From Laccaria trichodermophora (lineage: Eukaryota; Basidiomycota; Agaricomycetes; Agaricales; Hydnangiaceae), in the NCBI GenBank assembly GCA_018417955.1, contig JACTVC010000001.1:2790001-2854000 (forward strand): a stretch of DNA of 64,000 bases, written 5' to 3'. The position numbers and the translations under genes are program-made. This document shows, piece by piece, positions 1-64,000 of the stretch. The stretch's first letter is position 1. Each line of letters opens with the position of its first letter. The notes beneath the pieces are model-generated. The model had not been told where the DNA came from. It did no database searches and worked only from the letters and a program-made list of their open reading frames with translations.

Positions 1-1972
1 CATTCAATTGATGTTGGTCAGACGACTGCAAACCAGGACATTGTGAGATACCTCCAGCAGCAGATAGAAACACAATTCCAAGATTACGATAGAAATACTC
101 GAAATACAGTAGAAAGTAGTTTGAAAGCGCATGCGGAGGGATCGTAAGGTTCTCTCTATGTTCCATTCAATTGTGGCTGATACTGCCCCAAGGTTTCGAT
201 GGGTTGCATTACAGCTTGCCGAGTTGGCGAAGTGTTCAAGCAGGAATGAAATAACCAAGCAACTTGCGGAACTGCCAAGGGGTCTGGATGAAATCTATGG
301 CCGAATCTTGGTGAAAATTGATGAGAAGCACCGTGCCGATGCCAGGACATTCCTGTTGTGGTTGGCCTTTTCCAAGCGTCCGATGAGCATCATAGAAATT
401 GCAGAAACGATCACGGTGGATTATGCCTCAGAAGATAGTCCAGTTTTTAACTCCTCGAAACGGTATATTGACCCACGGCATGTGCTAGTGAGGTGTTCGA
501 GTCTCGTTACCGAATCAAACGGTACGTAATGTTGGCTTATTCCAACATTTGGGCTCTCGTTGACGGTGAAGACAGGTACCCTCAAGCTCTCTCATTTCTC
601 TGTCAAAGAGTACCTTCTCTCCAACCGTATTGAGAAATATTTCAGCATCAGCGAGAAAGCCGCTCATATGAAGATCTTGGAGATCTCTGTTGCCTACCTT
701 CTACAGTTTGACAAGTTTACACCCCTGACCAAAGCTATGCTTGCATCCTCACCACTTGCACAGTATGCAGCTCAGCATTGGATTGATCATGCAGCCTTCG
801 AGGGGATAGATTCTGCTCCCCTGAAGTTGATCTTGCAACTTTTCACACCTGAGAGTGCTCCCTTCACAAATTGGATTCGGATTCATAATATCGATGAGGT
901 GCACATTCTGCGCCAGCACCTTTCAAAGGATAAGGCTGAAGTTCAGTCACCTCTTTATTATGCATCATTGGCTGGATTGCAACAAGTTGCAACACACCTG
1001 CTGGAGAATGGGGCAGATGTGGATGCACAGGGAGGAGAATATGGCAATGCACTCCAGGCAGCATCTTTAGAGGGTCATGAGGTGATTGTGAAGCTGCTGA
1101 TAGAGAAGGGGGCAGATGTGAATGCACAGGGAGGACGATATTGCAATGGACTCCAGGTAGCATCTTTCAGAGGTCATGAGGTGATTGTGAAGCTGCTGAT
1201 AGAGAAGGGGGCAGATGTGAATGCACAGGGAGGACAATTTGGCAATGCACTCCAGGCAGCATCTTTGAGAGGTGATGAGGTGATTGTGAAGTTGCTGATA
1301 GAGAAGGGGGCAGATGTGAATGCACAGGGAGGACAATTTGGCAATGCACTCCAGGCAGCATCTTTCAGAGGTCATGAGGTGATTGTGAAGCTGCTGATAG
1401 AGAAGGGGGCAGATGTGAATGCACAGGGAGGACAATTTGGCAATGCACTCCAGGCAGCATCTTTGAGAGGTGATGAGGTGATTGTGAAGCTGCTGATAGA
1501 GAAGGGGGCAGATGTGCATGCACAGGGAGGAGGATATGGCAATGCACTCCAGGCAGCATTTTTAGAGGGTCATGAGGTGATTGTGAAGCTGCTGATAGAG
1601 AAGGGGGCAGATGTGAATGCACAGAGAGGAGGATTTGGCAATGCACTCCAGACAGCATCTTTGAGAGGTGATGAGGTGATTGTGAAGCTGCTGATAGAGA
1701 AGGGGGCAGATGTGAATGCACAGGGAGGACAATTTGGCAATGCACTCCAGGCAGCATCTTTCAGAGGTCATGAGGTGATTGTGAAGCTGCTGATAGAGAA
1801 GGGGGCAGATGTGAATGCACAGGGAGGACAATATGGTAATGCACTCCAGGCAGCATCTTTCAGAGGTCATGAGGTGATTGTGAAGCTGCTGATAGAGAAG
1901 GGGGCAGATAGGGCTGCACACCATCCATCTGGATGGGGACAGCTGTCCACTGGATGGGTGGTGAATGGGTAA
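1..1972 (+). CDS. NLR-type protein with ankyrin repeats, 3' part (5' end outside window)
   Basis: I read three exons, 1-143, 193-521 and 576-1972, joined by a 49-nt and a 54-nt GT-AG intron; both splices keep the frame (the first restores ..GSFRWVALQL, the second ..SNGTLKLSHFSVKEYL). The order is characteristic of fungal NLRs (NOD-like receptors): the end of a NACHT/NB domain (VGQTTANQDIVRYL, then FRWVALQL), a winged-helix-like segment (LPRGLDEIYGRIL to LKLSHFSVKEYLLS), a linker, and ten ankyrin repeats, of which the last nine are almost identical 33-residue units. The P-loop would lie upstream of the window. Such proteins are thought to act in fungal self/non-self recognition; the ligand here is unknown. 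The protein ends in a short unrelated tail after the last repeat. No lesion is visible, so it may be functional. Confidence 0.85.
1019..1909 (+). repeat. Nine in-frame 99-bp ankyrin-coding tandem repeats
   Basis: The stretch is 891 bp, exactly nine units of 99 bp, each coding one 33-residue ankyrin repeat with the core EVIVKLLIEKGADVNAQGG. Units differ mainly at a few positions after NAQGG (QF, QY, EY, GY, RY, GF) and at SLEGHE/SFRGHE/SLRGDE. The high nucleotide identity points to recent duplication or gene conversion; variation is concentrated in residues expected on the binding face. Long antisense open frames here are by-products of the repeat. Confidence 0.95.
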
Positions 1973-2139
1973 TTCTCAGACATCCACTGTCCCATCAGAA
2001 ATATCTTAGGGACCTTGATGGTGATGGGGATGTCCATCGTATGGATGACGGTTGTTGATGGCTGTATGATTATATACTTTGCACCAATAGCTACAACTAG
2101 TAACTGATAGTTAACAACAAGAACTCCCTTGAGCACAAG

Positions 2140-2528
2140 CAAGGTGAAGTTTCTTTTTTATGAGCATGAGAGTGCATATTGTCCTGGGGTTTAGGCTAGT
2201 GCGTCAAAGGGAAATCATATCCCAACCACCTGAGAAGACCCTCTCAATGGCAACTGCACATCCTAAATTATGGAAGATAAGATGATGATGAATATGGTAA
2301 CAGAAATTGAATTCACATACCAGGTATGCACAAGATGTCCCAGGCAAGCCAGAACAGGTTTGGAAACTTCTTCTGCTTTCCTACCCACCATGTAATTGGA
2401 TTGCAGGTTACAAAGTCTTCTGCAGCAAGGGCCCAGAATGCTTCTAATTCATCTGCTGAAGCCATTCTGCTGTTTCGGCTATAGTGAGGTGTGAAGCACT
2501 TTTGAGGGGAGCCTGTGGCTGACATCAC
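2140..2528 (-). pseudogene. hAT-family transposase C-terminal remnant
   Basis: The minus strand holds two exon pieces, about 2528-2321 and 2262-2140, separated by a 58-nt GT-AG intron. The first reads ..WWVGKQKKFPNLFWLAWDIL; the second continues CAVAIERVFSGGWDMISL, then a TGA at 2206-2204, then RTSLNPRTICTLMLIKKKL. This is the hAT C-terminal dimerisation region (usual form: FPNL..LARDIL.IPGSAVAVERVFSGGRDTISLRR). The TGA sits where Arg-Arg is expected, so CGA to TGA fits. Nothing upstream is recognisable as the catalytic part, so this is a dead fragment. Confidence 0.75.
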
Positions 2529-4854
2529 AAGTATTAGTTACCTTACCCCACTAACACTGAGCCCCCCAACCATACAAACAGACCATAGTTGATGGTGCCT
2601 GCTGATGAGCCCATGGATCAGTTGACCCCATCAAAGGTGGACTGGTCATCAAGACTCTCTTAGGACTGGTACTGTGCATTGGCTGAGAAGTGTACTCCAT
2701 GAATTGACATAGCTAAAATGCCTTGGATCCTGGGTCAACTGGTCTCTTCATGGATTGGGCTCAACATGTGTCATGGGTCAGCTGAAGAGCTTTGAATCCC
2801 ATGCATTGTGGATCAGCCCATCCAGTTGACAACTACAGCCCAGTTTCATTTTTATTTGCCAAGTTTATCTTGGCTTTTCATTGCCGGTCATGGTCCAGTC
2901 TTTGGTCATGCAGTTTATTGGGTCCATGACCTCCCAAGAAGCTGAGCATGGTGATGTTCACAGTTACTGCCAATACATTGACTTGAGGCTGTGAGATATA
3001 ATATGCACACCCCCAGTTTGAAATCCCTACCAAGTTTATGCTGACCAATGTTTCTTGTAAACATACCCATGTTGGAATGGATCTGGCTCAAACAACCATA
3101 TGCGGCTGCCTAAAATAAATGCCAAGCTGTTACTGTGCTGGTCTCCATCAGACAAAGTTGCTCCAAGATTCCCTTGCTTTTCTCTGCCAGTCACAGTTTA
3201 CTGGGTTGTGAAAGAAGCCGAGGCCTTACTACTTTCATTATTATGTCCACCACAGGACTTCATATTAAATAAGCCCAAAAAAAATTGAAGATTGTCCAAG
3301 AAATGTACATGTATGCTACTAACAATTAAGTAGAGGGAGTTTGGTCATCATTGTTTGAAACTTGCTGGTGGTCAGATTTTTGAATCCTCACAAAGTAGAG
3401 GACTTACTCTGTGCAGGGGTTTGAAGTTGGGCTTTGAGTTTCTGTAGCTGAGGTGACTTCCTATGACCCCCAATGTAAGGACCAGGTGAACTTCCCCAGG
3501 TTGGAGGAACTGGGTTTGGCACCAACAGAATGACTGCTGGGCTCTCAGATGCTGGAGCCTGAGGCAGAATGATGGCTCAGGTCAGAGAGACTTGCATGTG
3601 ATCGGTTGGAACTGGGTTTGGCAGAATGATGCCTGGAGTCAGGGAGACTTTTGCCTGCTGGGTTTTATGACCATGGTCAGGTGAGACTGAGCAATTGGTA
3701 TTGATGCCAGTGTGCTTCTTCTCCTTGTTGCTGGGGAACTGGATAATGAGTGATTCCAGACTTGATTAGCAGGCACTGAGATGCAGGTTGAGCTCTAAAA
3801 TCATGGTGACTGATTTGGTGAGGTCATGGAGTGTTAGCTCAGCAGTTTTGATGTGGCTTGTGAGTTTCTCAAAGGCCCAGGTGTAGTGTTCACCAAGAGT
3901 ATGCCAACCTGCATGGGTTTTTGAGCCAGGTAGAGATGGGTAAGGTTGTGGGTTAGCAATAAAGTACCTGTGGCACAACCCATACCCTTGCAGAGGGTTT
4001 TGGAGGGCTTCGGCACAACAGCACAGTGGCTGCATGTGCCAAAACAGAAATAGATACATGCCAACTTCCTATATACAGCTTTAAAACCTTAAAACCACCC
4101 CCAATATACTCTTGCATACTCCAAAAAAAGTTATCCTACAGTTGCAGACAAACAAAGCCATCAATTTTGATAACTTAAGAACCAGATTTTTTATCAAAAT
4201 TCAGACTTCAGATTCAGATTTAGAGAGCTCAAAACTGTTCAGAGTGCCTTAATTTTCCCATGCATTTTTGGTTTGGCCAAATTTTTGGGTGTTTTCAACG
4301 CACCCAAAAGTCTTCCGAATTGGCCATCTCTTGATCATTTCATTACCATTTATGACCCTGGTGTAGTAGATGCATCAAAAAATGAACCAGGGTCCAATTA
4401 TATCTTTTTCTGGGAAACCTTGACCAGAAATGGTATGCACATGTGACTGTTTAAGAAAAATTCCCACCATCAAAGACACAATATTTTGGAAAGATTTTGA
4501 TGAAAACAGACAGAGTAAACAAAAAGGAGTTGATTGGTATATTTTTTGTATTTTTAGCTATTTTTTCAGGCAGTGGCCAAATTTTTGGGGTATAAAACCC
4601 TTATATCGTCATTTCTGGGAATTCTGCTCATTGGAATTGATCAAGCAGATCAATGGAGACTTGTCTATGCCATTATCTATCAATTCCGATGCTTTCTGGC
4701 ATCCTGGGAAATTGGTCAGCAAGTTTGGTGACTTTGTTGGTCCACAACTGTACACTGCTTAGCATGTCAGAATCCCCAGAACTTCCTGCAAAAAAATCTT
4801 CCTCAGGCAGAATTGTCAGTGCCACAAAATGAAAACTTACCACTCTGATTTCCA
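2529..4854. other. Intergenic or degraded repeat; no supported gene
   Basis: Only short open frames occur, with no recognisable motif, and codon use looks random. It may include the decayed upstream part of the hAT remnant and the left side of the locus into which the 27 kb element inserted, but I could not show either. Confidence 0.5.
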
Positions 4855-4862
4855 CATTTGTC
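4855..4862. repeat. Target-site duplication, left copy (CATTTGTC)
   Basis: Identical 8-mer to 31800-31807, abutting the outer edges of the 27 kb inverted-repeat element. Confidence 0.75.
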
Positions 4863-5265
4863 GCTTCAGTCACCCATTTTTGGGTACCTATGAGGTTATC
4901 CAATTCTTTGAATTAGGGAACCTTAGTGGTACCCCATTCCAGAGTGGTATGACCCTCATACCAGTTCCATCATACCATGGTATGGATGCCACATACCATT
5001 CCACCTCATACCATACCATACCATACCATACCATACCATACCATTCCATTCCATCTCATACCATACCATTTCACCTCATACAATACCATTTCACCTCATA
5101 CCATACCATACCATACCATACCATACCATCATTCCAAAGCTGTCACAGGGTCTCTGGGGTCTTTTTTCCAAAATATGAAAAATATTTCTGCTGGCTGCAA
5201 TTCTGGTCGGTTGGGCTCCATTTTTTGTGGGCTGGTTCATCACATTTCTTCTGACATTTGAGCTA
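4863..5265. repeat. Left terminal inverted repeat of the KDZ element
   Basis: It matches the reverse complement of about 31395-31799 with few differences, including the outer 110 bp, an internal CCATA array and a following unique segment up to about 5265. It starts with CTTCAGTCACCCA and contains the small dyad CCCATTTTTGGG close to the tip, a plausible transposase-binding site. Confidence 0.85.
4976..5128. repeat. CCATA pentamer array inside left TIR
   Basis: Imperfect CCATA pentamers interrupted by TTCCACCTCATA-type variants. The mirrored array at 31539-31672 reads TATGG. Open frames rich in TIPYH here are artefacts of the repeat. Confidence 0.9.
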
Positions 5266-5925
5266 CAATTGGTGGCTATCTTTATCTTTTGAAAACCAGC
5301 AGAAATCTCCCAAAATCTGCTCAAATAGCCTTTATCCCAGCTCTTCTAATATCCATCACAAGCCACCTACCATGCCTACTTATATCCAGGCAATGTCATG
5401 TGAGGGTGACAATCTATTTAGCCTTCAACTCTATTACATCCAATCACTTTATTCCAGAAACACATGTTTGTGCACTTTCTTGATTGTATAATAGTGTCAT
5501 ACATACCATGGAACACAAACATATCAGGTAACTGGCTTGCCTTTGGGTGCACCAACTAATCTTATACCTGCTCTGCACCTCAAGACATAACAACAGGGAA
5601 TTGCATTTCACATGTCAAGAAAAGTTCTGCACTATATGTGCATATTGCGAGGCTCAACTGTAATGTGACAGGATGTTTAAGGAACCCCTGCTCTGTACCT
5701 TAATAAATATCAACAGGGCTCTACACGTCAAGAACAGTACAACACCATATGGACATATTGCAAGGCTCAAGTTGGACTGTTACATGATAAATTGGTGTGT
5801 GGGCAGTGATAGGAGAAATGCAGGATCAATGATGATTCACCCATGCTAACCTGCTAACATCTTGTCATTACCTCTCAATAGTACACCCTGGCATATGCAC
5901 CTCCTACCCCAGACTATATCATATC
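5266..5925. other. Element interior, no gene
   Basis: Two diverged direct copies of a ~100-bp segment (CTGCTCTGCACCT.. near 5569 and CTGCTCTGTACCT.. near 5689, each followed by ATATTGC.AGGCTCAA) are visible; no coding signal. Confidence 0.5.
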
Positions 5926-5929
5926 AATG

Positions 5930-6480
5930 GAATGATCCCACAGACATGGAATGATCCCATACAATACCATTGGAATCATACCATAGCTATGGAATCATCC
6001 CATACCATACCATTGGAACAATACCACAGCCATGGAATGATACCATACCATACCATTGGAGTAATGCCATAGACCTGGAATGATACCATACCATACCATT
6101 GGAATAATCCCATAGTGATGGAATCATACCATACCATACCATTGGAATAATCCCATAGTGATGGAATCATACCATACCATACCATTGGGATAGTCCCATA
6201 GCAATGGAATCATACCACACCATAACATTGGGATAATCCCATAGCAATGGAATCATACCATACAATACCATTGGAATAATCCCATAGCAATGGAATCATA
6301 CCATACCATACCATTGGGAATCTGGGATAGTCCCATAGCAATGGAATCATACCATACAATACCATTGGAATAATCCCACAGCAATGTAATCATACCATAC
6401 CATACCATTGGGATAGTCCCATAGCAATGGAATCATACCATACAAATACCATTGGAATAATCCCACAGCAATGGACTACC
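5930..6480. repeat. Satellite of ~45-bp units, left copy
   Basis: About twelve units built from GGAATCATACCATACCA plus TTGGAATAATCCCATAG. The same satellite appears in reverse orientation at about 30250-30715, so the two blocks form part of the large inverted architecture of the element. Confidence 0.9.
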
Positions 6481-7761
6481 TGAAATACAAGTATGACAAA
6501 GCTAAGTCTACCAGAAACTGCTAAGTCTAAGTCCTTGACATACTTTATCTGCCAGGAATAAAGCATGCTATGTACGGTGTTGCCTTGTCTACCAGAACTA
6601 ATCTAAGTCTGGTGTCACCCTGTTTACCAGAAACACAGAGTAAAGATGATATGCGCGGTAAATATGTAAATGAGCTCCCCATCCAATGACAAACACTCAG
6701 AAACCATGGCCCTCACCAGGGTATTGTCTACATTGTGGATTACCTTCTGAGAATTGGTCTGAGTCATCGCCACTTTCCAAAGGCCCACGTGCCAACCTCT
6801 GAAGGCCATAACCAGGCAAGCCTTCGTGGCCTTGTCCGTAGTACCCACCAAAGTCATATGGATGAGCATATCCTCGATATTGAGGGTGGCCACCATGTCC
6901 TCTTCCACCAAAGCCAGACCCACCCAAGCCAGATGGCCCATATTGTTGTGGATGTTGGCCATTATTTGTGAATTGAGCAGGAACACAGAGATGTTGAAGA
7001 AGTATAAGTCCATCTTAGCTTGCACCCCAAGTAAACTACATATACCAAAAAACAAGTATAAGTCAGCCTTAGCCCTGTTATCGGCAAACAAAGTAGAAGG
7101 CCAGCAAATACTTATATTTACCTGAAATACAAGTATGACGAAGCAAAGTCTACCAGAAACCACTAAGTAAGAGTCCACAACATGCTCTATCTACCAGAAA
7201 CAAAGTATGCTATGTACAGTGTTGCCTTGTCTACCAGAACTATTCTAAGTCTGGTGTAACCCTGTTTACCAGAAACAAAGAATAAAGATGATATGCACAG
7301 TAAAGATGTAATTGAGCTCCCCATCCGATGACAAACACTCAGAAACCATGGCCCTCACTAGGGTATTGTCTATGTAGCGGATTACCCTCTGAGAATTGGT
7401 CAGAGTCATCACCACTTTCCAATGGCCCATGTCCCAACCTCTGATGGCCATAACCAGCAAAGCCTTCATGGCCTTGCCCATAGTACCCACTAAACTCATA
7501 TGGATGAGCATATGCTCGATATTGGGAGCGGCCACCATGTCCTCTTCCACCAAAGCCAGACGGCCCATATTGACATGGGTGTTGGCCTGAAAATTGAGGG
7601 GGAAGTCGGAGGTGTTGGTTGTCCATACGAACCGGATGGTGATAGTCTTCCATATACATGTTGTGTTTGTCTTCATCGTGCATGTTGACGTCGTTATAGT
7701 ATTGGGCCTGAGGAGGTATGAACCGAAAGCCCCCAGTGTGGTATGAGGCAGCATCGTCTTG
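6478..7761 (-). repeat. 642-bp tandem duplication of a coding 3' end
   Basis: Matching points are offset by 642 bp (TACCTGAAATACAAGTATGA at 6478 and 7120; AAACCATGGCCCTCAC at 6701 and 7343). Each copy contains the same minus-strand Gly/Tyr/His-rich coding end (GFGGRGHGG, HPY..YYGQGHEG, ESGDDSDQFSEGNP, EGHGF-stop). The downstream copy (6697-6927) is shorter and more diverged, so it looks like a duplicated, non-used terminal exon. Confidence 0.85.
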
Positions 7762-10700
7762 GGCAGTAGGTCGATGCAAAGTCCCACAGGGATTATGCAC
7801 TGGCTCTGAGCCACTGTCGATATGTTCAGGGCATGGGTGCAGAGGCCTGGTATGTGCATTCATAGTTCAGGAGACCTCTGGGCCACTGTTGTCAGGAGCA
7901 CCAACCTGATGCTGATATGCAACACGGGGGTCTTGTGCCTTCTGTTGGCGAGGACCTGAACCTGGAACTATGAGTGACTTTCATCCTGTTTAGCAAGAGG
8001 GTGGTCCATACCATGGTAATTGCCTGCTTGCAGTTGGACCGAACCTGCTGCTCCATGCAATGTTTCCTTGCAGCACATTTGCTTAGCAGGAGGGGAGGCT
8101 GTTGGGGAGTTCACTGCAGGGCGAGTGTCGTCAGCCATTTCTTCATCGGAAGGGCCATCATCAATGGCATATGCCACTTTTCCTCAAGGTTTGGGCTCAT
8201 GTGCCTGCTGTGGCAACTGATCTGCCGCTTGGTGTGATGTTCCCTGGTGGCGAACCAGCTTGGTCAGAGGCAACACTTTTAGCGAGTTTACTGGAGGTCA
8301 CGACTCGTTGACACTATCGTCATCCAAAGGGGGGTCCTCCACATATATCACTTTGGCTTGAGGTTTGGGCTCCTCACGTAACTTGCATTTGGTTGTCTTC
8401 TTCTTGGTAACCTTCAACGTGTTCTCTTCGATCGCCTGACTGCGTGCTCTCGCTTGAAGGAGAGGCAGCACATCCAGCCCACCATCTTTTTGTCATGCAG
8501 CATTGTGGACTTTGGGCTGAGAGTTTCTGATGCAGGCCAAGACCTTCACCTCCCTCGACTCCATACCTCCCATGATGATAGGTATATCCAGCCATGCTTT
8601 GGTCCCTTCATCCAGAGACTTATAATCTAGAGCCATTCTGTCAGATGATGTTGTGTGATGTAAGTGGAACTTACCATCAGACCATGCTACAATATGAGGC
8701 ATCAAATCCTTCAAGTCATCCTTGCTCATCATGTACGAGAACATGAGGTTGATTCCAGGTGAACTGATGTCATTGACAGACCAGCCTTTCGCACCAGGGA
8801 AAGGCTCCTTGCAGGGCCATTGCTCGAGGACCATTTCCGCATCACGGCAATGGGTTAAAAAATTTGCCCACACTGAAGAGCCCGCTGCTACCTCTGGTCC
8901 TGCCCATTCCACTTCACCCCAGTGAGCCTCAAGCCAAACCATGGAAACAGAAGACAACATACCCATTTGGAACCTCAACACCTGGGGGACACATCTTCAA
9001 GTGCGATCTCCTGATATTTCTGTGGTGCAGCACTCCCAATACAATGCAGGCACAGTGGTGATTGGAAGGTTAAGATTGGGGTCAAAGGGGTTGGCTACAG
9101 CTTTCACGGACTTAGAAATTTTTCTCGCCAGTTTTGACGATTTTTTCTGTCTGCCTGGGATGGTAGGAGACTTTGGTATCGACACCTCCTTAATATGCGC
9201 AAGGATGGCAACATCCTGACCCAGCAATTTCCCCAAGTCTACAGAATTTGGTGTGATCATCTTCAAATCCATTCCCCTTCAATGTTAATGTCAATAAATA
9301 TGATTTTTTAAGCAAGTCAAGGTGGGAACTTACCTAAGGAGCATTGTTAAATGATGTGGCATCTGTTTGATATCAGCTTGACAGTGCACAATGAGGTCCT
9401 GAAGGTTTGTATTGCCTGTAACGACCATAGTGGCTTGGTTGGCGACCAGATCCTGCAGAATGATGATTCCAATCATGTTGACATCAGCACGTCCCAGGGC
9501 TGTTGCCTAAAAATCAGGAATCATTAAAAGGCAGCTCGAGAAAAAAGGCTGAAGACTTACCAAGTCTTGAACTTGCTTCAGCGCTGTTTTTGTTATCTTA
9601 AAATCTTGCCTGTCCATCTCAGGCCTGAGCTCGACCAACTCTGACACCATCTCCTCCACGAAATTATCCATCTGATTGGCCGACAACTTCTCCACAATAT
9701 TGTTGTACATGGCAGCAGCCTGAGTAACCCATGAGCCTTCACCTGTATACAACATCAGACCCTGGGACGAACAAGGAAATATAAGATGTGTATATGCTTA
9801 CTTTTTCTGGGATTGTAAGGCTGGTAACGCAAGTACATCTGCCAAATATCCCATCACGATGCTTCCCGAGAAAGAGACACATTGAACCCTCCTTTCTGCA
9901 GCACAGACTCAGGTGTGTGACCCATGTTCTTGCAATGCATGACAATCATTTCCACAAGTTCCATCACCAGCTTAGTCTCATGAGCCATGTATGGGCCACG
10001 CTTCATTGATTGTGGCAGATCGTCTCGCCTTTTGCCCAGTGCCTTTGTGCTTGTGACAGGCCATGCAGTGGGAAATTCAGATGCACCATCCGCGTCCACC
10101 TCCAAACCCTCACCGTCTGCTGAAGGCCTTTGTGCTGGTGGCTTGCTCTTCACTAGGTGACACAGTTTTTGTGCATACTCTTGAGAAGCACCTTCTGTGT
10201 CTGCCTCCAAACCCTCATCAGAAGCACCTTCCACCACCGCATCTGAACCCTCTCCGTCTGCTGAAGGCTGTTGCACTGGTGGCTTGCTCTTCACAAGCCA
10301 ACATAGTTTTTCTGCAAAGTTTTCGCCTGGGCCTGAGCCCCCATTGTCCTTTGACTTCCTTGCAACTCGTTTACGTTGTCGACCCCATGAAACCTGGTCC
10401 TCTCCCAATTTGTTGCTGCAATTGGCACCCGAAGGCCCCTTCCGACCCTTTGTCTTGCTCATTTGACACCTGTCTTGCTCATCCTCTTCCTCCATCCTCC
10501 TCTCATCATCAGCCTCCTCTTCTGTGGTATCCATCTCATCATGGCCCCATCCCCGGTTTTTGCGAGCCCATTCATGTTGACATGCCTTTGCCTCCTCGGT
10601 TTCACTGAAGTCACTACCTGACCTGCAAGAACTCGATCTATAGCCCTTTTCGCCATCTTGATCTGGTTCAGGCATTGACTCTGCTTGGTTGTTGTCCTCC

Positions 10701-11148
10701 TTTGGGCCGCCTGACTCTTTCTCCCTGCCTGACTCTACTTCAACAGCTTCCTGCCCAGACTCCTTTGTGCCGGCAGACTCATTGTCTAGCTCATCAGCTC
10801 TTTCCTGGGCAATTATCTCAGCCACCTCCCACCATGCCTCCACCTCAACAAGATTGTGTAACGCCCGAGGCTTCTCTGTGGTATATCCTGGGGGGAGTTG
10901 CTCCCATTGATGACTGGCGCGATTATACCAACAAATGTATGGGGCATACATGCCCAATCACCTGGCCCAGCCAACCCAATCCTTGATCGATAACCTACAT
11001 AACCCAGGTCCTCGATAGCTCTGCCAATACAGCAGAAATAGTTGGTCCCTGGATGTGGAACAGCTGATGCTGAAGGGAGGGGAAGCCTGTCATTTGACGG
11101 CATTGTGGAATCAAATTCCTCATCACTGGACGCTGGGTCCGGGGTCAA
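7339..11148 (-). pseudogene. Element-borne gene of unknown function, decayed
   Basis: Minus-strand coding pieces run in order from 11148: N-terminal segment (to about 10900), a long acidic/Ser-rich segment (10957-9854), 9755-9570, 9495-9350, 9272-8493, about 8177-7968 and 7863-7339. GT-AG introns are visible, for example after ..LKQVQDL near 9560 and after ..HHLTMLL near 9335. The acidic segment contains two copies of a LVKSKPP-QPSADGEG motif. Two TGA stops interrupt otherwise continuous frames: 9856-9854 (before WDIWQMYLRYQPYNPRK) and 8999-8997 (before RCVPQVLRFQMG). The C terminus is Gly/Tyr-rich and is duplicated downstream. I recognise no domain; it resembles hypothetical genes carried by mushroom transposons. 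The frame change near 10930 may be an intron or a frameshift. Confidence 0.55.
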
Positions 11149-11949
11149 GGGCTCGCAAAAGTTCAGTGCAGGGTCAATAACATTGAGGGGGGGGATGTCC
11201 AGCTGGTTATGTATTTTGTAGAGGCCCCTTGAATGAGGAGTGGGCCCTGTTGTGCAGGAGAGTGGTGAAGATGGAAGAAAACCAGAAGAATCATTGCTGT
11301 AGAATGCATTGTCAGTGCCATGTCACTATGCGTAATAAAGGAAACATATGTCAGAATTAGAGTCGATTTGATCACGAAAGTGGTGTCCACTGATGGGGAA
11401 ACTCTTGATGAGGCAGATCTAGCAGAAATAGCAGTACTTTACACTCCCACTGCTTGTCTGACAGACTCCGATGGAATTTCATCGGACCCTGCCATTTCCG
11501 ATGGACTCAGTGGACTGTCTGTTGGAAGTCTGTTGGAGTCCGTTGGAAATGGTTGGATTCCGCTGCTAGTCCAGGCAAAGTCCAGTGAAAGTCTGCTCAA
11601 GCCACTTAGAAGCAAGAAGTGGTTGGACTGGCTGGATTTTGTGTCTGTTGGACGTCCGCCGGACTTCCGCTGGATTTCCAATGGACAGAGGCAGAAACCA
11701 GTAATACTTGCTAAGTCATCAGTTTGCTGGACTTCCGCTGGACTTCCGACGGACTTCCGATGGACTTCTAAGCAAAAAAGGCACAACTTCCAACAGATTT
11801 TCAGTGTCCAGTCTGCAATTCTTATAAGTAAATCTAAACAAGTCAGGCCCTGGTCAGACCTTATGCTAAATTCCTTAAGACATGGAGGTTTAAAAAACAA
11901 AGTATATTTTATAACTACATAAATTCATTTTACTACATTCTATGTTACA

Positions 11950-12860
11950 GAGAAGGGGGAGGGAGTGGGGGGGGGTGGTGATCAGAAAGGGAGGGGGGAG
12001 GGACAAAAAGTGAGGGGGAAGGGACAAAAAGTGAGGGGGGAGGAACAGAAAGGGAGGGGGGAGAAACAGAAAGGGAGGGGGGAGGGAATGGTAAGCAGCA
12101 AGGGAGGAGGAGGGAGTGGGGAGTGGTGAGCAGCAAGGGAGGAGGAGGGAGTAAGGGAGGAGGAGGGAGTGGGGAGTAGCAAGAGAGGAGGAGGGAGTGG
12201 GGAGCAGCAAGGGAGGAGGAGGGAGGGAGTGGGGAGCACCAAGGGAGAGGAGGGAGTGGTGAGTAATGGAGGGGGGAGGGGATGGTGGGCATTGACTGAT
12301 AGAGGGGGAGGGAATGGTGGTGCTGGGCCCTCATCCCCATTCGTGCGTGGTCATTGGCGCGCATCGTTGACACATTATTGCGTCGCGTTGTGTCACCGTC
12401 CTCGCGTTGCGTGTTTTGTCGTCATCCTCGCGTGTTGTGTCATCGTCGTCGTGTCGTCGTCGTCGTCATGTCGTCGTCGTCGTGTCGTCGTCCGTGTCGT
12501 GTCGCCGTTTCGCGTCGTTGTTGCCTTTCATTCTCCTTGGGCATTGTCATCGCCTCGTTGTTGTCTCGTCGGCAGGCGTTGTTGACACGTCATCGTGTCG
12601 TCGTTGTCGTTGTGTCGTTGTGTTGTCCACGTCGCGCGTCGTTGACACGTCGTTGTGTCGTTGTCGTCGCGTCGTTGTGTTGTTTGTGTCGCGTGTTGTT
12701 GACACGTCGTCGTGTCGTCACGCCGTCCGCGTTGCGTGTTGTTGACACGTCATTGTGTCATATCGTCGTGGGTCGGTGGGCTGTCGTGGCCGTTTGTGGG
12801 TGCTGGTGGGCATGGTGGGCCGTCAGTGCGTGTCGTCGTCTGTTGGTGGTCAGATGAGCT
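11950..12860. repeat. Polypurine (GAGGGGG) block followed by CGT-trinucleotide block
   Basis: The left half is almost pure purine on the plus strand, with tandem GGGAGGAGGGAGTGGGGAG units. The right half is CGT/CGTTG triplets with spaced GTTGACACGTC units. The same two-part module recurs at 41.04-42.2 kb, inverted at 43.3-44.4 kb, and at 49.5-50.35 kb. Confidence 0.8.
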
Positions 12861-13089
12861 AGGTTGGGGTGGGATGGTTAGGGTGGGTCTGGGCACTCAG
12901 TTTGCACAGACGTTGTCGCCATCGGACGATGCTGGATTGTCGTCGCCGCTGGGGATGGATGATGGTTGAGGAAGAGAGATGTGGATCATTGATGATGGGA
13001 AAATCACGTGTCGGCGTTTGCCGATGACCATTCTAGGAAGGCAGTCAAATAGTAGGTATGTATAATGTAAAACACCTATCTATATTAAA

Positions 13090-13180
13090 GCTGCCTTAGT
13101 CCAGCTGGTTCAGTGTTGTGTTGAATATTCTTCAGGGCCTGAGGTCCAGTGTTCAATTCCATGATGTTGCATTTTTTTAT
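13090..13180 (+). ncRNA. Possible tRNA-derived SINE or pol III unit
   Basis: TAGTCCAGCTGG at 13097-13108 fits the A-box consensus (TRGYNNARNNGG), GTTCAATTCC at 13151-13160 fits the B-box core (GWTCRANNC), and a T7 run at 13172-13178 could terminate pol III. The spacing suits a tRNA-type internal promoter. The tRNA fold is poor (T-stem and acceptor do not pair well), so a functional tRNA is unlikely. Confidence 0.35.
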
Positions 13181-13490
13181 ATTATATAATTATAATAAGA
13201 ACAGTCTGTTGGAATTCCGTTGGACTTCTGTTGGACTTCTGTTGGATTTGTCCACTGGAATTCTGTTGGTGCTTGCCTGTCATTTCCAGTGGACTGGCTG
13301 CTAGTTTGCTGTTAGTCCATCGGAAGTCCGTCAGAAAAGTCCAACGGACTTAGAGGTCCGACCAGAAATGCTCGGAAAAGCTTCAGACATTCACCGGAAA
13401 ATTGCTGTAGTTGCAAAGCAGAAAAAATGTCTGTTCTGAATACCCTCAGTCTGACGGAGTCCGGCCGGAGTCCGCTCGGAAAAGCAGTGG

Positions 13491-16400
13491 CAGCGTAAAG
13501 ACCTCAGAAATAGGTGAACTGAGCAGGAGGAAAGGTCCAACATTCCGACATACATTAGCATAGCCTGGAGACCCAAAGGCAATACCGAAGTAGCAGAGGC
13601 AGAGGCATTTGAAGCCCTAGCATTCAGGTTTCTGCTGTAAAAGATGTCTTGGGCAGCGTCCGGTATGTCATCCTTGCATCTGCAGACATTACAATTCAGA
13701 CAAAGACGGTGGGGTCGAATCTGACGTCACTAACTGATTATCGCGAGAAACAAGGTTCTGGGTTGGTGTGGTATCTGGGTCATCCACAGGCATAACCCTG
13801 TAGGCTTGTCAGCCAAATAAAGATGAAAAAAGCTCAGCGAACAAGGAGTTAACACTGGTGAGACCCAAGTGAAACAACAAAGAGTCAAATTTCACAAAGG
13901 CAAGGATACTCCACGACAAGGAGTCAAACGGTATATCCCCTGGGAGAGATCCATGCACTCTTTTTGGTGTCTGTAGGCACAGATTGTTTTGGGGATATTG
14001 GTTTCTGCAGTGTTGTGATGTTCAGATGTACTGAGAGGACCCAAAGTCTTCGTGACTGAGCTGAGTCCATGTTGGTTGACCATGGTGTCTGCTGTGGTGG
14101 AGGATGGTTCATCCTGAGTGGGTTGGGCCTCAACCACAGCCTTGATGCTAGCGTCGGTGTCCATGACGCTACAGCACACATTGAGATTTTGACAAGGTGG
14201 CCCAGAACATGCACATACCTTTCATTGTCTGTAGTCACAGCTGACTTCTCAGGCTCCGAATTCCACACAGGCGCTCTCTTGACAGCTTTGGAATTTTTTC
14301 TGATGGCAGACATTAGTGAGGATCCTTGAATCCAATGTATCAACTTACTTTTTGGAATGATGAGGGTGCTTGACTGCTGGAGTCGATTTGGTGTTGACGA
14401 TGGCTTCGATGCTGGCATCGGTTTTTTTCTTGGAGCAGGTAGGAAGACCGATGGCCTGGGAGGCTACAGTGTTGGAAACTGCATTGCTGCTAGCTTCAAC
14501 GGTGGTTGCACTATAGGGAAGATTGAGAAAAGAATGTGCACAAAATTAACCATGAATCACCTCTCAGCCTCCTTGGTTGGGGCAGACTTTCCAGCTCCCT
14601 TCAGATTTTTTTGAGCGATGTGGCAAACTGTGGAGGCAGCATACTCACTCTGGTGCTTGCCTGGCCTTGGCCTACAGGGGGCAAAAGGACAACTGGTACC
14701 AATTTACGTGCACAAAGCTGATGAGGTTCAGACATTTGAGTTGTAGCAGTTGTAAACCTGTTTATGGTTCAAAGTTTGAATTTTTTCTGGGTAGTTTGGG
14801 TGAGAAAAGTGTTCCACTGTTTCTTAAATATAATCCATATTCTTACTCAGTCCACTCTAGGCCAGGTACAGACTAGCCCAATCAGGATTTCCCTAATGTT
14901 GTTGTGAGTTGTGGGTCTCAGGGTAAATTAACCCCATTGATCCACCCAATTACTATTGACCTGCAGAGTTAGCCAATTGACCACAAACTGGCTGAATGAA
15001 CAAATCACCTTCGAGAGACAGGCTTCACATTGAGAGGTTGACGTGTGAGGGTGTCGGGCCACAGGCTACCCATGGTGTGCAACGAATTCGTGGCATTTAA
15101 GGAATTCGTGGCGTCTAACCTGGCAGCAACCAGGGAAGCCCCCAGCACTAGTACGTTACCCAATTACATAAGTTTTTTCTATTATTTTTCAACCCAACGT
15201 ACCAAGTGTAAGGTCAGCTCACACATTCCAAGATGATGGCTTATGCTGAAGTTGATTGACGATCGGAATTGACTGCATGATCGTTTCAACAGAGCTATTA
15301 AGTATTATTTGGTGGTTGTTTTGTTTCAATCCAATGTACCCACCCATGAAATAGCTAATGTTAGCGTGCATGCGCACCATATCCCGGTTTTGGCCAGTTG
15401 AACAAACCAGATTAATGGTAGGAATAGACTGCATAATTATTTCAATTAACCTATGGACCATTCTGTCATGAAGCCTACATACCAACCCATGAAATAGCTC
15501 AGGCTGACCTGCATGCGGACCATATCCCGGTCTTCGCCAATTAAACAGACCATATTAACAGTAGGAATAGACTGTGTGATTGCTTCAACTAACCTATGAA
15601 TGTTTTTGTTATCAAGCCTACATACCAAGCAGCGAAAGATCTTAGAAGTTTCGATGACTGAACCATGCAAGCGAGGTGACCGATGTAGTTACTATTTGAA
15701 CAAATGAGCTCAGCGTTGTGGATTGAGAATGACAAAGCGAGGATTGCAGCGACAAGGAGTCAAACCACTCAAGTGAAAGGCCAACAGGGAGTCAAAGCCT
15801 GATATACGCAGCATGGACAACAAGGAGTCAAATCCTGCTTGGCCTGATGGGGAACTGGACAAAGAAAGGGCACTTACATTGTTGAGCCAACATGCAGACT
15901 CTGTGATTGTAGAGGAGATTGAACCAACATCGATACTTTTTGAAGGAATGAGCATGGCATCGTCTATTTCGTATTACGATCCAAGGAGTTGACTCGCTAA
16001 TGCCAGGTTTGAACCATCCAAACGGAGAGACCAACGTCGAGGCTTGCAAAGTATGGATCACGGTCCCATGTAGAAACTATTCCAAGGAATGAGCATGGCG
16101 TCGTGGTATTCAAATTACGAGGCAGTGGATTGACTCACGATTTCAATGTGGTGCGATTGTTGCACCCATATCCCTACTCTGCATGAGCGAAAGAGGCACT
16201 GCCCTAACCCAGCTGAACATCTGTTTGGAACCAATGGGCATGGACATCGTCGACATGGATATCAGAAGTGAGACTAACAGTGACAATGAGTCAAACTGCG
16301 AAAGGCCAACAAGGAGTCAAGGCCTAAAACGCAGCGAGGACGACAAGGAGTCAAGTCCCGCTGGTACAGAAGGGGTCAAGGAGGGGGGAAAAACAACTTA

Positions 16401-16650
16401 CATTGATGAATGTTGAGGGCAGAGCAGTGAGGGGAGGTGAGAGAAGCTGTGAGCACTGAGTGCATGAGCCATTGTGCAGAGGTAGAGCGCATCAGATCTC
16501 ATCAAAGTTTGATCAGAGTACCACCGATGAACAAATCACAACAAGATCAACTTGAGTGTTCTTGGAGTTGATCTTGGAGTTGAAGATCAACTCCAACCTC
16601 TTCATGTCTTCCCTACATGATCAGCGACTATTGACTCGTGGCTACCACTT
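13491..16650. other. Element interior with decayed minus-strand coding remnants
   Basis: Between about 14640 and 13892 the minus strand carries Ser/Thr/Pro-rich coding-like pieces split by intron-like gaps (..TDASIEAIVNTKSTPAV, MSAIRKNSKAVKRAPVW, ..DTDASIKAVVEAQPTQDE). No domain is recognised. From 14.7 to 16.65 kb no gene is supported. Copies of a GACAAGGAGTCAAA motif are scattered through 13.84-16.36 kb (separate entry). Confidence 0.4.
13840..16355 (+). promoter_or_regulatory. Dispersed GACAAGGAGTCAAA motif array, left half
   Basis: Exact or near copies start at 13840, 13876, 13915, 15751, 15782, 15821, 15981, 16282, 16307 and 16342, all on the plus strand. The same motif occurs in opposite orientation on the far side of the foldback palindrome (20.9-22.7 kb). 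Role unknown: transposase-binding sites or a promoter motif of the two divergent element genes are the obvious options. Confidence 0.7.
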
Positions 16651-16803
16651 TTATCATAATAACAAGGCAACTGCCTATAGATCAATGTGTATAAGTCCAC
16701 AGTCTTTATGATAGGGAATCATTCCTGTTACCATGTCTTTTCATTATCATAAAGCCAGCACTTTTTTCATTAAGTGTAGGCAGGGCTTTATAGCTCGATC
16801 TCA

Positions 16804-17470
16804 TTATGTACCTGGGCGATATCATTGTGATTTTCATTAGTTCTGTGGCTGATATCATTGTAATTTTCATTAGGATACCTGGGAGATATCATTGTGACTT
16901 TCATTAATATCAGTGGAAATCTCATTAGATATTAGAGCAATATCATTGCAATTTTCATTAGCTACTGGAGCAATATCATTGTGATTTTTCATTAGCCACT
17001 TGGGCGATATCATTGGAAATTTCATTAGCTGCTTGGACAATGTCATTGTGATTTTCATTAGTTCTGTGGCTGATATCATTGTAATTTTCATTAGGGTACC
17101 TGGGAAATATCATTGCGACTTTCATTAATATCAGTGGAAATCTCATTAGGTATTAGAGCAATATCATTGCAATTTTCATTAGCTACTGGAGCAATATCAT
17201 TGTGATTTTTCATTAGCCACTTGGGCAATATCATTGGAAATTTCATTAGCTGCTTGGATGATATCATTGTGATTTTCATTAGTTCTGTGGCTGATATCAT
17301 TGGAAATTTCATTACTTCCTTTGGCAATATCATTGGGATTTGTCATTAGCTACTTGGGCAATATCATTGGGATTTTCATCAGCTACTTGAGCAATATCAT
17401 TGGAAATTTCATTAGTCACTTGGGCAATATCATTGCAATTTTCATTAGCTACTTGGGCGATATCATTGGA
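16804..17470 (-). repeat. 33-bp tandem array in left palindrome arm
   Basis: About twenty units of 33 bp, core CAATGATATTGCCCAAGT (minus strand), the mirror of 19979-20645. Because 33 is a multiple of three, several stretches stay open and read as 11-residue repeats of the form NDIAQVANENC. Upstream of the array the same frame has a hydrophobic stretch (VLYTIHMFFQFLHCFLAIFG). Stops soon interrupt it, so coding is doubtful. Confidence 0.8.
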
Positions 17471-19978
17471 AATCATTAGCTGGTTGGGAAAAAATGGCAG
17501 GGTGGTGCTCACTGTTGGTGATGACATCAGGGTTGTTTTCAGGGTCCAGTGCACATTTCCAAATATGGTAATATATCCAAAAATAGCCAGAAAACAGTGG
17601 AGAAATTGGAAAAACATATGAATGGTGTACAGAACATCAGGCACTGCCTTCAGGGTCCATCTCAAAAGGGAAATATCACCTGGTTTGACTAAAAGGTAAA
17701 GAAAACCAAGAGAAGAATGATTTTACCTATCAGGGTCCATGTAATGGGATGTTGGGATGATGGTCACATGACCAATTACCAAAAATGGTCAAAAAACGAA
17801 AGTTGTAGCCCTGCATTGTAGCTTCCGAAATCTGTTTGAATTATGTTCTGAAGTGTTCCCATTGTGGAGATATGAGGTAAAGGAATTTCAAAAGTGTCGT
17901 GTTTTTTTTGTTTTTTGTGTTTTTCTGCATGAAAACAAAACCAAATAATGTGATTTCAGTATATTTAGAAAGCTAAAAGAAAGGGCTACAATTATTGTAT
18001 CATGGGAAAAAATGACCAAAAAAGGAAAGTGCATGCCCTACTACAAAAGTCAGATATAGACTACCAAGTTTACTGATAGGCTACAAAAAAGTCGGACTTA
18101 GACTACAAAGTTTACTAATATACTACAAAAGACTACAAAGCTTGGACTTAGACTACAAAGTTAGGGTTAGGGTCAAAAGGTTATCTTGACTACAAAGTTT
18201 GTAGTATCCACCTTTTGTCATTAGAAAAGTTTGTAGTGTCCGCTTTTTCATTAGAAAGTTTGTATTGTCCACTTTTTAAGACTACAAAAGTTTGTAGTGT
18301 CTGCTTTTTTATTCAAAAAAGGTTTGTAGTCAACATGTAGTTTATGGTGTCCTTGGCCCTATCTATGTATGTTATGGAGATGAGGTTGAAGGATTGCCAT
18401 CATATTGGCAGTGCTGCAGCATTAGTTTTTGACATCATGCACAAGTTGTCTTTCACATTAGGAAAGGCCATTCTAAGCCTTTCATATTGATACCTACTGT
18501 CCTATATAAAACATAATTATAAGTTCATGTGGGGATATTGCTGAAGGATTGACATGACATCAACAGTTTTTGACATCATGACCAAGTTGCCTTTCATACT
18601 GTCTGCTTTCACATTGACAGCTACTGGCCTGTCCCAAACATAGTCAACTTTGATACATTTATGTGGGGATATGGCTGAAGAATTGACATAACATCACCAG
18701 TTTTTGACATCATGACCAAGTTGGCTTTTGATGATGAGCTGATTCATCCTGGGAGGTGTCTTTAAGTCAGGTCATGTTGTAAGTTGCCCATGTATTGAGT
18801 AGATATCAACATGAATAGCCTTCTCTAGCTTGAAAGCCAACTTGGGCATGATGTGAGAAACTGATGATGCGGCAATAGCAACATGTAAAGTCACATCAAT
18901 CCTTCAGCCATATCCCCACATGAGCTGACAATTATGTTTTGAGATAGGACAGTAGGTATCAATATGAAAGGCTTAGAATGGCCTTTCCTAATGTGAAAGA
19001 CAACTTGTGCATGATGTCAAAAACTAATGCTGCAGCACTGCCAATATGATGGCAATCCTTCAACCTCATCTCCATAACATACATAGATAGGGCCAAGGAC
19101 ACCATAAACTACATGTTGACTACAAACCTTTTTTGAATAAAAAAGCAGACACTACAAACTTTTGTAGTCTTAAAAAGTGGACAATACAAACTTTCTAATG
19201 AAAAAGCGGACACTACAAACTTTTCTAATGACAAAAGGTGGATACTACAAACTTTGTAGTCAAGATAACCTTTTGACCCTAACCCTAACTTTGTAGTCTA
19301 AGTCCAAGCTTTGTAGTCTTTTGTAGTATATTAGTAAACTTTGTAGTCTAAGTCCGACTTTTTTGTAGCCTATCAGTAAACTTGGTAGTCTATATCTGAC
19401 TTTTGTAGTAGGGCATGCACTTTCCTTTTTTGGTCATTTTTTCCCATGATACAATAATTGTAGCCCTTTCTTTTAGCTTTCTAAATATACTGAAATCACA
19501 TTATTTGGTTTTGTTTTCATGCAGAAAAACACAAAAAACAAAAAAAACACGACACTTTTGAAATTCCTTTACCTCATATCTCCACAATGGGAACACTTCA
19601 GAACATAATTCAAACAGATTTCGGAAGCTACAATGCAGGGCTACAACTTTCGTTTTTTGACCATTTTTGGTAATTGGTCATGTGACCATCATCCCAACAT
19701 CCCATTACATGGACCCTGATAGGTAAAATCATTCTTCTCTTGGTTTTCTTTACCTTTTAGTCAAACCAGGTGATATTTCCCTTTTGAGATGGACCCTGAA
19801 GGCAGTGCCTGATGTTCTGTACACCATTCATATGTTTTTCCAATTTCTCCACTGTTTTCTGGCTATTTTTGGATATATTACCATATTTGGAAATGTGCAC
19901 TGGACCCTGAAAACAACCCTGATGTCATCACCAACAGTGAGCACCACCCTGCCATTTTTTCCCAACCAGCTAATGATT

Positions 19979-20645
19979 TCCAATGATATCGCCCAAGTAG
20001 CTAATGAAAATTGCAATGATATTGCCCAAGTGACTAATGAAATTTCCAATGATATTGCTCAAGTAGCTGATGAAAATCCCAATGATATTGCCCAAGTAGC
20101 TAATGACAAATCCCAATGATATTGCCAAAGGAAGTAATGAAATTTCCAATGATATCAGCCACAGAACTAATGAAAATCACAATGATATCATCCAAGCAGC
20201 TAATGAAATTTCCAATGATATTGCCCAAGTGGCTAATGAAAAATCACAATGATATTGCTCCAGTAGCTAATGAAAATTGCAATGATATTGCTCTAATACC
20301 TAATGAGATTTCCACTGATATTAATGAAAGTCGCAATGATATTTCCCAGGTACCCTAATGAAAATTACAATGATATCAGCCACAGAACTAATGAAAATCA
20401 CAATGACATTGTCCAAGCAGCTAATGAAATTTCCAATGATATCGCCCAAGTGGCTAATGAAAAATCACAATGATATTGCTCCAGTAGCTAATGAAAATTG
20501 CAATGATATTGCTCTAATATCTAATGAGATTTCCACTGATATTAATGAAAGTCACAATGATATCTCCCAGGTATCCTAATGAAAATTACAATGATATCAG
20601 CCACAGAACTAATGAAAATCACAATGATATCGCCCAGGTACATAA
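19979..20645 (+). repeat. 33-bp tandem array in right palindrome arm
   Basis: Mirror of 16804-17470, with the same units in the same order on the opposite strand. The open frame 19784-20119 runs into the array for four repeats before a stop. Confidence 0.8.
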
Positions 20646-20798
20646 TGAGATCGAGCTATAAAGCCCTGCCTACACTTAATGAAAAAAGTGCTGGCTTTAT
20701 GATAATGAAAAGACATGGTAACAGGAATGATTCCCTATCATAAAGACTGTGGACTTATACACATTGATCTATAGGCAGTTGCCTTGTTATTATGATAA

Positions 20799-22700
20799 CT
20801 AATGGTAGCCACTAGTGGACTATTGGTGAGTGCAATTCTTGACATCTTTGATGCTACATCCCAGGATTTTGACTCATTGTCGATCCTGAAAGCCATTGAC
20901 CTTGACTACTTGTCAGTTGGCAGTCCATACAAGTTTGACTCTCTGTTGCTTGACTGGTTGCATCACTGACTGTGGCTGATGTATTTACACTGACTGTTTA
21001 GAATTATAGATTGCTGCCCCACAACTGCTGAAGAGTGTTGCACCTTTTTATGATGTGGTAAGTGGTTGGACCTATACATCAACCAATTTACGCCTACTGA
21101 TTATGATTGTAGTTTTGTGGCTGGCCACAGCTCAATGGTGTTGGATTGATTCATGTGGCTTGATCTATACAACAGCCGGTCAAAGATCTTGATGTTGCTG
21201 GTTGGCTCGGTGTTCACAACGGCAGATTCTCGTACTATTCTCGCTCTCCAAGAAGATGACCCTGAATGTGCTCCTGTACACGCCTCCATCCATGCTTGTC
21301 TCGTCCCCCTCAACCACCATGATTCCATCACACATCCGATAGTATGGTCTTCAATCTTTTATTAGCAAACAAGGTATGGAGTGTCCTCGTTGGATGCAGA
21401 AGCCTCAGCTGACCATTTTTTGGTTAGCTGACAGGGCTGCTTGGGCTAGACGGCATCAAGTTCACGCCCCTCCAGTACAGTACTCCATCAATCAATGCAG
21501 ATCTTGTTTAACTCCATCAGCATAATTGCTTCACGCATCTGAAAGCTGGGACCACTTCAACACCTGGTGCAGCACCTTTTCAGTCTGTGCGCTTGACTTT
21601 CCTGCATGCTAGCTCTGCCTGGCACCTGCAGGGTACAATGTTCAATCTATCATCGGCAAACAAGGTATGGAGTGTCCACGCTGTATGCAGAAGCCTCAGC
21701 TGACCGTCTTTTGGTCAGTTGATAGGGCTGCTTGGGCTAAACATTGTCAAGTTCCTGCCCCCCTCAGTAATGATCCCTCACAAAGTCAGAGCATTGTGTG
21801 CTGTCAGCACTCCCTGTGCCCTGGAGGTTCTTGTCAGTAGTTTTCATATCGTCCTCTCATAAGTTATAATGTACTTCTGCACTCACAATTATTCTTGAAT
21901 CCATGGTAGACACAATGTCATTTTAGCAGTTTGAGTGTCTGGGTGGTAGGTTTACAAGATGTACTACTTACTTGCCTGACGATTCCATGCCAAATGACGT
22001 GTTCACAGTAAATATGCATGGTGCGTCTGGTCACATGCTTTGATCAATGTGACAGGTAATGTTCAAGTCCTTATCTGGTTCACGAACGCACTCACTTCCA
22101 CATCTTGAAGTTCCATCCTGGTGAGTCTCTGCCGTCTTTTCTTCTTGTTTCGTCCATGGAACTTGACTCCTTGTCGTTCCAATGGAGTGTACAGTCTTTG
22201 ACTCCTTGTCAGACTGTCTCTCTATCCCAAGCTTGACTCCTTGTCACTTGGGTTTTCTTTTGATCGTGAAGCTCATTGATTAACATCTTTGACAGACCAC
22301 TGCTTGTGTTACCACCTGTCGCGCCTGCCTCGGTCATTGTGGTGTCTTTGGATTCACACTCAACATCACAGTTGTCAGGTAAGTGTCTGCTGTACTTTGT
22401 TTCTGTTTTGTTGCATCAATTTACGTCATTGACAGCTTCTGCTCGTGTTACCACCTTTGCCCCCGACTTGTTGTCTGTTACCACGTCTCGCGCCCAACAC
22501 ATAGTGGTTGTTTGTTTTGTGCACCTGAAGTTTAGGTTCATACCCTGTTCACTATCTTCCTCTGTCGCTGTTCTTGTACACTTGTTCTTGGAATTTGACT
22601 CTTTGTCATTCCAACCGAGGATGTGGGTTTTGACTCCTTGTCAATCTACATCCTCATCTTGAGTTTGACTCCTTGTCGCTCATTTTCTACCATTTACCAT
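20799..22700. other. Element interior; no gene, reverse-oriented motif array
   Basis: No coding signal. Inverted copies of the 14-mer (TTTGACTCCTTGTC) lie at 20878, 20933, 22162, 22197, 22232, 22594, 22628 and 22664. Two diverged ~110-bp direct repeats containing AACAAGGTATGGAGTGTCC are seen near 21367 and 21660. Confidence 0.6.
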
Positions 22701-22718
22701 CAATTGAGTTCAATACTC

Positions 22719-25700
22719 ATGCCTTTCACAGCAATGTCCCCCTCCAACACCAAACCTTACTATAAGGAATACTTCCATGAAGGGGATCGTGATTATGAGG
22801 CCACTGATGCTGTATGCTGGGATGTGATGGAATGTCAGGTTCGGTCAGGGGAGGTCATGAGTGAAGCAGGTATCAACATGTACATGGAGCACCCAGACAG
22901 CAAAGATCTGAGCCATTGGTGGGTAATCACAACCCCCAATGCTGGGTACATTCCCACTGCACCCATCGGCATCCGAACGATTCAAGTGAGAGCGGACAGA
23001 CATTTTGGGTTGGACGACCACACTCAACATCCGCAGATGTACATCAGGGGTTTCAAGTACATTTGCTGCATTCCTAAGTGTGAGCACTTGCGACGCATGC
23101 TATGGTGGACTCCTACTATGAACGATTGTCCCCCTATCCCCAATGGCCCCTTTGCCATCACAATACACGTCCTCAAACTGCACCTGTTGCATGGATACAA
23201 AAAGCTTCATGACAAGTATGTTGGCCTCATAGGCCAATGTGCTGAGCACTCTCCGCTGGCTGGCCTCCTTGTGATGACTATGTGTCAATGTCTCAATAAA
23301 CTGAGATCTTTCGGAATGATGTACAAAGAGATCGTTCTGGCAGTTGCAGAGTTTCAGCATGCAGTACTCAATATACACAGGTGGATTGAATACATCAATG
23401 TTTACCAGCCCCATCTATGTCCTGGTCCCAATGGCATGGAGAAGCATGAATCAAATCAGAAACTTATGGGCACCTTTATGGAGAAAGTCACTGTTGTGCA
23501 ACAACTTCACATGATGGGCATTCCGGTTTGGCTGATTCAACCATCATTTCGTATTTTGCCAATGATGAATGTCAACATGTATTCCCCCCAGCGACATGAT
23601 GACGATATCGTTTTGTGGCAGTTTGGGAAACCCTGACCCCTATCCCATTCTGGTTGTTGGCCCATCATCTGCGGAACTCTACCGGTGGATGCAGCGCATA
23701 GGCTGCAGGATCATGGACCTTCAGGACATTATGGTGATAGGCTGTCAGGATTTCGTTGAGGGAAAAGTCAAGCTGGGTGCGGTTTGAGAGTCTTGTAGGT
23801 GAAAGCTTCTTCTATTTGGACCAGTAGCTAACATCTTCCTTTTGTAGACTCACTTCCTGTGCTGTCTGTTGCCCAATTGTCGGCTGCAGGGGCAGTGGGG
23901 CCCATTGGTAAGAATGACTGTTATCATGTTGATGTTCTTATTGCTAACTTGGAGTGTATTTAGCTGGTTCATCTTCTAGGATTGAGGGACAGTATGCCTC
24001 AGCCACTTCAACCACTCAGCAAGGTAAGGTCGTGCTTTCACTTTAAGTGCTGAGTTTACTAAAACGTGTTTGCAGTTTTACAATCCGTGAGATCCCAGCA
24101 GCAGTCCCAGCCACGATCTCAGCTGCAGTCTCAGCCCCCCTCGATGCCAGTTATTCCTCCATCTCTGGGGCTTGCACCAACATTGAATGAGGGTCCTGGG
24201 CCCTCCAAGTGCCAACGCCTAGTGGGTGAAGAAACCCCAGACAGCCCATTCATGCCGGACCCTATGCCACAATGGGCGGACACTTTGCATATGATCGATT
24301 CGGATCGCAGCCGAGTAATCAAACATCCAGAACACATCCAGAACATTGGCTTCAAATACCCTAAGCCAGAAATTTTCTTGAACTCCAAAAACCAGGCTTT
24401 GTATACTGTGATGTGGTTGGCAACTTGAGCATATCATGCTTACACACTGTAGAAGAACAGAAGTTCAACACAGGGAGATGGAAATTGGTTGTCGAACTCG
24501 AGTACAAAGGAGAAGGGAGAAAGGAGAATGTCAATGGACAAAGGGATAGACCAAAAGAGTACGTAGCATTGATAAAACCTAAAAAGCTTAAGACGTGTGG
24601 CATGAGCACTTCAGTGCGTGCTTAGAAAAAGTGGTGTGAGTCTTCCAACGCGTTTGATGTGTTTCGACGAAAGAGAATGCCGCGCTTTGGTGCACAAGCG
24701 AAATTCTTCTTGAAGGGTCCAGATGAAAGTCGAAGCCAACAAGTTCAAGAGGGAGGGAATGCATTGTGTGTAATATGACTTAAAATCTTAAAGAATCTTC
24801 GTGAAGGGGAAGTCAAGGGAAGGGGAAAAAAAAGGTACTCCATTCAACAGGTGGGAGGACACCTTTTATACACAAATGATAATCACAAGGCATTTGACAT
24901 GTTCTCTTGTGTTGCCTGTCCCAAAAGGTTCTAATTTTAGAAAAAGAAGAAAGGTATCAAAAAAATAAAAATAAACAATAAAACTTATGCCTCCCGCATG
25001 ATTCCTCAACCAAATCTTTGAGCTGGGGATTGCTCAGGGAATTGAACGACGCTGGGGGAGCTTATTTACGTGCACGTCGCCGCCCTCAACACAAGCGCCC
25101 CAGTCGTCAACAACTCTACCCTACCGTCCAGCCCTTGGAAAAGGCATCGGTCTCATGAGAAAATGTTAGAAGTAATGAAATGAAATAAAATGAAAAATAT
25201 ACGAAAGGTGTGCATACAAAAATGAATCCTTGAATCCAAAATCCTTCAAGTTGACACAAGGAAATCGTGATCAAAGAAGTAGCCAGAGATGATGTCATAT
25301 GAGGGTACCGTTTCCTGTAAGTTGCCGGATATTGCGTCATTCGTTTGGGACTTCGATAGCACACGTGATGAGCTCATGTAGACGTTGAGATGAATATAAA
25401 GAAAAACTTCAAAAGCCTAAAAAAATCTTAAAAGAAAAAAGAAAAATCAAAGTGTATAAAAAACAACTAATAAACAGAAGTGCCATGAATGGGTCATTCT
25501 GCACTTCCACAATGCTCGGCACTGGGACCTCGCTCCCTCCTCCCATCAGCTCCCAGCAGTGGCACAACTTCCTCATCAAGATTCTGCTGTTCTTGCACCC
25601 TGATAGTATTGATGTCGTGGCACAGCTGGATGAACCCACGACTTCCACTCCCCCACCACAACCAGACAGGAAGGGGAAACAGAGTGCCAAGGGGCCAGGG

Positions 25701-26359
25701 AAGGGGGCAAATCTCGCACCAAGAAATCAAACTCTTATCTTGATCAGATCCTGCTCAAACATGGCCAGGTTGATAGGGTGGTTTTTTATGATACGACGAT
25801 TCAACTGGGTACCGCAGCAGAGCTGGAGAACACATTGATGCTGGAAATCATGAAGGAGGTACTCTGGGAACTCTGTCACATGAGCTTCTGATTTGAGCTT
25901 GTGAGTCTTGATGCCATCACCGCAAATGCGATGTACCAAGCTCATGAAGGGTTAACACAGGAGGAGGCATTGGCCGCTCGTATCCAGGAAGTTCTTTGGG
26001 TATTTCCCATGTCTGGTGAGGTGGTGGGACCTTTCATCATCAACGAGATCCTGAATTGCGATTTAGGTTTGACAGCAGCGGATCTGCTGGAATGGAACCA
26101 TTATCTGGTGGCACTGGGGCATTTGATGTCTTTGTGGAAGGGTTGCCTGGATTCTATCACCAAAGTGAGCTCGGGGCCATTGGCAAAGCATGTATGTCAT
26201 CTGGAGGAGGCGTGTGCAGTGTTCTATTGCCAGAGTTTCTTTGACAACTTTGGCTGTGCACCTGTCATACTGTGCTGTCTTCCATCTCAATCCCTTGCAC
26301 ATTCCCAGCCCGTTACCTTCATGGACTCTGTGTCTTCTGTGCAGCCACCATCATCTTAA
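22719..26359 (+). pseudogene. Element-borne gene of unknown function, decayed and interrupted
   Basis: The likely start is MPFTAMSPSNTKPYYKEY at 22719 (or 22734). The frame is open to about 23600, then shifts (..NMYSPQRHDDD to GNPDPYPILVVGPSS), continues to about 23780, runs through small exons to 24428, and resumes after a 1.0 kb insertion at about 25473-26359. The Gln/Ser/Pro-rich middle precedes a segment ending ..FYCQSFFDNFGCAPVI. This layout matches a hypothetical-protein family common in Agaricomycete transposon-rich regions; I know no function. Lesions: TGA at 24426, TAG at 24450, TGA at 25889 and a frameshift near 25700 before SRTKKSNSYLDQIL. It lies just upstream of the KDZ transposase on the same strand, which supports element cargo. 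Confidence 0.6.
24465..25472. mobile_element. ~1.0 kb insertion inside the element-borne gene
   Basis: The 9-mer AACAGAAGT occurs at 24456-24464 and again at 25473-25481. Removing one copy and the DNA between restores a continuous reading frame (..KNRS then AMNGSF). The insert has no coding capacity, is A-rich near its 3' end and shows no clear terminal repeats, so its class is unknown (solo LTR, SINE-like and MITE remain possible). Confidence 0.5.
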
Positions 26360-26430
26360 TTTTTTTGAACAATAATAGCACACATACATCTTTGCATCAT
26401 GTTGCCTCGTTTTTTTCTTGTCATTGGTAC

Positions 26431-29400
26431 ATGATGTATCAATATATCTTTTTTGGGACTGTATTGCTCCCAGGGATTTGGGGGTTTGATGAGACCTTGG
26501 TAAGGCACTTTTCTCTTCTTTCCCCTCATCTTCAAGCTTGGTGCTTTGCAACACTTGATGTCTTTCAGAAAGAGTCGTTACTTGGGCAAGGCTGGACTTG
26601 CTATAGGGTCTCCCTCTGTGAAAAAGAAGTCTTTGGTAAATCTTGGGTGTCAACTGATGATGACAGTGTGTCATGTTGTCCTTATGGGCTACCTGGTGTT
26701 CAGATCTTGCCTAGGCAGGACTTGACAACTCCTCTGGGTTCCTTTTTTCGGATACCCTTGCCTACTGCTGCTGATTTGCATGATGATGCTGCTGCTGCTG
26801 CTGTTGACACTGATGATAATGGGACTAACTGGGATAATTATGACTCTGAGGATTCTGAGGGGGTTTCACCTAGTGAAGGTCTTCATCCCTTGGTATTTCC
26901 TGCTGAGCAAGGCTCTCCAAGTAAAAAGAAAGACAAGAAGATAACTTTGTGGAAAAACTGGGCTTTGAAACTGATTCCAGAGCTTCTGGATCCCTATCTG
27001 AACTTGTTGAGAGAGTCAGAGAACTTAAAAAATATAGATAGGAGGTTACCTCACTGTTCTTGCAATGGAAGAGGGCATAAAATGAAGGTTATTGCAGTGT
27101 TTTTTGAGAGTAAGTTATTCTTGCTGCCTTAGAATTGATTTGCCATGGCTAATCTGTTGCAACTGCCACTTAGAGCTCACATCAGTGGAAGTGTGTTCTT
27201 GCTCTGCATGTCTACAGCTCTTGGCTATGGGGCTGTTTCCAGCCTCACCACTTCAACCTACATTGGCAGTGGATCTAAATATGCTTGACTATGTGAATGA
27301 GCTTTTTGTTTGCTCGCCACCAAACACTACTGCATGGTGTGACTCTCTAGAGGCATTTCTTGGTTCCCATAGCTATAAGCTTGAGAGTAGAGATGCAATA
27401 AGGCATCACTTTGGAAATGCTCTGCAGTGGTATGGGAATTTGATTGCTCAAAAAGAGCTATTAATCTCTGGGATCATAAATGAGGGTCATACTGGAATGG
27501 AGGGTCAGGATGATCTTTCTTCTGAATCTAAGGAATTAGATGAAGAAAGTTATGGGCCACCTCTGACATCTAGTCCTGCTCCTTCTGCAGATGAGGCTAG
27601 TGATGGTTCTGAGGCTAGCGATGGTTCTGAGGCTAGTGATGGTTCTCCTGATGTTCAATATAGTATGAATGCTACATCTGGTATTCATAGACCAAGTCTA
27701 TATTTATGGCAGCATTGCCCACTTTGTTTTGGTGGAGATAAACCACATGATGACAACTTTCTGTAGGTGTTATTTTATATTCTTATGTTCACATCTCATT
27801 TTTATGTTGTCAGTGTGGATGTTATTGTGTGCATTGATGCCTGCTTTACTCACAAAAGAAGAAATCCAGCAAAAGGTGGGGCAAAGGGTCCTGAAAATCT
27901 CCATCCAGAAACTGTCTTTGTGTCAGACAAGAATGTTGCTGAGATGAAAGCCTTTGTTGAGACTACTCATCCTGTAAAATCAAAGTCAAAGGAAAAGACA
28001 AAGGAGGGCTCTGATGGTCATGGTGTAGAAGATTCCTATGAGCCTGGAATGAAAGTCCCAGTTTCAGCTTTGGAAGGATGCTTGGCCTCATTTGTGGCTG
28101 CAGATGAAAGAAGGACAAAATCCAGTACATAGTTCTTTGCAGACACAGGATATATGGCTATGCTCTGTCATCATGACCATGTGCTCTGGATTGTGAATAT
28201 GACCACTGCTGGAGAACAACAATATTATGCTTTAGCATTGATCAAGGAGCTTTTTTTGAATTTGCCTTTGTCAATGACTGTGGGGATACTCTATGATATT
28301 GGTTGTCAGTTAGAGAGAAGTTGCAAGATATGGGGTTTTCTGGAGGAATTTATGGCACACATTATTTTTGCACTGGCAGTGTTTCATGCATATGGTCACC
28401 AGTGGCCATGCCAACTAATCTACCACCCCCATAAATGTGAAGGTTTTGGACTCTCTGATGGAGAGGGCTGTGAACACTTCTGGAGTTCCATAAAGTTACT
28501 AATTCCATCAATGCATGTGGCAGGGGTAAGTCATCATGTGTCATCCTTGAAAAAAAAATTAATGATTGTCTAAAATAGTTCTACCATCGTCTGTTCACAA
28601 TTGATACTCAGGTGAAACACCTAGAGAAAAAGTCATTTAAGGTGATGGGAAAATGGCTTCAACATAAATGGCTGCATTTCCTAGAAAAGAAGATTGGGGC
28701 TGAGGAAATTCTCCAAGAACTTGGTCTAGAAATGCCTCTTCTTGAGAAAGAATGGAAAGACCAGGTTGTGGCACAGACTAAGCCCTTGGCAAGACAGTCA
28801 AAGAATATTGGGAACAATGCTGTCAAAGAGATAATGGCTTTGTATACTGCAAGGAATGCATTTGCGGGTGAGTTGGGAGAGCTTGATCAAAAGCTAATTT
28901 CTGGTGACTATGGAGATGATATGTTGGTGGAGGATGTCCTGGCAGCACGTCTGGCTGTAGTGAAGAAGCAAAAGGCTATAGAGGATACCATTTAAAACAA
29001 AGAAGAAAAAGCTTGGTGTGAGGGATCAAGAGAATTTGAAGGATCTGATGGGCAATAAATTTCTTCAGTTAAAACTCAATGCCAGAGCCCTCAAGCAAAG
29101 GCTTAGAGATCAATTGCGCAATCGAAAGTTTGAGTTGGAGAGATTAGAAAGAGCATACCGGAATACAACTTCCAATGGTAAGCTTCTATTTAGGATAAAA
29201 TTATGGTGGCTGGCTAATATATACTTTGATAGAGACGAAATTGCATTCACATGTGCAGAAACAGGTCAATCAGCAGCAACCAACAATTGCTAGATTGGCA
29301 AAAAAATACAATGACATGTGCTATGATATGACAAAGCAGATAGAAGAAAAGAAAGCTCCTCAGAAAGCAATAGCTCCAGTCCCAATTAACCAGGACACTC

Positions 29401-30105
29401 TGTTCTCTTTGGATGTGGATGATGACATCTGGCAGGATATAGGCTTGGATGAGCATGAAAGTGAGGTGATCCCAGGTTGGCTTGGAGATGAGAAAGTCTG
29501 TGAAGGAATCAAAGCAATGCTTACTGTGAAAAGATGCATGGAGGAGATCACTAGAATCAAAAGAGAGCGGACTGCTTTACAAGAGTGGTCTAAGGAGGAG
29601 TGGCAAGCAATAAATGCAGCCATTGATATATGTGGTAAGTTTTCTGGATATTGCTTTTTTGGTGGAATCTAATAGGTATTGTATTGTTGTAGAGGATGAG
29701 GATATCAAACACCAGTTGCTCATCAGAAAGGTGCAACATCTGAGTTTATGTGCACAATGGAGGGAAGAGGTGTCTCTCATACCAGGTGCATACCATATGT
29801 TGCATGGATGGGGACCAAGTGAAGCAGAAATGGAGAATGCATTGGAAGAATTGTCACAGGAACATGTTGATGATGAGGGAAGTGATGATGAGCAGTTAAA
29901 CTGCACATATGATATTGAAGAAGAGGACAATAACAATGTTATTGAAGAAACAGAAGTCTTGGCAGCATCAGATGCATACAGAGCAGTGGATAATGGGTTG
30001 TTATTTGGGAGATGGGATTTGGAGAACCTGTGGGAGGATGTGGAAGATGGAGAAGAAAGTGTCTTTGAAGCTACAGCCTCACGCAAACAGCCAAGGCAAA
30101 AGTAG
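26431..30105 (+). pseudogene. KDZ-family transposase
   Basis: Exons, after an uncertain N terminus: to 27109, 27174-27762, 27814-28525, 28579-29177, 29233-29634, 29693-30105; all introns are GT-AG, 51-64 nt, and keep the frame. The product has the KDZ hallmarks: a CxC cysteine cluster (CSCNGRGHK..VEVCSCSACLQLL), PPNTTAWCDSLEAFLG, YLWQHCPLCFGG, then the RNase H-like core with VIVCIDACFTHKRR, FFADTGYMAMLCHHDHVLW, YDIGCQLERS, HAYGHQWPCQLIYHP and LSDGEGCEHFWSS, followed by the helical C-terminal region (ALKQRLRDQLRNRKFELERL, DVDDDIWQDIGLDE). Two lesions make it inactive as it stands: TAG at 28130-28132 where Gln is usual (CAG to TAG), and a one-base frameshift near 28990. An acidic region with a DGSEAS triplication (27600-27645) is specific to this copy. 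Plausible source of mobility for the 27 kb element before decay. Confidence 0.9.
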
Positions 30106-30249
30106 CATGAGATAGAAGAGTTGTGATGGTATTGGATTGAAAGCTTGTAATACTATGACTTTGGACTTTTATGGCAGAGTAGAGTGATGGAGAGGGTGGT
30201 AAGGTAAGTGTTCTATGTGATATACAAGATTGAAAATGTTATGGTAGAG

Positions 30250-30715
30250 GTATATTGAAAGTTTTGAATGGTATGATGGTATGATTCCATATTCCATTTC
30301 CATGGTATGGTATGATTGATGGTATGATCACAAGTCAATCATATGGTATGAATGGTATGATGTATGGTATGATTCCATTTGTATGGTATGATCCCATCTC
30401 TATCGTATTATTGCAATGGTCTGGTATGGTATGATTCCATCTCCATGGTATTATTGGAATGGAATGATATGGTATGATTCCATCTCTATGGTATTATTCC
30501 AACGGTATGGTATGGTATGATTCCATCTCTATGGTATTATTCCAATGGTATGGCATGGTATGATTCCATCTCCATGGTATTATTGGAATGGAATGGTATG
30601 GAATGATTCCATCAGTATGGTATCATTTCAATGGTATGGCATGGTATGATTCCATATCTATGGTATTATTCCAACAGTATGGTATGGTATGATTCCAACT
30701 CTATGTTATATTCCT
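30250..30715. repeat. Satellite of ~45-bp units, right copy
   Basis: GGTATGGTATGATTCCATCTCTATGGTATTATTCCA-type units (written here in parts: GGTATGGTATGATTCCAT plus CTCTATGGTATTATTCCA). It is the reverse-orientation partner of 5930-6480 and starts about 145 bp after the transposase stop codon. Confidence 0.9.
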
Positions 30716-31394
30716 ATAGTATTTAAAAATCAATTGTGAAGTGGTTTGTTCTATATGCATGTTGGAGGAATGGCCAATAGGTGGCAAATCATAGAGCTGG
30801 TAGGTAGGTAGTATTAGGCACATACTCAAAAAGGAACAAGGGCAAAGGACAACACAATACAATAAGGGCAAAGGACAACACAATACAATAGAGCTGAGTA
30901 AGTTAAAGAGTCAATTACTGTTGGAGAACTTCCACATAGACCAAAGAGTGGAAGAACTGTGGGGGGTCTTCAACAGCCATCCATCATTGATTGTGTGACT
31001 GTTGTATGACCACATATGCACATGTTGATTGAGAAACAACTGGATGGCTGTCCATTCAATCTGCATGTGATTATTTTCATTGTTCTCCAACATGACTATA
31101 AGTCCAGTCAGCAAGTGGTCAGTGACATTATCATCATCAATGTCACCCTGTTGAAAAAATTGATCACAGAGAAAGACATTTGTTAACAAGCTTGCCTAGA
31201 GTGGTAATTTTGGCTAAAGTTGATCCCTTGGCAACCAATGAAGTCTTGCATTGTTGTTGACTGAAATTAATTGATCTGTAAAGATATAAGATTTCAAGTG
31301 GCTTGTGATGGATTATTTCAGGTTTGGATGGCTAAAACCTGGGATAAAGCCTAATGAAGCTGATTGTTTAGATCAAGTTCAACCTATAGTCTCC
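30716..31394. other. Element interior, no gene
   Basis: Nothing recognisable. A short direct repeat of GGGCAAAGGACAACACAATA occurs near 30840 and 30866. It is not obviously homologous to the corresponding left segment 5266-5925. Confidence 0.5.
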
Positions 31395-31799
31395 ATTTGT
31401 AGCTGAAAATTTCAGAAGAAATGGGAAGAACCAGCCCACAAAAAATGGAGCCCAACCAACCAGAATTGCAGCCAGCATAAATATTTTTCATATTTTGGAA
31501 AAAGGACCCCAGAGACCCTGTGACAGCTTTGGAATGATGGTATGGTATGGTATGGTATGGTATGGTATGGTATGGTATGAGGTGATTTGGTATGGTATGA
31601 GGTGGAATGGTATGGTATGAGATGGAATGAAATGGTATGGTATGGTATGGTATGAGGTGGAATGGTATGTGGCATCCATACCATGGTATGATGGAATTGG
31701 TATGAGGGTCATACCACTCTGGAATGGGGTACCACTAAGGTTCCCTATTTCAAAGAATTGGATAACCTCATAGATACCCAAAAATGGGTGACTGAAGTG
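31395..31799. repeat. Right terminal inverted repeat of the KDZ element
   Basis: Mirror of 4863-5265, with a CCATA (here TATGG) array at about 31539-31672 and the tip ending GGGTGACTGAAGTG. It is one base longer at the very end than the left tip. Confidence 0.85.
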
Positions 31800-32098
31800 C
31801 ATTTGTCAAGGCTGTTCATCCCAAAAAAAAGGTGAAGGTGACTGAGTCATCTGATGTGGCATCTTCAGCCCAGGAGACTGGTGCAGTGCCTTCAGTTCAG
31901 GAACAGCAAACTATGCCATCTGTAACTTCTTGCCACAGGGTTATTATTAGTGACGAAGAAGATCAGGAGGAAGCTTCTCACCATGGTCAAACCCTGGATC
32001 CCAACAACAATGTGATCATGATATCAGATGATGAAGAGATCACTGCTGAAAAGGAATTGGGTAAGCAACAAGATGTTGATGAGACTGGAAACTTACTG
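31800..32098 (+). pseudogene. Fragment of the gene into which the KDZ element inserted
   Basis: Directly after the right target duplication one frame is open and reads ..VKAVHPKKKVKVTESSDV, then a Ser/Gln-rich and acidic stretch (VIISDEEDQEEA, NVIMISDDEE). It resembles a low-complexity linker of a nuclear protein or transposase. I cannot name the gene, and its other half is not evident left of 4855. It is cut off by the LTR that starts at 32099. Confidence 0.35.
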
Positions 32099-32409
32099 TG
32101 TAGAAGGCAATAGAACTCAGATATCAGTCACTGTAAAGTGAAGAACAACTGAATTGGGTAAACTACCTGTAGAAGGAAATAGAACTACAAGTAGTCAGTA
32201 ATCTAGGTGATGATAATGTATAGTAGAGAAACTCACCTCAGATGTCAGTCACCATAAAGTGAAGAATGACTGAGGTGGGCTGAAAATAAGGTTTGGTATA
32301 TATACTGTGGCTTGACGTAAAGACTGGTAAATAGCAGGAGTAAATGAATAGTGTGATAGATAAGAGTGTACATGTAAACAGAGCAGGTCACAAGATGTCT
32401 ACTTCAACA
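32099..32409 (-). repeat. Diverged Copia LTR
   Basis: TG..CA bounded (TGTAGAAG.. to ..TTCAACA) and alignable along its whole length with the LTRs at 46776-47096 and 53655-53992 (shared ACTCACCTCAGA, GACTGAGGTGGG, GTAAAGACTGGTAAATA). The sequence after it (CTCTCCCAGACGATGAAGG) matches the internal 3' end of that Copia family, so this is the 3' LTR of an older minus-strand copy. Confidence 0.75.
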
Positions 32410-33233
32410 CTCTCCCAGACGATGAAGGACCTTCAGGGGTGTAACTGCATAGCTTGAGTGGTTGAGAGTGCTTTTAGATGTTGAGAACAAGTCAGGTGGA
32501 TGATGAAAGGAGTTATCAGTGATGACCATGAGGGCCTATTGAAGATTGTGTGTCAAGGGCTTGTAATAATAGGGAATGTTTTGAATGATGGTTGATAAGA
32601 GGAATAGGTGTGGAATGGTTGTAGATGTGAGGGACTTGACTTCATGGATTGTCATTTTTGAGCATGCCTTAAACTTTGCATGTAGTAACAAGGAATACCT
32701 GAGATGTCTACTTCAATAGCCCCCAGATGATGAGGGACTTTGAGGGGTGTAGCTTCAGTGATTGAGAGTGCTTTTGAATGTTGAGGACATGAGGTTATAA
32801 GCCTGTTGATGAGACCTGCATTGGGAACAACATGTAGTGATTGTCATGGGTTTAGCAACCTGTGCAGGTTATGGGTAGGGGTACGGGTTTGATATTCGCT
32901 ACCCTTGCCAAGCCCATACCTGTGGCAGGGGTTGGCAGGTACTCGTAGCAATACCTGTCAAGTAAATAGTCATTATTTCTTTGGGCAGCTCATGGTCTGT
33001 GTCACTAAGTTACCATAAAAATTACATGCAATATTTCCAAGTTGTTTGAAAAATATATAATGTAGGTTTTCATCATAAGCTCATTCATTAAGTCATTGTT
33101 TGGTGCCTCATGGTCTCGCATGCCTCATGTCCTTGCATTAAGGTCAAAAATATGTATATTACCACCAAGATATGCATATAACATACAAAAAATGTCTCTA
33201 AGGTATTTATAATATATCTATAGTATAGATATA
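32410..33233. other. Copia internal fragments and a possible hAT-type MITE; no gene
   Basis: The LTR/internal junction is repeated in diverged form near 32690 (GATGTCTACTTCAATAGCCC). From about 32834 a TAGTGATTGTCATGGGTT tip followed by G-rich sequence resembles the hAT-type tip at 35130, but I did not find its partner end. The rest is A+T-rich. Confidence 0.4.
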
Positions 33234-36200
33234 TTATTGCTGACTGTCTTGGGTGACTACCAATTGATTGGTGGCAATTTTAACATCAACCTTTCTCAAA
33301 AGCATTGTTGACTTCAAAATCGAGCAGCTGCAAAAATCTTCACCAAACTCCTTGATCCTAAACTGCGACCCCTTATGTGGGCCAGTAAACATGGTAATGA
33401 CCTGGGATTTGCACTCTGGTCTTTCAGGTATTAAATATGGAAATGGCACTTCCAAGATTTTGAAACTGAGCTGGACCTTCACTGCATCTCCAACTACTCC
33501 CTTGAACTCCCTGCACTTATCTTTGTGCTCACCCCTATGAAAATTAGGGTTGGTGTTGATGAGACAAAGGCTCAGCCTCATGTTGGTGAAGCAGTCATCT
33601 CTGAGCCAATATGTAGAAGGGGCTGCCATAATTGCATCAGTATCTATTAACATTAAATACATACTTACCATCATCACCATGGCAGGGAGTTTGTGAGCTT
33701 GGGTTCCAAGCTGGGGTTGTAGGGATATCTTCCGAGTTAGGAAGCAGAGTAGAAGGCCCTGCAATGGCTGGAGTCTGCACAAGGAAAGCAGTGGGATATG
33801 GGACTGATAGTTGCAGATCTGGCAAGGGGTAACCAGGGAACAAAAAGCCTGCCAGAGTACCAGGCGGAGGTGCTGGTTTGAGTGGGTATGTAAAATTGGT
33901 GAGAAGCTCTTGAGGCCTGGGTGGCTGAAGACTTTCATTGGTGCTGGAAGCTGATTAGCAACAATTTCAAAAAATGGAATAAAGGGCTTGCATGATATGT
34001 AGAGAACTAATGTCAAAAACTTGTGGGTGTTGGAGGCACACCTTGAGCTCTCCGAGGACTCAGTTCTGAAGAAAAATGGGAGGTGAAGAACTGGACATTC
34101 CCCAGAGATACCTCTATCTAAAGGATGACAGAATGTTAGGAGAAGTATAATATTATAAAAAGCAAGACATTTACCTCTGTACTGGTCCTGTCATTGAAGA
34201 CACACACATAGTCATCGTCTCGATTCACTACCCAACCCATAACACCTTCGTGGTCTCCCAAAAGAATGCAGACCTCATCCCCTACTTTGAGATCTTTTCA
34301 AAGGGACAAAAAGGGTACAGTCGTTGTTACATCCTCCATCGTTAAAGAAACGATGGCTTCATTTTCCGTTATATCCTCAATTGTTCCAAGAAGCCCCCTC
34401 AAATCTCCATGAGTGATTTTCACCCCATCACCTATTCGAAGGATCCTGGCTGACATTCTCGCCATCGTGTGCTGTTGGATGCTGAGTGGAATGTCCGAGC
34501 CAGCACTAAAAAGCTCAAATTCCCTTGATGTTGGTACTACATCTTCTGTGGTGTACCAATCCATGTCGACTTCTGAGAAATACACATATCCATCAGCATT
34601 GTACAATACTCTGTGGAATAAGTACAAGCTGTTGCACTCTTGAAAAGCCTGATGAAACCGTTGCTTCACCAGTGTTGGATTGAAGAGGGCTTGGGGAGGC
34701 CACCCTGGTGCTTTAGCTCTTCTATTTAGCTCATGATCAGGCTGGTAGGTGGCTGTGAACTCATTGTCCATCTCATCATTTTGGTCCTCATCAGTGATAA
34801 GCCGGCTTCCTTTGACTTTGGTGGCAGGTGGGTTGTAATCAACATGTGGTACCATGAGGAGGTTGATGAGCAATATGGAGGAAGTGTGAACCTCCTGGAT
34901 GAAGGCAAGATCTCCCTTGTAGATTCCATGGTGCAGCCATACCCATGAATGAGGCTTTGGTCAATAGGTATCTGGAACATCAAAGATGGAGAGGTTGGGA
35001 TCAGGTATGTTGAAAATCTTGGACACCATCACATTAGGTATGCCATTACAAACTTGTCTAATCATCTCTGCTGAGCCATTTTCAAAGAATACTCTACCAG
35101 GTGGAGCTCTCCAGCTGAAGACCGCTGGGTAGTGATGTGCAAGGGTTTGTCAACCCTGCAAGGGTCAGGGGTAAGGGTCAGGAGGGTAAGGGTCAGGGTA
35201 AGGATCTTGTAACCCTCAACAAACCCTTGACCCTTCTGAAGGGTCAGGGGTTTTCCAGGGGTTTTTTCAGGGGTTTCATTTCTCTAATATCAAGGTAAGT
35301 ACTCCAGATAAAATGCTTTTAACTCACATTGAATCAGATGAAATATTATCCAAAGAGGCCTCACTACCTTTGCAACACTTAGTATTGTTCAGAATACACT
35401 GAATTTCTCATAATTCATGAATAATTTACTAAAAACCATGTGTACTGTCATAAATATACTTGAATGATATGTATTTCAAAGGCATCTCGCTATTTATTTA
35501 CTATCTATGAAGCTTGAGCAGTTATTTGCTCCAAACCCTTGTCCAAACGCTGCTGGGGTTTCTTACCCTCCAACCCCTGAGATACCCTTACCCTTACCCT
35601 TCAAAACCCTTGACCCCAGCCAAGGGTCAAGGGTTTTGGAGGGTAAGGGTCAGGGTCAGCCTGAGTTGACCCCAGGGTTACCCCTGCTCATCACTACTGC
35701 TGGGGGTTAAAACCACACAGGAAATCAAGGGTCCATGAGCTGCCAATGGACTCGACAAATGATCCTCTCCTCATATCCAGGCTAAGTAGAAAAGTCATGA
35801 CAAACATAAACTTTGAAGATTGGATGAGTGTTACCTTGACAAGCACTGCCCATAAAGATGCCTTTCCAATATCTTGAACATCTTCTTCTGCATTATGTTG
35901 ATGAGCTGTGATGTGCTTAAGGAAGCTTTCCCAGAATGCATCATCATTGGATGGCATCATCGCTTCATGGAGAAGGTTCTGGTGTGCATCTCCTGAATTC
36001 GACTCATCAATGTCTTTGTCATCGTCAATAAGATCACCTTGGAAAGAATTAGCACTGTACTAAAAACAATTACAACATATGATACACACCTTTGTCGCTG
36101 CCAATCTGATTGTCAGTTTCCACCTCAGATACCTGAGCTTTGAGATCCAAAAACCAAAGGACTTCCAGCAACTATAGCATGATTAGCTTGTTATGAAAGC

Positions 36201-36272
36201 TCACAAGGATAAAGAGAACTTGCCTCAAGTTTTCTACATTTCGTTGCTCTCTCACTGTATTCTGATTGCATG
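33234..36272 (-). pseudogene. Spt5/KOW-like protein gene, interrupted
   Basis: Minus-strand coding pieces in order: MQSEYSERATKCRKLE (about 36272), ..EVLWFLDLKAQVSEVET, 35960-35870 (..ASLWAVLVK), intron, PGYEERIICRVHWQLMDP, then a MITE insertion, RAPPGRVFFENGSAEMIRQV (35130 down), HHGIYKGDLAFIQEV, 34873-34298 with LRIGDGVKITHGDLRGLLGT, KVGDEVCILLGDHEGVMGW near 34290-34230, and a C-terminal part 34016-33234. GxYKGDLA and the two GD.V-G..G-hG patterns are typical KOW motifs, and the order NGN-like then KOW resembles Spt5. Mushroom genomes carry many such Spt5-like copies in repeats, as distinct from the essential elongation factor. An in-frame stop precedes the MITE and the frame is broken again near 34296, so I treat it as a pseudogene. 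Confidence 0.6.
35130..35696. mobile_element. 567-bp hAT-type MITE inside the Spt5-like gene
   Basis: The tips are TAGTGATGTGCAAGGGTT and, reverse-complemented, TAGTGATGAGCAGGGGTA. Flanking 8-mers are CCGCTGGG (35122-35129) and CTGCTGGG (35697-35704), 7 of 8 identical, as expected for a hAT-type 8-bp duplication. The ends are rich in AGGGTAAGGGTCAGGGT; the middle is A+T-rich and non-coding. Confidence 0.75.
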
Positions 36273-36714
36273 ATTTCAGCTTTCCTAGAATTCATATTAC
36301 TGTTATAGTCATTGGAAATGCACTAGCAATGCACAACTGTTTCTACTGGGTATGTACTCTACAAACTATGAGGATGGAACACAGAAGTTGGAAAGAAATT
36401 TGAAAATGGCTTGCGGGCTGTTTATCTTTGGTTCACTTTAGGGCCAGTTGCCACATATCACGTGAGCATGGCATTTGATGTGTTCGGCAAACATGACAGC
36501 CATGGCAGCGTTCCATCATGGGCTGAATAGAAAGGCTATCAGTTTTGGCACATTGAGATACACAGCCAAAGGCGTACCTCCATATGTCTTCAATAGTATC
36601 TCTAATGTATTTATTTTCATCAACAACAAGCAATTTACCATGTAACAAACGCAAGGGGCAACTTTTCTTTGAATTTGTATTGCATTTTGAATAGGCAAAA
36701 TGTTCGACTATCTA

Positions 36715-37090
36715 CAAGACTACATACAATCATAGCTATGGTAATCATAGCAATGGCATCCCTACTGTACATACAATGAGGAGAGATAAGGGGGTGGAGA
36801 AGGAAGGAAAAGAGGCATGAAAGAGGTGGAAGCACTATATATGTGATTAAGAGCAGGCATAGAAGAACATTCTATGCCTGCCCTTAATGTTCTATGCCTG
36901 CCCTCAACATTCCATGCCTGCCTTAAACTAAAAGCAGCCCTAAAGTGCCTAGCATATATAGTGCTTCAGCATTGTTCGTTTTTCCTTTCTTTTCTTCTCC
37001 ACTCCCCCATCCCTCGCCCTCATATATAGATGCCTCCCTTATGTAGACCGTAGTTATGCTTGTATAAATGTAGTAGATAGTATGTAGTAA
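36715..37090. repeat. Imperfect foldback (MITE-like), ~375 bp
   Basis: The inner arms GAAGCACTATATATG (36829) and CATATATAGTGCTTC (to 36967) are near perfect; outward, GGTGGAGAAGGAAGGAAAAG faces TTTTCCTTTCTTTTCTTCTCC and ACATACAATCATAGCTATGG faces a diverged complement. The loop contains three copies of TTCTATGCCTGCCC-type sequence, one preceded by its own complement (GGGCAGGCATAGAA-like). Confidence 0.55.
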
Positions 37091-37137
37091 GCTTGTAATA
37101 TTAGTATGCCTGTGTCCCACACATCCAGTACTTTACA

Positions 37138-37250
37138 GTGCCCCACCTATTCCTGCAGGAATTCAGTCATTCCAGTGGAATCCACAGGAATCTGCAGGAA
37201 TCTGCAGGAATTACACAGGAATACAGTGGAATTCCACTGGAATCCTCTGA
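37138..37250. repeat. GGAATYC-rich cluster
   Basis: Many copies of GCAGGAATCTGCAGGAAT and TGGAATTCCACTGGAAT in 110 bp. They resemble the subterminal repeats of the TIR element at 48315-50637, so this may be a stub of a related element. Confidence 0.45.
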
Positions 37251-37406
37251 ACTCATGTAAATGTACCAGTACATGTCCTGATCAGCTGAAGTCATGTGAC
37301 TTAATAACCAACTTAATACTCAGAATAAATTTGAAGTCAATAAAGCAAATTATAATGTATTTAAAATGACATAAAACATATTTTATTATATACTACTATA
37401 TACATA

Positions 37407-38762
37407 GTGTTGCCGTGGCTCGGCTAGCCGCAAGCCGGCTCACTGAACTGGTGGCTTTTGCCGGTTCCGGTTTGTGGATCACTTGAAAGCTGATCAAGTC
37501 CAGTTCAGCTCGGCTTAGTCGGTGGCTTTGAACCGGTTATAGCCAGTAAATGGTTGCCACAATTGATGACTCGCGCATTAAGTAGAATGAGGTTAAATTT
37601 GTAATAGAATTTGAGACAAATGTAAGTAATATATATTGAACAAGCTATCAATCCTCGTCATCCTGTCCAATAACATGAATTACCTCATCAATATCTATAC
37701 CATCCTCCATAATTTCTGAAGTTAGCTTCCCTAACAAATCCACTGAATCTTCGTTGTCATCTGCGTAGTACTCAAGTTCGTCTTCTGTGACAGCCCATCC
37801 CTCCGTAAAGTTTAGCCATTGCTGCTTGAGCGAAAACTTTAACATTTGAAGCGCCTCCATTAGAACAGGGTGGATTCGATTTCGCCGCTTTGTATCAGTT
37901 TTGGCACTGGATGAAAAAACACGCTTGGAAGGAACCGAGGATGCTTGAATGGGCAAATAATCTAATGCCATCGCGTACAATATTGAATGAGTTTTATCAC
38001 TTATCTACAAAAAAATCAGTGGGGCAAATTAGAAAATAGTGAGACTATACTTACTGCCCAAAACCCTACAATATCTGTGCCACACAGTGAGAGTGGCCCA
38101 TTTTCGTACAACTCAAATTGTTCTTCAATGCCTTGGACCTGCTGCAAAGAAGCACCTGTAACGTCCATCATATCTTCGAGCCTGTATTGTCCAGCTAAAT
38201 CATGCCAGCTTCACCTCTGTTGCTGTGAGGCTGCTCTACCAGGTGTAGGTTGTTGAACTTGTCCATGAAGACAGTCATGGTATTTTCGCATCTGCAACAA
38301 GTATATTAGGTTACTGTCACTGTAACAAACTGAGACACTTACGGTATTTTTTATAATTATGGTGGCCCTGGCAACGTAATTAGGCTCCCAGTGTTGTCGA
38401 ATCCATGACAATCGTATTGAGGGATTGAGAACTGATGATGTCAAGTTATTGAATGATCTATGAATTTGAACCTTAACTCACACATCGCAATAACGTAGGC
38501 AGGCAAATCATCCATTTTCTTGTAGTAAGTTGTTGCCCAGTCAATACCGATATCTGTCCATCAGGCCAAGCGGGGGTGTGCTGTCCCAAGTTGTTCCCAT
38601 GCTGTCATGAACATTTCGAATGCAGGAATTGCGCCTGATAAAACGGGAGTGCGCTCTTTCAACATAATTTTCTGCACTTGATGAGGTACCTAAGAAAAAG
38701 ATTTAGCCTCAAACAGGTATCAATATTAGAGACATACACCCAGTACAATCTCAAAATCCTGG
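37407..38762 (-). mobile_element. hAT transposon, 3' half only
   Basis: The left tip TAGTGTTGCCGTGGCTCGGC is followed by GGCT/GCCGG-rich subterminal repeats and then the 3' end of a hAT transposase on the minus strand. The 5' half is missing: the sequence is cut at 38763 by the next element, and no continuation was recognised beyond 46682. Confidence 0.7.
37648..38695 (-). pseudogene. hAT-family transposase, C-terminal half
   Basis: Pieces in order on the minus strand: VPHQVQKIMLKERTPVLSGA..PAFEMFMTAWEQL (from about 38695), ..DIGIDWATTYYKKMDDLPAY, VLNPSIRLSWIRQHWEPNY, RKYHDCLHGQVQ, ..DMMDVTGASLQQVQGIEEQF..GTDIVGFWA, ISDKTHSILYAMALDYLPIQASSV (the last written here in part), then PSKRVFSSSAKTDTKRRNRI. 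These are the insertion domain and C-terminal dimerisation region of hAT transposases. A TGA at 38213-38211 (Arg to stop, CGA to TGA) and a TGA after HPRLA near 38570 interrupt it. Introns at about 38032-37999 and elsewhere are GT-AG. Inactive and truncated. Confidence 0.85.
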
Positions 38763-39409
38763 CACTTCAGTCACCCACTGCCAACTGACTGTTAGTCATG
38801 CAAACTCCAGGTATACTACATGACTAAAAGTCATAGACTATATCTATATTCTATATATATATGGGTCATCAAAAGCCCTGAAATCTAAAATATATTCTTG
38901 AGCCATGGACCCTGAAATGTCACACAAAAATTATAATGTCTGTGTCACACCACCAAAATATATTTTGCAAGTGAAATGCAGTAAGGATATATTTTTGGTG
39001 AGTGGACCCTGAAATGTCACTGTCACACCTTAGAAATATATTTTTGCCCTGGCTTGGCCTTAGGATATATTTTGTGAAACAGATGTGGTAAGGATATATT
39101 TTTCTGGTCCGTAGGGGTGTCAGGGGTCCTACTTTCAGCAAAAAACTTGTGATTTTTTTGCTGTCTGGGGTATATATTCAGGAAGATTCTGCAATGACTT
39201 CCAGGGGTTTTGGCACTATGTCTGGCTTGTGCTCCCAGTATGTAGGTAGAAATAAGGGGCATCAATAGCATCTGTGATATATCTGAGTTGCTTAAGTATC
39301 ATCCACTTTCAACCACACTATGAATACAGTTCACATTACAGATTCATTCATTCTCCTTTAACAATTTTGGGCCTCAATAACATGGATGATTCACTTTGAA
39401 GCTATTCAG

Positions 39410-39830
39410 TCCAAGATTACATCTGTATTACCATCTCCTGCCAGACACACCCCTGCATGTGATATCAAACATCTCTCCCAACCCACTTTCAAAAACCAGA
39501 GTTCACAAAGTTCTTCTTCTTCTCTCTCTAGTTGCACCTAATCTGCATACCCCACCCACATCTGTATTACCATCTCCTGCCAGTCAAACCCCTGCATGTG
39601 ATATCAAACATCTCTCCCAACCCACTTTCAAAAACCAGAGTTCACAAAGTTCTTTGCTCTTTCTCTTTTTCTCTCTTCAGTTGCACTGATCTGCATACCT
39701 CACCCACATCTGTATTACCATCCCTTGCCAGTCAAACCTCCGCATGTGATATCAAACATCTCTCCCCCCCATTTTCACAGACAAGAGTTCACCAAGTTCT
39801 TTGTTGTTTCTCTCCTTCTCTTTCTTTCTC
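39410..39830. repeat. Three direct repeats of ~141 bp
   Basis: ACATCTGTATTACCATC.. starts near 39419, 39560 and 39707, each running through CATGTGATATCAAACATCTC to AGAGTTCAC.AAGTTCTT. The unit is pyrimidine-rich at its 3' side. Non-coding. Confidence 0.85.
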
Positions 39831-39947
39831 CCTCTTCTCCTCTTCTCCTCTCCCTGCCTTCCTCCCTCTTTCTCTTGACTCTTCATTGTAAATTTATCGA
39901 CAATGAATTCCATTCTCCTCTGACAAATTCTGTTCACCAATGTCATA

Positions 39948-40583
39948 CAGTGTTCTGGCACTCCTTCGGACAGGCTAAGGACATTCCCATTTTGTAGTGG
40001 CCACACAGGAAAATAATTCATTCTGACTTGACATTCCTATTTACCAATACATCTTCTCTGTAATTCCACATTTTTGGGATAAACAAAGCCTGGAACATGA
40101 ATAGATACACTGTTTAAGAAAATGGGCAAAATGTCACAAAATTCACTCCTTCAGACACTATGTGACACTGCCAAAAAGTGTGGGAGAAATCAGCTTATGG
40201 CCATATGGTGCAGTCACATTGTCGATGTTCAGTATGTGCAACATTTCCTCTCCCCTCATTTTCCCCCTGAATGTCCCAATTCTTTTATTAATACCTTTAC
40301 AGTAGGGTTTTATATCTATAAATTTTTTTGCTATATGGGTGGTTCATCAAATCTGAGCAAAATCTAAGATTAGCATAGTAGCCTTTCACAATTTGATCAC
40401 TTTCAGTATAATTCACTCATAGCACCTTGAGAACTTTGCCAATTAATCCAATTTTATATATACATGACCTCTATACCTATTTACAGACATATGCCAAGTT
40501 TGATGATGAGTGATGTTAATCTGCATGAGTTAGAGCCAAGTGTCTGAAGGAGTGATAGTGTCTGAAGGAGTGCCGGAACACTG
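39948..40583. mobile_element. 636-bp MITE nested in the 7.9 kb element
   Basis: CAGTGTTCTGGCACTCCTTC at 39948 faces GAAGGAGTGCCGGAACACTG ending at 40583. Subterminal copies of CACTCCTTCAGACAC (40145) and GTGTCTGAAGGAGTG (40541, 40557) are also inverted. CAGTGTTC-type tips are common in hAT MITEs, but I saw no clear 8-bp duplication. Confidence 0.6.
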
Positions 40584-40669
40584 TACACTAAATCCTGAAC
40601 CAAGATCTATTTTTCAACCATAACATGAATCCAGATGCATAATTTCTGAACTATATCATGAATATTTTA

Positions 40670-41005
40670 ATTAGATGCTGAACCAAGATATATCTTTCCA
40701 CTTTATCTTGAACAAGGATATATTCACAAGACATGTATCACAATTATATCCTGACCTAGGATATATTTCCAACAAGATACTGAACCAGGATATATTACCA
40801 ATACATATTTTCAAGCTATATCCTGAACAAAGATATATTCAACAAGATATTGAACTAGGATATATTACCAAGATATATTCCTAAGCTATATCTTGAACAA
40901 AGATGTATATTACCATACTATATTTTTCAATTCCTAATCCACAATATATTTCTTAACAACCAGAATATAGCTTTCAACTATATCTTGCAGAAGACAAAGG
41001 TGCAA
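40670..41005. repeat. A+T-rich GGATATAT repeat cluster, copy 1
   Basis: Repeats of TATATCTTGAACAAGGATATATT and relatives, ending in CTATATCTTGCAGAAGACAAAGGTGCAAATTATTGAAT (given in parts: CTATATCTTGCAGAAG, ACAAAGGTGCAA). A direct copy lies at about 44510-44755. Confidence 0.7.
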
Positions 41006-41754
41006 ATTATTGAATGAAACTACATAGATTTACATTACTACAAAGACCATTAAATACAGAAAAGAAGAGAGGGGGAGGGGGTTGGTGGGCAATAGGGATA
41101 GGGGAAAGGGTTGGTAGGCAATGATGGAGGGGGGGAAGAGGTTCTAGGCAATGAGGGAGGGGGTGAGGGGGTTATAGGCAATAAGGGAGGGGTGCCAGGC
41201 AATAAGAGAGAGGGGGAGGGAGTGCTGCAAGTGAGGGAGTGGTGTGCAGTGGGAGGGAGTGAGAGAGAGGGAGAGGGGAGGGGGAGGGAGTGGGGGAATG
41301 GGAGGGAAAGTGAGAGAATGGGGAGGGAGTGAGGGAATGGGGGGGAAGGAAGGGTATGGAGTGATGGAGGAGGGAGGGAGTGATGGGGAGAGGGAGGGAG
41401 GGGGAAGGAGTGATGGAGGGGGGAGCTCCCCTGGGCTCGTCATTGCTTGTGTCCATTCAGGCGGTCGTTTCGTTGGCGGGCGGTCGCCTTCGTTTGTGGG
41501 CGGTTGTAAATGTTCGTGGGTGGGTCGCCCTCGTCTCGTTGGTGGGCGCTCGTGGACGTTGGCGCGGCTGGCGTGTTCGTTGGTGGGAGCTCGTGGTCAT
41601 TGGTGGGAGCTCGTGGTCGTTGGTGGGCGCTCGTGGTCATTGGTGGTTGTCCATGGGTGTTCGTCTTCGTCCATGGTCCACCACCCACACCTTCATCCAT
41701 CATCGTCTTCGTTTTTAGGGCAGTCGTCGTGGTCCGCCAGGCGAAACAAATACA

Positions 41755-41817
41755 ACGAACGACGACATCGGTCGTCGTTCGTCGTCTGGTTGCCACGTCG
41801 CAGCTAGCGACGTGGCA
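41755..41817. repeat. Twin dyad in CGT module, copy 1
   Basis: Dyad 1: ACGAACGACGAC (41755-41766) with GTCGTCGTTCGT (41771-41782), 12-bp arms and 4-nt loop. Dyad 2: TGCCACGTCGC (41791-41801) with GCGACGTGGCA (41807-41817), 11-bp arms and 5-nt loop. The same pair is found at 50182-50246 and, degenerate and on the other strand, at about 43475-43535. Confidence 0.75.
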
Positions 41818-42304
41818 CCTCATTGGTGTCAGAGGGGAAAACGCCGGGGTGGTAACTACTTACCAGGCTGGGTACGGCACAACCTCGTCACCATCGTCCT
41901 CGCCTGCCGTCGATCTCCTTTGATGACGTGTGTTTGCTGGGGGTTGGTGACATGGCGCTGCCGCGTCGTTCTTGTGGTGCCAGGGTGGTTGTAGTTGGTC
42001 CGTGACGACATTGTGCGTCGTCAGCATCCTTGTTGCGTTGCGGTGGGTGCGCCATGGGCATGTGCGTCGACTTTCGTGGGTCGTCGTCGATTTTCGTGGA
42101 CGGTGGCCATTTGTGGGTTGTTTGTTGCACGGTCGTTGTCGGTTTGGGCAGCCAGGGTTATTTGCAGTGGTGGGTTGCGTGACCTGGCATGACGGCGACG
42201 TGGTGGTGAGGTGGAGTCGTTGGCGTTGACCGTGTGATGGTGAAGTTGTGGGCTGAAGAGAAAGGTTACAGAGTCACATTCTGTGACGTTGTTCATCTGT
42301 AGTG

Positions 42305-42560
42305 GCAAAGATTCTGAGACTACAAAAGTTTATAGTCTCAAAAAGCTGGTATTACAAAATTTTATAATGAAAAAATTGAACAGTACAAGCTTTTGTAATG
42401 AAAAAAAGGAGACTACAATTTTTGTAGTCCCAAAAAGCTGGTACTACAAAATTTTGTAATGATGAAAGAAGATAATACAATTTTTTGTAGTTTTTGTAGT
42501 CCCAAAAAGCGAACACTACAAAATTTTGTAATGAAAAAGGCAAATTTTGGTAAGTAGACA
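42305..42560. repeat. ACTACAAAA / TTTTGTAGT repeat cluster
   Basis: Five imperfect units with TACAAAATTTTGTAATGA and TTTTTGTAGTCCCAAAAAGC. Related units (AAAAGCGGACACTACAAAC) occupy the inner palindrome arms at 18.0-18.35 and 19.1-19.4 kb, linking the two elements. Confidence 0.65.
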
Positions 42561-44509
42561 TCTTTCCAAAGAGCATTGGGTTCGTTTTTTGGGAAACAGT
42601 TGCAAGAAATTAATGACAAAAAGAATGACACGACGGTTTAACGTTTAACGTTGATGGTCGGAAGCCGTTCCACGATGCGGATACAAGCAAGATGATCCCT
42701 AGAATGCTGAATACATCATTCATTATACATTTCACTTGGGACAAGGGGATCGCAGAGCTCACACAACCAGAGTTTCATCACCAATGCGAGAACATGCGTC
42801 TAATGTATAATAGCTGTAGTCGATCCGTAATTTCAGTTCAGAAACTGAGTCGTTGTCACCAGGAACACAAAAGATTCCTTCCCGTGGACTTCGATTCTTT
42901 GTCTATAATCTTCTTCTACATCTACAATGTGAACAGTGATGAGATTGAGTGATTATAAACCTGCACACGGTTTGGGGGCTATTCTGAGCATGCCTCTGCA
43001 TGCCTGCACAGAAGACGAATCGAACCTAATCAAACCCGTTCGCGGCGGCAGCAACAGGGTAGCCGTCCTGCAACTTGAACCCTGGAAGCGCTAGCGGCAA
43101 TTTTATGAAATACTTTCATGTAATATACATAACTGTGGGGACAGATCTCTCATTAGGTATAAATCTCTGTAATGAATACAAAGTTAATAGACTACACATT
43201 TAATCAGAAATAGTGCTATGGGCCGGAGCGTGAACTTGAACGTTTGAACCTGGTTTGAACGTTGATACCACAAGGTCACATGTTGTGACTTGTGACGTTA
43301 CTTCCCCACTCACCACCATCCTCTTCATCGCCCACAACCAACATGGCCACAACGCAACACGACCACAACAACGATGGACGACAACGACGATTTCCGTCGT
43401 TGTCATTACCTGGTGAGCACATACACCCATCTTCCCCCTCTTTCGTTTTCTGACAAGAATGCCAGGTGCCAGGTGCCACATCGCAACAGCGACATGGCAA
43501 CGAAACGATGAACGACGACATTTCGTCGTTCGTCGTTTTGCCCGTCCTTCATCCCGAACCAACAACAACCGTGCCACGTCAGCACGTTAGCACGACCACG
43601 TCAACACGACACATCACGACAACCACAGCACAATCACGTCACCACGACACACCACGATAACGACGACGACCACCCAGCAAACGACGACGACCGCCCAAAA
43701 CGATAACAACAAACGGCACCAATTGGGGAACGACGACGAGTGCCCACGAAAAATGACGTCCGGCGCACGCCACGACCCCAAAGCCATGAACAACCCCACG
43801 AGCAAGCCAGGTCACGTCGCAATCGGCGACGTTGCGATGATGGGACACGTACGGACGACAGACAACGACAACGACAATCATGTCGTTGTTGTTGTTGTAT
43901 ATTAAGTACGGTGAGCACGCCACCACCTCTATCAACATCCGCATAGCTAACCCAAGCGCACCGCCCACTTGGGTGGTCGACAGCTGGCACGCCTCCTCAA
44001 AGGGAAGGGCATTCCGCTCGCCGACCGCGTGCAACGATACGACGATATCCAACAAATGACGGATGGACGGAGACGCGCTGAGCGCTCACCACTATGAAGA
44101 CACGCCGAGCGCCCACCACCATGAAGACACGCTGGGCGCCCACCCCCACGAACGAAGATAAGTTCCCACTGAACCCTCACTCTTTTCCCCATTCCCTCAC
44201 TCTCCCAACCATAATCTCACTCCCTCCCTCTCTCCCTCTCCCTCCCCATTCCCTCACTCCCTCGGCCATTCCACCACTCTCCATTCCCTCCCTCCCTCTC
44301 CCATAACCTCACTCTCCTCTCCCTCTCCCTCACTCCATCCCCCTCTCCCTCACTTCCCAGCAATCCCCCTCTCTCATTGCCTGCCACCCTGTAGTAATGT
44401 AAACCCATGTAGTTATATTCAATAAATTGCACCTTTGGCTTGTAAAATTTACAGATATATCTACTATATCTTATATAGTGCAAAAATATATCAAAAAGAT
44501 ATCCTGGTA

Positions 44510-44755
44510 ATATATCCTGAAGCTCAAGCTATATGTTGAACAAGGATATATCTTTCAACTTTATCTTGAAGAAAGATATATATTCAACAAGATATTGAAG
44601 TAGGATATATTACCAAGATATATCTTTCAACTTTATCTTGAGCCAGGATATATTTTTCAACTATTCTTGAACCAGGATATAATCCAAGATATATTTCTTA
44701 ACAACCAGGATATAACTTTCAACTATATCTTGCAAAAGACAAAGGTGCAATTTAT
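44510..44755. repeat. A+T-rich GGATATAT repeat cluster, copy 2
   Basis: Direct copy of the 40.67-41.0 kb cluster, ending CTATATCTTGCAAAAG and ACAAAGGTGCAA. It lies outside the nested CGT module, so the two clusters flank it in direct orientation. Confidence 0.7.
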
Positions 44756-44982
44756 TGAATAATTGGTTGTTGAAGTGTTTGGAGAAAGCTGGGTATTCCG
44801 CTCACTAAACAAACAGTGATGGAGTTGTTTGTGATGGGGTGTTGATTTTCCAGACACAGCATGAAAACATATCTAGACTGCTGGGCTCTACAGTAGAATT
44901 ATGTTACTTGTCTTTCTGTGGTTCTTGAAAAATATATTTTGTAAACATTGTTTTTTTTTGCACTTGGCCAACTACATCAGCA

Positions 44983-46130
44983 TTGGATGTTATGGAAGGG
45001 GCTGTGGCAAGATAGCTTCAAGGTAGCAGCACTGTGCTGTCTTGAGGACAGTTTCATATGTTTCCGAACTTGTTGATGGAGAAGCACTCATATGGCAATG
45101 ACATGTCCCCACCTGAGGAAGAACTCAATTATGAGCTGACAAGAAGGGTCACCCTTTTCCAAAACAACCAGAAGTTGAACATCCATGTCAATTTACCAAA
45201 CACATCAGTGGATGTTATGAAAGGGGGGTGTGGCAAAATAGCTTCAAGGTAGCAGCACTGTGCAGTCTTGACAACAATTTCAGACATTTCCAAACTTGTT
45301 GATGAAGAAGCACTCATATGACATCACCATATAAGTCAATCATAAGTTAACACAAGAGAGCCACTGTAACGGACTATCTGTGTGTTAAATGTGGGAGCTG
45401 TCGATGAAAGTTGTATGGTGAGCTGGAATGGTAATGGTGTGAAGACCCAGCTGCGATCTCAGTCGCAACTTGGTCCAAAGATGGAGAAAAGAGACTGGAA
45501 GCAGGCGTATTCTAGTGGGGACTGTTATTACTTTGGAAATCCAAAGCTACAGCCCCTACTACCTCTTGGGAAATCCATGAGAGGCTGGATACAGATGCAA
45601 GAAAGGATATCAATGCAGATCAGATAAGATCTGCCCTAATCAACAGAGCTGGCACTTGCTCTCTTGAGTCTCAGTGACCTGATAATACACAATAACACTT
45701 GCCTATCAGAGTGAACTACGATAAAACACCTGTTCAAAGCAATAGATGCAGTGGTGGTAGAGATGTAAGAAGGTAAATTGTCACATGACTACTACTGACA
45801 AGTATGGAAGGGGGTCATGTGATGCAAATGCTAAGTTATGGAAAGTAATGATATAAAGGAAGGATAGGATCCCATATACCTGCTACAGCCACCCTCACAA
45901 CCAGAAGTTGAAGCTCCAAGATGGCATGTCAAAATTCAGCATTGGATGTTATGGGTGTGGCGAAATAGCTTCAAGGTAGTAGCACAGTGCAGTCTGATGA
46001 CAGTTTCAGACATTTCCAAATTGGTTTATGGAGAAGCACTCATATGACACCACCATGTCCCCACCTGAGAAAGAAGTCAATTATAAGTCGACAAGAGACT
46101 ATCACCCTCTTCCGAAACAAGCAGAAGTTG
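44983..46130. repeat. Three dispersed copies of a ~200-bp unit
   Basis: The unit (GGATGTTATG..GTGTGGCRARATAGCTTCAAGG, AGCACTGTGC, TTTCAGACATTTCCAAA, GAAGCACTCATATG, then CCACCTGAGGAAGAA) occurs at about 44983, 45208 and 45945. Reading frames inside are short and not conserved. Confidence 0.7.
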
Positions 46131-46775
46131 AATGTTCAAGATGGGTTGTTTGCCAGAAAGATCAGCATACAGATACTATTGATGCCCCTTATTGCTACCT
46201 ACATACAGGGAGCACAAGCCAGACATAGTGCCAAAACCCCTGGAAGTCATTGCAGAATCTTCCAGAATATATACCCTAGACAGCAAAAAACTTGTGATTT
46301 TTTTGCTGAAAGTAGGACCCCTGACACCCCTACAGACCAGAAAAATATATCCTTTCCACATCTGTTTCACAAAATATATCCTAAGGCCAAGCCAGGGCAA
46401 AAATATATTTCTAAGATGTGACAGTGACATTTCAGGGTCCACTCACCAAAAATATATCATTACTGCATTTCACTTGCAAAATATATTTTGGTGGTGTGAC
46501 ACAGACATTATAATTTTTGTGTGACATTTCAGGGTCCATGTCTCAAGAATATATTTTAGATTTCAGGGTTTTCGCTGACCCATATATATATAGAATATAG
46601 ATATGGTCTATGACTTTTAGTCATGTAGTATACCTGGAGTTTGCATGACTAATAGTCAGTTGGCAGTGGGTGACTGAAGTGTTGTGGCAGCAAAATCATT
46701 GACTTTCCCTCAAATCCATAGAAACATGGTGTCAGATTGTCAAAGAGTCATTTGAGCTTCTTGATGACAGCTTTG

Positions 46776-47096
46776 TGTAGATGTACGGAACTCAGAGTCA
46801 GACACAAAGTGATGACGACTGTATTGTTTAGCTACCTGTAGACGTACAGAACTATAGTAGAAGTAAATGTAAGTCTTGGATAAGTAAATGTGAGAAAAGA
46901 TCTCACCTCAGAGTCAGACACGAAGTGATGACGACTGAGGTGGGAGAAAATAAAGTTCGGGTTTATATATACGAAAAACGGTGGCTTGAGTAAAGACTGG
47001 TAAATAACGGAGGCAAAAGTATGGATAAACGCAATAGGAAATGCACAAACAGAACGTACGCGTAAACAGTGAGGTCACAAGGGGTCTCCTCTAACA
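46776..47096 (-). repeat. Copia 3' LTR (321 bp)
   Basis: Begins TGTTAGAGGAGACC and ends ..GTACATCTACA on the minus strand. Contains an internal duplication of the CTGTAGAYGTACRGAACT segment. Confidence 0.9.
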
Positions 47097-50000
47097 CTCC
47101 CCCAGACAACAAGGGACCTCTAGACGTCTAATTTGAGTGCTCTAATGAGCTTTTGGTGGGTGACACAGGGAAGCGGCTTGGTAAAAATGTTGGCGAGGTT
47201 TTCTTCGGACGGAATTTGAACGAGCTCGATCTCCCCCTCAGCTACTCCTTCCCTAATGTAGTGATGATGGATATCAATGTGTTTCGCGCATGAATGTCCT
47301 TTGGTATTAAGTGTGAGGGCGATGGAGGTGGCGTTGTCACCATGGAGCATGGCGGGGAATTTGTGTGTGAGTTCGATTTCAGACATGAATGAATACATCC
47401 ATAGAGCCTGTTGGGTGGCGCGGGTAAGCGCCATGTACTCTGCCTCTGTAGTCGATAACGCCACAGTAGCCTGATGCTTTGCACTCCAGGATACAGGTCC
47501 TCCGGCCATGGTAAAGATGTATCCTGAGGTGGATCGGTGTGTGTCGACATCTCCTGCGTAGTCGGCATCAATGAAGCCAATGGGATCAATGCTGCCTCCA
47601 CGGTGGTAAGTGATTTTGTAGTTGATCGTCCCCTTCAGGTATGCGAGGAGGTGGAGCATTGCTCTCCAGTGTGCTGGTCCAGGGTTTGCCTGAAAACGTG
47701 CGAGAATGCTGAGCGCATATGCAATGTTCAGGCGTGTAGTGACCTGCGCCCACATGCACGAGCCAAGAGCCTCACAGTATGGTTTATCGTTCATGAAGTG
47801 ATGGTCTTCGTCAGTTTTGGCACAGTCAGACTCGGATAGAATGGTTCCTGAGGGTAAGGGGGTGGACTTTGCATTGCAATCTAGCATCCCAAAACATTCT
47901 AGGATTCGCCGCAGGTAAGCTTCTTGGGATAAAGAAATCGCACCCGTTTCCTCATCTTTCTCCACTTGAATCCCCAAAATAAAACCCTGGTCCCCTACAT
48001 CTTTAATCTCAAAACACACCTCGAATTCCTTTTTCACTTTTTCTGCTCCTTCCTTCGTTGATGATGCCCCAAATATATTGTCAGTGTAAGTGCTGGTAAT
48101 CGTGTGTTCTCCGTTGATCATGCACGAATGAACGCATGGGTCTGCCTTCAACTTGTAGTATCCCAACGATTCGTAGGCCTTCGACATTTCGCCTTGGAAG
48201 TCGTATCCGCCCTGCATCATGCCGTATAGGGTTTTGACAACCCATAAGACCTTCTCTTCCTCCCCCTGGGCGACAAAACCAGGTGGTTGGTTCATGTAGG
48301 CAATACTTTCCATTCCTCCACTGATTCCTACCGGATTCTGCGGATTCCGGCCGGAATTGACAGGAATCCGACTGGAATAGACAGAAATTTCAGTACAAAT
48401 CTATACTTCTCGATTCCCCCTACAATTCCACGTTAGCTAGATGTCATATGACTTAATCTGCACTTATCAAGACCTCCTGAATTACTTGTGTAATGCAGTC
48501 AGTCAATCTATTATTCTATTCTATGCTGATAACTTAAACCTAGGAATTGCTTATGATATTCAAATTTGAACATAAATAATTCAGGTGTATTCACTAGAAT
48601 TACATGAGATTATTCTACTACAAAATTATCTTACTACATAGAGTGTTAAAGGGAGGGGGGAGGGATGGAGGGGAGGGGGAGAGGGGTGAAGGAGAGAGGG
48701 GTGATGGGAGAGGGGGTGATGGGGAGCAGCGTTGTGCCGGTTGCGCAACTGTTGTTAAAGTCGCCGACTGTCACTGACTGTGACTTTTCGCAACCAGACA
48801 CGAACGCGACTTTGCGGAGTGCCAGGGGTGTCCTCTTATATTATGTAATGCAGTTTTAGGTGTAGACACTTCTGAGATTTCGATGTTCGTTACTGTGCTC
48901 GACATTTACAGCTACATACATGATGGGCAGTGCATTGATACACTGATACATATTGATGAGAGATATTCATTGGGCATGTCATTTGCCTCACTTTTGACAG
49001 TATCACCCTCAGCATCAAGGACAAGAAGTTTGCACAAATCAACTTCATTCTGAGGCCTCACATTGCTCACTTGCTGTACTTAAGCTTTGATTCAATACGA
49101 GTTTGTGAAGTCGAATAGATCCTTTATGGTGGAGAGCGCGTCAGGCAAAGGTTCTGGCTTGGTTCTGGCAGGCTTTCTCACGATTTCCGGTCGGTGACTG
49201 TGACCTATGGTCGGTGACGCAGAACAATTGTCACAGAGGGGTTACACGCAAAATGGATTGTGGTAGACACAGAACACGATATAAAGGAATCTAAAACAGC
49301 GGTAGCTACAGAATATGATGTAGGAATCATTTTGCAGCGTTAGAAAACCGCGCAGTGCGATGTAGCGCTCGCCCAGAGGTAGGACCCCATGGCACCGCGC
49401 AAAGTTGCGAACGTTTGACTGTCGACGACTTTTGGTGACTCTCTCACGATTTACGGTCGGTGACTGTGACCTCAGGTCGCCGACCCGCACAACGCTGATG
49501 GGGAGAGGTGGTGGGGAGTGATGGAGAGGGGAGGGAGTGGTGGAGGAGGGAGGGAGTGATGGAGGGGAGGGAGTGAGGAAGAGAGGGGGGAGGGAGGGAA
49601 AGAGGGGGGGGAATGGAGAGAGAGGGGGCATGGAGGGAGGGAAGAGGGACAGAGGGAGAGAAGGAGGGAGGGAGGGAAGAGAGGGAGGGTGGATGGAGTG
49701 GTGGGGACTGATGGAGGGGGGACGTCGTCGTCGTCGTCCGTTGACGTGGGCGTTGTCTGCTAACGTCGTCGTCGTCGTCCGCTTATGTGGTCGTTTTCCG
49801 CTGACGTGGGCGTCGTCGTCCGCTGACGTGGGCGTCGTCGTCCGCTGACGTCGCTGTCGTTGTCCGTTGACGTGGGCGTCGTCTGTTGATGTGGTGGCGG
49901 TCCGTTGACGTGGTGGTGCGTGGGTCGTCTGTTCGCGTGGCCCTCCGTTGACGTGGTGGGGCGCTGACGTGCTGTCCGTCCCTCGTTGTGGGCGTGGTCG

Positions 50001-50181
50001 TCGTTGCGTCGCGTCGCGTTGTCGTTGTCGCGTCGCCGTCGTGTGGTGTTGTGGTTGTTGCGTTGGTCGCCGTCGTGTCGCGTCGTCGCGTCGTTGGGTC
50101 GCGTCGTCGTTGGGTCGCGTTTTGGTGAGTGTTAGCGGGGTGGGTTGGGATGGAGGAGGGGGGGGGACTCACCTTTGAATG

Positions 50182-50246
50182 ACGACGAACGACGACGTCG
50201 TCGTCGTTCGTCGTTTGGTTGCCACGTCGCTATCAGCGACGTGGCA
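50182..50246. repeat. Twin dyad in CGT module, copy 2
   Basis: Dyad 1: 16-bp arms 50182-50197 (ACGACGAACGACGACG) and 50199-50214, one base between. Dyad 2: 12-bp arms TGCCACGTCGCT (50220-50231) and AGCGACGTGGCA (50235-50246), 3-nt loop. Both are perfect and could extrude as hairpins. Confidence 0.85.
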
Positions 50247-50396
50247 TCGGTGACGTGGCGTTCCCGTGTTTGGTGGTCGTGGTTGCCGGTTGACGAGCGT
50301 TGTGGGTGGTGGTGACCACAGGTGATGGTGGTGACGTGGCGATGGGTGGGCGTCGTCGACGATGGTGGTGGTTGAGATGAGAGAGTGGGTTGTTTG

Positions 50397-50454
50397 TTTC
50401 TGATGCCCAAATCAAGCGTCGGCAAACGCCGACGCTTGATTTGGGCATCAGAAA
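50397..50454. repeat. 27-bp perfect hairpin with 4-nt loop
   Basis: Arms 50397-50423 and 50428-50454, loop AAAC, inner stem GCGTCGGC/GCCGACGC. A shorter version (TCGGC-GTTT-GCCGA) occurs at 13011-13024 at the matching place behind the CGT block of the 11.4-13.5 kb element. Confidence 0.9.
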
Positions 50455-53400
50455 TTCCGTTCCGTCTCGTTCCGTGGCTATTCCTTCCGGTTGATCACCG
50501 GAATTCATTCCGGCGGAATTTGAATTCCATTCAAAATTCCGCGGAATTGTTTGATCAATTTGGCAGGGCCCTCTGCCAAATTTGATTCCTCCGGAATTCC
50601 ACGGATTCCGCCGGATTCCGGCAGGAATCAGTGGAGGACAATAAAGACCTCCATGTAGGTAGTGAACTTGTTCATGCTGTAAAGGTATGCACCGACGATG
50701 TCGACTTGCCAAATATAAAGGTCAAGGGTGGCGGCGATGGCAGCGACCATGCGGAAGGACTCTAAGCGGATGACTGAGGCATATGTTTGGTTGTAATTGA
50801 GTCCAGGGATCTGGGTATGACCCTTTGCCACCAAACGAGCTTTGCGCCTAGCAATATTGCCGTCAGAAGTGTACTTGTGTGCATAGACCCACATTGAATC
50901 AATGATGCGTGCGTCGGGGGGCACTTCGACCAGCTCAAATACGCCTCTCTCCTTGAGGATCGCCCATTCAGTCTCCATGGGTGGCCTCCAAAGCTCTGGA
51001 CGAGTCATTGCCTCCCAGTAGCTGTGCGGGATCTGGGAGTCAGGGAGCATAGTCAGCAGGACTGTAGTCCCAGGTGTGGGCGCACCTGTCCCCAGGATGG
51101 CTAAGCAGGCAGAGCACCGAGGCGGTGCTGACTCTGCTGAAGGTTGAGTTGCTGGAGGGTCATGTGAGGTTGTAGGTGTAACATTGTCATCGAAAGCGAT
51201 GTCGAAAGTAGGTGTGGGTGTGTCAGTGATAGTACGGTGTCCCTTTCCTTCCTCAAAAATGACATCATGGCTTTTAATTGTTGTGCCTGATGCCCGATCC
51301 CACAACTTATAGGTACCATGCCCAAAATACCCAATCAAAACGTATTTGATTGATTGAGGCGACAGCTTCAACGTGCCTATCTCCTCCAGGATCTTGGCGT
51401 ATGCAGTGCATCTGAAAGGGCATAGGTGAGATACGTCCTGCCGCTTATTTGTCCATTTCTCAGCAGGTACATGTTCAGGCTGACGAGTGGAGGGGATGAG
51501 GTTGCCCATGTAGATGGTGAAGGCAGCAGCGTCAGCCCAGAGTGATGGAGATAGACCGGAGTCGGCAAGAAGACAGCGTGTTCTCTCAATGATGGTTCGC
51601 ATCCCACGTTCAGCCACCCTGTTTTGTCCATGTGCGTAAGGTGTGCTGAATTCTACAATGATGCTGTGTTTTGTTGTATAATCCTTCCACTTGTCGTTAT
51701 AGAACCCCATGTCAACCCTCACATGGATTAATTTCTTCCCTGTCTCTCGTTCTGACTCAACGTAAAATTCAGTGAAGGCAGTGAGGGTCGTGTCCGCGGA
51801 CTTGGAGTTCAGGAAGTATCCCACGCGGTAAGAGGATCCCCCATTGTTAAAAGCCATCATGTACTCTGCTCCCCCAACAGAGTGGACACGAGCTGGCCCC
51901 CAAAGGTCAATGTACACCCTCTCCAGCACCTCTGTCTCACATTCCACCACCTGATCATATGGGCGTGCCATCTGCTTCCCATATATGCAATCCTCACATT
52001 TTCCTTCAGGCTCGACACTTCCCACAATGTCGAGTCCATCCACCAACCCTTTCTTGGCCATGTCAATGATGGAGCATGTACCGATATGTCCAAAGCGTCG
52101 ATGCCAAACTTCGAGATTGGTAGGCTTTGCAAGGGAGTGCGCGACTAGAGCGTGGGTGGTGGAGATATGTGGTTCAACTGATAAGAGGTACATTCCGTTA
52201 TTTCCTGTACCCTTCATTAACATTCTCTTCTTTCCCTCATGCAGGTCGTAAAAGGTGACGCCTCCCCCACCAAAAAGCGCCCAACAGTTCGCTTCATCGA
52301 GTTTTCCAATGGAGATGAGGTTGGCAATGAGATCAGGTGTGTGAACTGCGTGTTTGAATGTTATCGTCGTCTTTAGTGAGCCAGAGACGATAGTTTTGGT
52401 GACCGTTCCATGCCTGACAATACGGAACTGACCACCTTTATTCGCAGGTTGCCCCTCATCAGGTTTGGACAGTGCGTGGTATGTACTGAAGTCCGAACGG
52501 TTGACAAAACAATGTTTGTTCGCCGCAGAGTCTGCATAGGTGGGTACGTCTTGATCATTTTTGGTTGTGGAGTGATCGTTTGTCAGGTTGGAGATAAGTG
52601 CAAGGGTCAGTTCAGATGTTGGTGAGGTGTCGGTGAGGGCTGCCATTACTGATGAGACATTTGCAGGTGTCGTTTGGGAGGTGGAGTTGTTCACTCCCCC
52701 ACGTTGTCCGAATCCAGGAGGAAACTGTCCCTCTTTTCCTCCCCCACGCCAATAGCAGTTGGCAATGGTGTGACCTTGTTGTCCGCAATTTTTATTCGCG
52801 CACTGAAGCTGGCTGCGCGGTCATCTGGCATCTGTCTGTAATGCCGTTACGACGTTAGCAGGGTTTGAGACAGACTTAGAGCAGTCTGTGCGGCTCCAGT
52901 GGATCATTAACCGACTAATGACGTCTGCAGATGATTTTGCCTCATAGAGCGTTCCTACAACACTGTCCCAAGACTCTGGGAGCGAGGACAAGATGATCAT
53001 CTGAAAATCCGCATCAGTGATATTCGCACCAGCATTGTTCGCCGTTACCCATTTCGTACAGAGGTTGGAGACATGGGTAGGGAAGTTGTTACCATCGGAA
53101 AAGACGGTGTTGCGGAGATCACGCTGGGTGGTGACAGTGGCGAGGTCAGAAGAAATTTTGTATTGGGAGGTAAGTGAGGTCCAAGCTTCCGCTGCAGTGC
53201 CATCAAGTTTAAGGCCTAACCCAATGGCGTTTTTAGTGTTGTAAAGAAGTAATGTGTGCACCCATGCATCGCGCGTCACCCATTCTGATCCTGAAGGGGT
53301 AGTGGAATACCAGGGAGTGGGATTGTCAGGAAGTGGAATGTTTGGCGCAACGGGGGTGTAGTGTAAATCAGTGGGATGTTGAGGGGAAGCTGGATTTTGT

Positions 53401-53654
53401 ATAGTCCCTTTTAAGTAGCCTAGAATGCCTCGGCTGCTGGCCGCAACTGTAATGAGGGTTTCAAAGGTGGCAAAGTTTGTGCCATCAAATTTCTCTGTAT
53501 CTGAGAAGATAGGTGGGTTGGTGTTCAATGTCATTTTTATGGGAATGTATGTGGGGACAGAAAGTGAGCTTTACAAGTCGCAAGTGGGGTAGTAAAGCAA
53601 GTAGCAAGTGGTGTCTGTAGTTCCGTTTATTAGAGCACAACGGGGCCCATAACC

Positions 53655-53992
53655 TGTAGATGTACGGAACTCAGAGTCAGACACGAAGTGATGACGACTG
53701 TATTGTTTAGCTACCTGTAGACGTATGGAACTATAGTAGAAGTAAATGTAAGTCTTGGATAAGTAAATGTAAGTAGAAAAGATCTCACCTCAGAGTCAGA
53801 CACAAAGTGATGACGACTGAGGTGGGAGAAAATAAAGTTCGGGTTTATATATACGAAAAACGGTGGCTTGAGTAAAGACTGGTAAATAACGGAGGCAAAA
53901 GTATGGATAAAAGAAAAAGGATAAACGCAATAGGAAATGCACAAACAGAACGTATGCATAAACAGTGAGGTCACAAGGGGTCTCCTCTAACA
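53655..53992 (-). repeat. Copia 5' LTR (338 bp)
   Basis: Matches the 3' LTR, with a 14-bp insert (AAAGAAAAAGGATA) and a 3-bp change. Should contain the promoter of the retroelement on the minus strand. Confidence 0.9.
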
Positions 53993-53997
53993 CTTTG

Positions 53998-55866
53998 GCT
54001 CTTGCAAGGATGCAGCGTCAGGTGGGATAATGGATAGCCTTGTATCAGTATGGAGAGTCTCGTGTTTCGTTCTATAGATAACAAATTTTAGATGATAATC
54101 AAGGAAGAAAGAAATGGCGCACAATTCCAAGGTACATCTTTCATTAGCAGCTACACATTCAACTTCATGGCTGTTGCTGAGCAGAAATAGTGGTTCCCCA
54201 AACTGAGAGCTCCAACAACTCCCAACCCTTCAACTAATCTGAGTCCACCCCTTGAAAATACAGCAGTGAAGGTGAAGATGATGGTGAAGGCATGTTGGTG
54301 GATGAGAGTGTTGAAGGAGAGCCTGAGGAAGGTTTCAAAGAACCAAATGAGATCGAGAGGATACAGTGAAGAATCCTCTGACCATGATGAAGACTCAAAG
54401 GAGAGTGGCAAGTAGCAGTCAAGTTGTGCTGTTGTTGTAGTTGTGCAGGGCGTGAACCACTGAAATTTCACTAAGTTCTGTGTCACAAAAGCATGACCCT
54501 ACCAAAGGGTGTTCGTTTGTCCCAGCTGTTTCTTGAATGTAGCTTGCAGAGTTTGAAGAAACAGTTGGTCATGAGCCTACTTCCTGGAGGTCATATTTTC
54601 ATATTGGACCAAATACTCCACTCTTCTGCAAACATGGCCCAAACACTCTCTTTGCTGCTGTGAGGAGTCGGCCAAAGGCTGGACGATGAGCAGTGGCTCC
54701 TTTAACCAAGGGGGTCCAGGGATCTGAATGCCAGACCAGGGGTTGGGGAGGGGGGTAGGTCCTTGAGCTCTTAAATAAATTTACTACTCAGGCCAAAAAC
54801 TGGCCAAATGGCCATCAATTTCACTCTCAGTTTCTCTTCAGCTATTCTAATGTGCTTTACATAGTCTACAGACACATTTCTGACTCATAACTAATAATTT
54901 TTTAATTCTTTTCTTCATTTATGCCAAATAACATGTGACTGGCCAAACATTGCACTATAGTGCGTCTTTGGATTTTAATCAAATGAGAACTGAAATGCCT
55001 TTTTGTGACTTATATAGGCACACTGATATATTTTTGTGCTTCTCCTGCCTCTTGAAAACCAAAAATGCGATATGTTTTTTTTTGTTTGCCTTTTTCGATC
55101 TGACATTTCCATTTTAGGAAGGAGGGGTGGGGAGGTGATTATATCCCATGGCCTAAAAAAATTTACCGACCCGGTGTAATTTTTAAGGTCCTTGGGCCCC
55201 CTTGCCTTTGACAAGCTAGATATTCATTCAATCTAATGGAGTTCTTGTGAAGAAACAAAAAATACAAGGATAAAATTCTGCTAAGATAAACCTTGGTTAA
55301 ATGGTGGGTGATGGGAAGGACAAGTTCAATTAGTAAATTTTCAAAGTTTTTTCATTGGGTGAAGCCGAGGTTGTACTAAGAACTAATGTATTTAAAATAC
55401 AGAAGTGAGGTTTTGTTGATGAAGTCAACCTCTAGTTTTAAATTTATCCTCTGTATATTATTCACTGAATATATAAGCCCATGCCTGCAGTGAGGGATTG
55501 TTCAAGACCATAACAAGTGTTCACTGTTGGTCTCTTTTCCACATGCCCACCCATTGTATGTCTGCCCTTGTAGGCTCAGTTTCTGGCACTCATCCCACCT
55601 TGACTTTTCTCTCAATTGAAAAAAGTACACCTCATCTGCAGCCTGCACTCTCTCAGCCTTTGCCTAACCAAAATACCTGCCCAAGTAACACCCCTTTACT
55701 ATTATAGAGCACCAAATATTTCCCTGAACCTTCCAGTTGTCGTTCGCAATGTCTGCTCTATCTTACAAGAAAAAACAACACCATACTATACAACAACCCA
55801 TCCCTCTCCACATATTTAACACCACCCATTCCTGACATCCTTCCACAATGTATCATATCACCCAAC
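53998..55866. other. Intergenic; no supported gene
   Basis: A short acidic frame near 54260-54360 (plus strand, SSEGEDDGEGMLVDES) is the only coding-like patch; it is closed by stops and has no start or splice context I trust. The rest is A+T-rich and without repeats I recognise. It is the boundary between the transposon region and the gene block. Confidence 0.5.
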
Positions 55867-58800
55867 CTACCGAGGCCCATACTCCCCAGGCGGCAGCGGC
55901 TGGCCCGGGTTTTGGCCCCAATACTGCTGGCTTGGAGTCAAACTTTCAAACATCTGCCCCGGCGTATACTGTCTCGTCCCCGTATTACCATACTGACCCT
56001 GACCACCATATCCCGTAGCCGATCCACGCTGGAAAACATCAGGTTGAGGCTGATAATAGAACCCGTCCCCTGTTAGCTGGGCTCGTTGTCCGTATCCTTG
56101 TTGCTGCTGCTGTTGGTGGGGTTGTTGAGGCGGCTGAGGAGGTGACTGGACAGGCGAAACACCTGCAGGGAAGGGACGAGGCGGCGGTGGTTGTCGGCGA
56201 TCAAGGTCGGCAATGGTCGGTAGTCGTCCTTGTAACACATTCTGCCCCAATGATGGCGGTAGTGCACCCTGTGGTTGTGGTGGTACACCCTGCCCCGACG
56301 GTGGTTGTGGCGGTGCAGTTTGCCACGGTGGTTGTGGTGGCACACTCTGCCACGGCCCATGTGGTGGTACACTCTGCCGACGAGTCGGAGGATAACTCTC
56401 CGTTGAAAGGAACCCTCCCAAATTCGCATACGGATCCTGCCCCGGCTGAGACATGCTAGAAAACGAAGGTGCAGTGGGAGGAGGGGGGAAGAAACTCGAT
56501 CTGGGAGGGGAAGAAGGTGGGGGTGGGAGGGTAGGCTTATGAGTTGGGTATTGTGTGTATGGTGAAGGGCCAGGTGCTGGTGGAGAGACGCCATACGGAG
56601 CAGGAGGCTGCTGCTGCGGTGGGCTTGCATACGGGTTCCTGTTTGGTACTGGGGGAGGAGGTGGGGAAGACGGCATACCACTATTATTCTGCCACTGCTG
56701 TTGTGTTTGTTGTGGAGACCCTCGCCCCAATTTCATAGCATCAAATGCGCCATCCAAAGTGTAGGGTTTGAACGGCGGTGGAGGGAGTAGAGGGGGTTTC
56801 GCAGCGAGTGGTGGAGGCGGTGAAGTGGCCGCGGCTGCTGACAACCTCTTCTCTGCCTCCAATTTCCCCGCCAACGCCTGACGTTCGTTAGTCCGTTCAG
56901 AAACGAAGGACCGAGTCGCACTGCCCAATTTCACCGTCAGCTCTGTCAGGTCTGTGTAGAATTGAAGTCCTTTCCTACAACCCCGTTCCATCATCAGTAT
57001 TTTGGAAGCTTCGAAGGGAAAAAAAGGGAAAAAGGTACTCACGCCAACCCATCCCTAACCTCCATATACCCATCCCTCGCCTTCCCAAACTGCTTAACGG
57101 TCTCCACCTTCCTCTTCTCCCTCTCCTCCCACTTTCTTGCGCCTGCCCCACGTCCAGCCAGCTCCTTAAGCCCTTTCCATAGGGTGGTCACCTCTGAAAG
57201 GGCAACGTCTTGGTGATGTACGGTCGACGCGAGTCTTTGCTGGTAAGGCCTAAACTTTTCCAATTCAGCTGCGAATAACGCAGGCTCTACGCCTGTGTTT
57301 CTGCGGTTTAAGAGGAGGAGATGGGAGACGTCGTCTGATTGGACCTACACAAACAACATGAGCAACGGCAAAAACATGAAGGAGAGGGAAAGAGCAGCAC
57401 CTTATCCTTCAGATCCTTCAAAACCTCATTCCTCTCTTTTGAAATCATCGCCAGCCTCCCTAACCTCTCCTCAATCTCCACAACGTACCCCTTTATCTTC
57501 TGTCGTTCCTTCGCATCGTCATTCTCACTACCCACATCCAGATCCAGCAAATGTCCGGTGTTCGACCCTGCCCTTTCATGGAACACCTGCTCCACATTTG
57601 GACTGAGCAGGAGCTGAATATCGCCCCTCACAGAATCCCATAACACCTGTACCTGCGCGTCGCTCGCTGCTGCCGCTTCAAGTGCAGAAAGATGGGATTT
57701 CAAGTCCTGCCGGAGGGATTTGGACGGGCCAGCACTAGGATCTTGCGTCCATAGATGTTGGTACTTCACCCTCATGGCCTCACATTCCCTACTCTCGATC
57801 TCCAACTCCCTCTCAACTCCATGTAGATCACGGCTCACGTTCTCCTTGAGCCTCGTCAGCTGCTTCATAATGTCATCCACCCCATCGCGTTCCTCGATCC
57901 TAGCAATGTCCTCCTTCCACCGTCGAACATCCAAAGGAACCTCTTCCCCACCGTCCAAGGTCCCCTCAGCCATAGCTTTATACCTCACCAACCCCTCTTT
58001 CACTCCAAGCCCGTCAAGCGCACTCCTCGCCATCACCTCTGCACTCTCAGCATTCTCCACTTCCGCACGAACGAGCTTGGCCTTTTCCTCAGAATACACA
58101 CTGGCGCTCTCATGCACGCTCAACGGGACAAGCCTGATAAAGAAGTCCTGCCCAATCGTCTTTTGCACATCAGGAGCACCATAGACGTCGTGTATATGTA
58201 TCGGCGTCGCCACCACCAACTTATCAATCGCCGCCAACGCCTCTGGGACGGGTATGACGGCGTTGTAAATCAAATCATTCTCCCGCTGGCCTTCGTTTTT
58301 TCGGTCCGTACACATTACGAGGTGGGCTTTGGCTTTTTCGAGCATGGATGATCCAGAGTCTGGGGGAAGGTTTTGGGAGAGGTTAGATACGAAGGAGGTA
58401 GAGAAGGCGGTGGAGGATTTGTGGGCTTCTTTTGCGAGGGATTCGGAGAGTGTAAATCGGGCGAGGGCGTCTCCGTGTTTGGAGGCTACGTTGTCGACTA
58501 GGCCGCGGTGGTATTGGGCTAGGGAGGAGTAGTATTTTGATTTGATCTGATAATACAGTTAGTAAATTATGAGGATGAGAGGGGGAGAGAGCTTGCTTGG
58601 ATGAGAGTAACCCAGTTCCTATCGAATATGCCTTTCCCCATGAACTCCTTGACTTGCTCATTAAGCGAGGTATACATGCCCGCAGCCTGTGCCGCGATCT
58701 TGGGCACCAACGCGCTACTCTTCTTGTCGTCCATCGTCTTCTCAAGAAACACCTCGGTCGCTTGGGCGAGTACGAGTTCAATCAAAAACTTGACCACCTC

Positions 58801-59363
58801 CCTACTCAAATCCGTACTCGGCGCATGCAAAAAGTTCTCATTGATATAGCTCAGCATCCCAGCACACGTCCGGAAGTAGTAGAACGCGCGCTTCAACCCC
58901 TCGGGGTCACTCCTGCTCTGAGAAGTGGCGATGGCAGAGTGGGTAACGGCGATTTGGAAGAGTATGGACGCTTTTTCATAAGCTATGGATGTTTGGGTTA
59001 TGAGTTTCGAAGTGAACGCGTCGTGCCAGGGGAAGTTTACGCGGATTTCGGAGAAACGGAGCTCGAGGAGCTCGAGCTGACCAAAGTATTTGTAGAGGAG
59101 GTCCCGAGCTGTTTGAAGAAGTTGGGCGTTTAATTTAATTGATTGATTGAGTGATGAACAAGTTGGGGATGTATCGTACCGGTCATATCGCTCCCTGCAC
59201 CACGAACGGCGTCCTGACGACACCGTTGGAGTGCGGCACATTCAGCTGCATAGTTGTCTGGACTCTCTCCGTAGGACTGTGCAATCGTATTACGAATGGG
59301 CGTTGTCCAGTCGACTTCCTCGGTAGTCTTCTTTGGAATTGATATCATGGGCGTTTGTGCCAT
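55867..59363 (-). CDS. BRO1: BRO1 domain protein, ESCRT-associated (Bro1/ALIX)
   Basis: Five exons: 59363-59180, 59108-58597, 58546-57401, 57344-57043 and 56974-55867, giving 1083 residues. All splices keep the frame; the second intron has a GC donor (CCAA|GCAAGC). The N terminus (ISIPKKTTEEVDW..) and ARDLLYKYFGQLELLELRF, FPWHDAFT, KASILFQIA, GLKRAFYYFRTCAGMLSYI and QATEVFLEK are the Bro1 domain (about residues 5-390), followed by the helical V domain to about 720 and a Pro/Gln-rich tail (about 765-1083). The family binds Snf7/Vps32 of ESCRT-III on endosomes and helps cargo deubiquitination and multivesicular-body sorting. The N-terminal sequence fits Bro1 better than the pH-signalling paralogue Rim20/PalA. 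It is divergent from MIC10. Confidence 0.92.
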
Positions 59364-59547
59364 GATTGCAGCGAGCCTCGAAGACTCTTTGAGAGAGATT
59401 CGTAGTAGTTGAAGACAAGGATTGTATCGATGATTGCGCAGTTTTAGCCAAGATTGGATTAACCTTGCTCAGTCAGTTTGGCTGTGCTGGGCGTTTAAAA
59501 CACAGCTCAACGGTTACTTCCGGTCTCTCCTCCTCCACACCCAAAAA
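59364..59547. promoter_or_regulatory. Shared divergent promoter region, BRO1 / MIC10
   Basis: Only 184 bp separate the two start codons, so the genes must share or overlap promoters. No TATA box is convincing. A start codon in frame with MIC10 does not occur before 59548. Confidence 0.5.
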
Positions 59548-60048
59548 ATGTCTGCGTCAAAGCCAGCGTCTAGTGAGGATATCCTAGGTCAAAAGGTCTG
59601 TTCCTTGTTGTGGTTTTTCTTGTTCCTTGGTTGACAAACCGATAGTATGATCGCTGCTGTGGGTCTATCCATGTCTGTCCCAATACAACAAACTAATCGA
59701 TTTCCGAACTAGTGGCTGACCTCCTCGTCAAGGCGTACGTCTCCATCTTTCCCTATACCCCACCGAATTACTCACACCACATGCAGGGGAGTAGGCCTTG
59801 GCGTAGGCGTCGTAGCATCCGTCATTTTTTTCCGCCGTTCGTCCCCTTCCCCTCCCCCTCCACATCGTTCCTGGTCTCACCTTTTCACAGGACGGACATG
59901 GCCAGTCGCACTATCTACAGGTTTCGGCGCGGGTGCTGCATACGCGGACTGCGACCGCTCTTTCAATCCCGCCAGGATACCCGGCACGCGCATCATCTCA
60001 CCCGAAGAGGTCAAAGCTGCTTTTGATTCGACGACGACGAGCAAGTGA
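59548..60048 (+). CDS. MIC10: MICOS complex subunit MIC10
   Basis: Five exons: 59548-59595, 59646-59658, 59713-59734, 59787-59836 and 59891-60048; total 291 nt, 96 residues. Exon 2 is only 13 nt and exon 3 only 22 nt; every intron is GT-AG and the joined frame is continuous. The product starts MSASKPASSEDILGQKYDRC, then LADLLVKAG, a first membrane segment with the glycine motif GVGLGVGVV, FFRRRTWPVAL, and a second membrane segment with GFGAGAAYADCDRSFNP. These two GxGxG-type segments with the short RR loop are diagnostic for Mic10, which oligomerises to bend the inner mitochondrial membrane at crista junctions. The length agrees with the family (about 75-100). Because of the tiny exons it has no long open frame and would be missed by ORF calling. 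Confidence 0.93.
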
Positions 60049-60196
60049 TGAAAGGCGTAGGAGACAAGGTGCATATATACACGCGGCAGGTATAGGTCAT
60101 ACACGCAGGGGATGGGCATGTCGTCGTAGACTCGAGGGCTACTGGAGATGACGAGTTTAGTCTTTCCAAAATCATAGAACTTTTCCATCCTTCGCG

Positions 60197-60452
60197 TCAG
60201 CTGTCCATCTTGTCCCTCCTCCTCGGCTCCGGGTCACCCAGTCTAATAGTCCTGTTCTCCGCATCCAACGCCTTTGGTAATTTCCGTTGTGGTTCTCCCA
60301 GAACGTGTCTTTTGTACAAGACCACTTTGAGATCATGATGAGAGTTGTGAATATGGAAGGAGAAGAAAGGACTGACCGGAAGTGGCCACCATGATAGGTA
60401 CAGACCACATTATGGTGCGTATTCTACGTTGTTGTAAAGTGAGTTTCGCCAT
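60197..60452 (-). CDS. 67-residue predicted membrane protein
   Basis: Two exons, 60452-60377 and 60324-60197, with a 51-nt GT-AG intron; 204 nt in total. It starts MAKLTLQQRRIRTIMWSVPI, has one likely membrane segment (IMWSVPIMVATSVVLY), then a basic/acidic tail (YKRHVLGEPQRKLPKAL..) ending in KMDS. The layout (short basic N terminus, one membrane helix, charged tail) is that of small mitochondrial inner-membrane assembly factors, but I cannot assign a family. It ends 149 bp from the 3' end of MIC10 (convergent). Confidence 0.65.
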
Positions 60453-60734
60453 GGCGGTCGACGGCAGGTTTGTGACGGAAGAAATCGAATCTCCATAACG
60501 TGACACGGCTGCGACGCCCTCCTCACAACAGCGTTGTGCCTATGTTCAATGACTACGCTATTGGCATTCTCCTTATAATAGATGAACTACAAAAATTTCG
60601 TAAGCCAAGACCCCACCATCATACACATCGTTGCTAGAACCACCCAACGCCGACTGGGACGACGACGTGTCCGGTGCCGGTTAACTTTACGATGCGTATC
60701 TGCCCCATTGGCCACCATACGACCATCCCATCCG

Positions 60735-62267
60735 CTACTCGACTCGGAGAGTGGATGTTAACGAAAGTTCAAGGCCTTCTTTCACGAGGCAATCCAATTC
60801 TTCTTGTATATCCGGACTGACGACAAGTCTAGACGCGGTCACCACAGTCACTGATTGAATCCGGGATACAGTCGCTCGTTTTGAGTCCACTTCGGTTGGT
60901 CGCAAAGCACACTGTCGGAACCTATACACAAGCATATCGCGGAACATATGCATGTGTTCGTCCAATGTACTAGGGCCACAGTACGTGAAGCTACGCAGAT
61001 TCGGAAGAAGAATATTTGCATGGGGCGGGTAGAGTCGTTGGAGAAGCTTTTCTGTGAGTAGCGGACATAGATGTGGGTGATACTCGCCAGAATGGAGGTT
61101 TAATTCCTTTGTAGATGGGATATACCCCAAAACCTGAATTAATTCATCGTCGGAAGTTATTGAACCTGTAAAGGTGAATGTTTCCAAGAGATGCGAGGAG
61201 CAAAATGATATCATAATTGCAGGCAATATGGCTAGCGATGAGTAGTCAAGATGACTGGTGAGATTGACCTCACGAAGGGCAGGGAGTTCGACTGACTCTA
61301 AAAGTCGAGTTATCCCGACCCCCTCTGAAACAACCTGGAGCTCGAGATACTCCAGACGTTCCAACACGAGGGGCCTCACAAACGTGTCTTGCGGTTCGCC
61401 CTGGATGGATTCGGACCCATCATCGTCGAATGTGCAGCGAATGACATTAGGCGCCTTTTGGAGAAATTCTCGAACGTCATCCAGTGAAATACTATACGAA
61501 GTGAAATCCTTTATTTGGTGCCATGGAGCCAGGACATTGGCCAGGCGGTTATTGTTGATACAAAGCGTTGAGAGCTGTGGGGCCACTGAGAATAGATTGA
61601 ACGGTCGATCTCCTGAATCAAAACCAAAATCAACAGTAGCGTCGGTAAGAAGAGGAAGGGAATTTTCAGCCGTGGAGATGGCATCAAAACAAACTTGGCT
61701 GTTGGGGAGGAAGAACTTGGCCTCTTTCCATTGCGTGGACACGGACGCTAACATGGTCAAGATTTGTTTGAAAGAGCTCCCCCCGTCCCAGTGACCATGC
61801 CGGCCATTACTCCAATCCGACGCAAGACGAAAGGTAAGGGGACACCCCGCAGTTCTAGAGAGCCAATCCCTGAGAAGATTGGCTTGAACTTTGCGGTTTT
61901 TCTTCGTTACTTCGAGGTGTATGTTCGTCCAAAGCACGGGAGATGACCACACAAAGTCCCTCCAACCTCGGCAAATTTTACCTAAAAAAAAAGGATTCCT
62001 GCATACACTGTAGAAAATTTCAGTCTTAATCTCCGCTGGAAGTTGATCGATTGGGGATAGCGCATTCAGTTGTGAGTTCAGTCGTCGACATTGCTGTTCT
62101 TGTTCAAGCAAAAAGGCCTGCTTTTGTGCTATTTGGGCCCGCGTGTCCTTCATTTCTGATTCTAACGCTGCGACTTGTTGAAGTAAAGCGTTCCGAGCGG
62201 TCTCATTCTCAGAGCGATGGCAATCATGTTCTGGCATACTTCTGGCATAGATTCGAATCTTTTTCAT
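60735..62267 (-). CDS. F-box protein
   Basis: A single open frame of 510 residues from MKKIRIYARS (62267); a later start at 62237 (MPEHDC) is equally possible, and a GTGAGT just upstream suggests there could be an upstream exon. A coiled coil (ALLQQVAALESEMKDTRAQI..) precedes an F-box-like segment (LSPIDQLPAEIKTEIFYSV, then CRGWRDFVWSSPVLWTNI). The rest looks like irregular leucine-rich repeats (LERLEYLELQV, LPALREVNLTSHL, TKELNLHSG). This coiled coil-F-box-LRR layout is a large family in mushrooms; members probably serve as SCF substrate adaptors through Skp1. Substrate unknown. Confidence 0.85.
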   Translation of the reverse strand: MKKIRIYARSMPEHDCHRSENETARNALLQQVAALESEMKDTRAQIAQKQAFLLEQEQQCRRLNSQLNALSPIDQLPAEIKTEIFYSVCRNPFFLGKICRGWRDFVWSSPVLWTNIHLEVTKKNRKVQANLLRDWLSRTAGCPLTFRLASDWSNGRHGHWDGGSSFKQILTMLASVSTQWKEAKFFLPNSQVCFDAISTAENSLPLLTDATVDFGFDSGDRPFNLFSVAPQLSTLCINNNRLANVLAPWHQIKDFTSYSISLDDVREFLQKAPNVIRCTFDDDGSESIQGEPQDTFVRPLVLERLEYLELQVVSEGVGITRLLESVELPALREVNLTSHLDYSSLAILPAIMISFCSSHLLETFTFTGSITSDDELIQVLGYIPSTKELNLHSGEYHPHLCPLLTEKLLQRLYPPHANILLPNLRSFTYCGPSTLDEHMHMFRDMLVYRFRQCALRPTEVDSKRATVSRIQSVTVVTASRLVVSPDIQEELDCLVKEGLELSLTSTLRVE

Positions 62268-62521
62268 CAATCTGGACGAGGCATACGTACTCACCTTGAT
62301 ATGTAGCTGCGTCAAGGAATAATGAGAAGAGGAAATATCGAGCGACGAGGCCCACGGGCCACGAGGGGGCTTTGCGCATGTTTGTTCAAAGAACCAACCA
62401 TGTAGTGCTACTCACATTGGAGGGGAACTCCACACAGTGACATTTACATATAACGCTCTCATAAATCGCTTAGGCAGCTCGCACGGATGGTACGCGTCAA
62501 CTGGGTAACAGGTAGGGTAAT

Positions 62522-63743
62522 CTACAACCGCGGCGTAACCGTCGAGTTCCCTGCAGCAGGTACATCACCCCCTGGAATCTTGACATCACCACCAATTTTA
62601 TCAACGACGTAGTAGCTGAAAAAAAGAATCTTAAATGATAGTGCGATCCCAACCTGCAGCGCTGCAAGCAGGATGATTATCAGGCGAGTGGCTTTTGCTT
62701 CTGCCTGAGGGGGCACATTAGTAAAATTTGAGTGGTATTGTGAGAAAGGAACGCACGGAAGCGAGGATGGGGTAAATGTTCGCTCCTAGGAAGTATCCTG
62801 AGAGACAGAGTGCGACTCCGACGAGTGTCCATCGCAGGATGGGAACGGGGATAACGCATAGCACCTATCATGGCTGATTATTGAATCTGCACCCCATGGA
62901 AAGAGGGAAGACGTCCTTACCGACACGGGGATCCATACAAATTGGCCATACCCCCACACCGAAATGGCCTCGACCACACTCCATTCGCCGACACCCAGAT
63001 ACCTAAGCCCCAACCAAAGCAACACAGGCACCCCCAATCCATATGCATAAACCAACGACACAGCTATACTGAGTAGCTGAAAGTCGTAGTCGTACTCTGC
63101 GCCTTTTGCAGAGAGGTAAGCCGCGATAGATGCACCCAGGGAAGAGGAGAGGTAGAGTGCGAATATGAGGGTCGTTAGAGTCCAGAAAGGGCCGTAGAGG
63201 TCTGCCGGATTGAGATGTGTGGATGTGTAGGTTGGGGCTGAGAGAGGGTTAAGGGTTGTGTAGCATCTTCGGAGGACCTGTTGGCGCGTATTGAGCAAGA
63301 ATCCAACAAAAGTCAAAGGACAGACGGGAGGTGAACGCACGGTTTTGGTGTCCACGTCAAAATAGGGCTGGTAGTATTCCACCGTCCAGAATCCGGACGA
63401 GCCTTTTGGGACGTTCGATTGGTCGGAGAGATACCCTTTTTATGTGCTTGCTTAGTGTCGTGCGCAGCTGCGTACGAGGATATACACACCCCGATCGGTG
63501 TTCCCCACACCAGGACTCTTCGCCTGACTCGAAGCACCAATGGCACCCCCATCTGCGCCAAGGAAAGCTACAATGAAATAGGGGGTGAGTACGCCCAAGA
63601 TTGAATGAAGGATGAGAGGCGTACATTTGAATTGGAGACCTTCTGGGCCTTCTTCCAGTCGCTGTGGAAGTAGTGAATTTATTAACAAGAAGGAAAGGAG
63701 CCGGTGTACACACGTCGTCTGCTTCGACTTGTACGTATGCCAT
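62522..63743 (-). CDS. Yip1-domain Golgi membrane protein (YIPF1/YIPF2-like)
   Basis: Seven exons: 63743-63714, 63661-63625, 63567-63490, 63435-63341, 63277-62921, 62864-62757, 62704-62522; 888 nt, 295 residues, all introns GT-AG. Start chosen at MAYVQVEADD; an in-frame ATG at 63827 is an alternative. After a soluble N terminus comes SSGFWTVEYYQPYFDVDT, matching the FW.hEYY...FDVDT motif of YIPF1/2, then NPADLYGPFW at the first membrane segment and five hydrophobic segments (ALYLSSSLGASIAAYL, AVSLVYAYGLGVPVLLWL, GYGQFVWIPVSVLCVIP, LVGVALCLSGYFLG, LIIILLAALQVGIALSF). The yeast counterpart is probably Yip5. These proteins sit in Golgi/ER-Golgi membranes and interact with Rab GTPases. Very short 5' exons. 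Confidence 0.88.
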
Positions 63744-64000
63744 GTTATCGGCGAGGTTGTGGTCGTGATGGTTGAGAACAGCGAGTGTGGTCACGTTCCA
63801 CTTTGACGGGATCCCGTGCTCATACATACCTCCTCAACCACTTTCGTTCAATAGTTACGGCAACAGATCTTTGACCAGTTCGCCGAAAAAGTGAATCATG
63901 TTCCTAGTATCGGACAATAATTATTTACCTCTTTCCCAAATAACGACTACAGACCGCAACGTTCACTTCAAAGCATCTGGGTGCTTGGTTCCTTCGACTA
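63744..64000. promoter_or_regulatory. Upstream region of the YIPF-like gene
   Basis: No gene start of a neighbour is visible before the window ends; short palindromes only. It presumably holds the promoter for the minus-strand gene. Confidence 0.35.

What the first reader, a model, noticed from the sequence alone, without database searches (positions are those of the whole stretch)
4855..31807. A 27 kb KDZ transposon bounded by an exact 8-bp duplication
Seen: ~400-bp inverted termini at 4863 and 31799, the same 8-mer CATTTGTC outside each end, a KDZ transposase between them, and satellites arranged as mirror images inside both ends. Known: KDZ transposases are a mushroom-expanded class. Inference: the whole 27 kb, with two unknown genes and nested elements, moved as a unit; this would be an unusually large DNA transposon for a fungus.
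Basis: partly seen in the sequence, partly recalled or inferred. Interest (0 to 1): 0.9.

Follow-up and report, generated by a model that had tools for sequence, protein, structure and literature searches.

The report
Large three-gene mushroom jumping gene
A 27,000-letter stretch of a Laccaria-like mushroom genome is a dead copy of a very large jumping gene that carries two unexplained partner genes beside its transposase, with near-identical younger relatives, pre-insertion sites and stripped-down palindromic offspring elsewhere in the same genome.

Summary
Window 4862-31799 (26,938 bp) is a KDZ transposon inserted at one site: six paralogous loci elsewhere in the genome run unbroken across the junction, each with one close variant of the target word. 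The duplication is most likely 7 bp (CATTTGT), not 8, because 39 of 40 distinct ends begin CACTTC, so the eighth letter looks like element DNA. At least seven other loci carry this family. The young copies C63 (20,780 bp) and C10 (22,272 bp) are 98-99.7% identical over about 18 kb yet have different duplications, so about 20 kb moves as a unit. The window copy is longer by three nested insertions (about 7.3 kb). The two 'unknown genes' are a fixed part of the element: gene AB, divergent from D, with D ahead of the KDZ gene, is kept in 15 of 15 loci compared, and both genes show purifying selection between copies. The window copy is dead (CpG loss, broken frames, a stop in the KDZ domain). The same ends also flank a 630-bp MITE and near-perfect 5-16 kb palindromes. 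Large KDZ transposons are known (about 11 kb in Cryptococcus); this is a larger three-gene variant with long inverted ends.

The parts
4862..31799 (+). whole element, 26,938 bp, KDZ gene on + strand near the right end
   Evidence: tips and duplication; six empty paralogous sites
4855..4861 (+). left copy of the 7-bp target-site duplication CATTTGT
31800..31806 (+). right copy of the 7-bp target-site duplication CATTTGT
4862..5262 (+). left terminal inverted repeat (tip CGCTTCAG), with CATAC 5-bp satellite 4992-5129
31397..31799 (-). right terminal inverted repeat (tip CACTTCAG), with 5-bp satellite 31537-31669
5916..6475 (+). left subterminal 43-bp minisatellite
30381..30722 (-). right subterminal 43-bp minisatellite, inverted relative to the left one (about 83%)
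7093..14700 (-). remains of gene AB (large protein of unknown function, interrupted by the insertion at 11432-13505); the upper end is approximate
   Evidence: collinear with C63/C10/C17; frames and stops; Laccaria proteins P0002 and P0010
22700..26359 (+). remains of gene D (in C63 a hand-predicted 797-aa protein of 4 exons; unknown function), interrupted by the insertion at 24446-25513; the start is approximate
26490..30105 (+). remains of the KDZ transposase gene: CxC1-like cysteine cluster about 27180-27375, KDZ domain 27818-28555, in-frame stop at 28130-28132; the start is approximate
11432..13505 (.). nested 2,074-bp element (tips CAGTACTTTAC...), 8-bp duplication AGAAATAG at 11424-11431 and 13506-13513
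   Evidence: absent at this place in C63 and C17; CpG o/e 0.90
16634..20818 (.). nested palindromic element (4,185 bp; arms 99.4% over 1.93 kb), duplication ACTATTG at 16627-16633 and 20819-20825
   Evidence: absent at this place in C17, C18 and C63
24446..25513 (.). nested 1,068-bp insertion inside gene D, no clear duplication seen
   Evidence: CpG o/e 0.79

Best explanation
The interval is a dead copy of a large cut-and-paste DNA transposon of the KDZ superfamily in a Laccaria genome. SHOWN: its two ends belong to one insertion at one site, with the word CATTTGT duplicated. It has long inverted ends (about 400 bp here, about 720 bp in young copies), each carrying a 5-bp satellite, with an inverted 43-bp satellite further in. 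Its genes stand in a fixed order: AB (leftward), D (rightward) and the KDZ transposase (rightward). SHOWN: sister copies are nearly identical over about 18 kb at different sites; AB, D and the transposase show purifying selection between copies; the three-gene order is kept in related families. SHOWN: this copy has less than half the CpG o/e of C63, stops and broken frames, and three nested insertions that C63 and C17 lack at those places. INFERRED: the transposase binds the ends and their satellites, cuts both and joins them to a 7-bp staggered target, perhaps preferring G-N7-C. AB and D are partner proteins that the element needs, for example for end binding, for handling a long transposon, or for countering silencing. 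The lost CpGs reflect cytosine methylation of the silenced copy. The MITE and palindromic elements with the same ends are mobilised in trans by intact copies.
For: Six paralogous empty sites, 75-92% identical, run without a gap across the junction with one variant of the target word. 40 ends with distinct flanks share the tip, and 8 of 11 copies with both ends in hand have exact 7-bp duplications, all different. C63 and C10: 98.2-99.7% identity over about 18 kb, different duplications. dN/dS between C63 and C17/C18: A 0.40/0.52, B 0.36/0.39, D 0.20-0.23, transposase pieces 0.12-0.40. Order AB-D-KDZ in 15 of 15 loci where all three were listed; D has a KDZ hit downstream on the same strand within 10 kb at 34 of 53 merged loci, about 0.005 expected per locus. 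CpG decay: in the AB region 164 CpG-to-TpG/CpA changes from C63 to the window against 11 the other way; CpG o/e 0.36 against 0.88. CxC1 and KDZ Pfam hits over cut-off in C63.
Against: None of the six empty sites holds the exact word CATTTGT; they hold CGTTTGT or TGTTTGT. Three of 11 copies do not show an exact 7-bp duplication, and one of them (C67, 400 bp) fits 8 bp at 7 of 8 letters. The window copy differs from C63 for about 0.6-0.7 kb inside each inverted end, so ends may have been exchanged between copies. C17 and C18 show stops and gaps in the B frame, C18 also one stop each in two transposase pieces, and these two copies are close relatives, so the dN/dS values are not two independent tests. 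No activity was observed; methylation is inferred from CpG loss only. AB and D have no recognised domain, and the one AlphaFold model of a D homologue was too poor to use (mean pLDDT 42.7).
Confidence: 0.9

Rival explanations
1. Two independent insertions (for example two MITE-like ends) happen to bracket a host region that contains a KDZ gene.
For: Single tips and a 630-bp end-to-end MITE with the same ends do exist in the genome.
Against: The flanks are contiguous in six paralogous loci, and collinear copies of the interior lie between the same ends at other sites.
Confidence: 0.02
2. AB and D are captured host genes (passenger cargo) without a role in transposition; only the ends and the KDZ gene matter.
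For: Neither has a recognised domain; AB relatives at E <= 0.001 in the one search made were Laccaria proteins and unnamed ones from other sources.
Against: Both show purifying selection between copies. D is linked to KDZ down to 22-34% identity within the genome, and an L. bicolor gene model even joins D and KDZ (P0011). The order is fixed in 15 of 15 loci. Conserved linkage does not by itself prove a role in transposition.
Confidence: 0.15
3. The true duplication is 8 bp, as reported for Zisupton and a Dileera family.
For: The window 8-mer matches exactly. Seven of the eight copies with a 7-bp match also match an eighth letter in one register (C63 only in the other), and the 400-bp copy at C67:1340086-1340481 shows 7 of 8 letters beside full CACTTC tips. 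Zisupton makes 8-bp duplications (PMC12730594).
Against: C63 and C10 are nearly the same element in the same orientation but would need different registers. The first C of the tip is present at all 40 distinct ends, including the window's left end, so it is probably element DNA.
Confidence: 0.2
4. The whole 27 kb, with nested elements already inside, inserted at this site.
For: The nested pieces lie inside the ends. The nested palindrome has CpG o/e 0.16, as low as its host, so composition does not show it to be younger.
Against: The nested pieces at 11432-13505 and 24446-25513 keep CpG o/e 0.90 and 0.79 while the host element has 0.15-0.47. None of the three is present at these places in C63 or C17, the copies compared at base level.
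Confidence: 0.08

Closest known systems
KDZ1/KDZ2/KDZ3 transposons of Cryptococcus neoformans (PMC12810828, passages read)
   Same: KDZ plus CxC1 transposase, long inverted ends (139-241 bp), mobile large TIR elements
   Different: about 9.2-11 kb there against about 20.8 kb here; duplications 8 bp (KDZ1) or 4-8 bp (KDZ2 and KDZ3) there against probably 7 bp here; whether they carry AB or D relatives was not tested
Kyakuja elements of Laccaria (Kyakuja-1_LB and -2_LB; PMC12730594, sections read)
   Same: KDZ superfamily, 5'-CA..TG-3' ends, 7-bp duplication
   Different: those have no inverted ends and carry TET/JBP; here long inverted ends, no TET/JBP in the intervals checked, and the KDZ domain falls outside the TET-linked group of this genome (100/100 support)
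Zisupton and Dileera (PMC12730594, sections read)
   Same: KDZ transposase; Zisupton is described there as having TIRs
   Different: 8-bp duplications reported there; no reference protein was at hand for a tree, so membership is undecided
Starships (ascomycete giant elements; PMC12134995, abstract in search listing only)
   Same: large fungal elements with genes besides the mobility enzyme
   Different: classified by a tyrosine recombinase; no such hit in the frames scanned here
Foldback-type and palindromic elements (recalled)
   Same: long near-identical inverted arms in the non-autonomous relatives
   Different: here they carry the ends of a KDZ family

Membership tests
KDZ superfamily | KDZ transposase domain over the curated cut-off | tested here: met
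   C63 201.9 bits against cut-off 26.6; window piece 147.8 bits
KDZ superfamily | N-terminal CxC cysteine cluster | tested here: met
   CxC1 30.4 bits against 26.9 in C63; just below cut-off in the window copy, 25.6
DNA transposon with TIRs | inverted ends plus target duplication plus empty site | tested here: met
Kyakuja | 7-bp duplication and CA..TG ends | tested here: met
   8 of 11 copies with both ends have exact 7-bp duplications; 39 of 40 distinct ends begin CACTTC
Kyakuja | absence of inverted ends (as reported for the two L. bicolor families) | tested here: not met
   401-403 bp inverted ends, 94.9% identical
Kyakuja | transposase groups with TET-linked KDZ of the same genome | tested here: not met
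   tree of 30 rows: separated with 100/100 support, though the tool warned that some long branches may be misplaced; 'TET-linked = Kyakuja' rests on PMC12730594
Zisupton | 8-bp duplication | tested here: inconclusive
   7 bp preferred in 8 of 11 copies, one copy fits 8 bp at 7 of 8 letters
Zisupton | transposase clade with fish Zisupton | not tested
   no labelled reference sequence in hand
TET/JBP-carrying KDZ | TET/JBP gene inside the element | tested here: not met
   76 Tet_JBP matches genome-wide, none in the intervals of the window copy, C17, C63, C10 or the fetched part of C18
Starship | tyrosine recombinase captain gene | tested here: not met
   no such Pfam hit among the element frames scanned

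The most novel reading that the evidence does not exclude
KDZ transposons of mushrooms include a lineage whose transposition machine is three proteins (KDZ plus AB plus D), and whose non-autonomous offspring are made or kept as near-perfect palindromes, by end-to-end copying or by gene conversion between the arms during or after transposition.
Probability: 0.2. Interest if true: 0.75.

Novelty: new variant of a known kind. Interest (0 to 1): 0.5.

Why it matters
KDZ elements are abundant in mushrooms, but full structures (ends, duplication, gene set) are described for few of them in the papers I could read. This family offers young copies with open frames, dead copies, empty sites, a MITE and palindromic derivatives in one genome. 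That makes it possible to ask directly what AB and D do, and how a 20-kb cut-and-paste element stays mobile and escapes silencing. D relatives in Coprinopsis, Ephemerocybe, Hypsizygus and Pisolithus suggest that the partner gene is widespread in Agaricomycetes.

Tried and rejected
Two separate insertions: rejected by empty sites. TET/JBP cargo: not found in the intervals checked. Protein function of AB and D: no Pfam hits (the only weak hit among the frames was DUF7746 at E 0.0086, below its cut-off), no PDB sequence relative for D (best E 0.52) or for the KDZ piece (best E 0.54), and an AlphaFold model of a Coprinopsis D homologue with mean pLDDT 42.7, so no fold search was made. Kyakuja membership by ends alone: weakened by the tree. 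C30 (16.2 kb) looked like a second large autonomous copy, but only its inverted ends match; its middle holds frames that look to me like a reverse transcriptase and a tyrosine recombinase (my reading of the letters, not a domain hit: the one short piece scanned gave nothing). The chain listing for C34b missed its palindrome because of a filter in my script; a direct comparison gave 7 mismatches over 5,031 positions. In the first count of duplications I overlooked the 400-bp copy in C67; one search adds it. Paper searches on size and structure listed nothing that I recognised as this family; one search returned nothing.
Full report
WHAT IS THERE. 4862-5262 and the complement of 31397-31799 align with 371 matches, 20 mismatches and 22 gap columns; the best local score is 560 bits, against at most 21.4 for 100 random inverted 400-bp pairs of the window. 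CATTTGTC occurs on the + strand only at 4855 and 31800. Inverted 5-bp and 43-bp satellites lie inside both ends.

ONE INSERTION. The two flanks joined without the element were searched in the window's own genome (59 Mb, 77 contigs). Of 9 matches, 6 run across the junction (C50 at 92%; two in C5, two in C14 and one in C19 at 75-83%), 2 are the flanks themselves and 1 is a short partial match. At base level the six show no gap at the junction and one variant of the target word each: CGTTTGT in C50 and C19, TGTTTGT in the others; none has the exact CATTTGT. The target was itself a repeated sequence, which supplies the empty-site control inside one genome. No second strain was available.

SEVEN RATHER THAN EIGHT. 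In the loci that I held, 43 tips were found; 40 have distinct flanks, and 39 of these 40 begin CACTTC. The exception is the window's left end, CGCTTC. The C next to the target word is therefore probably element DNA, and the duplication is CATTTGT, 4855-4861 and 31800-31806. Eleven copies have both tips in hand. Eight show exact 7-bp duplications, all different (window, C17, C63, C10, C30, C23, C34a, C77). The 630-bp MITE at C67 matches 6 bp in that register and 8 bp in another, in a T-run. C34b has none, because its flanks mirror each other for at least 18 bp. A 400-bp copy at C67:1340086-1340481 does not fit 7 bp but fits 8 bp at 7 of 8 letters, which speaks against the 7-bp reading. An 8-bp reading would need two nearly identical copies in the same orientation, C63 and C10, to use different registers. 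Among the eight exact copies, the letters just outside lean to G on the left and C on the right.

THE FAMILY. Tip to tip, C63 is 20,780 bp and C10 22,272 bp (the scripts count 4 bp less per copy). They match at 98.2%, 99.7% and 99.6% over three long blocks, about 18 kb in all, and at 99.4-99.9% between their terminal 720 bp, with different duplications. The window copy matches C63 and C10 collinearly in blocks at 77-93%, C17 (25,343 bp) likewise, and C18 (at least 29.5 kb, other end not reached) over most of its length. Further copies lie in C3, C77 and at the start of C1. C6 and C28 share the C63 flanks and are probably the same site in broken contigs. The window copy is longer because of three nested pieces, 11432-13505, 16634-20818 and 24446-25513, which C63 and C17 lack at these places.

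GENES. In C63 the element encodes AB on the left-going strand, and D (797 aa, four exons, spliced by hand) and the KDZ transposase on the right-going strand. That A and B are one gene is inferred from an L. bicolor protein spanning both (P0010). Pfam finds CxC1 (30.4 bits, cut-off 26.9) and KDZ (201.9 bits, cut-off 26.6) in C63, CxC2 and CxC3 below their cut-offs, and nothing in AB or D. Between C63 and C17/C18, dN/dS is 0.40/0.52 for A (353 codons in C18), 0.36/0.39 for B, 0.20-0.23 for the two halves of D and 0.12-0.40 for the transposase pieces; codon pairs with a stop were dropped first. A small 115-codon frame gives 0.52-0.53. The B frame of C17 and C18 shows 3 stops each, and two transposase pieces of C18 one each; the KDZ-side ends of C17 and C18 are 99.2% alike, so these are not independent tests. 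In the genome, 60 matches to the first half of D fall into 53 loci after merging. In all 15 loci where I found AB, D and KDZ listed together, AB diverges from D and D precedes KDZ. AB hits without both partners in the lists (in C14, C38, C34 and near the start of C1) were not counted. D relatives occur in Laccaria bicolor, Coprinopsis, Ephemerocybe, Hypsizygus and Pisolithus. The L. bicolor gene model LACBIDRAFT_335525 joins D and KDZ.

DECAY. Against C63, the window copy shows 164 CpG-to-TpG/CpA changes in the AB region and 11 in the opposite sense. Its CpG o/e is 0.36 there against 0.88 in C63, 0.40 against 0.96 in the D block, and 0.15 against 0.43 in the transposase block. Both flanks of the window copy are CpG-poor too (0.20 and 0.16). 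Two of the nested pieces keep o/e 0.90 and 0.79 and so look younger; the nested palindrome has 0.16 and cannot be dated this way. The KDZ frame has an in-frame stop at 28130-28132, the AB and D frames hold stops and gaps, and D is split over two frames. Copies without these stops exist elsewhere. Methylation as the cause is inferred.

NON-AUTONOMOUS OFFSPRING. The same ends flank the MITE and long palindromes: C23 (arms 99.4% over 2.86 kb), C77 (99.3%, 2.65 kb), C34a (99.8%, 1.97 kb), C30 (98.3%, 2.5 kb) and C34b (7 mismatches over 5,031 positions). Over the first 720 bp the two arms of one element are 99.6-100% identical, while different palindromic elements are 96.1-99.3% identical; block by block, C23 and C77 differ by 2-8%. 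That points to recent birth or to gene conversion between arms. Full-length copies vary: the two ends of C63 and of C10 are 99.3-99.6% alike, those of C17 only 87.4% and of the window copy 77.6% over the same 720 bp. The nested palindrome in the window shares its inner part with these elements but has other tips.

PLACE AMONG KNOWN ELEMENTS. From PMC12730594 (introduction, first part of the results, passages and figure legends read): Zisupton and the Dileera example make 8-bp duplications; two Laccaria Kyakuja families make 7-bp duplications, have CA..TG ends and no inverted ends, and carry TET/JBP. The present element has CA..TG and probably 7 bp, but long inverted ends, no TET/JBP in the intervals checked, and a KDZ domain separated with 100/100 support from the TET-linked KDZ of this genome (30 rows; the tool warned of long branches). 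Its subgroup stays open. From PMC12810828 (passages): Cryptococcus KDZ1 is about 11 kb with 241-bp ends and 8-bp duplications; KDZ2 and KDZ3 are about 9-10 kb with 4-8 bp. From PMC9674265 (passage): the largest element of a Marasmius oreades library is about 42 kb, so size alone is not unprecedented. PMC3411680 on L. bicolor TEs (passages) counts 23 TIR members, and its text does not contain 'Zisupton' or 'palindrom'. Passages of four more papers mention KDZ or Kyakuja without this element. I saw no description of this family in the listings of searches; Repbase was not available.

ORGANISM.

Noticed in passing
C34:2502345-2507375 (L031): A palindrome over all 5,031 positions compared, with 7 mismatches to its own reverse complement. 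Its flanks mirror each other for at least 18 bp, so there is no direct duplication: an inverted duplication or an assembly artefact.
   Followed up: partly
C30:442806-458968 (L026, L027): A 16.2-kb copy with the same ends and 2.5-kb inverted arms, whose middle seems to hold a reverse transcriptase and tyrosine-recombinase-like (DIRS-type) element; my reading of the frames, not a domain hit.
   Followed up: partly
window 11432-13505 and C10 (L023, L024): A second small element family (tips CAGTACTTTAC, 8-bp duplications AGAAATAG and CAGCTGGG) inserted into the AB gene of two copies at different places.
   Followed up: partly
C18 (L032-L034): The C18 copy seems to carry an approximately 11.8-kb insertion bounded by the tip sequence of the window's nested palindrome.
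   Followed up: no
window 1004-1909: A 99-bp tandem repeat in about 9 copies (94% matches), a multiple of three and ankyrin-like to the eye, left of the element.
   Followed up: no
window 38763-46681: A second pair of inverted arms (513 nt, 96%, 6.9 kb apart), perhaps another large TIR element in the same window.
   Followed up: no
genome-wide: 76 Tet_JBP matches, many within a few kb of a KDZ hit of the other KDZ group, as described for Kyakuja.
   Followed up: partly
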